A stretch of DNA of 64,000 nucleotides, taken from positions 682,001 to 746,000 of the forward strand of contig JAQWSU010000045.1 in the NCBI GenBank assembly GCA_029243025.1. Reading direction: 5' to 3'. The number at the start of each line of letters is the position of its first letter. Position 1 is the stretch's first letter. Below the pieces are notes generated by a model that was given only the letters and a program-made list of their open reading frames with translations, was not told the origin of the DNA and searched no databases. The DNA is from Pirellulaceae bacterium (GTDB lineage Bacteria; Planctomycetota; Planctomycetia; Pirellulales; Pirellulaceae). The position numbers were made by a program, and so were the translations under genes. Shown in pieces: positions 1 through 64,000 of this stretch.

Positions 1-274
1 CGCTTGTGCCCTCACCAACCCGCTTACCATTCAGGAATAGTTCGAAACGATCATCCGCAGCAATCGCCAACTGTGCCGATCGCACCCCCCCGTCAAGACG
101 AATGGTGCGGCGAAAGTGACAGGAGGCCTGCGGAACGTGACCCGCATTATGATTCGGAGACCAAATCCACTGCGGGACAGGTCCAGCAAACTGCCAAGCG
201 AGCAGGCTGGATGCAGTGGCTGCGACAATCCCAAATAGGCAACAAAACAGGACCGCGGTGTATCGTCGACTCAT
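1..274 (-). CDS. Exported protein, N-terminus only (cut by left edge)
   Basis: The reading frame opens at an ATG at 272-274 and is still open at base 1, so only the first 91 residues are visible. It begins with a basic MSRR stretch and a hydrophobic segment (about residues 7-27), which looks like a signal peptide or anchor. Then come QWIWSPNHNAGHVPQ, a FRRTIRL strand and AADDRFELFLNGKRVGEG, the pattern of the galactose-binding-like sandwich found near the N-terminus of many planctomycete exported proteins (heme-binding CxxCH proteins, rhamnosidase-like proteins). The catalytic or heme part would lie outside the window. GAGGTG sits six bases before the ATG. The gene starts 20 bp after the stop of the upstream ABC ATPase on the same strand and may be co-transcribed with it. 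Confidence 0.65.
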   Translation of the reverse strand, partial: MSRRYTAVLFCCLFGIVAATASSLLAWQFAGPVPQWIWSPNHNAGHVPQASCHFRRTIRLDGGVRSAQLAIAADDRFELFLNGKRVGEGTS

Positions 275-294
275 CCTGACACCTCGTAGCGCGA

Positions 295-1437
295 CTAGTT
301 CCAGAGAAACGGTGGGGGACGGTACCACCAAGCAAGGCTGGAATGCAACACGTTTTTCACAAATCGTACCGTCAACGCTCTCGCTAGCAGGGACAGCAGC
401 CGATCGAAGTGGCAAAACTGAGTCAATTTATCGACTGTTGAACCGGGAGGCCGATTACTCGACGGCCTCACAGGCGACTCGACGGCCCAACAGGCGACTC
501 GATGCTGAGGGCCGTAAGCGACGAGTGGAGGCATCTCCCGCTCACAGCGATCCTGTTTCACCGGACAACGACTCACGAAGGGGCAGCCCATCGGCGGATC
601 ATAAGGACTGGGCACGTCTCCCTCCAACACGGTCAATTCATGCCGAAGGTCCGGATCGACAATTGGGTTGGCGCCGAGCAGCGCCTGGGTGTAAGGATGC
701 TGGGCTCGCTCGGCCGCTTGCCGACATTCAAGTTCCTCCACAATCGTTCCCAAATACATTACGAGCATGCGATCGCAGAAGTGTTCGACAACACGAAGAT
801 CATGAGAAACGAACAGCATCGTCAAAGCAAAATCTTCCTTCAGATCAACCAGTAAGTTGAGAATCTGTGCTTGGATCGACACATCAAGAGCCGAGACAGG
901 CTCATCGGCCACGATAAATTCCGGCTTCACCGCCAAAGATCTGGCAATGCCGATGCGCTGGCGTTGTCCACCTGAAAATTCGTGGGGAAACTTAGATTTA
1001 TCATCGGCATGCAGCCCGACCTTCGCAATCAATTCATCCACGTAGGCATTAACATCGGCTGCTGGAACAATTCGATGAAACCGCACAACTTCGGTCAACG
1101 TTGCACCGACTGTCATGCGAGGATTCAACGACGAATTCGGATCCTGAAAAATGATCTGAAATCGTTGGCGAAACGGCATCATTTGGCGATGATTCAAATG
1201 ACTAATGTCTTGCCCATCAAAGATCACGTGCCCCTCCGTCGGCTCCAAGAGCCTGACCATCACACGCCCGAGCGTTGACTTACCACATCCAGACTCACCC
1301 ACAACGCCAACAATTTCGCCACTTTGTATTTGAAAACTGACACCGTTCAATGCATGCACTTTTGCGACAACACGATTGAGGAAGCCACCGTGTTTCGGAA
1401 AATGTTTGACCAGATTTTGCACTTCGACTAACGCCAT
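295..1437 (-). CDS. Oligopeptide/dipeptide ABC transporter ATP-binding protein, DppF/OppF type, with abnormal C-terminal extension
   Basis: One of two cytoplasmic ATPases of a peptide importer. It has Walker A GESGCGKST (about residues 47-55), signature SGGQRQR, Walker B VADEPVSALD, the H-loop SHDL, and the oligopeptide-transporter C-terminal region with CPFVSRCPVKQDRC and RVACW. The ATG at 1437 overlaps the upstream TGA by one base (TGATG); a TTG lies one codon earlier. The protein is 380 residues, whereas the family normally ends shortly after the RVAC motif at about 320. The last 60 residues look like translated non-coding DNA. A 20-bp tandem duplication at 458-497 explains this: removing one copy puts a TAA in frame right after residue 320. 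ABC-ATPase identity is certain; the dpp versus opp label is not. Confidence 0.93.
   Translation of the reverse strand: MALVEVQNLVKHFPKHGGFLNRVVAKVHALNGVSFQIQSGEIVGVVGESGCGKSTLGRVMVRLLEPTEGHVIFDGQDISHLNHRQMMPFRQRFQIIFQDPNSSLNPRMTVGATLTEVVRFHRIVPAADVNAYVDELIAKVGLHADDKSKFPHEFSGGQRQRIGIARSLAVKPEFIVADEPVSALDVSIQAQILNLLVDLKEDFALTMLFVSHDLRVVEHFCDRMLVMYLGTIVEELECRQAAERAQHPYTQALLGANPIVDPDLRHELTVLEGDVPSPYDPPMGCPFVSRCPVKQDRCEREMPPLVAYGPQHRVACWAVESPVRPSSNRPPGSTVDKLTQFCHFDRLLSLLARALTVRFVKNVLHSSLAWWYRPPPFLWN
458..502 (-). repeat. 20-bp tandem duplication that abolishes the oppF-like stop codon
   Basis: Two 20-bp units (458-477 and 478-497, differing at two bases) are followed by the first five bases of a third. 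They lie inside the 3' end of the ABC ATPase gene. Because 20 is not a multiple of three, the second copy is read in another frame. With one unit deleted the gene reads His-Arg-Val-Ala-Cys-Trp-Ala-Val-Glu-stop, with TAA at 455-457, which gives the normal family length. Confidence 0.85.
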
Positions 1438-2438
1438 CAAATCGCCTCATCGAGTGGAAAATGACAACGAACTGCCTGGGTGGGACGCAGGAACTCCAGC
1501 TCGGGAACCTCCGTTCGACAAAGGTCCTGACAATAGCCGCACCGATCGTGAAATCGGCAGCCCTGAGGTAACGCGTGCAAACTTGGCACGATTCCCTCAA
1601 TGGTTGGCAATCGTTTGCCGTAATATTGGGAATCCGTTTTCGGAATCGAAGTCAACAACGCACGCGTATAGGGATGCTGTGGCCGATGAAACAGATCATG
1701 GACGGACGCCGTTTCGACAACGCGTCCCGCATACATCACCACAACTCGATCACAGATTTGCGCGACCACTCCCAGATCATGGGTAATCAGTAAAATCGCG
1801 GTACCGATTCGTCTTTTCAAATCATTCATCAGTCGCAAGATTTGAGCTTGGATCGTCACATCCAAAGCGGTCGTGGGCTCATCCGCGATCAGCACGCCCG
1901 GCTCACAACAGAGCGCCATGGCGATCATCACACGTTGCCGCATACCGCCCGACAATTGATGAGGATACTCCTTGAGCCGTTTCTCAGGGTTTGGCATTTC
2001 GACCAATTGGAGCATTTCCAGACAGCGCGCCTGCCGCTGCGATCGGTTGAAGTCCGTGTGATAACGCAACACTTCATCCATCTGCCAACCGATCGTAAAT
2101 ACGGGGTTCAGCGCCGTCATCGGTTCTTGAAAAATCATCGCAATCTGATTTCCACGAACACGACGCATTTGGCCTGCGGATAGCTTGAGTAAATTCTCGC
2201 CCTCAAATTCAACTTGGCTATCTTCGTCAAACGAAGTGACGTGTTCTGGCAACAAGCGCATGATCGACTTGCTGGTCACCGTCTTACCACAACCACTCTC
2301 GCCCACGATCCCCAACGTCTCACCGGGGAATAAGTCGAAACTAACCTGATCAATCGCCTGCACGGTTCCGCGATCCGTTTTAAATCGGGTCGTCAGATTA
2401 CGAAGTCGTAAAATGGCTTGAGCTTCATTCATCCGCAT
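1437..2438 (-). CDS. Oligopeptide/dipeptide ABC transporter ATP-binding protein, DppD/OppD type
   Basis: Partner ATPase of the peptide importer. It has Walker [10 protein letters not shown] (about residue 48), the Q-loop region [11 protein letters not shown], signature SGGMRQRV, Walker [11 protein letters not shown], and the family C-terminal cysteine-rich stretch with RFHDRCGYC, typical of OppD/DppD. Its 333 residues match the family. The ATG at 2438 shares its A with the TGA of the upstream permease (TGATG); a GTG lies one codon upstream. The same one-base coupling occurs at the next gene, so the four membrane and ATPase genes are probably translated as a coupled unit. Substrate cannot be deduced. 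Confidence 0.93.
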
Positions 2439-3616
2439 CACACGTGTTTTGGATCAAACGCATCTTGAAGTGCGTCAGAGAGTACATTAAACGCCAGAAC
2501 CAGCCCAAACATCAGAATGGTTGCCGATCCGATCTGCCAAAAAAAACCATTAATTACTTCAGGACGTGATTGTTCGATCATGATGCCCCAACTCGTGCCA
2601 TTCTTGATGCCAAGTCCCAAGTAGGTCAAAATCACCTCGCCTTTAATCGCAGCGATGAACAACAAAGAAAAATTGATCAACATCAAGTGAGAGGCGTTGG
2701 GAAGAATGTGTCGCACCATAATGTAAGGACGGCTATAGCCGAGAACCGTTGCCGCCTGCACATATTCCAACTCACGCAGTTTCAAGGTCTCACCTCGAAT
2801 CACGCGACAAGGACCGATCCAATAGGTGGCACTAAAGGCAATGTACATCGGCACCAAAGTACCTTCGAACACCGACCCAGTGAACATGTAGGCCAGCAAC
2901 ACCAAGAGGACAAGACTAGGAATGGAAGAAAAGGTCGTGAATATCCAGGTGACGAGATGATCAACCCAACCCCCGTAGAATCCTGCTGCCGCACCCAACA
3001 GAGCACCGATCAAAACCGAGAAGAATGCCACCACCAAACCGATTTTGATGGCAACTTCGATCGAGTAGAGCGAACGCAGTGAAATCGAACGTCCTTGCGC
3101 GTCGGTACCTAGTAACAAATCAAAGCGGTGTTTCCACAACCGCGTTCCGACCAACGGGACAAACAGCGAGTCCGTCTCGCGCTGGAGTTGATCAATCTCA
3201 CTGCTGGCGGAGGGACTCGCGTTTAAATCGTCACGCTCCATTAACCGATCGTAAGTGTTCCAAGCTTGATCGAGGAGTGCTTTCATTTCGTCAGGGGGAA
3301 GATCCTTAAGGTGCATCGCACCGAGCTTAATTTCAGCCAGAGCTTGAGCCGGATCCTGTCGTCCCAGGGCACGATCAACTCGATTCAGCAAGTATTCGCA
3401 ATCCTCGACTTGCTTCTCGGGTTCCTGCTCTTGAAAAAAACCGGAAACATTCTTGGGGCCGACACGTGCAAACGTGTCATTCAAATCGATCACACCGAAC
3501 AGCGAAGTACCAACGGCAATCGCCAGATAGATGGCAACGATAAACAACGCAACCACGGCCATTCGATTTGAGAAAAACTTCCGAGTCGATCTCAGCTTCC
3601 ACCAACGTTTCATCAT
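2438..3616 (-). CDS. Peptide ABC transporter permease, DppC/OppC type, with large loop insertion
   Basis: Inner-membrane permease (BPD_transp_1 fold) pairing with the next upstream gene. After TM1 (about residues 17-40) the family motif GTDAQGRS appears only at about 170-176. In ordinary OppC/DppC it follows within roughly 40-60 residues of TM1. Residues about 41-160 are an inserted, charged and probably helical segment predicted to face the periplasm. From about 190 the usual membrane segments follow, then the EAA-loop-like region (RGETLKLRELEYVQAATVLG), which contacts the ATPases. Length 392 versus about 300 for the family. Two consecutive ATGs (3616 and 3613) are possible starts; the second overlaps the stop of the upstream permease. 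Confidence 0.9.
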   Translation of the reverse strand: MMKRWWKLRSTRKFFSNRMAVVALFIVAIYLAIAVGTSLFGVIDLNDTFARVGPKNVSGFFQEQEPEKQVEDCEYLLNRVDRALGRQDPAQALAEIKLGAMHLKDLPPDEMKALLDQAWNTYDRLMERDDLNASPSASSEIDQLQRETDSLFVPLVGTRLWKHRFDLLLGTDAQGRSISLRSLYSIEVAIKIGLVVAFFSVLIGALLGAAAGFYGGWVDHLVTWIFTTFSSIPSLVLLVLLAYMFTGSVFEGTLVPMYIAFSATYWIGPCRVIRGETLKLRELEYVQAATVLGYSRPYIMVRHILPNASHLMLINFSLLFIAAIKGEVILTYLGLGIKNGTSWGIMIEQSRPEVINGFFWQIGSATILMFGLVLAFNVLSDALQDAFDPKHV

Positions 3617-4557
3617 GAGAGACGGACCCTCGGATCAAACACGGCATACAGCACATCGGTGAGAATAATCGACAGAATGTAAACCGCCGCAAAAATCGCC
3701 GTGAAGGCTTGGACGACAGGAAAGTCCTTGACACGAACCGCCGCAATGAGTGTTCGTCCCATTCCCGGAATGCCGAAAAAACTCTCCAATAAAATGGATC
3801 CCATAATCAGAAACGGCAAGGAGATTGCTACGCGAGTTACGATTGGAATCATGGCGTTTTTCAGCATGTGGACAAACATAACTTTCGGCTTGGAAGCACC
3901 CTTCGCCAGGGCCGTTGTGATGTAGTCGCGCTGTGATTCCTCGACCATCACCGCCCGATAATATCGCGTATCGTACCCCATACCGACGATCACACTGATC
4001 ATCACCGGCAGCAGACAATAGTGCACCCAATTGGAAAGGCCAGGCTCGTAACCCTCGATCGCAAACAACTCCCAACCAAGACTTCGATTCAGCACGTAGG
4101 CACCGAAGTATTGACCGAGAATAATGTAGACGAGAAAACTAACACTCATCCCAAGCACCGCACCGATCACCAAAGTGCGATCAACGATCCGACCTCGAAA
4201 GTAAGCGGAAACAATCCCAACGCAAATCGAAATCAATGTCGTCAGCACTAAAGCAGGTACTGTGATCGAGAGACTTGGCCCTACCGAAGAACGCAAGATT
4301 TCACCAACCGTTCGCCCGTGCTGATCCCAACTCTCGGTCCGCAGGTCAAAAGTCGTCAGAAACCGAGCGTACTGAACCAGAAAGGGCTGATCCAAACCCA
4401 CTTTTTCTCGGTAGCGGATAATGTCGTCGGGATTTGCATTCTTACCGAGAAAGCTGTAGACCGGGTCATGGACTCGCAAGGCAGCCATAACGAGTAACAC
4501 AATCGTCAAATAGACGGGCACGTTATAAACGAGCTTACGAAAGATATAGGCCCACAT
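3613..4557 (-). CDS. Peptide ABC transporter permease, DppB/OppB type
   Basis: Inner-membrane permease of the importer, 314 residues, the usual family length. The N-terminus (MWAYIFRKLVYNVPVYLTIV) is the classical DppB start with TM1. A periplasmic loop follows with the family's YREKVGLDQPFLVQYARFL stretch, then five further membrane segments. The EAA-type loop is at about residues 208-230 (SQRDYITTALAKGAS). The C-terminal sequence LTDVLYAVFDPRVRLS is typical of the family. It starts 43 bp after the stop of the binding-protein gene and its TGA overlaps the next ATG. No strong Shine-Dalgarno sequence is visible before the ATG at 4557. Confidence 0.93.
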   Translation of the reverse strand: MWAYIFRKLVYNVPVYLTIVLLVMAALRVHDPVYSFLGKNANPDDIIRYREKVGLDQPFLVQYARFLTTFDLRTESWDQHGRTVGEILRSSVGPSLSITVPALVLTTLISICVGIVSAYFRGRIVDRTLVIGAVLGMSVSFLVYIILGQYFGAYVLNRSLGWELFAIEGYEPGLSNWVHYCLLPVMISVIVGMGYDTRYYRAVMVEESQRDYITTALAKGASKPKVMFVHMLKNAMIPIVTRVAISLPFLIMGSILLESFFGIPGMGRTLIAAVRVKDFPVVQAFTAIFAAVYILSIILTDVLYAVFDPRVRLS

Positions 4558-4600
4558 ATGGCAACTGCCTAACCAAATTCAGTGTATTACTCAACCACAA

Positions 4601-6451
4601 TCAACGTTGCTCGGACGGATCCAGATCGAGGTATTTGTACCACGTCCAAAAATCTTCCGTTGGCTTGCAATTCTTCAGCCAGGGTTGCACAAGATAGTAA
4701 CGAGTTCGAGCCATCGATCCGATGAACGGCGAATCAACGATTACCATGTCTCGCATCTTTTCGTAAATGGCAGTTCGTTCTGGTGAAGGCGGCATCACTC
4801 GAATTTGTTCATACAGCTTGTCGAATTCCGGATTCTTGTAGTTGAAATGATTGGCACCCGGCGCCTCGTTCGGTCCGTAAAACAGGGCAAGGTTATTTTC
4901 GGCATCTGGATAATCTGAATGCCAAGCAAAGGCAAAAAACCCTGCCTTGCGATTATTGACTGCTTCGATAAACGAAGAAAACACATCGAGACGGGGGTTC
5001 ACTTGGATCCCAATCTTCTTGAGTTGCCGCGTGGTCATCTCCGCAGCCTGGCTACCCGGACCTTCTAAAGAAGAATAGAAATCGATCGTGGGCAAACCCT
5101 CACCATTAGGATAGCCGGCCTTCGCCAGCAATTCTCGAGCCCGCTGGAGGTCGGGACCACGAAAACTGACCGGCCCCTTGCCATCGGGAGGATAGCCAGC
5201 AAGACCTGGTGGGATCATCCCGTCATAGATGATGCACAAATTATTGTAGAACGCATCGTTCCGTTCCTCCCAATCAATCGCCAGTGCGATCGCTTGCCGT
5301 AGATATCGATTTTTCTCACTGTCGCCACCAAACAACGGATCGTCCATATTAAATCCGTAAAAGATGAAGTCCAACAAAGGCACGGCGTGTGAGACCATCT
5401 TCTCTTTTTTGAATTCCGGCTTCAGTTTCTTAGTTCGCTTGTTGAACACTTCACCAAAGTTGTCTTTCGGCACACGCGCAATATCCAACTTGCCACTGCG
5501 CAATTGGAGCCACATTGGCTGATCGTCAACAAAGAATCCAAAATCAATACCGTCGACGAAGGGAACTTTCTTGCCAGCCATTGCCTGCAGTTCTAGCTTT
5601 GCATCTTCGGGCATGAAGTCACTCGGATAGAACTCCTCCCGGAAATTCGGATTTAACCTCAGCTTCATGCTCTTGTTAGGCGTCCAATCGGATTCTTTCA
5701 TCATGAACGGACCAGTGCCAACCGGATGCCGGCCAAACTTCGATTGATATTTCTCCACCGCTTCGCGGGGAACAATGGAGGTTTGAAACATCGCCAACGT
5801 CCAAACAAAACGCTGCACAGGCTCCGTCAACTTGACCTCAAATTCGTGATCATTGATCAACACAAAACCTTCGACAGGCGCGTCGTAGTCGAATGCTTCC
5901 TTCGCATTCTGTTCACGTCGAAAGTCATCCAATCCAACAATCGTGTTCTCAACCAGCCACCAGTTCTTCAGCGAAAGATCCTGATCGGCCAAACGTTTCC
6001 ACGAATAAAACACATCTTTTGCCACCAAAGGTCGTCCCTTTCCATCGGGGAAACAGGGATCGTCTTGAAATCGAATATCCTTCCGCAGCTTAAAGCGATA
6101 AGTTTTCCCATCATCACTCACCGTTGGCATCTCGGATAACAGCAGCGGTTCGAGTTCGAGTGGCCGAACCAGATACTTATACTGCAAGAGGGGTTCATAG
6201 ACCTGCGAAATGCACATATTGTCATACTGAGTCGAGCCGAGTGCAGGATCCATCGACTTGGGACCATCGCTCGGGATCGGTAGCCGCAGGATTTTTTTCG
6301 CCGGTTCCGTTGAGCCATCGCCTGGGCTGGAGGAATCGGTCGACCGAGGGCCACAACCAACCAACATCAAGCAAAGCAAAACCCAAATACTCAATTCCTT
6401 CAGTCGCCACCCAGAGCAACTTGCTGCAATTAAATTCAGACTTTTCGACAT
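4601..6451 (-). CDS. Peptide ABC transporter substrate-binding lipoprotein (SBP_bac_5 family)
   Basis: Extracytoplasmic receptor that delivers oligopeptides or similar solutes to the permeases encoded downstream. The signal peptide ends in a lipobox (LMLVGC, Cys about residue 33), so the protein is probably lipid-anchored. The family 5 architecture is clear: YEPLLQYKYL near the start of the mature protein, LRKDIRFQDDPCF, HPVGTGPFMM, LRQAIALAIDWEER, and ARELLAKAGYPNGEGLPTIDFY. Three in-frame starts exist: a TTG at 6496 and ATGs at 6457 and 6451. The last is preferred because AGGA lies six bases before it. It is the first gene of the minus-strand transport operon, with 13-bp direct repeats just upstream (6487-6519). 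Confidence 0.93.
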   Translation of the reverse strand: MSKSLNLIAASCSGWRLKELSIWVLLCLMLVGCGPRSTDSSSPGDGSTEPAKKILRLPIPSDGPKSMDPALGSTQYDNMCISQVYEPLLQYKYLVRPLELEPLLLSEMPTVSDDGKTYRFKLRKDIRFQDDPCFPDGKGRPLVAKDVFYSWKRLADQDLSLKNWWLVENTIVGLDDFRREQNAKEAFDYDAPVEGFVLINDHEFEVKLTEPVQRFVWTLAMFQTSIVPREAVEKYQSKFGRHPVGTGPFMMKESDWTPNKSMKLRLNPNFREEFYPSDFMPEDAKLELQAMAGKKVPFVDGIDFGFFVDDQPMWLQLRSGKLDIARVPKDNFGEVFNKRTKKLKPEFKKEKMVSHAVPLLDFIFYGFNMDDPLFGGDSEKNRYLRQAIALAIDWEERNDAFYNNLCIIYDGMIPPGLAGYPPDGKGPVSFRGPDLQRARELLAKAGYPNGEGLPTIDFYSSLEGPGSQAAEMTTRQLKKIGIQVNPRLDVFSSFIEAVNNRKAGFFAFAWHSDYPDAENNLALFYGPNEAPGANHFNYKNPEFDKLYEQIRVMPPSPERTAIYEKMRDMVIVDSPFIGSMARTRYYLVQPWLKNCKPTEDFWTWYKYLDLDPSEQR

Positions 6452-6486
6452 CGTCATTCCTATTTCGAATTTCGATCGCACGGCAA

Positions 6487-6519
6487 TCTCGAGCAACCAA
6501 AACTATTCTCGAGCAACCA
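6487..6519. promoter_or_regulatory. Two 13-bp direct repeats 20 bp apart upstream of the peptide-transport operon
   Basis: TCTCGAGCAACCA occurs at 6487-6499 and again, identically, at 6507-6519. The 20-bp centre spacing is about two helical turns, as expected for a regulator bound twice on one face of DNA. The repeats lie roughly 35-70 bp upstream of the binding-protein start. An operator role is inferred; the sequence could instead be a chance duplication. Confidence 0.45.
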
Positions 6520-6606
6520 TGATAGGGTTGTTTACACAGCACCTTGCAGGTGCAACTGGAAAACACGCTCTCTGCATGCTACCAGGAACACCAAACGGTC
6601 TCCAGA

Positions 6607-7017
6607 TCACGCTTTATCACTCATTCGGAAGCGACGCGTCCCGACCCGAGCGAAAGCCCCGTAGCCGATAAGCAGCAAGCTGCCGATGATACAGGTCGCT
6701 GCTAACTGATCATAATCATCGATCGTCGCCACCGGACCAAGACAGACTCCTGTGAGCAAACCGCTCAGCCCTCCCCATCCTACACCACGCCAACGACGGT
6801 AATGATACAAACCGATCACACAACCAAGCAGCGCACCGAGAAAGCCAAAACCAACTGGCCAGGCAAGCAGCGCGGGTAAGGAAGCCGCATCGCCCGACAA
6901 CAAGCTTGCAAAACTTGGAAGGGCCGCAAATGCGGGTGCGATGAGCGAGATCGCCACACCGGCGACAGTCACGAGGAAAAACAAGACTGACAAGGGAAAA
7001 CGACGAGGCGAGTTCAT
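6607..7017 (-). CDS. Small membrane protein of unknown function
   Basis: 136 residues with about four hydrophobic segments (residues 8-30, 38-56, 58-74 and 85-118). The first follows the basic RRFPLSVLFFLVTVAGVA motif, common at the N-termini of small planctomycete membrane proteins. AAAGG lies six bases before the ATG at 7017. It is the last gene downstream of the pilus-like cluster on the same strand (23 bp after the DUF1559 gene) and probably shares its transcript. No catalytic motif is visible, so no function is proposed. Confidence 0.7.
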   Translation of the reverse strand: MNSPRRFPLSVLFFLVTVAGVAISLIAPAFAALPSFASLLSGDAASLPALLAWPVGFGFLGALLGCVIGLYHYRRWRGVGWGGLSGLLTGVCLGPVATIDDYDQLAATCIIGSLLLIGYGAFARVGTRRFRMSDKA

Positions 7018-7040
7018 GGGAAACCTTTATTAGTCCTGAT

Positions 7041-8162
7041 TTATTCAAGATGCTGTGCGTCGATCAACTGACCATCATCTCGGCAGCCTAAATCCCGGTA
7101 AACCTGCGCATCAATACTGTCGGCCAGAAACAGGACACGACCATCGGCAAAGGCGAACATTGCGCCACCATGGTGGCGGCTGCCAAAACCGCCGACATAC
7201 AACCCGCTCTTTTTGGCAGCAGCCCATGGATCGTTGGGATCAATCTCTTCTCGCGTTTCGGTTTCGGTCACGACCTGAGTCCCATCATCGTCCGTAACTT
7301 CCGCCTCGAGATAGTCGCCCGGCACATCTGCGGTGGTATTTTCTGCGGGTACCTTTTCAGTCGTGTTGGCTTCGATCTTTTTCGTAATCGCTTGGGCGTC
7401 GTCCACGCCAGATGCAGCGGCTTCATCACTGGGCTCATCTCCCGACTCCTCAACGGATTTCTGAACAGTCGACTCCGTCGCCACAGCGAGAGGCTGAGTC
7501 TGATTGGGTAGCGTTCCCGTATTTCGCAAGGTGGCACGAGTTCCCGACATCCAACCCATGACATCCAATTCGGGCGTCAGCTTTTCACCGATAAGAAGAG
7601 TGTATTGACCACCGTCCGTGATCTGATCGCGAGTGATACGACTGTTCAGAAATAGCACCCCCCGATTATTGCTGTTAATCGGTGCCTCAACTTGATGATG
7701 CACACCGGCATAATCACTCGTCCCGATTGGACCGAACCCAGACGGTGAAGAAGGGCAGAGCAGCAGACTCAGCTGTGTCTCACGAGCAGGCAGATTCTGC
7801 TTAGCGTAGACACTCACGTTTTTGTCGATCGCGTTGTACAGATTATTCTCTTCCAGATGCGGCAGAAGCTGAATGATCCAACCTTGATGAAACCCTTTTT
7901 CTTCGCTGATGATTGGCCCCGGTGCGGGATCGGTCACACCGGCTGGGAAGTGCCCTGCTGCCATGTAATAACTTTGAGCAGCCAGGCTGATTTGTGTGAG
8001 CTTATTCATGCATAACGTGCGCCGAGCCGATTCACGCGATGCATTAATCGCTGGCAATAGCATCATCACTAGCATGGCGATAATGACAATAACCACCAAC
8101 AGTTCTACCAAGGTAAAGCCAACGCGCGTTGACTTCAAAGTCGTTGTCTGTCTTACTCTCAT
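7041..8162 (-). CDS. DUF1559 (SBP_bac_10-type) pseudopilin-like protein, H-X9-DG
   Basis: Planctomycete pseudopilin-like family. A type III prepilin signal is present: basic N-terminus, cleavage at G15/F16, E20 at +5, then a hydrophobic helix (FTLVELLVVIVIIAMLVMMLL). The DUF1559 core follows with NNLYNAIDKN, LLLCPSSP and YAGVHHQ, and the diagnostic C-terminal H-X9-DG (H330, D340, G341). Unusual is an acidic low-complexity insertion at about residues 220-318, rich in E, D, T and S, just before the H-X9-DG tail. Start ATG 8162 overlaps the upstream stop by four bases (ATGA) and has GGTGAAG before it. The product is probably the main subunit assembled by the upstream genes (inference). Confidence 0.93.
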   Translation of the reverse strand: MRVRQTTTLKSTRVGFTLVELLVVIVIIAMLVMMLLPAINASRESARRTLCMNKLTQISLAAQSYYMAAGHFPAGVTDPAPGPIISEEKGFHQGWIIQLLPHLEENNLYNAIDKNVSVYAKQNLPARETQLSLLLCPSSPSGFGPIGTSDYAGVHHQVEAPINSNNRGVLFLNSRITRDQITDGGQYTLLIGEKLTPELDVMGWMSGTRATLRNTGTLPNQTQPLAVATESTVQKSVEESGDEPSDEAAASGVDDAQAITKKIEANTTEKVPAENTTADVPGDYLEAEVTDDDGTQVVTETETREEIDPNDPWAAAKKSGLYVGGFGSRHHGGAMFAFADGRVLFLADSIDAQVYRDLGCRDDGQLIDAQHLE

Positions 8163-8563
8163 GGCTTCACCTCATTACCAATGCGTATTTCTCGTTCCAC
8201 CCGAACGCCTCGCAAAGACGGGTCTGGATAGCGGGCAATCACTTTCAACGTCTTTGATTCGGGAATCCATTCCATGTCGGCTCGTCCCGATACTTCATCG
8301 CCCCATTCGTCGGAATCGGGCCGCCAAGTTCCACCGTTGTAGTCGCTTTCGACTGACAAGCGCGCGGCGGCCAAATCGGCTGCCGAGCGAGCGATCCATT
8401 GGGACTGTATTTGGTGTTGTCGTAACACGGTCTGTTTTTGCACGAGCAGCACTCGTTGCAACATGGCAACGGCCAGCATGACGCTGACCACCATACAGAT
8501 CAAGGCAAGCGCCATGATCACTCCCTTCGGGCGCCGTGATCGATACGACCGTATCGGACTCAT
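8159..8563 (-). CDS. Minor pseudopilin-like/PilX-GspK-like protein
   Basis: 134 residues. A basic N-terminus (SYRSRRPKGVIMALALICM) leads into one hydrophobic helix (about 14-35), then a soluble region with QIQSQWIARSAADLAAARL, resembling the PilX/GspK N-terminal helix in which membrane entry is followed by an Ala-rich amphipathic stretch. The helix lacks a Glu at +5, as is common in GspK-like subunits. GGAGGAGGT stands before the ATG at 8563, which overlaps the TGA of the upstream gene; this decides the start although the frame is open for another 49 codons. Role inferred from position between pseudopilin genes. Confidence 0.75.
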   Translation of the reverse strand: MSPIRSYRSRRPKGVIMALALICMVVSVMLAVAMLQRVLLVQKQTVLRQHQIQSQWIARSAADLAAARLSVESDYNGGTWRPDSDEWGDEVSGRADMEWIPESKTLKVIARYPDPSLRGVRVEREIRIGNEVKP

Positions 8564-9132
8564 CAATTTACCTCCTCCACAACCTTCGTCTGCTCGATCA
8601 ATTGCTGGAACTGGCGTCCCAACTGGCTGATCACAACAATGTTTTGATCGGCGGCTGAAACGATTTGCATCGTAACAAATAGCTGCCCTTGGGCATCCGC
8701 GCGACTCCATTTCACAACCGTCTTTGTCGGCAGACGGTATTTTGCTCGCCTCAAACTTTTTTTGTCTCGCTGCAGTGTGCGTGTTACGGCACCAAGCTCC
8801 GCCGTATAGGCTGCCTCTAGATCATCGTCCAGATCAACCGTCAGCCGATCCTCTCCATCGATCGACTCAATCATCATTCCATTCGCTTGATGGATGTCTT
8901 GGCGAAATTGATCCGACAACTGACCCATCGAGAGGAGATCGCTGACCTGAGAGCGAGTTTTAAGCTCAACATTCATCATCCGTACCATCACGACCGAAAG
9001 CAGAGAAACGATCAGACTGATGATCGAGATCACCACTGCCAACTCAACCAGCGTGAAAGCAGAGCGAATTGCACGGCGAGGTGGGCCAGTCAGAGACTGC
9101 CTTCGTTTTTGTGGAACTCGAACCCTACTCAA
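8563..9132 (-). CDS. Prepilin-type N-terminal cleavage/methylation protein (PilW/GspJ-like)
   Basis: 189 residues. It has a long basic leader, then SAFTLVELAVVISIISLIV with the predicted cleavage between A25 and F26 and Glu at +5 (E30). The body is beta-rich and polar and resembles minor pseudopilins by size and position only. The frame has an upstream TAA close by and no ATG before the prepilin motif, so translation must begin at TTG 9132, overlapping the TGA of the preceding gene (TTGA). It is probably inserted in the inner membrane, processed by a prepilin peptidase encoded elsewhere, and primes the pseudopilus (family knowledge). Confidence 0.8.
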   Translation of the reverse strand: MSRVRVPQKRRQSLTGPPRRAIRSAFTLVELAVVISIISLIVSLLSVVMVRMMNVELKTRSQVSDLLSMGQLSDQFRQDIHQANGMMIESIDGEDRLTVDLDDDLEAAYTAELGAVTRTLQRDKKSLRRAKYRLPTKTVVKWSRADAQGQLFVTMQIVSAADQNIVVISQLGRQFQQLIEQTKVVEEVN

Positions 9133-9527
9133 TTTTTCTTAAACCTCCAGGCAGTCAGCACAACTGGTTTTTCCGTCGAGAAGGGTAGCCGGTGAATCAC
9201 AGCCAACTCAAGTCGCTTTCCGATTGCCGGATCATTGACCGGTTCTACCTCGAGGTCAAGCTGCCAGTCTTGGCCAATTTCCAGGAACAATTCCTGCAGC
9301 AGGGGACGTTCCATCAGCTTGGCATCAAGTTGTGAATAGGGTTGCGCTGCAACAATCTCCATGGCGCTAGCAGCCACTTCGTTTGCCGTCATTCGTCGCT
9401 GACTCCGGCGAGTTTGTTCTGCCACGACCACCAACATTTGCGTCGTGACCAACAACAACGCGGAAACAACAGCCACGGATGCTAACACTTCAATGAAGGT
9501 AAATCCCAACTTTGCAGCTCTTGTCAT
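9129..9527 (-). CDS. Prepilin-type protein (PilV/GspI-like)
   Basis: 132 residues. A short type III signal (MTRAAKLG) is followed by FTFIEVLASVAVVSALLLVTT, with cleavage G8/F9 and Glu at +5 (E13). The following helix SQRRMTANEVAASAMEIVAAQPYSQ resembles PilV/GspI, where this region often carries the N-E-A and L-A signature. The ATG at 9527 overlaps the stop of the upstream GspF-like gene by four bases, and the TGA overlaps the next start, so translation is probably coupled through the block. Confidence 0.82.
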   Translation of the reverse strand: MTRAAKLGFTFIEVLASVAVVSALLLVTTQMLVVVAEQTRRSQRRMTANEVAASAMEIVAAQPYSQLDAKLMERPLLQELFLEIGQDWQLDLEVEPVNDPAIGKRLELAVIHRLPFSTEKPVVLTAWRFKKN

Positions 9528-10756
9528 TGTGACAAATCCCCAACAATTTGTACCAATGGGAGTATGATGGCGACAGCAAAAATGGCAATCGGCACTCCAA
9601 TGCCAATTGCCAGAACTGGCAGTAACAAACGAGCGATCCTCGCCGCTCGTTGGCGAATTCTACGTCCGATTGTTTCTGCCAACTCGCGACAAGCCCATTC
9701 CAAGTTACCGGCCCGCTGAGCCGACTTGAGAACGGCTGCGTCGGCCAACCCGATCAGTCGGAACTCAACCAAACAATCACACCAATTCACACCGGATTGC
9801 AGGCTTTCATTCGCCAGAGCCAGTTTCGTCGCCACCGACTTGGTCGGATACCATTCTGCTAACAGATGGATGCTCTCAGGAATCGATCGACCCTGGGCAA
9901 CGCCACTGCCAATCGAACGTACAATCACCGCGGTGTCACACCATCGTTGAAATCTACCGACAATCGGCAGACGAGGTAGGCGAAATCCGAGATAAGCGAT
10001 CAGAGCATAAACAAGCAACACACCCACCAAGAGCACAAACGGCAGCAGCAGAAAAAAGAAGTTATTAAAGGCGTGCGAGAACGAGGCCATCCAGGCGATT
10101 GGCCAGGAAATCTGCGCATCAAAATCGAACATTATCTGCTCAAACGTTGGAAACACTTGGCCTGACATGAATGTCACGATGCCCAACGCAACGAGAACGA
10201 CCACTGCAAAATAGAGCAAAGTCCCGTAGATCGCGTGGGATGAGTCTGAAAGCTGATCCTGGTCTTGGGCCGCTTCCCGCAAAGTTGTCGCAAGCGTGTC
10301 GGTCGCATAGCCTAGCCGAGCGGCCAATTCGCCATCCGTCGGCAATGGATTTCGCGAATGCTCAAGGGCAAGCGGTAACGGCACTCCCATTTCTAATTGC
10401 CGCGCCAGGCTTGCCGCGCGAGATCCCATTTCGTCAATTCGACCCAGCGCGTAAGAATTAGCTGCTTCTGACAACGGAATATCACCTTCCGCAGCGATGG
10501 CCAGCAACCACAACAACGTACGGCGCTCCGCGTCACGATAGCGTGCAACCACCATTCCCCCAACGATCAACGCGAGAACGAACATTAACGGACCGAACAC
10601 AAGTCCGACCCCCAAATAGATCAAAACCCAAGCAGATACCGTTAAGAACAAGATGATCGGACTATCGCGAGTAATTTGCTGCCTCGCAAATACAAGCTGC
10701 AGACTCCAAAGCAAAGCAAAACCCAGGATCGGAACTGGTAGGAGATGAAAATACAT
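9524..10756 (-). CDS. GspF/PilC-like inner-membrane platform protein (third of three)
   Basis: 410 residues. The N-terminus has two or three membrane segments (about 1-25, 36-75) not usual for GspF. Two T2SSF domains follow. The first has GRIDEMGSRAASLARQLEMGVPLPLAL, and the second has GVAQGRSIPESIHLLAEWYP and SAQRAGNLEWACRELAETI. Membrane segments lie near residues 175-205, 225-265 and 375-405. Platform proteins sit in the inner membrane and couple the cytoplasmic ATPase to pseudopilin assembly. It is the most divergent of the three tandem GspF-like genes. The ATG at 10756 lies eight bases after the preceding gene's stop. Confidence 0.82.
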   Translation of the reverse strand: MYFHLLPVPILGFALLWSLQLVFARQQITRDSPIILFLTVSAWVLIYLGVGLVFGPLMFVLALIVGGMVVARYRDAERRTLLWLLAIAAEGDIPLSEAANSYALGRIDEMGSRAASLARQLEMGVPLPLALEHSRNPLPTDGELAARLGYATDTLATTLREAAQDQDQLSDSSHAIYGTLLYFAVVVLVALGIVTFMSGQVFPTFEQIMFDFDAQISWPIAWMASFSHAFNNFFFLLLPFVLLVGVLLVYALIAYLGFRLPRLPIVGRFQRWCDTAVIVRSIGSGVAQGRSIPESIHLLAEWYPTKSVATKLALANESLQSGVNWCDCLVEFRLIGLADAAVLKSAQRAGNLEWACRELAETIGRRIRQRAARIARLLLPVLAIGIGVPIAIFAVAIILPLVQIVGDLSQ

Positions 10757-10764
10757 TGAAATCT

Positions 10765-11811
10765 CTAAATACCCAAAGAGGAAATCATGTCGATGAGCGG
10801 TAAAAACAGGCTGAGCAACAAAGCCACCGAAGAACCAGCCACAACCAGGAAAACGATTGGCGGTAAAACCATGATCAACAGTTGAGATCGAAGTTGAATC
10901 TGACCCGCAAGTAAGTCGGAAACCACGCTAAGCGACTCGGGTAACCGATCATGCTCTTCCCCCATGCGGATGGCCGGAATCACGTGGCCAGGAACTTGTT
11001 CGTTGCGCAACATCGCTTTAGAAAGCATCGAACCCGCTGCCACTTGATCACTGAGACTGCGTGTTGTTTGTGCTACGTTCGCATTCCGAATCGCTCCCGA
11101 AGTCAAACGCAACGCCTCCGGCAACGGTACCTCCTGAACTAAAAGCAATCGCAACAGATGAGAAAACTCTGTAAAACCGTGCCAATGGAGCAGTGGACCA
11201 ATTCCTGGCAGCCAGGACACGACGCGCGTCCAGCTTTCCCGCCCTCCCACAAACCGAATCAACAACGAGATGATGGTCAGGAACACAATGGCTGCCAAGC
11301 CAAACTTCCAACCCGTTGTGGAGGCCCAAATAACACTCGCAGTCATTGGCGGCACCTCGACTTCGAATTCGCTGAAGATTTCAGTTACCCCCGGTACCAC
11401 CGAAAACAACACGAAACAGATTACCACAAAAAGCAAGAGCAGCAGCGTGCAGGGATACATCAACGCAAGCCAGATCTGTCGCCACTGATGTTGGCTCGTG
11501 CGATAGTGATCGGTCAAATCGGCTAACACGTCCGGCAGAGTCCCTGCACGCACCGCCGACTGCAACAACCCAGCCAGAAAAGCTGGAATCTTTAGCTGGG
11601 AGGAATCGAGCCCGTCCTCCAAGGATTTCCCATGGTCGATTGAGTTGGCCAATTGCTGCAAAGCAGCCCGCACTCGGCGGTTGGTAATTTCATTGGCCGT
11701 CGCGCGCAGACCAGAAACGAGCGGTACATTGACAGCGGACGCCTCGATCAGGCGTTCGGTAAACTCCGTCGCTTCATCCGCGGAAAGATAGTCAGTAGAA
11801 AACCAGCCCAT
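10765..11811 (-). CDS. GspF/PilC-like inner-membrane platform protein (second of three)
   Basis: 348 residues with two T2SSF domains. The first (about 10-135) contains TERLIEASAVNVPLVSGLRA and LLQSAVRAGTLPDVLADL, ending in TM1 (118-142). The second (about 210-345) contains EFSHLLRLLLVQEVPLPEAL and AIRMGEEHDRLPESLSVVSD, ending in a strongly hydrophobic helix. A third membrane segment lies at about 165-190. The E/D-rich loop and the G-x-L-P motifs are the family hallmarks. Length is slightly below the usual 400 because the N-terminal cytoplasmic tail is short. The start ATG at 11811 is separated by 85 bp from the upstream GspF-like gene. Confidence 0.88.
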   Translation of the reverse strand: MGWFSTDYLSADEATEFTERLIEASAVNVPLVSGLRATANEITNRRVRAALQQLANSIDHGKSLEDGLDSSQLKIPAFLAGLLQSAVRAGTLPDVLADLTDHYRTSQHQWRQIWLALMYPCTLLLLLFVVICFVLFSVVPGVTEIFSEFEVEVPPMTASVIWASTTGWKFGLAAIVFLTIISLLIRFVGGRESWTRVVSWLPGIGPLLHWHGFTEFSHLLRLLLVQEVPLPEALRLTSGAIRNANVAQTTRSLSDQVAAGSMLSKAMLRNEQVPGHVIPAIRMGEEHDRLPESLSVVSDLLAGQIQLRSQLLIMVLPPIVFLVVAGSSVALLLSLFLPLIDMISSLGI

Positions 11812-11896
11812 ACAACCTTCTTTGGGGATCTTTCCCCAAGCATCAATGCGCCGCGATAATCCGCAGCTTTCTCTTGTTGTTCGATCGATCCTTCAC

Positions 11897-12970
11897 TTAA
11901 AACGTTGTCCCAGGTGGATCGGCAAGTCGCAATAAAAGCGAGTACCAGGGAGCCATCACCGCCAACGCATAGATTAAGGTCGCCCCTCCCCCAAGGACGA
12001 TCGTAAAGATCACGGGCAATTGCAAACGCAGCCACTCAGCCAAGTGATCAGCCCGACGACGTTCTGATCGGGCACTTGCCTGAAGGGATCGGCTCAACTC
12101 CGATTGGCTGGTATGCGAAAGCAACTGCCAGCAAACCAAAGAGGGAATCACTGAAAACCTCGTAGCATCAAATTCGCGTTCCCCTCGCTCTAAGGCCGTC
12201 GCCAAATCAGCCGCCTCGCGTTCCAGCTTTTCATCGCCGCTCGCTTGCGCCGCCAATGCCAGCGCCTCGTGGAGCGGTACGCTTTGCTCCAACAGCAGGG
12301 CGAGCACATCTAAAAAGGTCGAAAGGCAAGCATGTTCCAAAAGGTCTCGTGTCCAGGGAACCCAAATCATCCAGCGCATAAGTCGCTGAGGTTGCAGGGC
12401 TCTGGCCTGTCGCGTGAAGACCACCCAAAGCAGGAAGGCCACAATCACCAGCGGACCGGAAATCCACAACCATTTGCCAAGGTGTTCCATCGCCGCCAGT
12501 CCGAAAGGTGCCCCATCAACTCCTTGTTGCCAAAGGGTGGAACCATAAGACTCCGTTAATGCTAACAGTGTCGCAAAACAGAGGCCACTGACGAGCAACA
12601 ACACCAAGAGTGGGTAGATCGTTGCTTCCAGAATCGATCGGCGCAACTCCGTGACTCGTCGAGCGGTGGTCGCCATTCCTTCTAAAGCGATCGTCAGTTT
12701 GCCCGATCGAATCCCTGCGAGAATCATCGCTCGCAACACATTCGGCATTGAAAGCCGATCGCTCTGGACAATCTGTTCAAGCGACTGTCCGGCGGCGCCC
12801 CGCTCGCCAATTTCTGTAGCAGCCTCTCGCAATCGTCCCGGAAGTTCATTAGCCGTCAGCATCAATCCACGTTCCAATGGAACACCACTCTTGGTCAACG
12901 CTCGCATTTCTTCACAGAGCGCCGTTAACTGTTCGACGGTCAATTGGATCGAGGAACTCTGTTCATTCAT
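11897..12970 (-). CDS. GspF/PilC-like inner-membrane platform protein (first of three)
   Basis: 357 residues. The first T2SSF domain (about 10-130) has EMRALTKSGVPLERGLMLTAN and ILAGIRSGKLTIALEGMA. The second (about 205-320) has LDVLALLLEQSVPLHEALALA. Membrane segments lie near 115-140, 165-190 and 318-340. The G-V-P-L and S-G-K-L motifs match those of the neighbouring paralogue, so the tandem genes probably arose by duplication. The second domain lacks the usual A-G-E motif and instead has VCWQLLSHTSQSELSRSL, suggesting specialisation. The gene lies 13 bp downstream of the ATPase gene in the same operon. Confidence 0.86.
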   Translation of the reverse strand: MNEQSSSIQLTVEQLTALCEEMRALTKSGVPLERGLMLTANELPGRLREAATEIGERGAAGQSLEQIVQSDRLSMPNVLRAMILAGIRSGKLTIALEGMATTARRVTELRRSILEATIYPLLVLLLVSGLCFATLLALTESYGSTLWQQGVDGAPFGLAAMEHLGKWLWISGPLVIVAFLLWVVFTRQARALQPQRLMRWMIWVPWTRDLLEHACLSTFLDVLALLLEQSVPLHEALALAAQASGDEKLEREAADLATALERGEREFDATRFSVIPSLVCWQLLSHTSQSELSRSLQASARSERRRADHLAEWLRLQLPVIFTIVLGGGATLIYALAVMAPWYSLLLRLADPPGTTF

Positions 12971-12983
12971 GCTACGGCTTCCA

Positions 12984-14195
12984 TCAGCGATACGGCCCTT
13001 CGTGGCGCAGTCCCATCACCCGGCGAATTTCCGCAGGACTTGTCCAACCCGCCGTCACTGCATCAAGTCCTCTTTGCTGCAACGACACCATTCCATCTGC
13101 GATTGCTGGGTCTTGGATCTGGCCAATATCCTGACGTCGCAGAATCGCTGCGCCAACTCCCGAGCTCGTCAAATCCATGATTTCAGCCAACATCCGACGA
13201 CCGCGATATCCCGTCTGTTGACACGCGTCACAACCAACCGGAACCGACACTTGAGTGACAGGCAAGTCTAATCGATCGGATTCGTCCGAAGAAGATCGGG
13301 CGCAATCGCACAAACAGCGCACCAATCGCTGGCACAAAACCGCCATCACTCCACTTCGAATCAAATAAGGTTCGATGCTCATATCCATCAACCTTCTCAA
13401 GGCTTCTGCGGCACTGCCCGCGTGGAACGTCGTCAGCACCAGCTGGCCAGTTAATGACGCTTGCATGCAGAGCTCTGCCGTCTGCTCATCACGGATTTCG
13501 CCAACCATAATCACTTCCGGATCTTGCCGAAGCAACGATCTCAGCCCGGTGGCCAGATCCAACCCTGCCGCCAGATTCACCTGAGATTGAGCAACTCCAT
13601 CGACGGCAACTTCGATCGGATCTTCGAAAGACACGACACTTCGCTGGTGAGTTGACTGCTGGATAATTTCACGCAAGCAGGCGTATAAGGTCGTTGTCTT
13701 GCCGCTGCCGGCAGGTCCGGTAATCAGCAGACCGCCGCTCGTTTCGGCCAAGATTTCACTGATTTTCCCCGGCAGTTGATCGGGTAATCCTAGTTGGTCA
13801 AGAAAAAGATACTGGTCTTGAGCCGCGAAAAATCGGATGACCGCCCGTTCACCATAGAGCGTCGGAAACGTGCTGACTCGCATCTCGATTTCACGATCGT
13901 CATTTTGAATCCGCCCCTCCTGCGGCGAATCCGTGCGATAAGTCAACAAACCGGCCAATACTTTCAAGCGTGAAACAATATTCGTGGTCGTTCCCTGGGG
14001 AAACACGCCCACCGTTTGCAGCACTCCATCCAGCCGCCAAAGTACCCGCAGCCCCTCCTGAGTCGGCTGCAAATGCAAATCACTCGTCCGCACGGACTTC
14101 GCAGCCAAAAGCAGTTCCTTGACAAAATCCGTTGCATAATTGTCACGATCCGCTGGAATCGCACGCAAACGATCATAAACGCCAGCAGAATTCAT
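12984..14195 (-). CDS. GspE/PilB-like secretion or pilus assembly ATPase, short form
   Basis: Hexameric ATPase expected to power pseudopilus assembly at the inner membrane. The N2E-type domain (SDLHLQPTQEGLRVLWRLDG) begins at about residue 38. Then come Walker A GPAGSGKTT (160-168, K166), the Asp box (FEDPIE), Walker B LLRQDPEVIMVGEIRD (221-236), the His box TTFHAG (255-260) and the C-terminal module QRLVR...CDACQQTGYRGR. It has 403 residues; GspE/PilB proteins are usually 500-570, so the N-terminal N1E/MshEN domain is missing. The zinc site is odd: the first pair reads CLCDC (C-x-C spacing) while the second is the usual CxxC (CDAC). It is the first gene of the minus-strand cluster, divergent from the sigma-factor gene. 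Confidence 0.92.
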   Translation of the reverse strand: MNSAGVYDRLRAIPADRDNYATDFVKELLLAAKSVRTSDLHLQPTQEGLRVLWRLDGVLQTVGVFPQGTTTNIVSRLKVLAGLLTYRTDSPQEGRIQNDDREIEMRVSTFPTLYGERAVIRFFAAQDQYLFLDQLGLPDQLPGKISEILAETSGGLLITGPAGSGKTTTLYACLREIIQQSTHQRSVVSFEDPIEVAVDGVAQSQVNLAAGLDLATGLRSLLRQDPEVIMVGEIRDEQTAELCMQASLTGQLVLTTFHAGSAAEALRRLMDMSIEPYLIRSGVMAVLCQRLVRCLCDCARSSSDESDRLDLPVTQVSVPVGCDACQQTGYRGRRMLAEIMDLTSSGVGAAILRRQDIGQIQDPAIADGMVSLQQRGLDAVTAGWTSPAEIRRVMGLRHEGPYR

Positions 14196-14303
14196 TAAAG
14201 TGCCTCATCGGTCGGGTCGGATGACCGTTTTGGTGATTTCTCTCCCATTCGGCATCCTAATCGGCATCTTGCAAAAGAAAAAGGGAAACTGCTGCGGATC
14301 GAG

Positions 14304-14326
14304 TTACCTTGCCCAAAGCTAGGTAA
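14304..14326. promoter_or_regulatory. Inverted repeat in the divergent promoter region
   Basis: TTACCT and AGGTAA form a perfect 6-bp inverted repeat separated by 11 bp, in the 210-bp region between the divergent pilus ATPase and sigma-factor genes. The arrangement fits a dimeric-regulator operator acting on one or both promoters. Short length makes chance occurrence possible. Confidence 0.3.
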
Positions 14327-14405
14327 TTGGACGATAATCAGTGAGGTCTGGCGCTGGCCGCGAGATTCTAGCTAAATGAAAGACTCAGAACGACAAGGAG
14401 AGCCG

Positions 14406-15044
14406 ATGTGGCCTGAAGGCGACCATACGCGTGAACTTTTGAACGGCGCCAAAGATGGTGACGACCTCGCGGCCGGTGAGCTACTCGATCGCCACAGGGA
14501 GGCATTACGACGAATGGTCGCGATGCGGCTTGACCGTCGGATTCAACAGCGAGTCGATGCAAGCGATATCGTCCAGGAAGTGATGATTGAGGCAAATCGA
14601 CGGCTCCAGCGTTACCTAGACGACCCGGTAATGCCGTTTCACCTTTGGTTACGGCAGATGGCCAAAGATCGCATCATTGATGCACACCGTCGACATCGTG
14701 CAAGTGGAAAACGCAGCGTCGATCGAGAACAAGGAATGGTTGCACCCGCAGCCATGGATCGCTCAACGATGGAGTTGGCAGCTCAACTGTGCGACCCGGA
14801 ACTGACACCCGCCGCCGCCGCAACGATGCAGGAGCTGCAACGACGATTCCAAGCTGCGATTGATACGATGGACGAAAACGATCGAGAAATCGTGATGATG
14901 CGTCACTTTGAGCAGCTATCCAATCAAGATGTGGCTCAGTCACTCAGCCTTTCCGAGCCCGCGGCCAGTATGCGTTACTTGCGGGCCATGCGACGTTTGC
15001 GAAAACTGCTTGCTGAACCATCCGACGAAGGTGAACCGGCTTGA
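14406..15044 (+). CDS. ECF-type sigma-70 factor, planctomycete kinase-linked group
   Basis: RNA polymerase sigma factor with region 2 (LDRHREALRRMVAMRLDRRIQQRVDASDIVQEV; about residues 29-75) and region 4 (ELQRRFQAAIDTMDENDREIVMMRHFEQLSNQDVAQ, then an HTH-like SLSEPAASMRYLRAMRRLRK). An ATG also exists at 14376, but AAGGAG five bases before the ATG at 14406 makes the latter the likely start (212 residues). The VDASDIVQE motif and the coupling to a Ser/Thr kinase match a planctomycete sigma-factor group. Its stop overlaps the kinase start by four bases. No anti-sigma factor is visible, so control by the kinase is plausible (inference). Confidence 0.92.
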   Translation: MWPEGDHTRELLNGAKDGDDLAAGELLDRHREALRRMVAMRLDRRIQQRVDASDIVQEVMIEANRRLQRYLDDPVMPFHLWLRQMAKDRIIDAHRRHRASGKRSVDREQGMVAPAAMDRSTMELAAQLCDPELTPAAAATMQELQRRFQAAIDTMDENDREIVMMRHFEQLSNQDVAQSLSLSEPAASMRYLRAMRRLRKLLAEPSDEGEPA

Positions 15045-16723
15045 ATCCATCGAACCCAAGCTCTTCCGGCTCAAAACAAAAAAAGATAGACGACCGCGAC
15101 GAACAGCTGGCCAACATTCTGGCCGAACTCTCCGACCGTGCCGCGCAGGGCGAAGAGATCAATATCGAAGCCGAGTCGAAGGCACATGGCGACTTAGGCG
15201 AAGAGCTGCGCGAACTCTGGGGCGCCGTCATGCTCGCGAACGCTGTGGGCAGCCAAGTCGATAAACCGAATTTGCCGACCACACCGGTCACCCCAGCACT
15301 TGCCCTCGAATTACCTTACTCGTTTGGCGACTACGAACTGCTCGAAGAAGTCGGCCGGGGTGGTATGGGGGTTGTCTTCCGGGCTCGTCAACAGAGCTTG
15401 GGACGAGAAGTCGCCGTAAAAATGCTTCTCCGCGGAAAATTCGCATCGCATGCAGACCAAGTCCGCTTTCAAGCTGAGGCGGAAGCAGCAGCCGGCCTCA
15501 ATCACCCAAACATCGTACCGGTCTACGAGGTGGGGGAATACGAGGGCAAGAACTTCTTCAGCATGAAATACGTGGCGGGACGCACGCTGTCCCAACAACT
15601 TAAGTCTGGCCCATTATCGCCACGACAGTCGGCTAAACTGTTGGCAAAAGTGGCCGGAGCCATCGACTTTGCTCATCGACAGGGAGTACTCCATCGGGAC
15701 CTGAAGCCCTCCAATATTCTGATCGACGAAGAAGGTGAGCCACACGTTATGGACTTCGGACTGGCCAAACAGGTCAGCGAAGCGGACCACCTGACTCGAA
15801 CCGGAGCCGTGCTTGGCACACCAGCCTATATGTCACCGGAACAAGCTTCCGGGAATCGGGGCCAAGTCGGAGTCGCCAGCGATGTTTATGGACTGGGCAC
15901 AATCCTGTTTCACTCGCTGACAGGAAAACCCCCGTTCGAAGCTGATTCACCCATGGAAATTGTGCTCAAAGTGTTAGAGCAAGATGCGCCATTAGCCCGC
16001 ACAATCAATGCCAAGGCGGATCGCGATTTAGAATTCATCACGATGCGTTGTTTGCAAAAGCCCCCCGATCTGCGCTATTCGTCCTCGGCGGCTCTCGCTG
16101 GCGATCTAAACGCCTATCTGAATGACGAACCCCTTTCCGCCCATTCTGGCCGTTTTGCACAAATTGTCGGTCGCTTATTTCGTGAAACACACCACGCGAA
16201 TGTCTTAGAGAATTGGGGCCTATTGTGGATCTGGCATAGCTTAGTCTTGATCGTCGTTTGCTTTCTTACAAACACGATGTACCTGATGGGCGATCGCGAT
16301 CGGATTCACTACTTCGTGCTCTGGAGCGCTGTGCTGGGAGCGTGGGCCGGTGTGTTTTGGGCACTCCGACGGCGGATGGGCTCGGTCACCTTTGTCGAAC
16401 GACAAATCGCTCACATCTGGGCAGCTAGTATGATCAGTACGGCGATGCTGTTCCCCGTCGAGTACATTTTACGATTACCAGTCCTCACGTTATCACCCGT
16501 CATTGCCTTATCCAGCGGCATGGTTTTCTTGATCAAAGCCGGCATACTTTCTGGTGCGTTCTACATCCAGGCCATCGCGCTGTTCGCAACATCACTGGCC
16601 ATGGCCCGCTGGCCGAATTACGCGGACTTTATCTTCGGAACGGTCGCCGCAGCATGCTTCTTTTTTCCCGGTTGGAAATACTACCGCCAGCGAGTGCGGG
16701 CAGACCGACGTAAAGCGGACTAA
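15041..16723 (+). CDS. Membrane-bound PknB-type serine/threonine protein kinase
   Basis: 560 residues. A 95-residue N-terminal region precedes a complete kinase domain (about 94-355): glycine loop GRGGMG, AVK lysine K127, HRDLKPSN with catalytic D220, DFG with D238, and a SPE variant of the APE motif. After residue 375 there are about five membrane segments, giving a cytoplasmic kinase with a membrane C-terminus rather than the usual single helix plus extracellular domain. There is no ATG before residue 100, so translation starts at TTG 15041, overlapping the sigma-factor stop (TTGA), with GGTGA six bases upstream. Co-translation suggests the kinase regulates the sigma factor or acts in the same pathway. 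Confidence 0.92.
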   Translation: MNPSNPSSSGSKQKKIDDRDEQLANILAELSDRAAQGEEINIEAESKAHGDLGEELRELWGAVMLANAVGSQVDKPNLPTTPVTPALALELPYSFGDYELLEEVGRGGMGVVFRARQQSLGREVAVKMLLRGKFASHADQVRFQAEAEAAAGLNHPNIVPVYEVGEYEGKNFFSMKYVAGRTLSQQLKSGPLSPRQSAKLLAKVAGAIDFAHRQGVLHRDLKPSNILIDEEGEPHVMDFGLAKQVSEADHLTRTGAVLGTPAYMSPEQASGNRGQVGVASDVYGLGTILFHSLTGKPPFEADSPMEIVLKVLEQDAPLARTINAKADRDLEFITMRCLQKPPDLRYSSSAALAGDLNAYLNDEPLSAHSGRFAQIVGRLFRETHHANVLENWGLLWIWHSLVLIVVCFLTNTMYLMGDRDRIHYFVLWSAVLGAWAGVFWALRRRMGSVTFVERQIAHIWAASMISTAMLFPVEYILRLPVLTLSPVIALSSGMVFLIKAGILSGAFYIQAIALFATSLAMARWPNYADFIFGTVAAACFFFPGWKYYRQRVRADRRKAD

Positions 16724-16725
16724 CC

Positions 16726-16789
16726 TAGCCAGCCTCATCGATGCTCCCTGGGTCTTCATCCTGGCTAAGCACTTGGGTAGCACTTGGGT
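16726..16789. repeat. Inverted and direct repeats between convergent genes
   Basis: TAGCCAG (16726-16732) and CTGGCTA (16761-16767) can pair around a 28-base loop. They are followed at once by a tandem 11-bp repeat, AGCACTTGGGT, at 16768-16778 and 16779-16789. The region separates the end of the kinase gene from the end of the convergent DUF1499 gene and may serve in termination, but there is no T-tract. Confidence 0.35.
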
Positions 16790-16819
16790 GTATTCCCATC
16801 GCATCCCGTTCCGATCGTC

Positions 16820-17323
16820 CTAGGACTCCGTTTCAAACCGCTTGACGATCTCTGTCATTCGGTTGCGATTTACTCCCATGTCGGAATAACCAGCGCGAGA
16901 AGCAGAGCGGAATTGAATCACACCCGCTGCCGAATCAACATAAAACTCGACATCATCGACAAATCGAAATAACGAGCTGCTAAACTCAGCTCGAAGATAG
17001 TCCTCTTTTTGGGAGACAATTACCGTCCGCGGCATCGACGCGACAATGGCAGCCAGCCGCTCAATGGCCGTAGCGGGTGCACCTGTCCAAGCAATCGGAT
17101 CCATTCGCTTTGTCTCGTCGTCGCATTGTGTCGAGACGCAGTTAGGTGTGTCACCACATTTCGCCAAACGTCCGTCTCGAACACCCAGGTTGGTTGGAGG
17201 CTCTGAAAAAAAGCTAACTGCAAACATCGCAACCACCCAACATCCAACTGAGACGCAGATGATGATCAGCGTTCGCTGACCCCATCCCATTTTTTTTTTG
17301 GCCTCTGATTTCATCGCCATCAT
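16820..17323 (-). CDS. DUF1499 family membrane-anchored protein
   Basis: 167 residues from ATG 17323 (further ATGs at 17320 and 17314; a GTG upstream at 17353 is possible). A Lys-rich N-terminus (SEAKKKMGWGQR) precedes one membrane segment (TLIIICVSVGCWVVAMFAVSF). Then comes the DUF1499 signature LAKCGDTPNCVSTQ, with SQKEDYLRAEFSSSLFRFVDDVEFY and a C-terminal IQFRSASRAGYSDMGVNRNR typical of the family. The function of DUF1499 is not established. A run of ten A on the coding strand encodes the lysines. The gene lies 69 bp downstream of the ABC-2 permease gene, with a hairpin in the gap. Confidence 0.85.
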   Translation of the reverse strand: MMAMKSEAKKKMGWGQRTLIIICVSVGCWVVAMFAVSFFSEPPTNLGVRDGRLAKCGDTPNCVSTQCDDETKRMDPIAWTGAPATAIERLAAIVASMPRTVIVSQKEDYLRAEFSSSLFRFVDDVEFYVDSAAGVIQFRSASRAGYSDMGVNRNRMTEIVKRFETES

Positions 17324-17332
17324 CCATTCGAG

Positions 17333-17349
17333 TCCGAGCAACGCTCGGA
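17333..17349 (-). promoter_or_regulatory. Perfect 7-bp hairpin before the DUF1499 gene
   Basis: TCCGAGC and GCTCGGA flank a 3-base loop in the gap between the ABC-2 permease gene and the DUF1499 gene, ending about nine bases before the preferred ATG. It could attenuate read-through or mask the ribosome-binding region. There is no U-tract for a standard terminator. Confidence 0.4.
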
Positions 17350-17392
17350 GCACTCCCGATCACCTGCGCTCCATCCCCCAATATACTGCTCG

Positions 17393-18361
17393 CTACAACG
17401 GTGCGGGTAAATCGCGCCACCTGAAGATTAACATTCCAAGTACGAAACCAGCCAGCCCGAGACTCAACAGAATCGCATCGTATCCCAGCGGCCCCAAATC
17501 GGGAAAAACACCATTGGATTTCTCGGCCAGAAAACGCCAGCTGGAATCCAGCTCCTTCGAAGCCTGGGTGGAGAAGGCCACTGGTTCGTAGATTGAGAAA
17601 AAAGTAAATCGCAACAGCCAGCGGAATCCGTCAACGGCCATCCCGGTGAGTTCAAGGATTGTTTGAAACACATAGAACCCCACCACAAGGGCGATCGTTC
17701 GCCAGCGGTATCGGTCGCAGCAAGAAAGTACCGTCGTGATGCCAGCCAGGAAAACCCCTAAACAACCATAGTTGATGGCAGCCGCTTGAAACACTTGCGG
17801 CTTCACGTAAGTTGTCATCGGAATCAACTTGACGTTTTCTGCGGCGTCGCCGGTTTGCAATCCAAAGCCAAACGGCGCCTGCCAGCGGGCCACGTTGACT
17901 TTGACGCTCACATTCGACTGATTGATGCCCAAATGGGTGCCTGCGTAAGCCGCCGTAGCAAGCAACACGATGCCCGCCAGCGTGACACTCGAATGGACGA
18001 GCAAATATTTGACACGTCCAATGGGTTGCGAAAGCAACATCTCCATCGTGCCCCGACCAATTTCACCACTAACACAATCGGAGGCACGCGAGACCGTCCA
18101 CACCGCCATGATCAAATACACAATCGGCTCTTCGAAAGTGAAACCGATGAGACCCGGATAATAAATTAAATCCTCGATAGGAACCGGGGAAAGCCGTTTG
18201 ATCATCTCCGGGAGATTTTTCGCAATACGCTGTAACTGGTAGGTCTGCATGCTGGAGACAATCGCAACTCGAATCCAGGCAAAAGCGAACAGTGTGGCGA
18301 TGCTGGAGAGTAACAGCCAGCGCGAATCATTGATAATCTTGCGAAGCAGCGGAAATATCAC
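17393..18361 (-). CDS. ABC-2 type transporter permease
   Basis: 322 residues with about six membrane segments (near 15-35, 80-95, 124-145, 195-212, 222-245, 296-315). The motif SGEIGRGTMEMLLSQPIGR, following the second membrane segment, is the typical ABC-2 cytoplasmic loop in which E-x-G-T-x-E-x-L-L-S-x-P contacts the ATPase. A large extracytoplasmic loop lies at about 145-195. Its ATG overlaps the stop of the ATPase gene by four bases, so the two form one exporter. Cargo is unknown; such pairs export lipids, polysaccharides, drugs or copper-enzyme maturation substrates. Confidence 0.87.
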   Translation of the reverse strand: MIFPLLRKIINDSRWLLLSSIATLFAFAWIRVAIVSSMQTYQLQRIAKNLPEMIKRLSPVPIEDLIYYPGLIGFTFEEPIVYLIMAVWTVSRASDCVSGEIGRGTMEMLLSQPIGRVKYLLVHSSVTLAGIVLLATAAYAGTHLGINQSNVSVKVNVARWQAPFGFGLQTGDAAENVKLIPMTTYVKPQVFQAAAINYGCLGVFLAGITTVLSCCDRYRWRTIALVVGFYVFQTILELTGMAVDGFRWLLRFTFFSIYEPVAFSTQASKELDSSWRFLAEKSNGVFPDLGPLGYDAILLSLGLAGFVLGMLIFRWRDLPAPL

Positions 18362-19287
18362 GGCATTGCCTCGGCAACATGAAATCGATCATAGACAGAA
18401 GTCAATCCACTCGGCTCAATGGTAACTTCCCGGAGTGGCAGGGAGGCAATCCAGTTCATCAAATCCGACAAGTCACCCACCGTGTCGATTCGGAGACGAT
18501 CGTCCACTTGACTCACTGAAACTCGATCGGCCAAATCAGCGGGAATCGCCGAGAATTCAGCGGTCGCGATGGCGTTAATTCGATGACGTTGACGCAGTTC
18601 AGACATAATTTGCGTATGGACCAACTCACCACTTCGAAGAATCACGACGCGATCGCAAGACTCTTCCATCTCTGACAAAACGTGTGAGCTGATGATCACA
18701 GCGCATCCTTCAGCTCGTTTTTGACGCACTAATTCCATCACCGTTCGTCGAACATTGGGGTCAAGATTCGCCGTCGGCTCATCCAGAATACAGACTTCGG
18801 CGTCGTTGGCTAGAGCCACCGCAATCGCGAGTTTTTGTCGCATACCTGTCGACATGAAAGCCACTCGACGACGAAGGTCAAGGTCAAGCCGTTGGGCCAG
18901 TTCCAAAGATTGTGCCAGCTTTCCACCTGGTCGCATTTGGGCGAAGAAATCGAGAACTTCGCAGCCCTTCATGCGACGAAACAATCGAGCCTCTCCGGGA
19001 AGATACGCAATTCGCTCGCGCACCCTGATCGAGTCTCGGTGGCAGTCGAATCCGGACACTTCCGCACGACCCGAACTGGGTTGCAAAAAACCGAGTAAGA
19101 GTCGCAGTAAGGTTGTCTTCCCTGCTCCATTTGGACCCAACAGTCCGAAGACTTCGCCCGCTTCGGCAGTCAGCGTACAAGCGTTTAGAGCGATTAAATC
19201 GCCATAACGCTTCGTGAGCGAGTGGGTCGAAACAATGGCCAAAAATTTTACCCGTGGCTTGGTTCTTCTTGAGTGTTGCAGCAACAA
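18358..19287 (-). CDS. ABC transporter ATP-binding protein (ABC-2 exporter)
   Basis: Nucleotide-binding subunit for the downstream permease. It has Walker A GPNGAGKTT, a signature variant STGMRQKLAIA (as usual for ABC-2 ATPases), Walker B CILDEPTANLD and switch SSHVL. The C-terminal 80 residues form the extra domain seen in multidrug and NosF-like subunits. The frame is open from TTG 19287, but homology starts at about residue 18; TTG 19242 is an alternative start. Neither has a clear Shine-Dalgarno sequence. It opens the ABC-2/DUF1499 operon. Confidence 0.92.
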   Translation of the reverse strand: MLLQHSRRTKPRVKFLAIVSTHSLTKRYGDLIALNACTLTAEAGEVFGLLGPNGAGKTTLLRLLLGFLQPSSGRAEVSGFDCHRDSIRVRERIAYLPGEARLFRRMKGCEVLDFFAQMRPGGKLAQSLELAQRLDLDLRRRVAFMSTGMRQKLAIAVALANDAEVCILDEPTANLDPNVRRTVMELVRQKRAEGCAVIISSHVLSEMEESCDRVVILRSGELVHTQIMSELRQRHRINAIATAEFSAIPADLADRVSVSQVDDRLRIDTVGDLSDLMNWIASLPLREVTIEPSGLTSVYDRFHVAEAMP

Positions 19288-19457
19288 TTAGCCGTATTGT
19301 CGTTCACAAAGCTGGTAAGACAAGACGCAATTCTCAGTTTGACTTTTGATCAGGCCGGTCTAGCTCCGCCGACGAACGACATCCGCAGAGGAGAACCCGC
19401 AGGATTTGCTCGCAATTAACAGCCAAGCGAGAAGAACGAGTGAAATTTCCTCTCGCT

Positions 19458-22400
19458 CTAGCGATTAAAAAGAAAGGCCGGATTGTTAATCAAAGCCCAC
19501 GACAAATCCTGAGCACCGGTCAATCGATGAGCTTTTGCCTGCGCGTCCACCATCTCAAATGACGCCTGGAGCGCTCTCAGTTTTTCATCAAGGCTCAGAT
19601 AATAGTCAGTCATTTTTTCTCGTTGTTCAGTCGTCCGTTCATCCGGCGCTGTCTTGGCAATTGGGCCAATTTCAGCCGGCAATTCAGAACGAGTAAACGG
19701 GCGACGGGAGTCGGTCACCGAAATACGAAACCGGCCGATATTATGTTTGCCATCATTGAATTGGTGGTCCAGCTCAATGGCCAACTGCTGAACATCCTTC
19801 AAATCATTGACGGTCTCAAAGGTAGCCGTGTGCAATTGATTAAATTTGGGTGAGATCCCCCATCCGGAATCTAGTTTCCCGTCGATCGCACCTTCGACAC
19901 TCCAACCGTCTTGGCTAAAGCTGGCCGCCGCATTTTGCAACGCAATTTCGACCGGACTGTCAGGATCGTCAGTCGTGGTTGCCTGCAAACGAATTTCATT
20001 GAGGACAAGATTACCATTATCAGCGCGTCCTGGCCCGCCAGCAGCGAGCGAACTGTCGGGAATCAATTCCACTTGGATACCTGTCACACTGGCTAAAGGC
20101 GACTTCGCCTTTAGCAAATAAGTATCTTTTTCTAACGGCCCTGAGACGAGAATCGATTGATCGTCCTGCAACTGAAAGACCGCACTCGCCTTTGATTGCA
20201 TGGCGGGCGTTTCGAGCACGACCCATTCCGGAGAGCCCACCAGGCTCTGCTCCCATTCAGGCTGCTGTTCGAGCAATTTCGTTTTGCGCTGCTCGATTTG
20301 TGCCCGCAACTCTGCATTATCCCGCTTGGGTTCGGCAAGCGCTTTCAACCCAAGCTTCTCTTCAGCAGCAGTCGGTTTACGAGCAAGAAAGCGGAGAAAA
20401 ATCTCCTCGACCAACTTCGTATCATCGGGCTGGCTGGCAACCAATTGGGAGATTTCACTCTTTGGCGAAGTAATCGCGTTGTTCACCGTGGGACCATTGA
20501 TCAACTTCATGATCGGCCCCAACACGACTCCACTCGAACGTTCGCATTCGCAGGCGCTTTCTCGAGCGGGCCGACCAAAATCATCCAAGAAAGGTAATTT
20601 GACCCCAACGTCTGGCAATTCGGCAGCGCGAAAACCTGCAGGTACGCCCGGAATCGAAGCGTCCACACCCACCGCTGCATGAATGGAATCGAACAAAACT
20701 TCCGCCGGCAAACGACGTGGCACGGCATGTGAATAGTTGATCGTGTCGTCCTCGTTCCATTTATTTGCAGCGACCGAATGCTGATAAGTACGAGACTTAC
20801 AAATGATTTTTAAAATATGTTGAGTGTCAAAGTCGTGCTCGATAAACTCGCGAGCTAGCTGCTGCAGTAACTCCGGATTTGTCGCTGGATTTCCGGCTCG
20901 AATATCATCAATCGGTTCGATCAATCCGGTGCCCAATAGGTAGCCCCACAATCGATTCATATAACTGATCGCGAAATAACGATTCTGATCCGACGTGATC
21001 CAGCGGGCGAGTTGTTCGCGCCGTGAAGCCTTTTCTGCGACACCAAAGTCGTGTGAATAAGGAAAGGACGGACTGACTTGCACACCGGTCCGATCGTGGT
21101 TGGTTTCGCCCTTCCCGGAATCAAAGATAACTTCGACCAATGGAGTCGCCGATTCGACCGCAGAACCCCCAATCTTTTGACCGGCGAAAAGCGGATCTTC
21201 TTTTCGGCCAACTTGCGCAAAAAAAGCGGTCAGGTTGTAATATTGGTCTTGCGTCCAGCGTTCAAACGGGTGGTCATGGCACTTGTTGCAATTGAAACGC
21301 ACGGCCAAAAACAAGTGCGTCGTGTTTTCCATCGCAATCGCCGGGTCGCGCAAAATCTTCCAGTAGGCGGCAGCAGGATTGTCCAAATTCGATCCGCTGG
21401 CTGTGATGAGTTCGTAGGCAAGCTCATCGTACGGCTTGTTGGTGGCAATGGAGTCTTTGATCCAGTCACGCAAAGCGACAGCGCCTTGCTCACCAAGATG
21501 TTTGCGATTCACCTGCAGCAGATCAGCCCACTTGTTGGTCCAATGTTCGACGTAGTTGCGACTCCCAAGCAATTCATCAATTAACGCATCACGCTTGACT
21601 CTTGAGGCTCGCGGATCATCTAGAAAAGCACGAACGGCATTTGCATCAGGTGGCAAACCCGTCAGGTCCAAGTATAGGCGTCGCACAAATTCAGAATCGG
21701 TACAAAGACCACTCGGAAGAATCTTGACGCGTTCAAGCTTCGAATAGACGAGTTCATCGATGTAATTGTTCGTCTCGGGTTGCTCCCAAGCAAATCCGCT
21801 CCGATCACCCATCACCGTGATCGTCGTCGCCGTGTACGATCCCTCGTAACGAGCCAACACGGGAGCCTCCCCGCGCCGAAGGGTCGTCACGATGCCGGTT
21901 GGTTCTGCCTTGATAACTTCGATATTACCACTTTCGATAAACGCATCAGCCGTCACGTCGCGCACCGTACCATCGGCATAAGTCGCGATGACCACCATTT
22001 GCTGCTGCAGTTCGGCTCGCGGCAAGATCGGATTTTTTGGCAGCAACTCGATGCTGGCGACCTGCGGACTGTCTAAATCGAGTTTTGCGCCCGAAAGAAT
22101 CCATTCACGCAACATTTCGTAACGACGCTCTCCCGACCGTGTGAGCACACCACCCACGTGTGGCACGCTTCCGGATGCCTTCAACAGCATCAGGCTCTGA
22201 TCAGGATTGGCTCGATTCATACGCCGAGCACGAATATCATCGGTCAAGGCTCGATGATCATAGAGAAAGTCATAACCACGCAGCGAGAGTTTAAATCCTT
22301 GCTTGCCATCTTTGGAACCGTGACAAGTCCCTTGATTGCAGCCCATTTTCGAGAGAGCAGGGGCGATATCTCGTACAAAACTGACCTCGTGATCGGAATC

Positions 22401-22757
22401 GATCCCGGAAACAACAACGTCCATTTCCGCCACCAACCCGTTGATTTCGAAACGCAGTCGTTGCTCGCCATTCACGCGTGGTCGCACTTGTCGCAATTCG
22501 TTCACACTCACGATTTCCGCATCGCTCACGAGCGTTGCCATTCGCGTTACATCAATCTGCTCGCCAGTCGACAGCCCTCCGGTAATGAGGATCTGTCCCA
22601 GATCCGACTTGTGCTGCAACTCCATCTGTGAAGGCAGTATTTTGATGGAATCTAATTTCAATCCGGCGGGAATTACTTCAGCAGCACGCAAACTTGTGGA
22701 CATGCCCACTGACAACAAAAACGCCGCAAGTATCGTTCGTCCGATCCGATTCAACAT
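19458..22757 (-). CDS. Planctomycete cytochrome-type DUF1549/DUF1553 protein
   Basis: 1099 residues from ATG 22757, chosen because GAGGGA precedes it (the frame is open for 11 further codons). The signal peptide ends near residue 25. Domains in order: N-terminal strand-rich region; PSCyt-type heme motif CNQGTCHG at about 140-147 (C-x4-CH as usual in this family); Ig-like (BIG2) segment at about 245-330; DUF1549 (DELVYSKLERVKILPSG to NCNKCHDHPFERWTQDQYY, which contains CxxCH); DUF1553 (SYMNRLWGYLLGTGLIEPIDD, RRLPAEVLFDSI); C-terminal extension with sandwich-like sequence. This multi-heme-like family is abundant in Planctomycetes and its reaction is unknown. It is probably co-transcribed with the upstream WD40 cytochrome; the usual DUF1501 partner is absent. 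Confidence 0.93.
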   Translation of the reverse strand: MLNRIGRTILAAFLLSVGMSTSLRAAEVIPAGLKLDSIKILPSQMELQHKSDLGQILITGGLSTGEQIDVTRMATLVSDAEIVSVNELRQVRPRVNGEQRLRFEINGLVAEMDVVVSGIDSDHEVSFVRDIAPALSKMGCNQGTCHGSKDGKQGFKLSLRGYDFLYDHRALTDDIRARRMNRANPDQSLMLLKASGSVPHVGGVLTRSGERRYEMLREWILSGAKLDLDSPQVASIELLPKNPILPRAELQQQMVVIATYADGTVRDVTADAFIESGNIEVIKAEPTGIVTTLRRGEAPVLARYEGSYTATTITVMGDRSGFAWEQPETNNYIDELVYSKLERVKILPSGLCTDSEFVRRLYLDLTGLPPDANAVRAFLDDPRASRVKRDALIDELLGSRNYVEHWTNKWADLLQVNRKHLGEQGAVALRDWIKDSIATNKPYDELAYELITASGSNLDNPAAAYWKILRDPAIAMENTTHLFLAVRFNCNKCHDHPFERWTQDQYYNLTAFFAQVGRKEDPLFAGQKIGGSAVESATPLVEVIFDSGKGETNHDRTGVQVSPSFPYSHDFGVAEKASRREQLARWITSDQNRYFAISYMNRLWGYLLGTGLIEPIDDIRAGNPATNPELLQQLAREFIEHDFDTQHILKIICKSRTYQHSVAANKWNEDDTINYSHAVPRRLPAEVLFDSIHAAVGVDASIPGVPAGFRAAELPDVGVKLPFLDDFGRPARESACECERSSGVVLGPIMKLINGPTVNNAITSPKSEISQLVASQPDDTKLVEEIFLRFLARKPTAAEEKLGLKALAEPKRDNAELRAQIEQRKTKLLEQQPEWEQSLVGSPEWVVLETPAMQSKASAVFQLQDDQSILVSGPLEKDTYLLKAKSPLASVTGIQVELIPDSSLAAGGPGRADNGNLVLNEIRLQATTTDDPDSPVEIALQNAAASFSQDGWSVEGAIDGKLDSGWGISPKFNQLHTATFETVNDLKDVQQLAIELDHQFNDGKHNIGRFRISVTDSRRPFTRSELPAEIGPIAKTAPDERTTEQREKMTDYYLSLDEKLRALQASFEMVDAQAKAHRLTGAQDLSWALINNPAFLFNR

Positions 22758-22825
22758 GACATCCCTCGCCCAATTTGACTTTTCCAACACGCGTAAATCG
22801 GTGTCCTATCGAAAAAAACCTATTG

Positions 22826-22930
22826 CTTCGCTGCGTCCGTCTACTTCGCTGCGTCCGTCTACTTCGCTGCGTCCGTCTGCTTCGCTGCGTCCGTCTGCTT
22901 CGCTGCGTCCGTCTGCTTCGCTGCGTCCGC
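22826..22930 (-). repeat. 18-bp minisatellite encoding DAAKQT, running past the stop codon
   Basis: Nearly six head-to-tail 18-bp units start at 22826, 22844, 22862, 22880, 22898 and 22916. They differ only at the CAG codon, which is TAG at two junctions (22841-22843 and 22859-22861). The four units nearest the gene encode DAAKQT repeats at the C-terminus of the cytochrome; the last two lie beyond the TAG at 22859. A third in-frame TAG follows the array. Confidence 0.9.
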
Positions 22931-24370
22931 GATAATTTCATCATTCTGCGTAAATGGAATGAACTGTCGTTTCAATTCTCCATTCGATGCATCATGAAGA
23001 AACACGTCACCGCTAAAGCCGCCGCTGGCGACCGTCTGTCCATCCGGACTCACCGCCACGGAAAAAATGGCTGAACCAATTCCCTGTAACTCCGTGACAA
23101 GCTTTCCGTCTTCCGCATTGTAAACATTCACGAATCCGTCACCATTAAAACTACTGCCCGCCACAACGCGAGTCGCATCACGCGAGAAAACGACATCGTA
23201 GATTCGGCCAGGTAGCCCTGGAAACTTGCGAATCAAATTAAAGTCATCACCAATCTTGCGAGCTTTTTCACGAAACATCCGGTAGATTTTTGGTACACCA
23301 TCGGCCCCACCGATTAGAAGCTGATCCTCTGTGGGATGACGGTCTACCGCATTCAAACCACCTTTGAGTGCACCCGGTGTGATACTGGTGATGTTGTCAA
23401 TAAAACGCTCAGTGCCAACTTCGATTAACTTCATCGAACGATCACGACTCACCGTCACGATGTGTGTTGAGTCTTTCGAAAAAATGGTGTCGAGAACCCA
23501 ATCGTTGTGGGCCCCATTGAAGAGCACTTGTTCCCCCGTATCGGCCTTAATCGCGCGAACCGTGTTGTCCGGACATCCGAAACCGATCAATTTCCCGTCT
23601 GCCGACCAGCTCACACCGTAGCAAGTATCGTAGGTCACCGGCACCGAATATTTCAGCGAAAAGTCATCCGCATTCCAGAGTTGAACTTCGCCCAATCGTC
23701 CCGGCGATCCCCCAGCAACCGCCAGCTGTTTCCCATCCGGTGAGTAAGCAATCGATTCAATCCGCTCTGACATGCCAATCAAACGGGCAAGTAGCGACGG
23801 TTGTTTGGCCATCAATTTGTCAACATCGTGAATTAACACTTCGTGATAACCGCCCACCGCCAACTGTTTTCCATCAGCAGAGAATTGCATAGCGGTTAAA
23901 ACGGGCGGCGCTGAATACTGCGGAGGGTTCTCTTGATCGAACAATTGGGCGGTGGAGGCAGGAGTGTCGTTGTTCGCCCCTTCTTTGACCCAACGCACCA
24001 CCCTGGCAATCTCAACTTCACTCAGCGGAGGCTTGCCGACCGGCATCTCAGCCTTGCCGTCTTCCGGAGTAATTTGATCAATCAAGTAACTTGCCTCAGG
24101 ATCGCCTGCCACGATGGCGGCTTCTCCGCTTTCCCCACCACCTATCAGTAAATCAAAGGCGGTCATGACATATTCGCCGCTCCGTTTTGCCGGCTGATGA
24201 CAGCCTTGGCAATGCGTCTGAAAAATCGGTCGAACCTCAGTCCAATAGCTGATAGGGGCTTCGCCTTCCGTTACCGAATCCTCGTCTGCCGCGAGACACC
24301 CTGTCGCAAGGGCTGCAGCGACGAAACCGGTCAACAGCAACCTCGTTGGAATTAAACAACGCGTGTTCAT
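22859..24370 (-). CDS. PSCyt1-type c-type cytochrome with WD40 beta-propeller
   Basis: 503 residues. The signal peptide (hydrophobic to about residue 26, with a possible lipobox LATGC) is followed by a Planctomycete cytochrome C domain: VRPIFQTHCQGCHQP with CxxCH at C54, C57 and H58, then GKAEMPVGKPPLSEVEIARVVRWV. From about 155 to 470 there are WD40-type repeats (MQFSADGKQLAVGG, IAYSPDGKQLAVAG, VSWSADGKLIGFG, VAVSPDGQTVASGG). The C-terminus ends in four DAAKQT repeats (18-bp DNA repeats). It lies 101 bp upstream of the DUF1549/DUF1553 gene on the same strand, a common planctomycete pairing. Expected to be extracytoplasmic; substrate unknown. Confidence 0.93.
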   Translation of the reverse strand: MNTRCLIPTRLLLTGFVAAALATGCLAADEDSVTEGEAPISYWTEVRPIFQTHCQGCHQPAKRSGEYVMTAFDLLIGGGESGEAAIVAGDPEASYLIDQITPEDGKAEMPVGKPPLSEVEIARVVRWVKEGANNDTPASTAQLFDQENPPQYSAPPVLTAMQFSADGKQLAVGGYHEVLIHDVDKLMAKQPSLLARLIGMSERIESIAYSPDGKQLAVAGGSPGRLGEVQLWNADDFSLKYSVPVTYDTCYGVSWSADGKLIGFGCPDNTVRAIKADTGEQVLFNGAHNDWVLDTIFSKDSTHIVTVSRDRSMKLIEVGTERFIDNITSITPGALKGGLNAVDRHPTEDQLLIGGADGVPKIYRMFREKARKIGDDFNLIRKFPGLPGRIYDVVFSRDATRVVAGSSFNGDGFVNVYNAEDGKLVTELQGIGSAIFSVAVSPDGQTVASGGFSGDVFLHDASNGELKRQFIPFTQNDEIIADAAKQTDAAKQTDAAKQTDAAK

Positions 24371-25361
24371 TTCGTTCCTGATTCGGCGTAAGGCAAGAGT
24401 CGTATAAGTAGAAGCAGACGATCATGGTGTGAGTCGAGGAAGACAGGGGAAGCATGGCGCATCAAGGGATACACCACTCCTCGAATCCCCCGACTATACA
24501 CAATCGCTCATGCCTGAATCAACAAAACCATCGTGGAAGCGGCTGAATTAGCCGTCGCGTTACGCATTCCAGGCAATCTACGAAATCGCGGTAGTTCCAC
24601 GAGCGTCTAAGATTCGCGATCTTGACATCTAATCCGATTAAATCTGAAAAATCCGAAAAAATCTCGCTGCCGATCCTCCGTCTCCAGCTCGAAAACTGAT
24701 GCAAGGGCTCAAACTTCTTCCGGCCACAGAAAACCCGACTTTGCGACAAGGCTTTGCGATAAGGCGAGGTTCACGCCACTCGATCCGCAAAAAGATCCGT
24801 TCCACCGCCAGGTCAGAGTCGACACCCGGCGTCCCAAGAATTCCCTACCTGCATCCCCCATCAAAGTCACCAACAACCGCTGCGGGGGAGACTGTCAAAT
24901 GTCCCCAGACAGCGCGCGCTCAAAGTTCCCCGATCGCGTCAAATCATAAGGATTTCTCTCCCGGCGGATTGCAAGGGCATAAAGATTATTGAACATCTTT
25001 TTGGTGTCAGCAGTAATTTTCATTTTACCTTGCAACGATAAGTTAGCAGGGAGCTACCTTCTGTGCTGGCAATCAATTCTTTCGGGCAAGGTGGTTGTCT
25101 CGTTCGGACAAATTCTTGTCGAAAACCGCATCTGAAAAAAATTTCATCACGGAGAGTCACCTTAAAATTAAAAATGCGACTCGCTACTCCTCGATCGAGA
25201 AGTCAAAAAAGACACAAGCATTTGCCGCAAATCGGCCCGAAGAATTTCAGTGAAATCCTTCGTTGTTTGGGTTAGAATACCGTCACATTTTCATTGGCGA
25301 CTCCCGATTTATTGGCAACCCCGATGACTTCGGCTACTTTTGAATAACTCAAGGATTATCT
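24371..25361. other. 991-bp intergenic region between divergent genes
   Basis: No convincing gene is seen: the short open frames lack start signals and family-like sequence. Visible elements are a candidate promoter at 25251-25278, an imperfect 18-bp direct repeat (ATTGGC[GA]AC...CCCGAT) at 25293-25328 in the leader of the giant gene, and AAGGA before its ATG. A TTGACA at 24623 has no matching -10 box. The leader could harbour a small RNA, but nothing specific supports one. Confidence 0.5.
25251..25278 (+). promoter_or_regulatory. Candidate promoter of the giant surface-protein gene
   Basis: TGAAAT (25251-25256), 16 bp, then TAGAAT (25273-25278), 84 bp before the ATG at 25362. The same arrangement (TGAAAA, 16 bp, TAGACT) lies before the FG-GAP lipoprotein at 54009-54036. 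The -35 box is far from TTGACA. Confidence 0.3.
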
Positions 25362-28300
25362 ATGCGCAGGCGGCACCCCAAGCGACGTTCTCATTCGCAT
25401 TCCACATCGAATTGTTCGCTCGAAACACTTGAGCCTCGTCATTTACTCGCCGGAGATCTGATTGGACATTGGCTGGCAGACGATCTCACGGCTACCACCG
25501 CAGATGAGGCGATCATTTCGGATTGGTCAGACTCCATCGGCACCATCAGCGCCCAATCGATCGGCGAACCCACCCTGATCCATAACTCGATCGGAGGTCG
25601 TGCGGCCGTCCGCTTCCAACCCAATAATGGTGACGACGGTTTTCGAATTCGGGCCTCACAAAACCCGATCGGCAGTCTCGCAGACTTTTCGGTGGTCGTA
25701 AGTTTTGTCACCAGTGCCACATCCCTGCAAGGCGACAATGGGGCTTGGTTTACCAACACGGGCCTTGTTGACTCGAATGCCCAAGGTTTTTCGCAAGATT
25801 GGGGTTTATCGATCAACCAGGACGGAAAGATCGCGACAGGGACAGGCGGTGGTTTTATCAAGCCACAAACAACCCTCTATTCCGATGCGACCGGTTTGAA
25901 TGACGGTGAACTGCACACCGTAGCGATGAGCTTGACCGCAGGCAATTTGAGCATCCATATCGACGATCAACCGGTCACGACTCGCACGGATCCAAACGCA
26001 GGGTCCCGGTCCCCCTTGGATGTCACTTTCGGGATCCTCCAGGTCGACACGTTGCCATTTGAGGGTGATATCACCCAAATCCGTTTCTACGACGGGGCTT
26101 TGACACCGGAAGAATTTTCAGGAATCCGAGAGAATATCAATCAATATTATTCGAACGGTGCGCCGGTCGCTGTGGACGATACTTACGAGACGGCGGAAGA
26201 CACGGTCTTTTTCACGATTCCCGCTAACATCGGTTTATTAGCGAACGATAGCGATCCAGACGGAGATGCGTTGAGTGCGGTCGTCGTTCAGCAACCGCAG
26301 GAGTCGAGCGTTTCGGTCAGCGCTGACGGATCATTTGTCTACTTTCCAGCACGAAACTTCTTTGGCACCGATACGTTTACCTATACGGCCAATGACTTCC
26401 GACCTGGAAACGAGGCAACAGTCACGATCACCGTGACGCCCAAATACGATCCCCCAAGGGCCGTAGCGGACAGCTACGAAGTCACTCCAGGCGAGGTGTT
26501 CAACCTTCCAGGACTTGTTGGCCTGCTCATCAACGATCAAAACCCTGACGAAGCGGACCTGACCGCTGTCTTGGCAGACAACGTTGGCAACGGAAGCTTA
26601 ACGCTGTCCCCCGACGGAGGATTCACCTTCGATCCGGGTGAATTTTTCGGAACCACTACTTTCAGTTATCGCGCCAGCGACGGTGTTTCGGAATCCGCCG
26701 CTGCCACCGTGACGCTCATCGTCAACAGTGCTCCCATGACGGCAGATGACGCGTACTCGGTCGACGAAGATGACGCTTTGACGGTCAACGCAGCCGAAGG
26801 TCTTCTCGCCAACGACGTCGACCGTGAGGGCGATCCGCTCACTCTCGAGTTATTGACCGAACCGCAGCACGGCAGTTTAACCGTCGAGCAAGACGGTAGC
26901 TTCCAATACCAACCCTTCGCAAACTTCTTTGGCGAGGACAGTTTTTCTTATTTGCTAAATGATGGTCGCGATGCATCAGAACCTGCAACGGTTGCACTTT
27001 CGGTCAAGTCCGTCAACGACGCTCCCAACAGCCGCAGCGACTCATACATTATCACGCCCAACCAAGAACTCAACGTGGCTGCCGATGTGGGAGTTCTCAG
27101 CAATGACACGGATATCGATGGACCGACCTTAACGGCCACGTTAATCAGCGAACCGAGTCGTGGAGTCGTGACTCTGCAATCCGACGGTTCGTTCAGCTTT
27201 CAAGCCAATCCAGGTTTTTCGGGACTTGATTCCTTCACCTATCAAGCAACCGATTCAATCGATTTATCGACGATTACGACTGTCACGATCATCGCCGACG
27301 GCGGTGCCGCACAAACGTCGGACCCCACCGGCGATTCCGTCGTCACGTTCAACGAGATCATGTACAACCCCGTGGGTGTGGAAGCCGATGAAGAATGGAT
27401 TGAGCTGCACAACCAGATGGGGATCGACATGGATATCTCCGGATGGCGTTTGGCTGGCGGCGTCAGCTACGACTTCGCTGAAGGCACGGTGATTCCGGGC
27501 AACTCCTACCTGGTCATCGCCGGCAACCCGGAAGCCTTCAAATTAGCCACGGGTGTCGATGCCATGGGACCTTTTGAAGGACGGCTAAACAACAACGGTG
27601 AAGAGTTGCTGTTAATCAATAACTCCGATCGCTATCTCGACATTCTTGATTACCGCGATGGAGGCAATTGGCCGATTGGAGCGGACGGAACCGGTGCCAC
27701 GCTCGCTAAGGCAGCTTTGCATCGGGCCAGTGGTAAATCCGAGAACTGGCGTGCGAGCCTCGAGATTGGTGGTACCCCAGGCGCTGAGAATTTCCCTCTG
27801 TTTAACGCCGATCGAACCGACACGATCGAGGTCTCCTGGGGCAGCGAATGGCGTGTAAACGCAACCGGAGCGGACCTTGGCAGTGACTGGCTCGCCGCTA
27901 ATTTTGACGACAGCCAGTGGCAAACGGCCACCGGCCTGTTCGAAGCGGGCAATCCCGAGTTTCCACCTGCAAACGCCTCAAAACTGGCGGAAGCGGGCGA
28001 GGGACTCGTTGGCTACTGGAAGTTCGACGATTCCGGAGCAAACGCGGTCGACGGCGGGACAGACGCCGAACTCATCTCCGGGGCTCGATTAACTTCTGAT
28101 CCATCACGCGGACAAGTTGTACGCCTTGACGGAAGAAACGACTACATCACCGCCGGGGAACTTCCCGCCATTGGCGTCAATGATGACTTTACCTGGTCGG
28201 TTTGGGTCAATCAGGATGACGCGGACAACGTCAACGCGGTAATTCTTGGCAACCGTACGGGAGGCCAACAAAATCCACTGCAATTCATCAAAGTGACACC

Positions 28301-31300
28301 CACCAACTTTGAGTATTACAGCGACGGTGGCGACCCGATCATTCCCTACGCCATTCCCAATCAGCAATGGGTTCATTTGGCAGTCGCCAAAACAGGGCCA
28401 ATGCTGACCTACTATATCAACGGTGAATCCGTGGGTTCCGGCGAGACATCCGCCGACATGGGAGCCAATCCGTTCTACATCGGCGGTGACCCGAATGCGA
28501 GCCGGGAATTTGCTGATGGCTTGATCGATGACGTGGCCGTTTGGACACGTGCGCTTCCCATCGAAGCAATTGAAGGCTTGGCAGCTGGCACCTATGACCC
28601 GCTAACGGCCCCGACCGTCTTGACCGATGGCCCGGTCGTGCCAGACGGACTCCCCGAGACTACCACTGAATTACCCGCTGATCTCACGACCTACTACTTC
28701 CGAAACGATTTCTTCTTCGAAGGTGATCGCAACCAAAACCCTGTGCTTCAGCTCACGAACCTCACTGACGACGGTGCGGTTGTCTACCTAAACGGTGAGG
28801 AAGTCCACCGCCAAAACATGCCCACCACTGAAATCTCCAGCGACACGTCCGCGTTGGAAGAGATCGACAACATTGGCGCATTGTCCGTCCTGCTGCCAAC
28901 GAACGCTCTGCAACAGGGCAGCAACTCTTTAGCCATCGAAGTCCATCAAAATCGGCCCGGTGCTGGCGATATGTTTTTCGCCGCCGAATTGGTCTCGACC
29001 GCTGTGCCATTGGACCCGAACGCCGTGGCCTTGCCGGTACTCAACGAGATTGCCTCGGCCGATGATGCCAATTTCCAAATCGAAATTCTGAATCCGTCTT
29101 CGCAAGCGATCAACCTAGCTGATTTCCAGCTCAACTCAACCGACGCCGAACATGCCTCGATTCCCTTGGGAGACGGGCAACTGGCTGCGGGTCAATTCAC
29201 AACAATCAGCAGCCAACAACTTGGCTACCAGCCGGTTGATGGAGAACGATTATTCATCACGTATCAGGGCGGTCAACGCTTGGCTGACACCCAAGCCGTT
29301 GACGATCAACTGCGTGGCCGATCCGGTCAGCACGACGGGCGATGGCTGTTCCCCGACGCGGCCACCTTCGGTAGCGGCAATGGATTCACGATCGAAGATG
29401 CAATCGTTATTAATGAAATCAACTATCACGCACCAGGTTTTTATGCTGAGCAACTCGACCGACTCTTTGAAAACGGCGAACAGTGGGTCGAACTCTACAA
29501 CCGCAGTGACACGCGTACCATCGACCTGTCTGGTTGGGAATTTTCAGAAGGCATTGACTTTGAATTTGCAGCTGGAACAACGCTCGGTCCTCAAGAATAT
29601 TTGGTGATCAGCAACGACCCAGACTCACTAGCAGCATCTCGTATTGGCCTCGACGCCGGCAAGGTTTTGGGACCATTTGATCAAAACTTGTCAAATGCAG
29701 GAGAGTTGATCGAGTTATCCGATGCAAAGGGCAATCCGACCGATTCGGTTCATTATTACGACGGTGGTCGATGGGCAGGTTCAGCCGATGCAAAAGGTTC
29801 ATCCCTGGAACTACGAGATCCATTTGCGGACAACAGCGTGGCGGAATCCTGGGCTGCCAGCGATGAAACGGATCAGAATGGCTGGCAAACGATCACCTAC
29901 GGTGGCAACGGAAAACGACTAAACGGAGATCCCACCAAATACAATGAGTTCCTCTTAGGGCTCTTGGATTCCGGAGTCGTGTTAATCGATGACGTTCAAG
30001 TCATCGAGAACCCCGGTACCCCGGACGAACGACAACTCGTCCAAAACGGAAGCTTTGAAAGTGATTCCATCGGGGCGGACGCCGAACATTGGCGAGTCGT
30101 TGGCAATCAACAGGGTATGGTCGTGGAAGATCCCACCGACCCGAATAACCGTGTCCTTCGATTGACTGCCAGTGGTCCAACAGAACACATGCACAACAAT
30201 GGGGGCACCACCCTCAAGGACGGTGACGAGTATATCAAGCTGAGCAATTCGGCAGATTACGAAATCTCTTTCCGAGCGAAATGGGTTTCCGGCTCTAACC
30301 AACTGCACTCACGACTGTATTTCAACCGACTGCCTCGTGTCACACGAGTTGCACGACCGGTTAGCGTCGGCACGCCCGGCGAAGCCAACTCACAGGCAGA
30401 AGCAAATATCGGCCCGACCTACGTCGGCATGGTGCACAGCCCGGCAGTCCCAGACGTCAATCAGCCCGTCACCGTTTCGGTAAACGCCGCCGATGCGCAG
30501 GGCATTGAGGAACTCACCTTACGGTATTCGGTGAATGGGGCTGATTTCAACAGCGTGGCGATGCAGGCCGGCAATTCTGGCCAATATACGGGTGTAATTC
30601 CCGGCCAAGCACGAACTGCACTGGTTCACTTTTACCTCGAAGGTCGTGACCAATCAGGCGCCACTTCGATGTTCCCAGCCGCCGGTCCCGACTCTCGGGC
30701 GTTGTTCCGAGTCCAGGATGACAAGGGCACAGAGGATCAACGTCACAACTTGCGAATCCTGATGACCGATGCAGACGCCAGTCGCCTGCATGAAAAAACA
30801 AATGTCATGAGTAATCACCGTTTGGGCACAACGGTCATCTATCGCGAAGGCGAAATTTATTATGACGTGGGCATCCGCCTTAAGGGCAGCCAACGCGGAC
30901 GAGACAAAGTGGTCCGAGCTGGATTCAACCTCGGCTTTGACCCCTCGCAACTATTCCGTGATGTCCATTCGACCATCGGTGTCGACCGCAGTGGAAGCGG
31001 CGACGAATACAGCCAGGAAGAGATCATCGTTCGGCAAGTCTTCAACCATGCCGGCGACGTACCACAAATCTATGATGACCTCATCAATGTGATCGCGCCT
31101 CAATCGCGGCACGATGGCAGTGCCATGTTGAACTTGGCACGCTACAACGATGTGTTCTTGGATTCACAATACGAGAATGGCAGCCAAGGCACCGCCTTTG
31201 AATACGAACTGATCTACTACCCCACCTCACAAGAAGGCGGTATCGAGGGTCTAAAAAAACCCAACCCCGACTCCGTCGTCGGCGTTCCCATGGCCACGCC

Positions 31301-33122
31301 TCGAGAAGAATCCGACAACAAAGAATCCTTCCGCTGGCATTGGCTAATAGAAAACAACCGACCGGAGGACGATTACAGTCAGCTGCAAGAGGCGCTTGCT
31401 GCGATTGGACAACGGACTTCAAGCGACACCTTCCACGAAGACACCCAACGACTGTTGGATGTCGATCAATGGCTCAGATCGTTTGCCGTCGTCGCCTTGA
31501 CTGGCATCGGTGACAACTACGGTAATGGGTCGCAACATAACGGCATCTTTTACGTACGTCCTAGCGACAACCGACTGCTATTCATGCCTTGGGACATGGA
31601 CTTCTCTTTCACGCAAGGTGCCACTTCGGGAGCGGTTTCCAATGGTGAGTTACGAAAACTACTCACCGATCCAGGCAACGAACACAACTACTACGGTCAT
31701 TTGCATGACATCATCAGTACGACGTTCAATGCAGACTATATGAGTGGCTGGATCGACCACTTCGATGAACTCGTTCCTGGACAGAATTTCTTCCAGGGAT
31801 ACAAATCCTATATCAATACACGAGCGGGCGCCGTCACCAAGTCAATCGAAAGAGCCATCGACGTCGTTCCATTCGAAATCTCGGGCACCGATGCTCTCGA
31901 CGTGGGTGATTCGGCCATCGCCGAACTCACGGGTACGGGTTGGGTCGATGTACGGGAAATCCGTATCGCCGGACAAGATCTTACCTTGCCCATCACCTGG
32001 ACAAGTCCTAACGAATGGCAAGTCAGCATTCCTGTCGACCCAGGCACTCACCCGATCGTACTCGAAGCTTACAACTTCCAAGACGAATTGGTCACATCGG
32101 ATACGATCACAATTACAAGTTCTGCCGTGACACCGGTGCGATCATCTCTACGAGTTTCGGAATTGCAATACAACCCGTCTGGAGCGGTTGCGGATGAACC
32201 CGATGTCAACAATGACCAGTTCGAATTCGTTGAATTGACGAACGTAGGTGAAACAGCAATCGACTTGGCGGGCGTGCGTTTCGTACAAGTGGAACAAGGT
32301 GACGACGTCTCAGGGATCACCTTCACCTTTAGCTCCCAATCTCTCGAACCGGGTGGTTTTGTCATCGTGCCGCGAGATCTGGATGCGTTCCAAGCCCGAT
32401 ATGGCAGTGAACTGCCGATGGCAATTGGCCAGGGTAACGCTGAAAACCAAAATCAATACCGGGGTCGATTGGACAACGGTGGTGAGACGATCACGTTACT
32501 GGATGCAACGGGCGCCACGGTACAGCAATTCACCTATGATGACGCTTGGTATGCCAGCACTGACGGTGATGGAAACAGCTTGGAATTCATCGATCCTAGT
32601 CAGAGTGATCTGAACGCCTGGAACGAATCGTCGCAATGGCGAGCAAGTGCTGCCCTGGGCGGCACACCAGGGCAAGCCTCCCTGGTCATCGGTGATTCGA
32701 ATTTCGACGGCGTCTTCAACTCGTCGGATCTCGTCGTTGTGATGCAAGCGGGACAATACGAAGATGATATCCTTAATAATTCCACCTGGGCGACAGGAGA
32801 CTGGGACGGTGACGGCGATTTCACTACGAGTGACTTTGTGTTCGCCTTTGCGGCTGCCACTTACGTCGATGCAGAACCGCTCGCCGCCGCCAACATCGAG
32901 AACATTGCAGCGGCCCTGCTCAGCGCACAACAACCGCAGCGAAGCGATCGTGCCGATACAAATCGGACTGGACGACTGCAACCCAAATCCGTGGCGCGTG
33001 AAACCGACTTGGAGGCGATCGCCGTTGATCGAATCTTTGAACGAGATCAGCATCCAGCTGAATTCGCGGAGACGCATCACGATCTCCTAGAAACGCCAGA
33101 TGACGAGTTCGATCTGTTCTAA
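25362..33122 (+). CDS. Giant secreted LamG/cadherin-like/LTD/CotH-like surface protein
   Basis: 2586 residues. Basic N-terminus with SLETLEPRHLLAGD, the planctomycete extracellular-protein tag (LExRxLL). Domains in order: LamG-like sandwich (about 34-260); four tandem cadherin-like/tandem-95 repeats (267-646; ADDTY, LLANDSDPDGD, FFGTDTFTY patterns); lamin-tail domain (656-810; FNEIMYNP, EEWIELHN, ISGWRLAGG); second LamG (880-1080); sandwich module; two lamin-tail domains (1223-1500); carbohydrate-binding-like module (1526-1663); CotH-like domain (about 1790-2156; VGIRLKGS, FMPWDMDFSF); Ig-like; lamin-tail domain (2260-2443); dockerin-like EF-hand pair (2443-2503; GDSNFDG, GDWDGDGDFTTSDF); acidic tail ending DDEFDLF. 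Start ATG has AAGGA six bases upstream. Probably cell-surface or matrix; CotH may phosphorylate a partner, although its motif is divergent here. Confidence 0.93.
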   Translation: MRRRHPKRRSHSHSTSNCSLETLEPRHLLAGDLIGHWLADDLTATTADEAIISDWSDSIGTISAQSIGEPTLIHNSIGGRAAVRFQPNNGDDGFRIRASQNPIGSLADFSVVVSFVTSATSLQGDNGAWFTNTGLVDSNAQGFSQDWGLSINQDGKIATGTGGGFIKPQTTLYSDATGLNDGELHTVAMSLTAGNLSIHIDDQPVTTRTDPNAGSRSPLDVTFGILQVDTLPFEGDITQIRFYDGALTPEEFSGIRENINQYYSNGAPVAVDDTYETAEDTVFFTIPANIGLLANDSDPDGDALSAVVVQQPQESSVSVSADGSFVYFPARNFFGTDTFTYTANDFRPGNEATVTITVTPKYDPPRAVADSYEVTPGEVFNLPGLVGLLINDQNPDEADLTAVLADNVGNGSLTLSPDGGFTFDPGEFFGTTTFSYRASDGVSESAAATVTLIVNSAPMTADDAYSVDEDDALTVNAAEGLLANDVDREGDPLTLELLTEPQHGSLTVEQDGSFQYQPFANFFGEDSFSYLLNDGRDASEPATVALSVKSVNDAPNSRSDSYIITPNQELNVAADVGVLSNDTDIDGPTLTATLISEPSRGVVTLQSDGSFSFQANPGFSGLDSFTYQATDSIDLSTITTVTIIADGGAAQTSDPTGDSVVTFNEIMYNPVGVEADEEWIELHNQMGIDMDISGWRLAGGVSYDFAEGTVIPGNSYLVIAGNPEAFKLATGVDAMGPFEGRLNNNGEELLLINNSDRYLDILDYRDGGNWPIGADGTGATLAKAALHRASGKSENWRASLEIGGTPGAENFPLFNADRTDTIEVSWGSEWRVNATGADLGSDWLAANFDDSQWQTATGLFEAGNPEFPPANASKLAEAGEGLVGYWKFDDSGANAVDGGTDAELISGARLTSDPSRGQVVRLDGRNDYITAGELPAIGVNDDFTWSVWVNQDDADNVNAVILGNRTGGQQNPLQFIKVTPTNFEYYSDGGDPIIPYAIPNQQWVHLAVAKTGPMLTYYINGESVGSGETSADMGANPFYIGGDPNASREFADGLIDDVAVWTRALPIEAIEGLAAGTYDPLTAPTVLTDGPVVPDGLPETTTELPADLTTYYFRNDFFFEGDRNQNPVLQLTNLTDDGAVVYLNGEEVHRQNMPTTEISSDTSALEEIDNIGALSVLLPTNALQQGSNSLAIEVHQNRPGAGDMFFAAELVSTAVPLDPNAVALPVLNEIASADDANFQIEILNPSSQAINLADFQLNSTDAEHASIPLGDGQLAAGQFTTISSQQLGYQPVDGERLFITYQGGQRLADTQAVDDQLRGRSGQHDGRWLFPDAATFGSGNGFTIEDAIVINEINYHAPGFYAEQLDRLFENGEQWVELYNRSDTRTIDLSGWEFSEGIDFEFAAGTTLGPQEYLVISNDPDSLAASRIGLDAGKVLGPFDQNLSNAGELIELSDAKGNPTDSVHYYDGGRWAGSADAKGSSLELRDPFADNSVAESWAASDETDQNGWQTITYGGNGKRLNGDPTKYNEFLLGLLDSGVVLIDDVQVIENPGTPDERQLVQNGSFESDSIGADAEHWRVVGNQQGMVVEDPTDPNNRVLRLTASGPTEHMHNNGGTTLKDGDEYIKLSNSADYEISFRAKWVSGSNQLHSRLYFNRLPRVTRVARPVSVGTPGEANSQAEANIGPTYVGMVHSPAVPDVNQPVTVSVNAADAQGIEELTLRYSVNGADFNSVAMQAGNSGQYTGVIPGQARTALVHFYLEGRDQSGATSMFPAAGPDSRALFRVQDDKGTEDQRHNLRILMTDADASRLHEKTNVMSNHRLGTTVIYREGEIYYDVGIRLKGSQRGRDKVVRAGFNLGFDPSQLFRDVHSTIGVDRSGSGDEYSQEEIIVRQVFNHAGDVPQIYDDLINVIAPQSRHDGSAMLNLARYNDVFLDSQYENGSQGTAFEYELIYYPTSQEGGIEGLKKPNPDSVVGVPMATPREESDNKESFRWHWLIENNRPEDDYSQLQEALAAIGQRTSSDTFHEDTQRLLDVDQWLRSFAVVALTGIGDNYGNGSQHNGIFYVRPSDNRLLFMPWDMDFSFTQGATSGAVSNGELRKLLTDPGNEHNYYGHLHDIISTTFNADYMSGWIDHFDELVPGQNFFQGYKSYINTRAGAVTKSIERAIDVVPFEISGTDALDVGDSAIAELTGTGWVDVREIRIAGQDLTLPITWTSPNEWQVSIPVDPGTHPIVLEAYNFQDELVTSDTITITSSAVTPVRSSLRVSELQYNPSGAVADEPDVNNDQFEFVELTNVGETAIDLAGVRFVQVEQGDDVSGITFTFSSQSLEPGGFVIVPRDLDAFQARYGSELPMAIGQGNAENQNQYRGRLDNGGETITLLDATGATVQQFTYDDAWYASTDGDGNSLEFIDPSQSDLNAWNESSQWRASAALGGTPGQASLVIGDSNFDGVFNSSDLVVVMQAGQYEDDILNNSTWATGDWDGDGDFTTSDFVFAFAAATYVDAEPLAAANIENIAAALLSAQQPQRSDRADTNRTGRLQPKSVARETDLEAIAVDRIFERDQHPAEFAETHHDLLETPDDEFDLF

Positions 33123-33555
33123 TCCGATTCCAGCAACCATCCAACTTCGAGGTTGCCGCATCGCCAAGCCATTTGCGTCAATCTGATCAGCGCCCCGTGC
33201 TGATTCAAATCAAAACGGGGCCGGGGCGAAACAGGTCGACTACTTTCGCGGCGAAGCGTGACGACAGCCATTTCCGCAATTCGGTTCCTAGGGCACCTCC
33301 TACCGAGCGTTCCTCATCCCGCCTAAGCAAGGTAGGCCGTCGCAACTCACCGATGCAAAACAGCCTCTCCCGAGCAGAGGAATACTGGCATTCGACTCTC
33401 CCACCTCCTGCTCAACTCCCAACTCATTTCAGCAGTAAGGGCGCATCCCCAGAACGGCTCAGACACCGAATTCACCGAATTCATCATCAAAGAGCCAGTG
33501 CAGTCATACGAATGGCATGCTCTAATTTGGTCAAGTCAGTCGTTTCATCTTGCCT

Positions 33556-33576
33556 TATAATCGGTTGAGTACCGAT
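33556..33576 (+). promoter_or_regulatory. -10 box overlapped by a palindromic operator candidate
   Basis: TATAAT (33556-33561) runs into the inverted repeat ATCGGT-TGAGT-ACCGAT (33560-33576), a perfect 6-bp palindrome with a 5-bp centre placed where transcription would start. No good -35 box is present at 16-18 bp, so the promoter may need an activator. It lies about 185 bp before the enolase-superfamily gene. Confidence 0.4.
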
Positions 33577-33670
33577 CAGATTAAACGACCATCAAACACC
33601 TTGAGGATTCCAACCCTTACAAGCCCTCAACAAGATTTCCGCCAGGCTGGGCATCATCGATGAGGGACTG

Positions 33671-33716
33671 CCACCGGGCCAATCCGTCCCGGTGGTTCGG
33701 TCGAAAACCAACCACC
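33671..33716 (+). promoter_or_regulatory. Two mutually exclusive hairpins in the leader of the enolase-superfamily gene
   Basis: CCACCGGG (33671-33678) pairs with CCCGGTGG (33688-33695) across nine bases. The overlapping segment GGTGGTT (33691-33697) pairs with AACCACC (33710-33716) across twelve. Both stems need GGTGG at 33691-33695, so only one can form. They end 28 bases before the ATG at 33745. The arrangement resembles an attenuator or translational switch; function is inferred. Confidence 0.45.
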
Positions 33717-33744
33717 GATTCATCGCATATTTCGAGTCAAACTC

Positions 33745-35118
33745 ATGCCCCATTTGCAAAACGAATCTCGGCGACGATATCTCAAAGCTGGACTACTATC
33801 GGCCACCACCGGTCCATTCGCTTGCTCAGTCGCGGCCCAGCATGACCAAAGTTTTGAGATCAAGAACATCGAACGCACCACGATACGACTACCCTATCGG
33901 ACCATTCCGCGGCGAGCGATGGATCGCGAATTGCCCCACTGGCGATACGTCGAAATCTTCGAAGTGCAGCTCAAGTCCGGCGAGGTTGGGATTGGCGAAA
34001 CTCTGCTCTTCTACACGTGGGGCGTCAGTAATGATGATGACGTTGCGCGTGCGACGGGAAAGAACGCAGCAAGTTTGATGTGGGATGACTCACTTGGGGC
34101 CGGTCTCCAGATGGCGCTATTCGATGCCGTGGCGAAGACCATTGGCGTCCCGATTCATCGCCTGCTGGGCCCACAAAGGCATGAGCGAACACCCCTGTCT
34201 TGGTGGAACATTGATATGGCTCCCGCAGACATGGCCGCCGAATGTGCGGAAGCCTACCGACAAGGCTATTTGTCATACAAGACAAAAGGGCGTCCATGGT
34301 TTGATCTCTGGCAGCAGATCGAATTGGCTTCGCAAGTGGTGCCTGAAGAATTCAAACTGGACATGGACTTCAACGACACGCTGCTTGACGCCGACCGCGC
34401 GATCCCAATTTTAAAGGAGCTGGAACGCAATCCGCGCGTGGACATCTATGAAACTCCGATACCGCAAAGTGACTTGGAGGGCAATCGACGAATCTGTGCT
34501 GCCACACGCGTCAATGTTGCCTTGCACTATGGAACCCCGGCTCCGATCGTGGCTGCCGCCGAGAAAGCCTGTGACGGCTTTGTGATTGGTGGCGGAGCAA
34601 GCAGTCTGTTACAGAGTGCGGCAGTTGCAGCCACCGCGGACCTACCGTTTTGGTTGCAATTGGTCGGCACGGGCATCACCGCGGCTTTCTCACTCCATTT
34701 CGGTGCCGTTTGCAGCCACGCAACCTGGCCAGCTGTTAATTGCCACCAACTTTACCAGCATGATCTCCTCCAAGAACCGATTCGAGTCGAACAAGGATAT
34801 GCACAGATCCCAACCAAGCCAGGCCTCGGCTTCGAAGTCGATTGGAACGCGATTCGTCGCTATCAAGTTGCAAAACCGAACCAACGGCCTGACCCGCCCC
34901 GATTGCTCGAAGTGTCTTGGCCCGATGGACGACGTTTATTCATCGCCAATAACGGCAAGGTCAACTTCGTCCTGACCGCAGGCAACCGTAGCCTCATTCC
35001 ATTTTTTGAACGGGGCGTTTCAACGCGACTAGTCGCCAACGACGGATCGACCGAATGGAAGCAGCGATATGAGCGAGCTCGCAAACAACCATTTTTCGAC
35101 CAATCAACGAAACAGTGA
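33745..35118 (+). CDS. Enolase-superfamily (mandelate racemase/muconate lactonizing-like) protein, exported
   Basis: 457 residues. The N-terminus RRRYLKAGLLSATTG resembles a Tat signal, so the protein is probably exported folded. The capping domain (about 40-140) is followed by the barrel with K-x-K (SYKTK; K179, K181), first metal ligand in LDMDFND (D206/D208) and second in YETP (E236). At the position of the usual third acidic ligand the sequence is VALHYG, with H261 instead of Asp/Glu. A candidate general acid/base His lies in AAFSLHFGAVCSH. Superfamily members dehydrate or racemise sugar acids or form Ala-Glu epimers; the altered ligand leaves the reaction open. First gene of the LRR-sulfatase-amidohydrolase strand block. 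Confidence 0.82.
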   Translation: MPHLQNESRRRYLKAGLLSATTGPFACSVAAQHDQSFEIKNIERTTIRLPYRTIPRRAMDRELPHWRYVEIFEVQLKSGEVGIGETLLFYTWGVSNDDDVARATGKNAASLMWDDSLGAGLQMALFDAVAKTIGVPIHRLLGPQRHERTPLSWWNIDMAPADMAAECAEAYRQGYLSYKTKGRPWFDLWQQIELASQVVPEEFKLDMDFNDTLLDADRAIPILKELERNPRVDIYETPIPQSDLEGNRRICAATRVNVALHYGTPAPIVAAAEKACDGFVIGGGASSLLQSAAVAATADLPFWLQLVGTGITAAFSLHFGAVCSHATWPAVNCHQLYQHDLLQEPIRVEQGYAQIPTKPGLGFEVDWNAIRRYQVAKPNQRPDPPRLLEVSWPDGRRLFIANNGKVNFVLTAGNRSLIPFFERGVSTRLVANDGSTEWKQRYERARKQPFFDQSTKQ

Positions 35119-35179
35119 GACCGTATGATCGACCCTCCCTCTGCACTTGTCGTAGATCCCTGCTGAAATCGGCTACAGC

Positions 35180-35893
35180 ATGAAAAGTCAGCGTCAATTC
35201 GGCATCACCACGCTTTTCTTCGTGATTGCGATCAGTGCTGTTGCCTCGCTGTGGGTGGCAGTTTGGCTTCGACGTCGCGAAGCGATGCAACACAGCTGGA
35301 AGCCTTGGAACAAATCATCCGTACGAGTAACGGTCGAGACCAATGTTCCACAACATACGTTTTCAGATGACGGCGCCGGTGTTGGGACCCGCACTCAATC
35401 GAATGCGAACAACAGCCAATCCATCCATCAACCTGTGCCCATCGACGTGGAGTCACTTCGAAATGTGCAATTGTTACGTTTTGACAAAGCACATTTCAAC
35501 GACGAATCGATCGAACGTTTGAGTTCGGTGAAACAACTGTCGGATCTGCGCATCAAAAACTCACGGATACCACGGAATACGATCCAACAACTCAGGGATT
35601 TACCGTTGGTTCGGCTGGACCTGGTCCACTGCAGTTTGACGGACAGTATGCTCGAAGGCTGTGAAGACTTGCAGCGGTTGCAAATCCTCTACTTGGTCAA
35701 CAACAAGCTTTCGGATGACTGCGTAGCGAGACTCGTCAAATTAAAACAACTTGAAAAACTGGATTTACGCGACAATCAAATCAGCAGCTCGGCGTTAATC
35801 CGATTAAAGTCCGGCCTGCCACGATGTACAATCGAGTCAGGCCAATCCAAATCACCCAATGATGCCCCACCTGCTCGGACCCAAATCCCGTAG
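35180..35893 (+). CDS. Membrane-anchored leucine-rich repeat protein
   Basis: 237 residues. The N-terminus (RQFGITTLFFVIAISAVASLWVAVWL) is the small-membrane-protein motif frequent in planctomycetes, giving one helix and an extracytoplasmic domain. After a linker (about 40-85) come four or five leucine-rich repeats: VQLLRFDKAHFNDESIERL, QLSDLRIKNSRI, LVRLDLVHCSLTDSMLEG, LQILYLVNNKLSDDCVARL and LEKLDLRDNQISSSALIRL. The 23-25-residue period with D-D or S-D turns is the bacterial cysteine-containing-like LRR class. It probably mediates protein contacts; partner unknown. The downstream sulfatase start follows its stop by ten bases, indicating an operon. Confidence 0.82.
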   Translation: MKSQRQFGITTLFFVIAISAVASLWVAVWLRRREAMQHSWKPWNKSSVRVTVETNVPQHTFSDDGAGVGTRTQSNANNSQSIHQPVPIDVESLRNVQLLRFDKAHFNDESIERLSSVKQLSDLRIKNSRIPRNTIQQLRDLPLVRLDLVHCSLTDSMLEGCEDLQRLQILYLVNNKLSDDCVARLVKLKQLEKLDLRDNQISSSALIRLKSGLPRCTIESGQSKSPNDAPPARTQIP

Positions 35894-35903
35894 AGGCGAT
35901 GTA

Positions 35904-37331
35904 ATGCCACCAAGACTGAGACCTTTGATCGGTTTTTTATTGCTGTTTAGCTGTCCGATCGCGGCGGCCCAGGATCGGTTGAACGTGCTCCTAATAACCG
36001 TCGACGACATGAACTGCGACTCAGTAGGTGTCTTCGGTTGTGGTGTTGACGATATCACACCCAACATCGATCGACTCGCCTCGGAAGGCATGCGTTTCGA
36101 ACACGCGCACGTGACGATTGCAATCTGTCAACCGACGCGTGCTGTCTGGATGACTGGACGGTATCCTCACCGCAACGGAGCCTTAGGCTTTGACCCTATT
36201 CACGCGGACGTACCTACCGTGCTCGAGATGCTCCATTCGGCGGGCTACCAAACCGGCATTCTGGCCAAGGTAAACCACGTGGTACCAACACGAAAAACGG
36301 CCTGGGATGTGATTGTTCCCGCTTCCGAATTGCAAGTCGGCCGAAGCCCCAAACGGTACTACGAGAGCTCTCTTGCCTTTTTCCAACAAGCCAAGCAATC
36401 CGACAAACCATTCTTTTTGATGGCGAATTCCCAAGACCCACACCGTCCATTCGCTGGCAGCCAGCAAGAGAGCAACCGGATACGCAACGTAAAACGGCAA
36501 GGGAACGATTTTCCTGGAACGAGTCGGAAATACCGTGCAGAGGAGGTCGACATCCCTGGCTTTCTACCGGATCTACCCAACGTACGACGCGAGATGGCCG
36601 AGTACTATTCGTCAGTCCATCGAGCAGATGAGATTGTGGGATCGGTGCTACGCGCTTTAGAAGAGTCGGGGCTTGAGAACCAAACGCTTGTGATTTTTCT
36701 CTCCGACCACGGCATGCCGCTCCCGTTTGCAAAGACCAATTGTTGGTATCACTCCACTCGTACACCTTTGATCGTGCGTTGGCCTGGTGTAATCACAGCG
36801 AAGAGTCACGATCAGCGGCACGTCGTGTCTGGCATCGATTTAGCTCCAACCATTTTGTCAGCTACCAATCTCCCTCCGATCAAAGCTGCAGATGGTCGGT
36901 CATTTGAAACCATCCTCCAAGGAAACCAACAGTCGGATCGCGAATTCGCAGTCACCCATATCAACCGAACCGCCGGAAAAAACAACTATCCGATGCGGAG
37001 CATCATTGACTCACGATTTGGCTACATCTACAACGGTTGGGCGGATGGAGAGACACGCTTCAAGAATGAATCTCAAAGCGGGTTAACGATGCAGGCAATG
37101 CATCTCGCCGCCAAATCGAATCCAATCATCGACAAGCGAGTTCGGCATTTCGTATTTCGCACACCCGAAGAATTTTACGACTACGAGCAAGATCCGGACG
37201 CACGAGTAAATCTGATCGATGACCCGCGACACGAGCAACGAATTCAACAGCGGCGTCTCTTGCTGCGAAAACACATGGAAGAAACCGGTGATCCACAGCT
37301 TGAAGCCTTTCAGCAGCTGATTCAATCCTAA
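35904..37331 (+). CDS. Sulfatase (type I, formylglycine-dependent)
   Basis: 475 residues from ATG 35904 (GAGG eight bases before; a longer frame opens at 35859 inside the LRR gene). The signal peptide IGFLLLFSCPIAAAQ shows export. Calcium-ligand Asp pair TVDDMN (D34, D35). Catalytic signature CQPTR, with C75 the residue converted to formylglycine (CxPxR), then MTGRYPHRNG. Further motifs are GYQTGILAKVNH, DPHRPF, LSDHGMP and the C-terminal EFYDYEQDP. Hydrolyses sulfate esters in the periplasm, probably from a carbohydrate; it resembles heparan N-sulfatase/iduronate-type proteins but the substrate is not readable. No formylglycine-generating enzyme is in the window. Confidence 0.94.
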   Translation: MPPRLRPLIGFLLLFSCPIAAAQDRLNVLLITVDDMNCDSVGVFGCGVDDITPNIDRLASEGMRFEHAHVTIAICQPTRAVWMTGRYPHRNGALGFDPIHADVPTVLEMLHSAGYQTGILAKVNHVVPTRKTAWDVIVPASELQVGRSPKRYYESSLAFFQQAKQSDKPFFLMANSQDPHRPFAGSQQESNRIRNVKRQGNDFPGTSRKYRAEEVDIPGFLPDLPNVRREMAEYYSSVHRADEIVGSVLRALEESGLENQTLVIFLSDHGMPLPFAKTNCWYHSTRTPLIVRWPGVITAKSHDQRHVVSGIDLAPTILSATNLPPIKAADGRSFETILQGNQQSDREFAVTHINRTAGKNNYPMRSIIDSRFGYIYNGWADGETRFKNESQSGLTMQAMHLAAKSNPIIDKRVRHFVFRTPEEFYDYEQDPDARVNLIDDPRHEQRIQQRRLLLRKHMEETGDPQLEAFQQLIQS

Positions 37332-37375
37332 CTCAAGACAAACCGATTACCGGTTGTCGCCTGGGAGATTTTCAA

Positions 37376-38362
37376 ATGCAAACAGCAGAACGACGTCAGT
37401 TCTTGAAGCAAACAGCCGTATCCATCGTGGCCGGCGCAACGTGGACCCGATCGAGCGCAGCAGCGCAAGCGGAGTTATTGCCGATTGTAGATACCCACCA
37501 ACACCTCTGGGACATGAAACAGTTTTCACCACCTTGGTTACAAGAAGCCCCCAAGGCGATTGCCACGCCCCATGTAACGTCGGACTTTGTAACGGCGACC
37601 GAGGGACTGAATGTGGTGAAGGCGGTCTACATGGAAATTGATGTCGCCCCGCAACAGCAAACAGCTGAAGCAGCGCATGTTATCGCCCTATCAACCAACC
37701 CCAGTCATCCCACTGTGGCAGGCGTGATTTCCGGACGCCCGAACTCACCCCAGTTCGCCGATTACATTAAGCAGTACCACAATAGTCCTTACATCAAAGG
37801 CGTGCGCCAGGTCTTGCAAGTCGACAGCACGCCTGCTGGATTCTGTCTCCAACCTGAATTCACCAAGTCGGTTCGGTTACTGGGCGAGTTGGGAATGAGC
37901 TTTGACCTCTGTATGCGTCCGATGGAACTTTCCGACGGCGCCAAACTGGCAAAACGCTGTCCCGGAACTCGCTTCATTGTGGATCATTGTGGCAACGCCG
38001 ATCCCAAGGCCTTCCTGACACAATCTCAGCAAACCGAGCCAGCTTGGCACGACGTGGATGCGTGGAAAAAGCAGATGGCGATGCTTGCCGACTGTGATAA
38101 CGTCGTTTGCAAGATTTCCGGCATTGTGGCTCGAGCCCCCCAAAACTGGGAAGCAGATCAATTAGCACCGATCATCAACTATTGCCTTGATCGTTTTGGT
38201 CCCGATCGCGTGATGTTTGGTGGAGATTGGCCCGTCTGCAAAATCGGCGCGTCCTACCGAGATTGGGTCAACGGTCTAAAAGTCGTGATTGCAAATCGGC
38301 CCAGGAAAGCTCAGCGACAACTACTGCACGACAATGCGATTGAGTTTTACGCGTTGAGCTAA
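37376..38362 (+). CDS. Exported amidohydrolase, L-fuconolactonase/PDC-hydrolase-like (Amidohydro_2)
   Basis: 328 residues. Tat-like leader ERRQFLKQTAVSIVAGA. The metal-binding motif DTHQHLWD (H41, H43) follows directly, then KGVRQVLQ, SFDLCMRPMEL, IVDHCGNADP (H204), KISGI and FGGDWPVCK (D284). This is the signature set of the fuconolactonase/2-pyrone-4,6-dicarboxylate hydrolase branch, which opens sugar or aromatic lactones. It is 44 bp after the sulfatase on the same strand and probably acts in the same pathway. A lactonase role next to an acid-sugar dehydratase-like protein is suggestive, not proven. Convergent with the next gene, 11 bp away. Confidence 0.88.
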   Translation: MQTAERRQFLKQTAVSIVAGATWTRSSAAAQAELLPIVDTHQHLWDMKQFSPPWLQEAPKAIATPHVTSDFVTATEGLNVVKAVYMEIDVAPQQQTAEAAHVIALSTNPSHPTVAGVISGRPNSPQFADYIKQYHNSPYIKGVRQVLQVDSTPAGFCLQPEFTKSVRLLGELGMSFDLCMRPMELSDGAKLAKRCPGTRFIVDHCGNADPKAFLTQSQQTEPAWHDVDAWKKQMAMLADCDNVVCKISGIVARAPQNWEADQLAPIINYCLDRFGPDRVMFGGDWPVCKIGASYRDWVNGLKVVIANRPRKAQRQLLHDNAIEFYALS

Positions 38363-38373
38363 TGACAATCGAT

Positions 38374-41001
38374 TCATTTCCTCGCCCGGGAAGCGACGTT
38401 CGCTTCTTGAGGTTGGTCAGGGGGATTTTTCGGTCCGACCGAAACACCAACCCAACCATCGCGGACAACAAATTGCGTCACCGATAGATTCTTCAAGCGA
38501 GGATCCGTGGCGAGCCGACCGCGAATCAGATTCAGACGATGGTTGCGAGCCATGACTTTGGTGAAAATTCCTCGCAAGGCAATTTGATCACGGAATCCAA
38601 GTTGCTCACTAATGAGTTCGATACCACCCTCGCGTTCCAAGTTGACATGCATGGAAACAACATCCGCCCGATACCGTCCCCGCACGACGAAGTTGCGCCA
38701 TTTCCTCCGCGGCGTCGAGAGTTCGGCGAGCCGAATCGTGATCAAAATGCGGTCTTCTTCGAGATCAATTTGGATCGGACGGTCTTCACCCAAACGCAAC
38801 TTGACGCCCTCCGGAATGTCCTCATGAATATCAGACCGTCGAATATCAAGCTTTTCCGACATCCGCTTCATCAGATCTTCTAGCTCGATACGTTGGCCGT
38901 CGAGGTCCAATTGCTCAAGCAAATTATTTGCGGCCGACTCGTGAAACTGGAAACTCAACACGCTGTCACGCAGGGCTCGGGGTCGAGGCGTGTAGGCTGC
39001 CAATTGGGAGTTAGCTGCCAATCGGCACCGCATTAAGATGCGTTCCTCGGTGGTACGCATTTCAATCGCACTCGGATCCAGCTTCAGCTTATCCAAAGGT
39101 TCCAGTACACGCTGTTTCCATTTGAGTTCGGCTCCTGAAATTTTCGCTTCGAGTGTCTCATCCAGACGTTCTCGAGCCGCACTGGAGACGCTGTTACGAA
39201 CGGTTGATTGCATTAGAGCCCGATTGTCGCGTAGTTCGTCAATTGCCAGCTGCCGCATCAACCATCCGATCAAAGGAACTTCGTCGTAGTCGGTTTTGAG
39301 TTGAGTGACTCGGGTCTTCCCAGCAGCCGTGGCCGTCGCTTTTTTCCTCGTGACTCCGCGACGACTGACCATCAATTCCTGCCCGGCAGCAAACTTAGCA
39401 CTGCTGCGGGAAAAGAATCGAACCGGACCCTTTTGAGACAAGGTACGTGATCGCGTGCGTCCGGAAGCGACAAACCGCAAACGAATCTGCTGATCGTCCT
39501 CAATCAACTTGACGCGTAGTTGGGTCCAAGTGTTATTACTTCCCCGCACCGAAGCGCCTAACACCGTGTCGTTGACACTCTCTTGGATGGGCTCCAACAC
39601 CGGCAGCAGATCGTTTACCAACTGCCCCGTAATGGCAATCCGTACATTGGCGTTCCGATAATGCGTATTCAGAACCCCTTTTAGCTGGTCAGCTTCGGAC
39701 GTGTTGGCCCAGCGCAGATCGTCCATCGCCTCCATGACTCGCTCACCCAGATGGGCCGATCGAGAGGCTTCAAACTGCTCAATCGTGCGGGTAATTTGCG
39801 GATAATCCTGCGTGACCTGCGCCCAAACCTGCAGCTGATCCGCGAATTCCACGAAAGGCTCAGAGCTCAAGAATTGACGCTGCCGATCTGACATACGCGG
39901 ATTCGCCAGTCGTTTCAGAACCAGCCGCGAGGTTGTTTGTCGCACGGCCGGATCGGTAACCCAGGTGGAAGTCGCAATTTGATTAAGCTTATCCAGCTCG
40001 AGATAGGCTCTCCAGCCAGCTGCCCCGTCCCCCACATCGAATTTTTCTTCCGCTTGCTTCAGAACGGGCAAAATACCAGAAAGGTTCACAGCAGGAGCCG
40101 AAACGGGTGATTGAGCCAGTCGATGGACGGCTCGCCAAACGGCCACACGACGTTCGATGCCATAGGCAATCTGACGCAGTAATACTCGATCCGATTCGGC
40201 CACAGTCTTTTCGACATGCGGCAGGACCTCAGCCAGTTGTCCCAAATCATCAAGGATCGATCCAACGTCGGCACTTGCCAGTTCGTCAGTCGCTTGCAAT
40301 TTCCACAACAAGTCAATCGCCGCACTCCGCCAAGCTTCGACAAGCGGCACGTCGATGCAAACTTCATTCAGACTACCAAGCAATGACGTTGGCTCAGGCC
40401 ACTCGCTTGGTAACTCGACCAACTTGCTCGGCTCGGACTGCCGATTCTTACTTGGTAGCGACGATGATACATCGTTGAGCTCAAAATCAGTAAAATCCGG
40501 TGAGTCCAACAGCGAGCCAGACGTGTTGTCTGTAATCAGTGACCGAGCCTGATTGGAATGGTCACCCCCACGAATCGCATCCGCTTGATCGTCGTGGCCC
40601 GCGAAATCCTCAGCCGTAAATGGCGTCGCTTGGTCTCGTAACGGCTCAATCGTGACCCGCTGTGCTACGATCGGATTCATCGGAGCGACATGAGGACGCA
40701 GCCAGTCTGGATTGAAATCAATGTGAATTCGACTCGGCAGCGAGACCGCTGGCGGGGCGGATACGATCTCGCTATCTTCCGTCTCGTGATCATCGTTGTA
40801 AAAAGTTAACTTTTCCGTCAGATTTTGACGTTCTGCATCATCCAAAGAACGCCACCAACGCGGCGAGACAACTGCGACCAAAAACAGCGCAAGCACGAGC
40901 ATCAAGTGAGGCCAAGTCAATGTTCGAGGATATGGTTCCATCTTGGTTTCCAATTTCCTTGGTGAGTGCCAACTCACCTTTCCCCTCAACAGCAAGCTCA
41001 T
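38374..41001 (-). CDS. Large planctomycete protein of unknown function, membrane-anchored (paralogue of the 60593 gene)
   Basis: 875 residues. One membrane segment (WPHLMLVLALFLVAVV, about 29-47) anchors a large, probably periplasmic body. A low-complexity acidic linker (48-200) precedes an alpha-rich part (210-480) and a beta-rich part (490-875). Segments matching the protein encoded at 60593-62659 include VNDTVLGASVRG versus LNERILGTRIRG, GPVRFFSRS versus KPVRIYSLG, SVLSFQFHESAANNLL versus SVVVQVHESLFLNSAV, and the C-terminal VRDGWVGVSVG versus SSADGWLTLGW. No catalytic motif or known family is recognised. The start could be ATG 41001 (GGAATG before it) or 40941. Divergence in length comes mainly from the N-terminal part. 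Confidence 0.75.
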   Translation of the reverse strand: MSLLLRGKVSWHSPRKLETKMEPYPRTLTWPHLMLVLALFLVAVVSPRWWRSLDDAERQNLTEKLTFYNDDHETEDSEIVSAPPAVSLPSRIHIDFNPDWLRPHVAPMNPIVAQRVTIEPLRDQATPFTAEDFAGHDDQADAIRGGDHSNQARSLITDNTSGSLLDSPDFTDFELNDVSSSLPSKNRQSEPSKLVELPSEWPEPTSLLGSLNEVCIDVPLVEAWRSAAIDLLWKLQATDELASADVGSILDDLGQLAEVLPHVEKTVAESDRVLLRQIAYGIERRVAVWRAVHRLAQSPVSAPAVNLSGILPVLKQAEEKFDVGDGAAGWRAYLELDKLNQIATSTWVTDPAVRQTTSRLVLKRLANPRMSDRQRQFLSSEPFVEFADQLQVWAQVTQDYPQITRTIEQFEASRSAHLGERVMEAMDDLRWANTSEADQLKGVLNTHYRNANVRIAITGQLVNDLLPVLEPIQESVNDTVLGASVRGSNNTWTQLRVKLIEDDQQIRLRFVASGRTRSRTLSQKGPVRFFSRSSAKFAAGQELMVSRRGVTRKKATATAAGKTRVTQLKTDYDEVPLIGWLMRQLAIDELRDNRALMQSTVRNSVSSAARERLDETLEAKISGAELKWKQRVLEPLDKLKLDPSAIEMRTTEERILMRCRLAANSQLAAYTPRPRALRDSVLSFQFHESAANNLLEQLDLDGQRIELEDLMKRMSEKLDIRRSDIHEDIPEGVKLRLGEDRPIQIDLEEDRILITIRLAELSTPRRKWRNFVVRGRYRADVVSMHVNLEREGGIELISEQLGFRDQIALRGIFTKVMARNHRLNLIRGRLATDPRLKNLSVTQFVVRDGWVGVSVGPKNPPDQPQEANVASRARK

Positions 41002-41087
41002 TCATTCCATTTGTCTAGAAATCGGCGCATGACACCCTTGAAATCGATCCCGAACGACTGGGGACGACGGCGAACCAGAGATTGCGT

Positions 41088-41110
41088 TCCGAATGTTGTT
41101 CCAATTCGGA
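41088..41110. terminator. 7-bp inverted repeat downstream of the cupin gene
   Basis: TCCGAAT and ATTCGGA pair across nine bases, between the cupin gene and the large unknown gene on the minus strand. It could end the cupin transcript or structure the next leader. There is no T-tract, so terminator status is doubtful. Confidence 0.3.
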
Positions 41111-41295
41111 TTGAAAGGGACTTTCCGGAATATCTGAACTAGGCAAGATAGCGAATCTCTAGCCGGGCAAGTGGCCCTCAGCGAACGTTACTCGCTCGAC
41201 AGGATCCCCCCATGCGTCCCATCATTCGCTCCTCGTACCAGGCGCATGCTTGCCAATCGTCAAGCACGGCCGCATCGAGGGCCGAGTCCGCCAGG

Positions 41296-41658
41296 TTACT
41301 CCACCAAGATCGTGTCGTCGTGTTCGTAGGGAGGCGCACAACAACAAAGAAAACGCAATTCTTGTTCACCCGAGTTTAAGATCGTGTGAATGGCTCCTGG
41401 CGGAATCGCAATGGCATCGCCAGGCCCCACTGTTTGAACATCGTCGCCAATTCTCATCTCAGCCTGCCCCTCCAAGATGTAATAAATCTCTTCTGTCTTT
41501 TCATGAAAATGAGGGGTCGTCGCACCACCGGTGGGCAGGCGGGCCTCCGCTAAGCTTTGCTTGCGAATACACGAGTTTCGATGCGCAAGTAATTCGCGAA
41601 TCTCCGAGCCGTCAGCAGTAATAAAGGCTGCAACGCGATCAAGATTGACTACATCCAT
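41296..41658 (-). CDS. Cupin-domain protein
   Basis: 120 residues forming a single conserved cupin barrel. Motif 1 is PHFHEKTEEIYYILEGQAEM, with metal ligands in H-x-H...E; motif 2 is PGDAIAIPPGAIHTILN, with the second His. Cupins of this size bind a metal and small molecules, or act as isomerases/dioxygenases or sensor domains; nothing narrows it here. AAGGAG lies before the ATG at 41658. It may be transcribed alone or ahead of the large unknown gene (294 bp apart). Confidence 0.9.
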   Translation of the reverse strand: MDVVNLDRVAAFITADGSEIRELLAHRNSCIRKQSLAEARLPTGGATTPHFHEKTEEIYYILEGQAEMRIGDDVQTVGPGDAIAIPPGAIHTILNSGEQELRFLCCCAPPYEHDDTILVE

Positions 41659-42002
41659 TCAAAGGGGCTCCTTTTTCGGCAGGTCGCATCCATGAAATCG
41701 TAAGCTCTACACCTATCCACCGCCTAGTTTGGTTGACGTAACCAATCTGCACAATGGCCAGAGGCAAACTGCCAGCGCCACAGCAACTGAACAAGCTATT
41801 AGCTTTCAATGGCAAGGCAAAATCCTGAGAAATTTCATTTTGGCAACGAGGAAGTTCAAAATTCTGTCGCATCTGATCGGCCATGCGTGTAGATTAGGTT
41901 GCTCATCGGGCAGTTGGTTCTTCCTTCATGGCCCCCTGCTTCATGGCCCCCTGCTTCATGGCAACTCATAAATTCTTTCACGATCCGATTTGGAGACTTG
42001 GA
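41659..42002. other. Divergent intergenic region with 15-bp tandem repeats
   Basis: Contains the start regions of the cupin gene (minus) and the second giant gene (plus). A 15-bp unit TTCATGGCCCCCTGC is repeated at 41925-41939 and 41940-41954, with half a third copy to 41962. The repeats include ATGs in frame with the giant protein (repeating MAPCF), but a better start with GGAG lies at 42003. Confidence 0.5.
41925..41962 (+). repeat. 15-bp tandem repeat upstream of the second giant gene
   Basis: Two and a half identical copies of TTCATGGCCCCCTGC. Each contains ATG in frame with the downstream gene, so the units would encode MAPCF if translated. Confidence 0.85.
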
Positions 42003-45000
42003 ATGCGCTTCTTTGGCTGGTCCCAATTCATCAATAACCGTAGCTACGATCACCAACCCAGAAAGCCGCTCACTAAACGACGAGAGCGAGCGACCGGTTT
42101 AGAGGCACTGGAAGATCGGCGCGTCTTAACAAGCGTGCCCGTGATCAGCGAATTTTCAGCGATCAACGAGTCCGTGCTGGAAGACATGGATCGGGACGAT
42201 CCTGATTGGATCGAATTACACAACGCGGGTGACAGCGATATGTCACTCAACCGTTGGTATTTGACAGACGACGCGGATAACTTGCAGAAATGGCGATTTC
42301 CAAACGTCGCTCTTGATGCGGGTGATTACCTGGTAGTTTTTGCATCCGGAAAAGACCGCAACACCGAAGGTCAGGAACTTCACACCAATTTCAAATTGAG
42401 CGGCGAAGGGGAATACCTGGCTTTAGTGGAGCCGGACGGGGCGACAATCGGCTTTGAATACGCCCCAAATTACCCTGACCAAATCACGGACGTTTCCTTT
42501 GGAATTCCGACGGGCATTAATCCCACCACTCTCATCGACTCCAACGCAGTGGCACGAATTCTGATCCCAACAGATAGCAGTTTGGATCCAGCGGAGCCAG
42601 AAGTTGTGCAGGGCACTTGGCTGGATCCCGATCTGGATGACAGTACGTGGATGGCAGGGAAAACGGGCGTGGGTTACGTGCCCCCCAACGAGCCGGTCAC
42701 ATTGGCTGATTCGGTCGCTGATTTTTCTGGATTGCAAAACCAGAACAATTGGTACTACGGCGTCTGGAACGCTGACGGCGCCTATTTACAAAACGCCTTC
42801 AACACCCTCAGCCCAGATGTTTTTGACGCGAACAATAATCTGTGGGACTCATCACCAAATGGCGGAGGGGCACAGATCACCGCCGAGGGAGGGCTTCCCA
42901 ATTCGGTCAATTTGGGTTTTTTCACAATTACGAATTGGTCGTTACGTCGCTGGGTAAGTGAGACGACGGGCGAAGTCACAATCTCTGGAACGCTCAACAA
43001 CGCGGACTCCGTCGGAGATGGTGTGATCGGTCACATTTTCGTCAATGGGGAGGAAGTCTATCAACAGGCGGTTAACGGTTCTAGCAGCGACTATTCCATC
43101 ACGGTTGATGTAAAAGTCGGCGACAAGGTCGACTTCGCTATCAACCCGGGAGCAGCTCGCAACGTGGTCGGCGATGCGACAGTTTTCACATCCCAGATCG
43201 TTGGTAGACCGTTTGTGGAAATACCGCAGGTCGAAGTCGCCAATTCCTCCGAAGACTGGTCCAAAGTGGGCCTCCAAGGTCAAAACGGTTGGATTTACGG
43301 AGTCTACGAAGCCACCGCTGATGCAGACAATTCCTACAGTGGGGAAGAATTCCAAGCATTTTCAGGTGCTGCCTGGACAGGTCGTCGTTATGAATCGCCC
43401 GTTTCCGGAGTCGAGACGGAAATGAGCGCTTCAAATATGTATCCGCACGCGCAAGATGGCTTGGTTCAGTGGCCCATTCGACGTTGGGAATCAACCCTGG
43501 ATGGCAACCTATCAGTCGCCTGGAGCGTTTTAAAATCATCCTCCGATGGCGACGGCGCCGTGGCGCGTGTGTTTCATAACGGCGTCGAGGTCGATCTGCT
43601 GGAAATCGATGGGAGCGACCGTTCTCAAGCGGACCGAGTCGTTAAAATCCTCGGAGTCAAACGAGGTGACTCGATTGATTTAGCGATGGATCCCAAAGGA
43701 CCTGGACAAGCGGTAGCGAATGACAATGGCGATCGTTTACGCGGCTACATGACGATTGCTCGCTTGCCCAATCTTGCCGACAGCATCACCACGAACGTTC
43801 GCGACGCAATGCTAGACGTCTCGTCTAGCGCCTACCTGCGTATCCCTTTCCAAGTAGAAAGCATGGGACAGCTCGACACAATTGAATTGAACATGCGGTA
43901 TGACGATGGATTCGTGGCCTACGTCAACGGACAAGAGGTAGCATCGAGTAACAGTCCGGACGTGATTGGATTTGATTCAACCGCCTCTGACATTCGAAGT
44001 GTGGAAAACGCAACTCTCTACGAATCATTCGACATCACGGATCGCCGAGATATTTTTCGCACTGGTGAAAACGTACTGCAAATCCATGCTCTTAATGCGA
44101 CAGCGAATGACGAAGATCTGCTGATTGCTCCGCAACTCATTATTGGGACACTTTCCGTACATCCTGAAGAACGAAGATATTTTCCACTACCCTCACCGGG
44201 TAAGCCCAATGGATTAGGAGCTGAAAAACTGGGACCTTTGGTGCTCGACGTCGAACAATCCCCGGCTGCGCCTACCGCAGCAGACCCGATTGTCATCACT
44301 GCGACGGTTGCCCCCACCTTCGATAGCCTCAATTCTGTCGAGTTAAATTATCGTGTCATGTTCGAAGACGAAATTTCGATGGCGATGGTAGACGACGGGA
44401 CCGATGCTGACGCGCAAGCCAATGACGGTATCTACACCGCTACCATTCCGGGTGCTGTCGCCGAATCAGGCCAAATGATTCGTTGGTATGTGACAGCTCA
44501 GGACGTGAACAGCGTGGCCGGCAGACTTCCCCTCTTCTCCGATCCAAAACTATTGGAACAGTACAAAGGGACGGTCGTCGACGCCGATTCCATTGAGACT
44601 CAACTACCCACTTTCCATTGGTTCGTGGAAAACGCCCGACGAGCCACTTCCGGTGGCGGTTCAGGAGCTCTCTACTACGAGGGCGAATTCTATGACAACG
44701 TTCGATTTAGTGGACATGGCCAGTCATCTTCTGGTTTCCCCAAGAAGAGCATGAACGTTGACATGCCAAACGATCATCGGTTGCTGCTGCGAGCCGATTT
44801 ACCTCGTATGGAAGATTTCAACTTTCTGTCCAACTACGCTGACAAATCAAAAATGCGCAATACGTTGGGTTACGAACAGCGAGCTGCCACCGGAGGTGCC
44901 CATCACCTAGCCTTTCCAGTGCGTTTACAGCACAACGGTGAATTCTTTGCGGTCTATGACTTTGTCGAGGATCCGGATGAGCGATGGCTCCGACGCATCG

Positions 45001-48000
45001 GGCTGAACGAAACCGGCTCGCTCTACAAAATCTATAACACCTTCAATTCACCCTCTAGCGCGGAGAAAAAATCGAGGAAGTACGAAGACAACCAAGACTT
45101 GAAGGATGCAATCGCAGGCATCAACCAACGAGCCATCACGGATGCCGTTGACTTTATCTACGACAACGTCAATCTCGCTCAAATGGCCAATTATTTAGCT
45201 GGCTTTGTTCTCACCTCAAACGTGGATTGTTGCCATAAGAACTACTACGCTTACTACGACATCGAAGGAACGGGCGAGTGGTGGTATCTTCCCTGGGATG
45301 TTGACCTAAGTAACGGTCGCACTTGGGGGGGGTTTGGTCGGGCCTATTTCGACGACACGATGTACAGCGAACGTGGGCTGTTGATGGGTAGCAACAATAG
45401 CCTGATCACCCGACTCTACAACAGCACACCCGGCTTTAAGGAAATGTATTTCCGGCGCGTCAGAACGCTCATTGATGCCTATGTGAAACCTCCAGGGACC
45501 GCCCGTGAGGATTTACCCCTGGAAAGTCGCGTCGACGAATTGGTCGCGTTGATGAAGCCCGATGCGGACTTGGACAACGAAAAGAATCCGGCAGACTGGG
45601 GCCAGATTGGCTTCCAAACCTTTGACCAAGCCGTCCAGATTTTGCTGGAAGAATACGCAAAACCAAGGCGAGAGTGGCTTTACAACACGCAGGTCAAAGC
45701 CGACACAGCGGACATTCCCGTGATTCTTTCTGGTGAAGCAGGTTCTGTCATCGGCACCTATTTTGTGCCGAAAGATGGCTCGCTCGGCAAGTCCTGGACC
45801 GCTTTTGATTTCGATGACAGCAATTGGAAATCCGGTCCTGTCGGCTTCGGCTATGAAAACAATCCCGATGATTTCGCCGATCTTATCAAGACAGACACCA
45901 AAGCCGACATGACAGGCTCCACGTCGGTCTACACCAGAATTCCTTTCCAGGTTGAAGACCCGGAAGCGCTCCCAGGTCTTTCTTTACGAATGAAATTCGA
46001 CGATGGATACGTTGCCTATATCAACGGCGTCGAAGTCACTCGCCAGCGATTACGCCAAGATGAACCTACTTTCGATTCCACAGCTCGATCGCGTTCCAAT
46101 CGATTGGCGGTGGAATTCGACAATGCGAATATTTCTGAATTCCTGCATCTGCTGCGACCCGGCGAAAACATCCTCGCAATCCAAAGCATCAACTCATCCG
46201 CCACGGGTAATGACATGTTGATGCTTCCCGGACTCGTGGGAGGCGCGTTGAGTTCAGGGGAAGGACAAATCCCAACGGCGCAAATCGGAAACCCAAAGAT
46301 TGACGTTGGCACGATCGAATTTAACCCCAGCAGTGGAAATCAGGCAGAAGAATACATTCAGCTAATCAACAACCATAAGTTTGCAGTTGACATTTCAGGA
46401 TGGCACTTGGCCGGAAACGTGGAACACACATTCGACCCAGGCACAGTGATTCCCGCCGGTGGCAGCTTGTATGCTACGCCAAACGCCAAAGCATTTCGGG
46501 CGCGATCCGAAGGCCCTTCCGGCGGAATGCGATTGTTCGTGCAAGGCAATTACCAAGGTCAGTTACCCAATCTGGGCGGCAACCTTCAAATCGTCGCAGC
46601 CGATGGTGAAGTCGTAAATTCGGCAACGTTCACGGGAGAATCGACATCCGTTCAGGACAATCTACGTATCTCTGAAGTGATGTTCAATCCGCTCAATGCA
46701 AGCGGCGCTGAACTGGCCTTAGACAACAGTCTGGTAGCAGATGACTTTGAATACATCGAACTCGTCAACATCTCGGAAACCGAGACATTGGACTTGCGAG
46801 GCGTACATTTCAACGAAGGGATTGTATTCACCTTTAATGATGCAACCGTCACCGAACTGGCACCCGGCAGCAGAACGCTACTCGTGCGAAATTCCAACGC
46901 GTTTCAGATTCGCTACGGAAATGACCTCCAAGAGATGATCGCAGGCGAATTCGCTGACAACAGTGGACTTCGCAACAACGGCGAGATCTTAACACTTGTC
47001 GACAGCGTTGACTCTACGGTAAATCAATTTAGCTACGGTGTCCAAACCGATCAGAGCTGGCCTTCACGAGCCGATGGTCGTGGCAGCTCAATCCAAGTCA
47101 CCGATTACCATGGCAACTACAATGACGGTGCCAACTGGCGTGCGAGCAGTGAAATCCACGGGTCTCCCGGAACTGCTGGAATTGACCCGGTCGATGGATT
47201 GAAAATTAACGAAGTGCTTTCAAGACCAGCCGATCCGGCAGTGGATCAAGTCGAACTGATCAACCCCACTGGCCAACCAATTGACCTGAAAAACTATTAT
47301 CTGAGTGACTCCAGCAACAGTCTCGATTCACTAAAACTATTCGCCCTTGGCACCGGTAGTATCGAAGCCGGTGCTTATCGGGTTTTTGACGAACCACACT
47401 TCAACCCAGGCAACGGCGAAAACGCAAATGATTTCGCCCTGAACGGTAGTGAAGGCGACCAACTCTTCCTGACTTTTGGTGATGAGAATGGCCCGACACA
47501 CTTCGCTGACAGCGTTCAATTTGGCGCCGCCGGCCTGGGTGAATCGTTTGGGCGTACACCCAATGCTACAGGTGTACTTGCCCCCATGCTGAAAACCACA
47601 ATGGGCACGGCCAACAGCGATCCGCGAGTTGGCCCGTTGGTGATCACCGAGGTCAACTATCAGCCGGCAACGCCTTCGGCCGACGCTCTCGCGGCATTTG
47701 ATCAAATCACGGTCGACGATCTTGAATTCATCGAAATCCACAATCCCACCTCGGAAACGGTCAGTCTGAACAATTGGCGAATCCGACGAGGCATTGATAT
47801 AAATTTTGATGATGGCACTGCGATTGAGGCGGGTCAAACCTTGGTTGTCACGTCGTTCAATGCAAATCGAGCAGACAACGCTGCTCGCACGGCAGCCTTC
47901 CGAGCCCACTATGGGATCGGCGAAAACGTAACACTGCTCGGCGGTTACGCCGGCCAACTCCGAGACCTGGGCGAAGGGATCCAATTGCAACGCCCCGATC

Positions 48001-48794
48001 AACCTGCACCGGACGACCCCACCTCGATTTCCCACTTGCTGGAGGACGAGTTGATTTACAACGACGTCGCCCCCTGGCCCACCAACGCACAGGGAACGGG
48101 CCTGACTCTGACTCGTACCTCCATCAACGCATTCGGCAACGTACCGGAGAGCTGGATCGCGACGGAAGCCTCACCCGGTGAAATTGGTGATGTACCGGGT
48201 GACGTGACTGGCGACGGAATCATCGACGTCGCTGACATCGATGCCGTCTGCGTTGGTCGTCGCACGGCTGATCTGCAGTTTGACGTAAACGGCGACGGCA
48301 AACTGGATGAAGCCGATACCCTCATGCTCGTAAATGACTCACTCGGCACCAGCGTGGGGGATATCAACCTCGATGGCGCCTTCGACTCGAGTGACTTGGT
48401 TTTGATTTTCCAGGGTGCCCAGTTCGAAGATCAGCTCGCCGACAACTCGAACTGGACGACAGGAGACTGGAATTGCGATGGTGAATTTACAAGTGAAGAT
48501 TTGACATACGCCTTGCAAAAAGGCGAGTATCGCAAGCAAATCGAGCAGGCGCCTGTCGCAGCGGTTGCTGCCGCAATCCTGAATCGCAACCAAAACGAGT
48601 TCGAGAATGTCTCGACGATTACGAATCGAGGGACGCAGCCCATCGTGAGGCAAACACTCAATCAAGAGCGACTCGGTTTTGCTCAGCACGACGCCATTTT
48701 CGAAGCAGACGAACGCGAGTTCCAACTGGCAGCAGAGAAGAATAAGGAAGTCGCTGATGACTTGCTGAATAGTCTGACCGATGACACCTTCTAG
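42003..48794 (+). CDS. Giant secreted lamin-tail/CotH surface protein
   Basis: 2263 residues from ATG 42003 (GGAG seven bases before). The N-terminus carries the LExRxLL tag (GLEALEDRRVLTS). Domains in order: lamin-tail domain (46-160); two copies of a sandwich module (about 243-400 and 426-587; NNWYYGVW, LRRW and GDGVIGHIFVNG versus NGWIYGVY, IRRW and GDGAVARVFHNG); jellyroll (610-713; FQVES, YDDGFVAYVNG) with a second copy (1306-1413); CotH kinase domain (866-1230; SGHGQSSSGFPKKSMN, LSNYADKSKMRN, YLPWDVDLSNG); four lamin-tail domains (1433-2058); two dockerin-like EF-hand pairs (2061-2176); acidic tail ending LTDDTF. CotH proteins phosphorylate partner proteins. The cytochrome gene overlaps its end by 14 bp. 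Same architecture class as the 25362 protein. Confidence 0.93.
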   Translation: MRFFGWSQFINNRSYDHQPRKPLTKRRERATGLEALEDRRVLTSVPVISEFSAINESVLEDMDRDDPDWIELHNAGDSDMSLNRWYLTDDADNLQKWRFPNVALDAGDYLVVFASGKDRNTEGQELHTNFKLSGEGEYLALVEPDGATIGFEYAPNYPDQITDVSFGIPTGINPTTLIDSNAVARILIPTDSSLDPAEPEVVQGTWLDPDLDDSTWMAGKTGVGYVPPNEPVTLADSVADFSGLQNQNNWYYGVWNADGAYLQNAFNTLSPDVFDANNNLWDSSPNGGGAQITAEGGLPNSVNLGFFTITNWSLRRWVSETTGEVTISGTLNNADSVGDGVIGHIFVNGEEVYQQAVNGSSSDYSITVDVKVGDKVDFAINPGAARNVVGDATVFTSQIVGRPFVEIPQVEVANSSEDWSKVGLQGQNGWIYGVYEATADADNSYSGEEFQAFSGAAWTGRRYESPVSGVETEMSASNMYPHAQDGLVQWPIRRWESTLDGNLSVAWSVLKSSSDGDGAVARVFHNGVEVDLLEIDGSDRSQADRVVKILGVKRGDSIDLAMDPKGPGQAVANDNGDRLRGYMTIARLPNLADSITTNVRDAMLDVSSSAYLRIPFQVESMGQLDTIELNMRYDDGFVAYVNGQEVASSNSPDVIGFDSTASDIRSVENATLYESFDITDRRDIFRTGENVLQIHALNATANDEDLLIAPQLIIGTLSVHPEERRYFPLPSPGKPNGLGAEKLGPLVLDVEQSPAAPTAADPIVITATVAPTFDSLNSVELNYRVMFEDEISMAMVDDGTDADAQANDGIYTATIPGAVAESGQMIRWYVTAQDVNSVAGRLPLFSDPKLLEQYKGTVVDADSIETQLPTFHWFVENARRATSGGGSGALYYEGEFYDNVRFSGHGQSSSGFPKKSMNVDMPNDHRLLLRADLPRMEDFNFLSNYADKSKMRNTLGYEQRAATGGAHHLAFPVRLQHNGEFFAVYDFVEDPDERWLRRIGLNETGSLYKIYNTFNSPSSAEKKSRKYEDNQDLKDAIAGINQRAITDAVDFIYDNVNLAQMANYLAGFVLTSNVDCCHKNYYAYYDIEGTGEWWYLPWDVDLSNGRTWGGFGRAYFDDTMYSERGLLMGSNNSLITRLYNSTPGFKEMYFRRVRTLIDAYVKPPGTAREDLPLESRVDELVALMKPDADLDNEKNPADWGQIGFQTFDQAVQILLEEYAKPRREWLYNTQVKADTADIPVILSGEAGSVIGTYFVPKDGSLGKSWTAFDFDDSNWKSGPVGFGYENNPDDFADLIKTDTKADMTGSTSVYTRIPFQVEDPEALPGLSLRMKFDDGYVAYINGVEVTRQRLRQDEPTFDSTARSRSNRLAVEFDNANISEFLHLLRPGENILAIQSINSSATGNDMLMLPGLVGGALSSGEGQIPTAQIGNPKIDVGTIEFNPSSGNQAEEYIQLINNHKFAVDISGWHLAGNVEHTFDPGTVIPAGGSLYATPNAKAFRARSEGPSGGMRLFVQGNYQGQLPNLGGNLQIVAADGEVVNSATFTGESTSVQDNLRISEVMFNPLNASGAELALDNSLVADDFEYIELVNISETETLDLRGVHFNEGIVFTFNDATVTELAPGSRTLLVRNSNAFQIRYGNDLQEMIAGEFADNSGLRNNGEILTLVDSVDSTVNQFSYGVQTDQSWPSRADGRGSSIQVTDYHGNYNDGANWRASSEIHGSPGTAGIDPVDGLKINEVLSRPADPAVDQVELINPTGQPIDLKNYYLSDSSNSLDSLKLFALGTGSIEAGAYRVFDEPHFNPGNGENANDFALNGSEGDQLFLTFGDENGPTHFADSVQFGAAGLGESFGRTPNATGVLAPMLKTTMGTANSDPRVGPLVITEVNYQPATPSADALAAFDQITVDDLEFIEIHNPTSETVSLNNWRIRRGIDINFDDGTAIEAGQTLVVTSFNANRADNAARTAAFRAHYGIGENVTLLGGYAGQLRDLGEGIQLQRPDQPAPDDPTSISHLLEDELIYNDVAPWPTNAQGTGLTLTRTSINAFGNVPESWIATEASPGEIGDVPGDVTGDGIIDVADIDAVCVGRRTADLQFDVNGDGKLDEADTLMLVNDSLGTSVGDINLDGAFDSSDLVLIFQGAQFEDQLADNSNWTTGDWNCDGEFTSEDLTYALQKGEYRKQIEQAPVAAVAAAILNRNQNEFENVSTITNRGTQPIVRQTLNQERLGFAQHDAIFEADEREFQLAAEKNKEVADDLLNSLTDDTF

Positions 48795-49413
48795 TCAAAC
48801 GCAGACAATGGGCGTGTTCGTTTTTACGATCGCCGCCTTCCTGCTGAAAAGTCCGCCTCCTATAACGACGGCTCAAGCCGCCCAGGATGGAAAGTCAGCC
48901 CAAGAGACAGTCTGGACTTTCGACCAACTGGCCGCGGACATTTCTGCCTTGCAAAATCCATCCTTCCAACAGGGCCAACGCTTGTACCAACAGGCCAAAT
49001 GCTCCGCCTGCCATCGCATGAATGGCCAAGGCAATGAGTTTGGTCCGGACCTCGTCCAACTGGACAACAAATGGAACAGTTCGAGAATTCTGAAACATGT
49101 GCTGGAACCCTCGATCGAGATTCACAAAGAATTCCAGGCTCACATCTTTGAGCTAAAAGATGGTCGCACGATCCGCGGTTTGATCGTCGCAGTCGGCCCT
49201 CGCTTTATCAAAGTCATTCAAGATCCACTCAAAAGTTCTCAAACGAAGCGTATCCAACGAGACACGGTGCGAAATCGTCAAAAGTTGGGAACCTCATTCA
49301 TGCCGTCGGGACTCCTTAATTCTCTTTCGAGAAAAGAAATTGTCGATCTCATCGCCTATTTGGATTCTCGGGGCAACGATCAACACTCACTCTACCAACA
49401 CGTTGTAAAATAG
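48781..49413 (+). CDS. PVC-type heme-binding domain cytochrome c
   Basis: 210 residues. A signal-like hydrophobic N-terminus (MGVFVFTIAAFLL) precedes the heme domain with GQRLYQQAKCSACHRMNGQG (C74, C77, H78), NEFGPDL, ILKHVLEPSIEI and DGRTIRGLIVA. These match the TIGR02603-type C-terminal heme domain that normally sits at the end of large planctomycete dehydrogenase-like proteins. Here the domain is a separate small protein. The ATG at 48781 overlaps the upstream giant gene by 14 bp; a second ATG at 48808 would avoid this. Expected in the periplasm as an electron carrier; partner unknown. Confidence 0.88.
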   Translation: MTPSSQTQTMGVFVFTIAAFLLKSPPPITTAQAAQDGKSAQETVWTFDQLAADISALQNPSFQQGQRLYQQAKCSACHRMNGQGNEFGPDLVQLDNKWNSSRILKHVLEPSIEIHKEFQAHIFELKDGRTIRGLIVAVGPRFIKVIQDPLKSSQTKRIQRDTVRNRQKLGTSFMPSGLLNSLSRKEIVDLIAYLDSRGNDQHSLYQHVVK

Positions 49414-49743
49414 TTTGCGACAACGGACGAGATAATCGATGCTTCAAGTCGATCGGGTCCGCAAGCTGGCCGGCTCGATTCATCACACCCATCGATTCGC
49501 GCAACGGGCGTCATTCGTTGCCTGCCCGATCGATGGGCCTGTTTCGTCGGTTGGAAATGCGACCCATTTCGCTCTCTCATCGTGGAGGCGGTTCCCATTC
49601 TCAAGCACAATCCACAAGCTGAAGCAAAAATCCTTTGTTCCTGAAAGATTCCGCGCCGACACATTCACCAACCGTTGCGATCGGCTTGTATATTAGGTGG
49701 GTTATGATACCCCTGACCACGCTTAATTTTAGGGTGGAGCCCG
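49414..49743. other. 330-bp intergenic region
   Basis: No convincing gene. A TATGAT box at 49703-49708 sits inside a short inverted repeat (GGGT-TATGAT-ACCC), and GTGGAG precedes the next ATG. Otherwise nothing is seen. Confidence 0.4.
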
Positions 49744-51951
49744 ATGAAACAAATATCCTTCGTTGCCCTGACGATCGGTTGGTTCTGCGCAACAAACGTG
49801 CTTGGCTCGGAAGCAATTCGAATCGCTACATTTGAGGTAGATGCTTCCCCCCCACTGCAAAGCCCCGTTGCTTATGCAATGGCACGCGAGATCACGGATC
49901 CACTCAGTGCTCGCGGTATCATCCTGCTCGGATCGGGCGAGCCGATTGTCATGTGTACTCTTGATTTCTTGGGCATCGGCAATGGCGGATACACAGCTTG
50001 GCGAGAACAACTCGCCCAAGCTGCCAAAACCTCCGTCGATCGGGTTGCTCTGCACACACTCCATCAACATGATGGACCACGTTGTGATTTTGACGCAGAA
50101 CAGATTCTCGCGCAGCACGGCATGGCTGGCAAAAAATTCGACCCTGTTTTTTGCCGCCAGCTAATTAAAAAAGTGGCAACGGCGGTTCACGAATGTCTTC
50201 AGCGTGACCTTGATTCAGTAACGCACGTGAGCGTTGGGACAGGTCGTGTCCAACAAGTCGCCTCCAACCGGCGCCTACTAGGAAATGACGGCCGTGTCGA
50301 AATTATACGGTTTAGCAAATCGACCGATCCCAAAGCGATCAACGCGCCAGAGGGCGTAATTGATCCTTGGCTCCGCATGGTCACTTTCTGGCACAAGAAT
50401 CAACCACTGGCGGTGCTGAGCTACTATGCAACCCATCCTCAGAGCTACTATGGCCAGGGCGATGTAACCAGTGAGTTTGTCGGCTTGGCTCGCAACAAGC
50501 GCCAACATGATTCGGGAGTACCCCACATCCATTTCAACGGTGCGAGTGGCAACGTGGCAGCAGGAAAATACAACGATGGCTCCCCACAAATGCGGCCTAT
50601 CTTGGCAACTCGTCTCGAACAAGGGATGAAAGAGGCGTGGCAAGCGAGTCGACGTTTCCCTGTGACGAGCCAAGACTTTGATTGGCGGGTCGTTCCCGTG
50701 TCATTACCCGCAGCCGATTACCTGAATCGCGATCGGATCCAAAGTCGATTGAAAGACCCAAACGCCGACGCTCGCGACAAGTTGCGGGCTGCGAAAGAGC
50801 TGATCTGGCTCGAAAGAAGCAGTGTGGGTCAGCCGATTGAACTTAGTCGCTTAAAGATTGGCGAAACCTATTTATTGCATTTACCTGGCGAGCTCTTTGT
50901 CGAATACCAATTGGCAGCCCAGGCGATGAAACCCAATTCTTTTGTTGCACTCGCCGCTTACGGTGATGATGCACCAGGATACATTGGAACGGCGATCTCG
51001 TATTCGCAGGGAGGATATGAAGTGCAACCTGGAGTTTCACGCGTATCATCGGCTACCGAGCAAGTGCTGATTGATGCGCTCCAGCGCCTGCTGACCGATT
51101 CGCAAAGTGGCCAATTTTCTGCGGACGCAATCACCATTGACGGCAACTTTAACGATTGGTCCAACATCCCCGCTTACTTCGATCCGCTGTACGACACGCA
51201 TGACACGGATCATTCGCAGGTAAGGGACCTACCACGTTACGTGGATCATCCCGACGCGGATCTGATCGAATATAAAGTCACCAACGATGACCAGAATCTC
51301 TATTTCTACTTTCGATCGCGAGGCCAAATTGGCAGAACCCAGGTGGAATCCAACCAAAGCCGAGCGGGCCGATACTATGCCATCGTGACCATTGACGTAG
51401 ATCGAGACAAATCAACGGGCTACAACCTGCACGAAGGCGGGTATTATCCAACGAGCGACGGATACGACGTAAATGCTGAAATTGAATTTTTCGACGGAGA
51501 AGAGAATACGGCTCACTACCTGAACCAGGCAATCGACAATGAAGCCGACCTACGCCAATCGTTTCAAGAACAATCGCGCAACAAGTTTAAGGAGGACCGT
51601 GATGGTCCCTATCCTGCGGGCACGATCACGCTTCGGCCCGGCCACTACGATTACTACACGCAATGGGTCTATCACGCCGACAACCACTTAACCTTTGTGC
51701 GGGACAAGGGACCGGTAGTCCAAGGCATCGCTCGCGCAAAACGATCGAAACAGGGCTCGGAACTCGAAGCGGTCTTTCCGCTGAAAGGTTTCCTACCACT
51801 CCGCGACGGTCGGTTATTGATCTCACCAGGACAATCGATTGATCTCTCTTTTTCGCTTGAAGCGAGTGGCGAACTGGCACCGGGAGCCGAGTGGGCATCC
51901 GACACGGCCGTACCGATCCTAGGCTACCGGCTAAAAACTGCTCGCCACTGA
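49744..51951 (+). CDS. Neutral ceramidase-like exported protein fused to a DOMON/CBM9-like domain
   Basis: 735 residues with signal peptide FVALTIGWFCATNVLG. The N-terminal domain (about 25-450) follows the neutral/alkaline ceramidase N-terminal pattern: ATFEVDASPP, ITDPLSARGIIL, LHTLHQHDGP with H104, H107 and H109 (compare the ceramidase zinc motif THTHSGP), YYATHPQSYYG and HFNGASGN. From about 460 the sequence changes to a CBM9/DOMON-like sandwich (ITIDGNFNDW, NDDQNLYFYFRS, VTIDVDRDKSTGY, GSELEAVFPLKGF). The fusion suggests a hydrolase tethered to carbohydrate or heme-type ligands. Ceramidase activity itself is uncertain, because many planctomycete members have no tested substrate. Confidence 0.8.
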   Translation: MKQISFVALTIGWFCATNVLGSEAIRIATFEVDASPPLQSPVAYAMAREITDPLSARGIILLGSGEPIVMCTLDFLGIGNGGYTAWREQLAQAAKTSVDRVALHTLHQHDGPRCDFDAEQILAQHGMAGKKFDPVFCRQLIKKVATAVHECLQRDLDSVTHVSVGTGRVQQVASNRRLLGNDGRVEIIRFSKSTDPKAINAPEGVIDPWLRMVTFWHKNQPLAVLSYYATHPQSYYGQGDVTSEFVGLARNKRQHDSGVPHIHFNGASGNVAAGKYNDGSPQMRPILATRLEQGMKEAWQASRRFPVTSQDFDWRVVPVSLPAADYLNRDRIQSRLKDPNADARDKLRAAKELIWLERSSVGQPIELSRLKIGETYLLHLPGELFVEYQLAAQAMKPNSFVALAAYGDDAPGYIGTAISYSQGGYEVQPGVSRVSSATEQVLIDALQRLLTDSQSGQFSADAITIDGNFNDWSNIPAYFDPLYDTHDTDHSQVRDLPRYVDHPDADLIEYKVTNDDQNLYFYFRSRGQIGRTQVESNQSRAGRYYAIVTIDVDRDKSTGYNLHEGGYYPTSDGYDVNAEIEFFDGEENTAHYLNQAIDNEADLRQSFQEQSRNKFKEDRDGPYPAGTITLRPGHYDYYTQWVYHADNHLTFVRDKGPVVQGIARAKRSKQGSELEAVFPLKGFLPLRDGRLLISPGQSIDLSFSLEASGELAPGAEWASDTAVPILGYRLKTARH

Positions 51952-52250
51952 AGAGGAGTTACTTTGACACGATACAGATTCAACTTTCCGAGGTGAATCA
52001 CCACATCGGGATGAATCATCGTTCCAAATGAAACACGACCGCGGAACTCCTGTCGCCCGACCCGCTAAATCGACTGGTCGCACTGTTAGGATTGAACTAG
52101 GATACTTGAGGTGTCGTCGTGAGCCTGCTCCGATTGACAAACCGCCTATTTCAAACCGACTCGTTTAAGCGGATTGAGTCGCCTGTCCCGCAGGCAGCTG
52201 ACTCGCCGAAACCAGCTCTACACAACCCTCCACTGCACGAGTTTTTCTTC
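51952..52250. other. 299-bp region between the ceramidase-like and cytochrome genes
   Basis: Nothing recognisable. A longer frame opens at 52119 for the next gene, but the translation before 52251 lacks signal-peptide character. Confidence 0.4.
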
Positions 52251-53975
52251 ATGAAGTATTTTGCTTCGCTGATCACGACTTACCTGCTGACAACGCCGTT
52301 GTTTGGGATCGAATTCGATCCCAAGCCCCAATTGAGACGACCTATCTCACTTAGCTGGGTCGATGCGAATCAGCTGGCAATTGGGAATCAGCTCGGCAGC
52401 ATTTCGATTGTGAACCTGGCCGACCAGAAAGTCGTGGACGAAATAGTTGTCGCAGATCGGATCGCTGATCTCCACGCGATAAATGACCAGACGATCGCGG
52501 TCCTCGACGAGTCGCGTCACGCCTTGGTGATAGTTTCTCATCAAGCAGGCAGCTGGAGCGAGTCCGGTCGCATTGCAATCTCGCACACACCGGTCACGCT
52601 CGCTTTTAATCCGCGCGGGACCACCGCGACTGTCGCCTCACTTTGGTCACAACGTCTCACAGTGATTGACTTTCGAATTCCGACCAATCCTCAGATCATC
52701 CGGACCATCAACCTGCCCTTTGCGCCTCGAATCCAAAAGCATCTGAACGATCGTGAGGTGCTCGTTGCAGGCGCTTTTGGTGGCCATTTGGCGATCGTGA
52801 ACTTCAAAACAGGCACCGTCGTCCGCCATCGAGAGCTAAACGCGTCGCACAATCTCAGCGGTCTTGCCTTGGTAGATGAAACCACGGCCCGCGTGCCACA
52901 CTTGATGCTGAATCACGAACAGGCGACTACCGGTTCGAATGTTCACTGGGGAGACGTGATGTCGAATGTGGTGCGAAGCGTCGACCTGAACTGGTTTCGT
53001 TCACAGGCCGCAGAAGAGACGACGGCCGCGGATCTTTATTATCTGGGACATCCTGACGACGCCACAGGCGACCCTACCGGGATTTGCATCACCAAGGACC
53101 AACGTCAAATCATTGCATTTGCGGGAATCAACCAAGTGGGAATCAGCGATGTTGGTGCGAATACTTATCGACGCATCCCGGTTGGTCGCAGACCTGGTGC
53201 ATTCATTCTCGACCAAGACCAGCGTCTGCTGTATGTGGCGAATCGATTTGACGACTCACTCTCCATCGTCGATGTCACTCGACGTCGAGAGATCAGTCGA
53301 ATAAGCCTGGGTCCCAAACGTGACTTAAGCCTCATTGAGCAGGGCGAGATTCTGTTCTTTGACTCGACGCTTTCCAGTGACGGCTGGTTTAGTTGCCACA
53401 GTTGCCACACGGATGGACATTCGAATGGCCAGCTAAGTGACACCTTTGGCGACAACTATCAAGGCTCCCCCAAACGGGTAATGACACTGCGAGGCACCTC
53501 GCATACGGCACCCTGGGCCTGGAATGGTAAAGTGAAATCGCTCGAGGATCAGATTCGCAAATCGATTGAAACAACAATGCGAGGTGAAGCGCCAACCCCA
53601 GCTCAAACCGCCGCCCTCACGGCTTATGTTCGCACGCTGCCGGCAGCCCCATCTATCGCTTCCGCTCGCCGCGAACTCAATCACGTTACGATCGCTCGAG
53701 GTCGGCAAGTTTTCGAGTCACTTGGATGTGTCGATTGCCACGCGACAAATCACTACACGTCGCCCCAGGTTTATGACGTCGGACTTGAGGATTCGGCTGG
53801 AAACCGAGACTTCAATCCTCCCTCCTTGCTTGGAGTCAGTCAAAGACCACGTTTACTCCACCATCGCCGAGCAAAATCCTATCGAGAGGCTCTCCAGATC
53901 CACCCTTATGGCGAACCGGTTGAGCTTGACGCGGAACAATGGCAAGAGTTGACGCAATTCCTCAATAGCCTCTGA
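52251..53975 (+). CDS. Exported di-heme cytochrome c with beta-propeller (peroxidase/MauG-related)
   Basis: 574 residues from ATG 52251, chosen because it starts a clean signal peptide (MKYFASLITTYLLTTPLFG). Residues about 30-365 form a seven-blade propeller of the lactonase/YVTN type (GNQLGSISIVNL, RLLYVANRFDDSLSIVD). Two heme-binding motifs follow: SCHSCH (C382, C385, H386), then MTLRGTSHTAPWAWNGKV and, further on, GCVDCH (C493, C496, H497). The order propeller-then-di-heme, with the RGT-H-APW stretch, matches planctomycete cytochrome c peroxidase-like proteins. Periplasmic redox enzyme, substrate unknown. The frame is also open to 52119. Confidence 0.88.
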   Translation: MKYFASLITTYLLTTPLFGIEFDPKPQLRRPISLSWVDANQLAIGNQLGSISIVNLADQKVVDEIVVADRIADLHAINDQTIAVLDESRHALVIVSHQAGSWSESGRIAISHTPVTLAFNPRGTTATVASLWSQRLTVIDFRIPTNPQIIRTINLPFAPRIQKHLNDREVLVAGAFGGHLAIVNFKTGTVVRHRELNASHNLSGLALVDETTARVPHLMLNHEQATTGSNVHWGDVMSNVVRSVDLNWFRSQAAEETTAADLYYLGHPDDATGDPTGICITKDQRQIIAFAGINQVGISDVGANTYRRIPVGRRPGAFILDQDQRLLYVANRFDDSLSIVDVTRRREISRISLGPKRDLSLIEQGEILFFDSTLSSDGWFSCHSCHTDGHSNGQLSDTFGDNYQGSPKRVMTLRGTSHTAPWAWNGKVKSLEDQIRKSIETTMRGEAPTPAQTAALTAYVRTLPAAPSIASARRELNHVTIARGRQVFESLGCVDCHATNHYTSPQVYDVGLEDSAGNRDFNPPSLLGVSQRPRLLHHRRAKSYREALQIHPYGEPVELDAEQWQELTQFLNSL

Positions 53976-54008
53976 ACTTCCATCGAGGAGAGGTCCGAGT
54001 CACATTCG

Positions 54009-54036
54009 TGAAAACTGAGTCTTCGCATGTTAGACT
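54009..54036 (+). promoter_or_regulatory. Candidate promoter of the FG-GAP lipoprotein gene
   Basis: TGAAAA (54009-54014), 16 bp, TAGACT (54031-54036), 56 bp before the ATG. Same layout as at 25251-25278. Confidence 0.3.
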
Positions 54037-54092
54037 GAACTGTACTCGAAACGTAAGTCCCTCGCAGTATTTCCTGTCATTAGCGTATCTCC

Positions 54093-56480
54093 ATGTTCCA
54101 TCGCGTTACAGTCTTGTCTCTGTTGGTTGGATCGGTCTTCAGTTTGACCTCGTGTGATCGGAAATCCGCACCAACGGGCAGCTCACAGCCTGCCAAGCAA
54201 ACGACTGCTGGTTCAAAAGACGAAGCAGCTGCGTCACTCTCACCAAAAGTCACAAAGACAGCAGAAGTCAACAAAAATGTGTTGGCATCCCAACGGAATC
54301 AACTTGACGAAACCGTCTGGAACAAAGAGGTCATCGCGCAGCAATATGAAATGGCGCTAGTGAATCTTTGGGATGCTTTACTGGACCAGAGTCGCTTACC
54401 AGACGGCGATGAACTGTTTGTGTTACAGCATCTCCAGTTCGAGACAATCACGCTTGGTCATGCAGGTGAAGCACGAAGACTCGACCACGGAATCTCAATT
54501 TCACCTTTGGATGCCAACGCAAGTCAAATCCTTCCGACTGACTGGAAGATCCTGGTCGGCAAAGCACGCGATGATGGCTATCGCCTCATCCAATCCGAAT
54601 GGCACCACGCGGCATTCGATATCGACGAAGACGGTAAGGCCAAATCCACCATATTCATGGCTCTATATGCGACAAACGCGATAAAACAGGAACGGTGCGT
54701 TATTCGTGGCAATCTTATCGTCGACTGGCAACCCCGATCTGACAGCCAATCGATTCCCATCGCAGCGTCGATCGACGCAACCAGACTCGAGCGACTGTCT
54801 CGCACAGGCCCTGGCGGATTCAGCAAGATTCTTACCGTCGACCATACTCGACCCGATACGCGTTCCGGTGTTCAACCGGTCCTGGCACATGATTTGAACG
54901 GGGACGGTCTATCAGAGATCCTGCTTGTCGGCAGCAACGAATTACTCATAAATCAGGGGGACGGTTCTTTCCAACGAGAACGCCTCTGCCTTCATCGAGA
55001 ACGAGTCTTCGAAACGGGAATCGTTGCGGAAATGACCGGCGATGGATTACCTGACTTGGTGCTTCCGGGAGTCCGAGGTGATCTACTGCTTTACGAGGGG
55101 CAGCAGAGCGGACGCTTCACAAGCCCGCCTATCGGAAAAGCTCGGCAAGGCGGTCCGTTGGTCCAACCGCAAGCGATGACCGTGGGTGACGTTGATCTGG
55201 ACGGGGATCTCGACCTTTGGATCGGTCAATATAAGATCGCTTATATCGGCGGACAAATGCCCACACCGTATTACGATGCCAATGATGGATTCCCTGCTTT
55301 TTTACTACTTAACGATGGACAGGGTCGCTTCAGTCCAGCCACCGAAGAATCGGGCTTGGCCGAAAAACGTTTCCGCAGAAGCTACGGAGGCTCATTGATC
55401 GACCTCGATACGGATGGCGACTTGGATCTCTTGGTGGTCAGTGACTTTGCCGGCGTTGATTACTACGAGAATGATGGCCGGGGCTATTTCCGTGACGTCA
55501 CGGATGACACTTTTGACGAGCGCCACTTATTTGGGATGTCAGTATCTTTTGCCGACTTCGATTTAGACGGTCAGACGGACATCTTCGTCACAGGTATGGC
55601 CTCGACCACAGCACGCCGTCTCGAGCACATGAAACTTGGCCGACGCGATCGTCCGGAGATTCATTTAATGCGTTCACGCATGGGCTATGGGAACCGCATG
55701 TATCTCGCGAATGGAAACCGATTCACGGAACCGACTTTCCGAGATCAAGCGGCGAGAACAGGCTGGTCTTGGGGTTCAACTGCCTTTGATTTTGATAATG
55801 ACGCTGATCCAGACATCTACGTTGCCAACGGCCACAGCAGCGGAAAATCAACGAAAGATCATTGCACTCATTTTTGGTGCCACGACATCTACGAAGGAGA
55901 CTCAAAACCCAACAAAGCAACTCAGGAACTATTTCAAGAAGTTTTGTCCGGCTATTTTGATCGTTCGGAATCTTGGGACGGCTACCAAAAAAATGCGTTG
56001 TTGATGAACAACGATGGCCAAGCGTTCGAAAACATCGCCTTTCTGCTCGGCCTTGGACACGAGTTCGACGGTCGAGCGGCAATCAGTGATGATATCGACG
56101 GCGATGGACGAGTCGACTTGCTTGTTGTGGAGGACAAATGGAACAACGGCCAACGTCTTCACATCTATCGCAACGGACTAGATACTGAAAACCACTGGAT
56201 TGGCGTTCATCTGTCAGACAAAGTTGCAGGGCACAGTCCCATCGGTTGCCGCGTTACACTTTTTTGCGATGACTATTCGACGTCCGACGTAATTGTCGCA
56301 GGCGACTCCATTCACGCGCAACACGCTCCCACGGCTCACTTCGGCATCGGAAAACGAGATAACGTACAGGCAATCGAAGTGACATGGATCGACGGACACA
56401 AGGAAAGAATCGACAATCCGGCGATTGACCAGTATCATCGCATCAAGCGCAGCGATCCCTCTTCGCCATCAAATGAGTGA
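54093..56480 (+). CDS. FG-GAP/ASPIC-UnbV (CRTAC1-like) lipoprotein
   Basis: 795 residues. Lipobox LTSC (Cys21) indicates a lipid-anchored extracytoplasmic protein. A 200-residue N-terminal region precedes seven FG-GAP/VCBS-type blades with calcium-loop motifs (DLNGDGLSEILLV, EMTGDGLPDLVLP, DVDLDGDLDLWIG, DLDTDGDLDLLVV, DFDLDGQTDIFVT, DFDNDADPDIYVA, DIDGDGRVDLLVV). The C-terminus is an ASPIC/UnbV module (GCRVTLFCDD, HFGIGKRDNVQAIEVTWIDG). CRTAC1-like proteins are common in planctomycetes; roles are adhesive or binding and not proven. Monocistronic by layout. Confidence 0.92.
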   Translation: MFHRVTVLSLLVGSVFSLTSCDRKSAPTGSSQPAKQTTAGSKDEAAASLSPKVTKTAEVNKNVLASQRNQLDETVWNKEVIAQQYEMALVNLWDALLDQSRLPDGDELFVLQHLQFETITLGHAGEARRLDHGISISPLDANASQILPTDWKILVGKARDDGYRLIQSEWHHAAFDIDEDGKAKSTIFMALYATNAIKQERCVIRGNLIVDWQPRSDSQSIPIAASIDATRLERLSRTGPGGFSKILTVDHTRPDTRSGVQPVLAHDLNGDGLSEILLVGSNELLINQGDGSFQRERLCLHRERVFETGIVAEMTGDGLPDLVLPGVRGDLLLYEGQQSGRFTSPPIGKARQGGPLVQPQAMTVGDVDLDGDLDLWIGQYKIAYIGGQMPTPYYDANDGFPAFLLLNDGQGRFSPATEESGLAEKRFRRSYGGSLIDLDTDGDLDLLVVSDFAGVDYYENDGRGYFRDVTDDTFDERHLFGMSVSFADFDLDGQTDIFVTGMASTTARRLEHMKLGRRDRPEIHLMRSRMGYGNRMYLANGNRFTEPTFRDQAARTGWSWGSTAFDFDNDADPDIYVANGHSSGKSTKDHCTHFWCHDIYEGDSKPNKATQELFQEVLSGYFDRSESWDGYQKNALLMNNDGQAFENIAFLLGLGHEFDGRAAISDDIDGDGRVDLLVVEDKWNNGQRLHIYRNGLDTENHWIGVHLSDKVAGHSPIGCRVTLFCDDYSTSDVIVAGDSIHAQHAPTAHFGIGKRDNVQAIEVTWIDGHKERIDNPAIDQYHRIKRSDPSSPSNE

Positions 56481-56557
56481 TCCTCTTCAAGCCGACTCGG
56501 CAGATCGTTGCAACACGATTGGCCGCCAGTTCACAAACGGACGCATCAGCTTCCCAA

Positions 56558-58057
56558 CTAAGCAGGTAGGAGTCTCTTGGCTCTCAGCAAAGCATCTTGC
56601 CACACATCGGCCGCCAGCCAACGGATCAAGGGAAGGTAGACAACGAGACTGACGATGGTAATGACTGCAATTTGAACCAGGTGTTGAATCGTTGAATGGG
56701 TCGTCAACACAGGCAGGGCCAAGTAGCCGATTGCAGTGGCGATCGCCACCGCCACGATGGAAACTAACATGGGCAGCACAATGACTGACGCAAAGCGTGA
56801 CAGCACATGACCGTCGGGGCGCATGACTACGAAAAACTCAAGAGTCGTCGACAAGGTATAGAATACGGCAACAGCAATCGACAAACCAAAGGCCGAGCCT
56901 AACCACGTCCCCAGGATTGTCAAAGGAAAGAACAGGCAAATGGAGAATGCAGAAAGAATCATATGTGTGCGAAACCGTCCCTGAGCTTTGAATAAGCTCG
57001 CTACCGGCCAACTCATTGTCCGGATTGTCATTCCCAAACACATGATCTGCATAAGTGGTATTGCTTCGTACCACTTCGGCTCAAAGCACACCTTCACAAT
57101 GGGATCTGCAACGCTTGCCATTAGGAGACAAATTGGGAAGCAGACTGCCGCGATGAGTCGGGCGGCGCGGACGAATGCCTTGAACTGTTTGCCAGACTCT
57201 AAGGACAACTGACTCAATGCAGGAAATAGCACCCGAGCCATCTGAAAGGTCAGCAGAGACATCACATGTCTTGACATCCGATAGGCAAAGAAATAGACGC
57301 CTACCACCGTCAAACTCGCAAAACGCCCCAACACAACATAATCGCCCTCCTCAATGACCCACATGAAAACCAACGAGCCCACGACCATCACACCATCGTT
57401 CAACAAATATTTCCACCTGCGGACCTGTGGTCGAAATCGAATTTTTATCGGCGCAAAACACCAGCAGAGAATAAGGTGCCCGATCGATGTAATAATGGCT
57501 CCGTAGGCAAAACTGAAGGCCCCAAACCCCATCGATGCAAATGAAACTTTCAAAACAAAATCTAATGTTGCGACCAGCATACCGATAATTGCCAGTTCGC
57601 GAAAACGCATTTGAACTTGGAGTTTTGCCCGATTGACAGCGCCGGCTGCACTTATCGGAAATACAATCGCCAACGTGCCAATCAGCCGAACAAGTGTCGC
57701 CGGATCATCAGTACGATAGAAACGAGCGGCCACCGGCGCCAAAAGCAGGGTGAACAAAAATGCCAAAATTCCGATCGTCGTCGAGAGCCAAAACCCAACA
57801 CTGGCCCAGGTATTGAAGGAACGTTGGCGAGCAACTAACACCTCCAGCACACCGGCTTGGTGAAACATTGCGGCGAAACTGTAGACCGTGAGAGCGAGTC
57901 CATAGAGTCCAAATTCATCTCGGAGCAGAAGTTTGGCCAGGATCAACTGTAGAACCAGCGCAGCCGCTTTGACGTAAATCGCTTGCCCGGTCATCAACAC
58001 GGCAGCATGAGATGCCCGATCACCTAACGAGGTCTTAGTTTGCCGGTTTGCAGGCAT
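56558..58057 (-). CDS. Polysaccharide flippase (Wzx/MurJ-like, MOP superfamily)
   Basis: 499 residues with about 12-14 membrane helices. The N-terminus SLGDRASHAAVLMTGQAIYVKAAALVLQL is the typical oligosaccharide-flippase opening; further features are FGLYGLALTVYSFAAMFHQAGV and DYVVLGRFASLTVVGVYFFAYRMS, matching the polysaccharide-synthesis branch (PF01943/PF13440). It would translocate a lipid-linked oligosaccharide across the inner membrane. No glycosyltransferases accompany it here. The divergent neighbour is an asparagine-synthase-like gene, a pairing seen in surface-polysaccharide clusters. Convergent with the FG-GAP lipoprotein gene. Confidence 0.9.
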   Translation of the reverse strand: MPANRQTKTSLGDRASHAAVLMTGQAIYVKAAALVLQLILAKLLLRDEFGLYGLALTVYSFAAMFHQAGVLEVLVARQRSFNTWASVGFWLSTTIGILAFLFTLLLAPVAARFYRTDDPATLVRLIGTLAIVFPISAAGAVNRAKLQVQMRFRELAIIGMLVATLDFVLKVSFASMGFGAFSFAYGAIITSIGHLILCWCFAPIKIRFRPQVRRWKYLLNDGVMVVGSLVFMWVIEEGDYVVLGRFASLTVVGVYFFAYRMSRHVMSLLTFQMARVLFPALSQLSLESGKQFKAFVRAARLIAAVCFPICLLMASVADPIVKVCFEPKWYEAIPLMQIMCLGMTIRTMSWPVASLFKAQGRFRTHMILSAFSICLFFPLTILGTWLGSAFGLSIAVAVFYTLSTTLEFFVVMRPDGHVLSRFASVIVLPMLVSIVAVAIATAIGYLALPVLTTHSTIQHLVQIAVITIVSLVVYLPLIRWLAADVWQDALLRAKRLLPA

Positions 58058-58230
58058 ACGCTGAACATTTTCTATCGACAGGTCAAGCCAAAGGTGGCAG
58101 CAAGCGAATCGCCAAGCATCTTTCCGTGGGCGATGCCGAAGACATCAATCCTGAGGCCCTTCAATGCGGAAGGCTGAATAGATGCCTCAATCTTTGCCGT
58201 GCGTTCGGTCGATGATCTCAGTATTGTGAA

Positions 58231-59991
58231 GTGCACCACCGCCAACTATTATCGGTTGAGCACTTCATTTCGGTAAGCTTATTCCCGACATCTATTTGTG
58301 ACGCTCAACCCGAATACAAAGTTTATCCCATGCAACCGTCTGCTCACATCTCACTTAACGGCCAGGGCATTGATTACAGCAATGCAAACTCAGTGGAGGA
58401 GTCAGATTATACCATTGCTTGGGATGGTTTCCTTTACGACGCTGACGGCAAACCCCATCAGATCGCAATTCGTCGATTCATCGATCGACTCAGGCAAGGC
58501 GACAATCTGATTGACCTTTGCGGCACTCTCGGAGGTTCTTTTTTTGTTGCGATTTGGGATAAGCAGAAACAACATGGCCATGCGTTTGTCGACGAAAACG
58601 GCCTCTATTCTGCTTACCGCAATCGCCATGCGGTGGCAAAATCGTTCCTCCATCTGCTGGACGATACCTCGCAGGACGAACACTCCCTGAACTCGGAATC
58701 AGTCGTCGAGTTTCTCCAGATGGGCAACGTCTATTTTGGGAAGACTCTCTCAGACGGCATCACGAAAATTTCCCAACGAGAAATTCTTAAAGTCAATCGA
58801 GAGGGCGTGTCGGTCATTAAGCGAACAGTCCCCGAGATCAACGATCCGCCCGTCTATGCGAATCTTTTTGATGCGATGGAACCCGTTGCCGAGGCGGCGA
58901 AACAATGCAATCCGAGTATCGATCTCACTGGAGGATTCGATTCACGACTCGTCGCTTGCTTGATGAACCATCACCAGGTTTCATTCGAAGCCGCTTTATC
59001 CGGCGAATCCGACCATCCAGACTGCGTGCTCGGCCAGCAAGTTGCTGAGGCTTTAGGCTGCAAGTTCGTCTTCACCACCTGGAAAACAGATCAACTTGAA
59101 GCCGACTTACCTGATTTAATGGGCCGTTTGGATGGTATGTGCGGCTATCTAAGCACCTTTCACCGCTTGTGCCAGCTTACGGACGAACGCCAGAATCGAG
59201 GAATCGATTTGTCGTTCAAAGGCAGTGGGGGCGAGCTCTACAAAGATTTCTTTTGGGCTCAAGACTTTCCTTTTTATGCCAGCAAGAAGTCAAGGCTAAA
59301 TCGCCTACACCGGCTGCGGCTAGAATTTGAATTATTGTCGCCAAACGTACTGACCGAGGAGTTTTTCGAGCACTTTCTTTCGGCAAGAAAGTATCGACAA
59401 CAACGCCTGCAAGAATACAGCCTTCCGCTTAATACCCAGACTTACGACAACGTGTATTTCAACGAGCGTGTGCAAACTTGGAACGGTCGCCTAATCACCT
59501 CCTGTCAAGCGCCTACGATCGCTTCCCATTCTCCTCTCTGCGAGACGCGTGCTGTCCAAATTGGTTTTTCTGCGGCCCGTAGTCTACGCTTTTACAATCG
59601 GCTACATCGCCATTACATTTCGCAAGAAAGTCCAGCTGCGGCTCAAGTCTACACGACTGATGGCACAACAGCGTCAAATCGAGCGAGTGATTTGGTCCGA
59701 GATGGGGCGGGTTACGCTTATGGAAAATCACGAAAGCTACTGAAGAAGCTCAACCAATTGCTCCTGAACCGGACGCGATTTGAAGCTTCCACTTTCTCAG
59801 CGACTGACCGCATCCTGAACACCGACCTGGCGAGACAAAGTTTGAACGCCTTGAAATCGTCCGGAATCGTGCAAGAGCCGGTCGAATACTCGAACATCTC
59901 ACCGAGATTCCGAGAGTTTTTCTTCGCAATGGGCTGGCTGCTTGCCCGATCATCCGCTTTGAAAATTGAGGCACCGACCCGCAAACGATGA
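58231..59991 (+). CDS. Asparagine synthase-like protein with degenerate glutaminase domain
   Basis: 586 residues from GTG 58231, or 553 from ATG 58330; there is no Shine-Dalgarno sequence for either. The C-terminal synthetase domain is identified by the PP-loop DLTGGFDSR (residues 231-239, pyrophosphate-binding) and SFKGSGGELYKDFFW. The N-terminal half resembles a class II amidotransferase fold (GGSFFVAIWDKQKQHG, FVDENGLYSAYR), but there is no Cys at position 2, so glutamine hydrolysis is not expected. Such proteins occur in polysaccharide and natural-product loci, where they amidate or adenylate other substrates (beta-lactam synthetase-like). Divergent to the flippase gene, 173 bp away. Confidence 0.78.
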   Translation: MHHRQLLSVEHFISVSLFPTSICDAQPEYKVYPMQPSAHISLNGQGIDYSNANSVEESDYTIAWDGFLYDADGKPHQIAIRRFIDRLRQGDNLIDLCGTLGGSFFVAIWDKQKQHGHAFVDENGLYSAYRNRHAVAKSFLHLLDDTSQDEHSLNSESVVEFLQMGNVYFGKTLSDGITKISQREILKVNREGVSVIKRTVPEINDPPVYANLFDAMEPVAEAAKQCNPSIDLTGGFDSRLVACLMNHHQVSFEAALSGESDHPDCVLGQQVAEALGCKFVFTTWKTDQLEADLPDLMGRLDGMCGYLSTFHRLCQLTDERQNRGIDLSFKGSGGELYKDFFWAQDFPFYASKKSRLNRLHRLRLEFELLSPNVLTEEFFEHFLSARKYRQQRLQEYSLPLNTQTYDNVYFNERVQTWNGRLITSCQAPTIASHSPLCETRAVQIGFSAARSLRFYNRLHRHYISQESPAAAQVYTTDGTTASNRASDLVRDGAGYAYGKSRKLLKKLNQLLLNRTRFEASTFSATDRILNTDLARQSLNALKSSGIVQEPVEYSNISPRFREFFFAMGWLLARSSALKIEAPTRKR

Positions 59992-60033
59992 CCAAGCGGT
60001 CATATCTCTTATCAACCCCAGGCGATGATTGGA

Positions 60034-60510
60034 CTAAAGATACATGCCGACGAATCCACCCGCATCATCGCTTTCCTGCTGAATACGATCAATTCGTTCT
60101 TTGGCAAGTTGTAAGTCGCCGGCTTTGATATACCTATCGAACTCCACAGCAACCGACCGGGAAACCGTGTCGCAGAACCATCGCACGACCGACTCCGTCA
60201 ACCAATCGCACGTCTCACCCAACAGTTCGACTTGCAGATCACAATTTCTGGAATGGCAATCATCCCGATCCGTGAGCACGGTGCCTTCGAATTGAAACTC
60301 GATCGCACCTCGTTGATCATCATTAAGTAGGTGATAGACGCATCGTGCATTATGCAGGTAATAACTATTGTGCGACCCATGCTGCTCAATCGCTGCTTTA
60401 ATGCGATCGCAGAATGCCCGATACTTGGGCGACGCGTCCATCGGAACATCGAACCGAGAAATCGTACGTAGCGGCAAACAGTCGAAGGAAATTTCCACCC
60501 ATTGGTTCAT
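60034..60510 (-). CDS. Conserved planctomycete protein of unknown function
   Basis: 158 residues, no signal peptide or membrane segment, so probably cytoplasmic. A cysteine- and aromatic-rich alpha/beta protein: WVEISFDCLPLR, SPKYRAFCDRIKAAIEQHG, YYLHNARCVYHLLN, GAIEFQFEGTVLTD, CDWLTESVVRWF and the C-terminal ESDDAGGFVGMYL. I recall closely similar proteins in other planctomycetes but no known domain or function. The strongly conserved-looking motifs argue it is a real gene. Its stop is 43 bp from the end of the convergent asparagine-synthase-like gene. Confidence 0.75.
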   Translation of the reverse strand: MNQWVEISFDCLPLRTISRFDVPMDASPKYRAFCDRIKAAIEQHGSHNSYYLHNARCVYHLLNDDQRGAIEFQFEGTVLTDRDDCHSRNCDLQVELLGETCDWLTESVVRWFCDTVSRSVAVEFDRYIKAGDLQLAKERIDRIQQESDDAGGFVGMYL

Positions 60511-60592
60511 GGCGGCTGACCTCGCGAGAAACGAACCTGCGAGCGCGCGACAGATGCACTCGTCTACTCACAACGTTACTTCGGAACGCCGA

Positions 60593-62659
60593 CTAATTCC
60601 AGCCCAGAGTGAGCCATCCATCGGCAGAGGAGACGTAATCGAGCTTCAAATCTTCGAGTTCTCGCAAACGTTCGGGCAGTTTCAGTCCCTCTCCATCGAT
60701 TTGCGATTTGAATAAACCCTCGAACTTCTTCGTCATAAACGTCTTATTTCGCAACTCCAGTAAACTCAACCGCTGGCCCTCTTTGCCTGGATAGGTGACA
60801 TTAATGTCACCATCTCGAACGAGCCGCGCTTTGCCATTTTCCGACGTGAGTTTGTAAGTTGCTGCCACCTGCATATTCTTTCGCACAACTTGATCGCCAC
60901 GAGTAAACCGGCGGCCACGGATCGCAATTGTGACTCTTCCGTCGTCGAACGTAATTTTCATCGGTTGCAGACGGTCAAAAGTGATCGACCATGGGTCATC
61001 ATCTTCGTTGATGAGCAACTCGTCGGGAACCTCCCCAGTCACCTCTTTCACTAAATCTTGAGCCCGTTCGTCGGTCATTAAGAATCCACCAACCGCATTG
61101 ACGGCCGAATTCAGAAACAGTGATTCGTGAACCTGAACGACAACACTGTGCTCAGGCGTTTGAGGTGGGACGTTGCTAGCCGACAACTGGACCTGTTGCC
61201 CTTGTAGAGCACGCAGATTTAGCCGATTCTTCGTTGTCCAAAGTCGCACCCAGCGGGGATAAATGTTTCGTCGTCGCAAGGGCTGTCGCAAATCAGTATT
61301 CAATCGTTGATTACTCTTCGCAATCAAATCAGCCGCTTGCTCATCCATCATGCCAGCGACACGACGTTCGGCCAGCCCCGAGGAGATTCGTTCCGCTTGA
61401 CCTTGTTGCTTCCGCGCCTGTTTCCATGCAATCTTCTCGATCAGTTTCGAACCGAAGTCACGATCAGCCCGAATGCTATAAATCTGTGAATCCGTCGAGC
61501 AACTGACCGTAGCGGGCTCGCCAACGACTCCTTCGGCATCGACCATCAGCAGCTTACGTCCCAAAATTTGGGTTTTGCCGAGGCTGTAAATTCTTACCGG
61601 TTTCCGCCGCCCCACCGTATCGGAGTCCGAAACGCCCGTCAGCACCACTTCGATGGCTGCTTTGTTCTTGTAAGGAATAAGCTGAGCCGACAAATTGCCA
61701 ACCGTATGTGCAACCCCGCGGATACGCGTACCGAGAATCCTCTCGTTCAACGAGGTATTCTGATCGATCTTTTCCGCCAATCCCTTGGCTACCGTTTTCG
61801 CCGAGGCGGAGAAATAGAAATTCGCTTTTCCATATCGATTGCGAACTTCTGAAACAATCTCCGGAGTTTGCCCTAGCTGTTCAAGCCAAACTAATCGGGT
61901 CGCAATTTGGGAAGGCGAAAGTCGCGGGTCCGCAAGCTCAGCCGATAGGGCTTGCAATTGGTCGGCAAATCGCTTCTGAATCGCCGGATCAGACTTGGCC
62001 ATCAACAATCGTCGATACTCAAGCAGGGTATCACGCAACTTGACAAACTCTCGTAATTCAAGACCAGGTTGGCCGCTATACAGTTTCGCGACCACACTTC
62101 CAAGCGATTCCGCGTTGGGTGACGTGTCGCTTTGAAGCTGACCTTGCATCGAATCCCACAACAGAAAGTCTTGCCACGCCTGGGCATTAGCTGATGTCCC
62201 ATGGGACAACATTTTTTGCAGCTCTCCAGCAGCCTTGTTAGCTCCTAAGCGAGCCGCTTCGACACGCTGCTCTGAGATGGGTGCGAACTGAGTTGAATAA
62301 TCTCCCACCCAGTCAGCAATCGCCTGATCTGTCGTGGTAGCATTTAACCACTCTCGAACTGCGTTCCTCACAGCTACAAAGGCGGGTGAATCGATGCCTG
62401 ACACCGGCTGGCGAAAACGACTCAACACCGACATGATTTTTGCCGGCTTCGCCTTGTCACCCTGGTCGAGCAATTGGGTTAATTCGTCAACGTGCAAGAA
62501 ACGCCGCCAGGCGTCGGCGTTGTCACCGACACCAAGCCATTGGTTCATCGTGTCGGTCGCCTCTCTCACTCTGTCGACAGACGAGTCAGCCCGTACTGCC
62601 TGCGAAGGGCTGATCGAAAGAGAGACCAGCAACAAAACGAAGATCCCAAGCGAACGCAT
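60593..62659 (-). CDS. Exported planctomycete protein of unknown function (paralogue of the 38374 gene)
   Basis: 688 residues with signal peptide MRSLGIFVLLLVSLSISPSQAVRA; mature protein predicted periplasmic. The N-terminal half is helical (NQWLGVGDNADAWRRFLHVDELTQLL, SPSQIATRLVWLEQL); the C-terminal half is beta-rich (YFSASAKTVAKGLAEKI, ILGTRIRGVAH, VQVHESLFLNSAV, VTIAIRGRRFTRG). Shared blocks with the 875-residue protein at 38374-41001 show common ancestry, though that copy is membrane-anchored. No active-site motif is visible. The gene is preceded (same strand) only by the divergent right-edge gene's leader and followed by the conserved 158-residue gene, which may share its transcript. 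Confidence 0.78.
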   Translation of the reverse strand: MRSLGIFVLLLVSLSISPSQAVRADSSVDRVREATDTMNQWLGVGDNADAWRRFLHVDELTQLLDQGDKAKPAKIMSVLSRFRQPVSGIDSPAFVAVRNAVREWLNATTTDQAIADWVGDYSTQFAPISEQRVEAARLGANKAAGELQKMLSHGTSANAQAWQDFLLWDSMQGQLQSDTSPNAESLGSVVAKLYSGQPGLELREFVKLRDTLLEYRRLLMAKSDPAIQKRFADQLQALSAELADPRLSPSQIATRLVWLEQLGQTPEIVSEVRNRYGKANFYFSASAKTVAKGLAEKIDQNTSLNERILGTRIRGVAHTVGNLSAQLIPYKNKAAIEVVLTGVSDSDTVGRRKPVRIYSLGKTQILGRKLLMVDAEGVVGEPATVSCSTDSQIYSIRADRDFGSKLIEKIAWKQARKQQGQAERISSGLAERRVAGMMDEQAADLIAKSNQRLNTDLRQPLRRRNIYPRWVRLWTTKNRLNLRALQGQQVQLSASNVPPQTPEHSVVVQVHESLFLNSAVNAVGGFLMTDERAQDLVKEVTGEVPDELLINEDDDPWSITFDRLQPMKITFDDGRVTIAIRGRRFTRGDQVVRKNMQVAATYKLTSENGKARLVRDGDINVTYPGKEGQRLSLLELRNKTFMTKKFEGLFKSQIDGEGLKLPERLRELEDLKLDYVSSADGWLTLGWN

Positions 62660-63122
62660 CTAGAAACTCCTTCGCTGAACCTGAAACCCCAATTCAAAAC
62701 CACCCACAATCATGAATCGGGTTCAGTTGGTTCCATCCCGCCGAATGCATTCCGACCGGGCTTGAAATTCGATGACAAGCATCTTAAACGGCAACGGCCG
62801 CAAAGACAACCTAGATTACGCAAACCAACCATCGCTTTCAATCGATACCCTCTACTCGTTGCCAGTATTTAACCAAGACACACTAACTTAGCCCACGTGA
62901 TCGCCGATTCCCCTCTGGCACCTTAACCGCCACCGTCTGGCAGAGAAGTTGCCTGACTCAATCGATATGTCCCATACGGACGGCCCAGTTGTTTGATTTT
63001 TTCAACATTTGGCGTTGCAAAAAGACCACCTTACCCATCCTGACAAGGTACGTTTTTCATGGCCCAACCGAGGCATGCCAAGTTGCTTGGATGCCACCGT
63101 AAAAACGTAAGGAGACAATCTC
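62660..63122. other. 463-bp divergent intergenic region with structured leader
   Basis: No gene seen. Holds the leader of the right-edge gene with a nested stem-loop (63049-63109) and a weak inverted repeat ACCTT...AAGGT (63028-63049). Confidence 0.5.
63049..63109 (+). promoter_or_regulatory. Nested stem-loop abutting the ribosome-binding site
   Basis: Outer arms TACGTTTTT (63049-63057) and AAAAACGTA (63101-63109) pair perfectly over nine bases. Between them GGCAT-g-CCAAG (63072-63082) pairs with CTTGGATGCC (63086-63095), ten pairs with a one-base bulge and a 3-base loop. The Shine-Dalgarno AAGGAGA begins right at the base of the outer stem. A leader controlling translation is likely but inferred. 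Confidence 0.5.
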
Positions 63123-64000
63123 GTGTGGTGTCGGAACCAACAGACGCGAATCTTGTTGTTGGCATGCGTCTGCATGCTTGCAAACGGATGCGCGTCGATC
63201 AGGCTTCCGGCGATTGATCCCTCTGGCGAACGAATCTTACTGCCCGCCCCGAACTACACGACGCTCAATCGCAATCATTCGTCCGATTACATTCGTCCAA
63301 GTCGCGAATTGTGTCCTGATGGGCCCGTCTTCAAACAACCCCCGACCTCGGATTGCGTCCTGCCGCCAATCATTCCGAATACAGCTCCAAAGTCGCCTGC
63401 CGTCACTCTGGTTTCCGAAAATGGGCCAACCTTGCCGCGGATCCTCGTGCCGGGAGGCTGCGAAACCAGCAAGCACGAAATCTACGACAGTTATCCAAAA
63501 CGAGATGGTGAGACCGACAACAAATCCAATGTCACGCTTTCACCTCGTCGACACATTGCAACGGTAGGAACCGAGGTGGTTCTCATTGGTGGTGTTTGTG
63601 GTAAAGACGGCTACTACCGCACCCATGAAGCAATGGAATGGGGACTAACGCAAGGCAGCGTCGGCCAATTCATTGATCCGGGTAAACCGGCCGTTGGCTG
63701 GAAACGCCGTCGCGGGCATCTGGCATCGCTGGCAGCAGGGCCGCGAGCTAAGTTGCTGTCGAACAACTACGCCCTAGCGAGAACTTCGAAACGCGTTCAA
63801 GTGCTGACTCGCGGCACGGCGAAACCAAGTGACGATATTTTCGTTCTACAAGGCCAAACTTGGATCGGGGTGACATCGGCCACCGAAGGCGAGACTTACG
63901 TCACGCTCGTCGCCCCTGCCATCGACGGTTGGGAACAACGCCAGGAAATGGCCGTTGTCCATTGGATTGACGGACAATGGACGTTACCCGTTTCGGTGGC
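63123..64000 (+). CDS. Envelope lipoprotein-like protein, N-terminal part (cut by right edge; probably DUF11-type)
   Basis: Frame open from GTG 63123 to the window end (292 codons visible). AAGGAGA eight bases upstream supports the start. The N-terminus QQTRILLLACVCMLANGCASIRLPA is a lipoprotein-like signal with Cys23, although the -3 residue is Ala rather than Leu. Distinctive motifs are GERILLPAPNYTTL, VGTEVVLIGGVCGKDGYYRTHEAMEW, SVGQFIDPG, VLTRGTAKPSDDIFVLQGQTWI and TEGETYVTLVAPAIDGW. I recall this pattern from planctomycete surface lipoproteins that carry DUF11 (conserved repeat) domains further on. Preceded by a structured leader. Confidence 0.7.
   Translation, partial: MWCRNQQTRILLLACVCMLANGCASIRLPAIDPSGERILLPAPNYTTLNRNHSSDYIRPSRELCPDGPVFKQPPTSDCVLPPIIPNTAPKSPAVTLVSENGPTLPRILVPGGCETSKHEIYDSYPKRDGETDNKSNVTLSPRRHIATVGTEVVLIGGVCGKDGYYRTHEAMEWGLTQGSVGQFIDPGKPAVGWKRRRGHLASLAAGPRAKLLSNNYALARTSKRVQVLTRGTAKPSDDIFVLQGQTWIGVTSATEGETYVTLVAPAIDGWEQRQEMAVVHWIDGQWTLPVSV

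Follow-up and report, generated by a model that had tools for sequence, protein, structure and literature searches.

The window, a stretch of 64,000 nucleotides from a member of the Pirellulaceae, contains two very large open reading frames (Table 1), and their products raise the question by which route such giant proteins leave the cell and how they are held at its surface. The original prediction, made from the DNA alone, was that both carry an N-terminal LExRxLL signature, lamin-tail (LTD) and CotH domains, and end alike in a dockerin-like EF-hand pair followed by a common tail, which might be a surface-sorting or dimerisation signal.

Architecture of the two giant proteins

Much of the predicted architecture was corroborated. 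The LExRxLL signature lies near both N-termini, Pfam matches to LTD and CotH were found in both proteins, and the C-termini are 40% identical across the EF-hand pair and the tail. The dockerin-like pair is indeed present at the end of both proteins, but for protein 2 the description was incomplete, because an extra dockerin unit is situated further upstream. An internal ATG may be the true start of protein 2. Both proteins have the LExRxLL consensus with a basic N-terminal flank, and neither reaches the cut-off of the corresponding Pfam profile PF07595. Protein 1 scored 14.9 and 21.4 bits in two profile searches (cut-off 25.5), and the signature of protein 2 was found by pattern alone, protein 2 not being among the PF07595 matches listed. 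This profile is weak, comprising 20 positions, and only 11 of the 96 matches listed for the own genome pass the cut-off, including one that does so only together with its neighbours. PEP-CTERM, i.e., PEP, a hydrophobic stretch and a basic end, is absent from the C-ends of both giants.

Table 1. Features of the two giant proteins, in window coordinates
Feature	Position	Strand	Remarks
Giant protein 1, ORF	25362..33122	+	2586 aa; ORF confirmed; domain order LExRxLL, Big_9/cadherin-like x4, LTD x4, Laminin_G_3 x2, CotH (partial match), terminal dockerin-like module, tail
LEPRHLL, protein 1	25428..25448	+	aa 23-29; read from sequence
CotH kinase-like domain, protein 1	31347..31772	+	PF08757, 45.8 bits, aa 1996-2137; partial profile match
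Terminal dockerin-like module, protein 1	32691..32864	+	single unit, no Cys; alignment and profile
C-terminal tail, protein 1	32865..33119	+	VDRIF at 33024-33038; acidic end DDEFDLF
Giant protein 2, ORF	41928..48794	+	2288 aa; LEDRRVL, LTD x5, CotH, double dockerin, tail
LEDRRVL, protein 2	42108..42128	+	aa 61-67; conserved E two residues upstream (GLEALEDRRVL)
CotH kinase-like domain, protein 2	44715..45680	+	PF08757, 118.7 bits, aa 930-1251
Upstream dockerin unit, protein 2	48165..48356	+	Cys2108 (48249-48251) in DIDAVC
Terminal dockerin-like module, protein 2	48357..48530	+	Cys2183 (48474-48476) in GDWNCDG
C-terminal tail, protein 2	48531..48791	+	Ala-rich helix, HDAIF (48687-48701), second helix, end DDTF

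The dockerin-like module and its cysteine pair

Two Ca-loop/helix repeats and the fold are in agreement with a dockerin. The cut-off of the Pfam profile Dockerin_1 (PF00404, 22.9 bits) is passed by protein 2 only, with 29.5 bits, and with 38.3 bits over two stretches of its C-terminal region; protein 1 remains just below it, with 18.3 bits for the whole protein and 22.5 bits for the C-terminal piece. Against our profile A2 the module of protein 1 scored 102.6 bits, the protein 1 sequence itself being part of A2. The AF2 model of the C-terminal piece of protein 2 has pLDDT values of 92-97 (residues 11-80), 85 (81-90) and 93-95 (91-120) across the dockerin block, with predicted dockerin helices at residues 18-30, 45-55, 71-80 and 106-115 and tail helices at 127-145 and 174-201. 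The six best Foldseek matches of this piece are dockerins, with weak E-values (0.59 and worse), and the solved structures that match the module are mostly cellulosomal dockerins, the top match being a piece of a hyaluronidase.

The 60-residue module is by no means confined to the two giants. The own genome contains 217 candidates, and the 150 scored matches lie in 150 distinct frames; each of four sister genomes contains 252-502 candidates. The D/G/N positions of the loops are invariant, and the consensus of the own clade is YED....NSxW..GDWN.DG. Among 119 sampled genomes of the family the module is strong in five, weak in four others and missing from 110, and in a sample of 195 genomes of the phylum it was found in the own genome, with two weak matches in one other genome. 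By this census, the module is specific to its lineage and has been copied massively there. The notion of a general planctomycete feature was rejected, given its strong presence in only 5 of 119 family genomes and its near absence from the phylum sample. With type I dockerins (PF00404) it shares the duplicated Ca-loop and helix, the GDxNxDG and SSDL motifs and the C-terminal position. In contrast to them, it has its own consensus, frequently comes as two units with covarying cysteines, is followed by PEP-CTERM or by a tail of the LExRxLL class, and occurs in a genome with no cohesin above the cut-off.

An upstream dockerin unit was recognisable in 106 of the 155 rows considered. Both cysteines are present in 74 of these 106 double-dockerin proteins and both are missing in 28, leaving four discordant cases (102/106 concordant), although these traits are not phylogenetically independent and the tree yields one supported independent pair only. 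Alignment A3 comprised 34 hand-picked sequences out of the 46 relatives that have the Cys loop. Elsewhere in the LExRxLL class Cys is rare (83 in 106,435 residues), and its content is very low (0.12% versus 0.44%). The two cysteines are probably joined by a disulfide, which would lock one dockerin unit onto the other. That Cys2183 acts as a free intermolecular cross-linker became less likely once a partner for it, Cys2108, was found one unit upstream.

A cohesin-type partner, which had been implied by the dockerin-like modules, did not emerge. A search of the own genome, which is 96% complete, with the cohesin profile PF00963 yielded no match above the cut-off, and the four sister genomes contributed a single marginal match of 25.2 bits in one of them, while 29 of the 195 sampled phylum genomes contain cohesins above the cut-off. 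After these searches, a classical cohesin partner for this clade is not supported.

Two putative export labels and the C-terminal tail

The 150 module frames of the own genome fall into two classes: 78 have LExRxLL only, 67 have PEP-CTERM only, one has both and four have neither. A PEP-CTERM call comprised the motif and a 15-residue hydropathy of at least 1.2 (67 exclusive frames, median 453 aa); with a stricter cut of at least 1.5 (65 exclusive frames, median 448 aa) the numbers are 78, 65, 1 and 6, respectively (Fisher 3.6e-34). In the PEP-CTERM class, the module is placed just before PEP-CTERM, usually in a protein with a signal peptide and without LExRxLL, whereas in the much larger LExRxLL proteins (median 1757 aa) it is followed by a tail or by hardly any residues. 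C34_6771, the sole frame with both labels, is missing from the PF07595 list.

A profile-based comparison of the whole genome gave 85 LExRxLL frames and 131 PEP-CTERM frames with an overlap of zero; PF07595 frames had to reach 12 bits and 150 aa to be counted, and PEP frames 18 bits and 100 aa. These 131 frames stem from 149 PEP-CTERM matches (PF07589), 124 of which have at least 20.7 bits, and four exosortases (PF09721) are above the cut-off in the same genome. The PEP-CTERM hydropathy threshold has no influence on the profile-based exclusion. In four other MAGs, 90 complete module frames (88 distinct ones, two pairs being identical) were divided by pattern into 39 with LExRxLL, 41 with PEP-CTERM, none with both and ten with neither, and PEP was found in the last 45 residues of none of 40 LExRxLL proteins from G200 and G205, two genera that lack the module. 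The N-termini also differ: a strongly hydrophobic window is present in 7 of 78 LExRxLL module proteins versus 52 of 65 PEP proteins. The consensus of 77 LExRxLL cases of the own genome is an Arg-rich stretch followed by (L/V/F/I)E.LE.R.(L/V)LA, with E at position -2 in 75 of them. By pattern as well as by profile, LExRxLL and PEP-CTERM are mutually exclusive, and near-exclusive labels on one common module point to two parallel surface-sorting routes with one docking handle.

Since PEP-CTERM proteins without LExRxLL have the module too, module and tail are separable. The expectation that the tail motif recurs in other LExRxLL proteins was borne out: D-x-hydrophobic-F is present at 65 of 152 LExRxLL C-ends versus 6 of 220 control proteins, and it is not restricted to LExRxLL proteins with a terminal module. 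As judged from this distribution, the motif tracks LExRxLL rather than the module, and its recurrence, also in proteins not ending in the module, makes a sorting or assembly signal a fair candidate. In the long tails of the own genome, D-x-hydrophobic-F was found in 30 of 42 (3.2 +/- 1.7 in shuffles) and AA[ALI] in 26 of 42 (10.5 in shuffles). The tail counts used 66 of 78 own proteins and 29 of 39 relatives, leaving out two atypical own proteins in which about 250-300 residues follow the module, two 3'-open frames and tails of fewer than ten residues. The co-occurrence of motif and LExRxLL is well above the controls, but it is weaker in the two module-less genera (7 of 40 C-ends). Per genus, the motif compares with shuffling as 7 of 20 versus 2.4 in G200 and 5 of 20 versus 2.9 in G205; in the latter genus, the Ala-rich part remains at the shuffled level (5 of 20 versus 4.8). 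A looser motif, [VI]Dx[AVILMF][FLI], matches 16 of the 40 C-ends, which is not an independent test because it was worded after reading the same C-ends; one of two upstream control segments was also somewhat high (5/39 versus 1.9). The C-ends of both genera are acidic, with a mean net charge of about -4.6 in the last 30 residues.

The predicted acidic DDxF end holds for both giants and the ortholog of protein 2, but not in general: DDxF/LL ends are found in 17 of 42 own tails versus 9.7 shuffled (reached by 14 of 2000 shuffles) and in 4 of 12 tails in relatives versus 2.5 (reached by 479 of 2000). Despite its retention in the ortholog, a general acidic end thus gains no support from shuffling. 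Fewer than 60 residues follow the module in 34 of 78 module-bearing LExRxLL proteins (two of the 34 being cut by contig ends), and fewer than ten in 8 of 78. Since 34 of 78 tails are this short and 87 of 152 C-ends lack D-x-hydrophobic-F, the tail is not an obligatory signal in this form. Searches of the tails against Pfam and NCBIfam retrieved no plausible known family. For the proposed LExRxLL route, the tail is a candidate for the signal at the C-terminus.

Proposed routes and alternative explanations

We favor, with a probability of slightly below one half, a model in which two export routes deliver proteins with one common Ca-dependent assembly handle; export by these routes and a non-cohesin receptor are the parts that we infer. 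Both giants would be members of the LExRxLL surface-protein set, represented by the 85 profile frames of the own genome. The signal peptide and PEP-CTERM would direct one class to Sec and exosortase, and the Arg-rich LExRxLL N-terminus would direct the other class to a separate route, with an amphipathic C-terminal helix (D-x-hydrophobic-F or looser forms) in the position of PEP-CTERM. Outside the cell, both classes would fold the same Ca-dependent EF-hand module, the common handle, which would attach to the cell coat or assemble into it via a receptor that is no recognisable cohesin. A more far-reaching version appears doubtful: LExRxLL and a short amphipathic C-terminal helix around D-x-hydrophobic-F (more loosely, [VI]Dx-hydrophobic-[FLI]) would be paired signals of an undescribed planctomycete export and surface-sorting system for giants, parallel to and exclusive of exosortase/PEP-CTERM, and both systems would, in this clade, converge on a disulfide-lockable dockerin handle with a non-cohesin receptor.

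Giant size, lack of a hydrophobic N-terminus, low Cys content, a C-terminal Ca-binding module and an acidic C-end are typical of type I substrates. As most LExRxLL module proteins lack a strongly hydrophobic N-terminal window and the other traits recur here, the acidic C-ends even in G200 and G205, the giants might be substrates of a one-step (type I-like) secretion, with the acidic amphipathic tail as translocation signal, a Ca-binding dockerin pair that, as the first part to fold outside, would assist in drawing the chain out, and LExRxLL acting later in retention. This seems unlikely, because the tail is short or missing in many family members, and because LExRxLL itself resembles a targeting signal in its N-terminal position, its conservation and the basic stretch that precedes it. 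A purely structural role of the module, as a cap or spacer at the C-terminus that gene duplication and conversion have spread and that an unselected tail follows, is also unlikely. The tail linkers are variable in length and sequence, and identity between protein 2 and its syntenic ortholog drops from 61% in the body to 43% in the tail; however, LExRxLL proteins that are otherwise unrelated have the tail motifs as well, and the Ala-rich, HDA(I/V)FE and DLLxSLxDDxF patches are kept in that ortholog.

It is very unlikely, in our view, that we are dealing with a classical, cellulosome-like dockerin, the cohesin partner of which was missed through incomplete assembly or divergence. The Dockerin_1 score of protein 2, the structural matches and the cohesins elsewhere in the phylum speak for it, as does the cohesin/dockerin "planctosome" proposed for freshwater planctomycetes by Andrei et al. 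(2019, PMC6461901), which likewise has LTD domains and dockerins in large surface proteins. Yet that model rests on cohesins and peptidases, whereas the own genome, though 96% complete, has no cohesin above the cut-off and the four sisters have one marginal match. A dockerin in hundreds of copies without recognisable cohesins implies that dockerin counts alone are no proof of a cellulosome-like system.

The Arg-rich stretch and LExRxLL near the N-terminus of giant proteins correspond to Planc_extracel (PF07595), but here they are tied to a C-terminal helix motif and exclude PEP-CTERM. With the PEP-CTERM/exosortase system (PF07589, PF09721) the C-terminal position after the module and the four exosortases are in common; however, PEP-CTERM itself is missing from the examined LExRxLL proteins, both giants included. 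Studholme et al. (2004, cited in PMC8567305) proposed that LExRxLL serves as a signal for export at the N-terminus, and the citing proteome paper of 2021 words it as a signal "thought to represent" an export peptide. According to the same paper, the LExRxLL proteins of Tuwongella are surface candidates, with 52 genes, 20 detected proteins and eight found exclusively in the SDS fraction (PMC8567305). No paper among the matches listed in the open-licence PMC literature describes the exclusion of LExRxLL and PEP-CTERM or this tail. The exclusion of the two labels, the C-terminal motif and the common module make it testable how LExRxLL proteins exit the cell and are retained at its surface.

Two giant proteins and a clade-specific module

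The original prediction had singled out two giant LExRxLL proteins with a shared dockerin-like module and tail, and this was a good sighting. Both reading frames are open throughout. Protein 1 contains four Big_9/cadherin-like stretches, LTD, and Laminin_G_3, matches CotH over part of the profile, and has a single, terminal dockerin-like unit. In protein 2, LTD is joined by a complete CotH match and a pair of dockerin-like units. The genes between them are ordinary in appearance as judged by eye, with family searches for a few. A syntenic ortholog of protein 2 is present in MAG SP176 (locus L158; 59% identity, 2302 aligned columns), and the genes at 38374, 48781, 49744, and 52119 of the window have relatives on this locus, too. 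The cytochrome c-type ORF as listed overlaps the end of protein 2 by 14 bases in a different frame, and its relative in L158 lies downstream of the protein 2 ortholog, so the two genes may be coupled.

Features of the window (G000:C45:682001-746000; host genome of 8.35 Mb, 96% complete, 60 contigs) and one further frame of the same genome
Feature	Position	Strand	Length	Remarks
Protein 1	25362-33122		2586 aa	open throughout
Protein 2	41928-48794		2288 aa	open throughout
Gene at 38374	38374-41001	-		no Pfam match at E 0.01; relative adjoins the protein 2 ortholog in L158
Gene at 60593	60593-62659	-		distant relative of the gene at 38374 (23% identity, 360 columns, E 3e-15)
Cytochrome c-type gene	48781-49413			PF00034, 44.8 bits
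Long frame	G000:C49:68392-93600		8454 aa	single open frame; LExRxLL profile match at start, module at end

The C-terminus of protein 2 as query retrieved 150 scored matches among 217 candidates in the host genome, in 150 distinct frames, and profile A2, which includes the terminal module of protein 1, retrieved 318 candidates. All 150 frames were fetched; two run off the fetched stretch or contig on the 5' side and two on the 3' side. The module lies directly behind LExRxLL, not at the protein end, in L240 (G000:C22:204140), C9_169687, and C6_241215. Strong module matches occur in five of 119 genomes of the family sample (the host, a second genome from its genus, and three from other genera), with 252-502 candidates each; of the remainder, four show 1-5 weak matches and 110 show none. 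A contig scan of 84,980 species yielded 398 encoded relatives, and the best 80 of these map to 77 loci in four MAGs (SP176, HKST-UBA27, HKST-UBA30, and HKST-UBA38), which we infer from matching coordinates to be the four sister genomes of the family sample.

Mutually exclusive N- and C-terminal labels

As judged from sequence, LExRxLL and PEP-CTERM exclude one another in the genomes examined. The C-ends of all 150 host frames were read, and they fall into two classes, one with PEP-CTERM behind the module and one with a tail or hardly any residues there. By pattern, 78 frames carry only LExRxLL, 67 only PEP-CTERM, one both, and four neither. The "both" frame, C34_6771, is probably a chance match, because its LEMRLVL is located at residue 116 and it is absent from the PF07595 matches of the genome. 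Among the "neither" frames, C49_93349 has a PF07595 match within its own 8454-aa frame, C45_2666 begins at the edge of its contig and opens with the residues that end an LExRxLL frame leaving contig C35, and the short C21_171483, about 2.7 kb downstream of a PF07595 match on the matching strand, is perhaps a broken gene; the fourth is C24_91726. A position outside the search pattern supports the LExRxLL assignment: two residues before the first leucine, 75/77 frames have glutamate. In a profile test, 85 frames scored as LExRxLL and 131 as PEP-CTERM, with an overlap of 0; four exosortases exceed the cut-off in the host genome.

The classes also differ in median length (1757 aa for the 78 LExRxLL versus 453 aa for the 67 PEP frames) and in the frequency of a strongly hydrophobic N-terminal window (7/78 versus 52/65). 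According to a passage in PMC3237569, some form of signal peptide is always present in PEP-CTERM proteins, which fits the exclusion. The loci of the four MAGs contain 121 distinct modules by pattern, 90 of them in complete frames: 39 with LExRxLL only, 41 with PEP only, none with both, and ten with neither. SP176 alone gave 17/6/0/0, and all ten "neither" frames stem from the three HKST MAGs; six of them, inspected afterwards by eye, have a degenerate single label (LLDARQLL, LHERCVL, FEAKQML, PELC, PEAS, or PESS).

PEP-CTERM stretches of equal or near-equal profile score are located less than about 550 bases from contig ends at C2:292419, C11:111466, C52:76904, C19:36, and C45:1141212 of G000, and another of that set, C33:257391, about 6.5 kb inside its contig. 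Their position at several contig ends suggests that a near-identical repeated PEP-CTERM gene breaks the assembly.

The C-terminal tail and the cysteine pair

The module is followed by 60-129 residues in 42 of the 78 host LExRxLL module proteins, by fewer in 34, and by more in two, and long-tailed proteins are longer (median 2062 versus 1470 aa). The motif D-x-hydrophobic-F, taken from the original prediction, occurs in 30/42 of these long tails (3.2 in shuffles) and in 7/12 long tails of relatives (0.7 in shuffles). A further 21 PF07595-listed LExRxLL frames were read, all absent from the module list but one (C49), which is open upstream; the 3' end is closed in 17. One of these 17, L240, has the module; none has a PEP-CTERM with membrane stretch, L241_71808 having the letters PEP in a Pro-rich C-end; and the motif occurs in the last 100 residues of nine (1.5 shuffled), sometimes within recognisable other repeats. 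Five LExRxLL frames (two in L243, one each in L245, L248, and L250) end with a different dockerin type (DVNGD...DALLVINxLN-like). In LExRxLL proteins, a similar tail follows this type, and the combination recurs in genera that lack the window's module (G200/G205).

For G200 and G205, complete genomes of other genera, the C-ends of the best 20 of 32 and the best 20 of 28 PF07595 proteins were read. PEP is absent from the last 45 residues of all 40, and the motif occurs in the last 100 residues of 7/20 (2.4 shuffled) and 5/20 (2.9 shuffled, thus weak), respectively. Many of these C-ends read instead like AVDQIFGGL or AIDAALADLL. They had already been seen when the looser motif [VI]Dx[AVILMF][FLI] was formulated; it occurs in 16/40 last-60 segments, versus 2.8 when shuffled and 1/40 and 5/39 in upstream control segments.

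As real-frame controls served 220 frames, 300 aa or longer, that lack LExRxLL, PEP, and the module; some of these are possibly non-coding. Over the final 60 residues, the original motif occurs in 65/152 LExRxLL C-ends versus 6/220 controls (own module 37/66, relatives 13/29, own others 8/17, G200 plus G205 7/40, p 0.001), and the looser form in 54/152 versus 5/220. At the sequence level, the motif follows LExRxLL more than the module, and the proposal of a sorting signal survives the condition that was to refute it, absence of the tail motif from other LExRxLL proteins. The tail of the protein 2 ortholog has kept the Ala-rich, HDA(I/V)FE, and DLLxSLxDDxF patches, not the linker, and AF2 predicts tail helices at 127-145 and 174-201 of the C-terminal piece of protein 2 (block pLDDT 61-87; linker between them near 47).

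GDWNCDG is frequent in the terminal loop of LExRxLL proteins, and the cysteine occurs in 31/78 of them versus 0/65 PEP proteins. It covaries with a cysteine in the upstream unit, at the DIDLLC position: among 106 double dockerins (49 own, 57 relatives; 155 rows considered) both are present in 74, neither in 28, only the loop cysteine in three, and only the upstream one in one. Cysteine is rare outside the dockerin region of the LExRxLL class (83 in 106,435 residues, versus 72 in 19,013 in the PEP class). The simplest reading would be a disulfide joining the two units. A tree of these short sequences, with the cysteine positions masked, has 19 changes per trait and only one well-supported independent pair.

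Proposed export routes and partners

The best explanation as a whole, at a probability of roughly 0.48, would have proteins leave the cell by two routes, the one for LExRxLL proteins using the tail as its C-terminal signal, and would make the module a Ca-dependent surface handle shared by both classes. It is doubtful that LExRxLL and the C-terminal helix motif are the paired signals of an undescribed export or sorting system parallel to PEP-CTERM. The post hoc wording of the looser motif and the weakness of the original one in G205 count against both proposals and in favour of the module being a passive cap, which we nevertheless consider unlikely. The same tail might instead be a translocation signal of type I-like export, and we regard this as rather unlikely.

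The partner of cohesin type that had been predicted was not recovered: no cohesin exceeds the cut-off in the host genome (best 13.8 bits), and the four sister genomes have one marginal match in total. Cohesins over the cut-off were found in 29/195 sampled genomes of the phylum, and a classical cohesin that escaped detection is quite improbable. The module fold is dockerin-like despite the lack of a recognisable cohesin. A passage in PMC11573180 describes Dockerin_1 as frequent in huge planctomycete proteins, and one in PMC8567305 reports an LExRxLL-type signal on 8/10 of the longest proteins of Tuwongella immobilis. New here are the exclusive pairing of the two labels, the clade-specific expansion of the module, and the cysteine pair.
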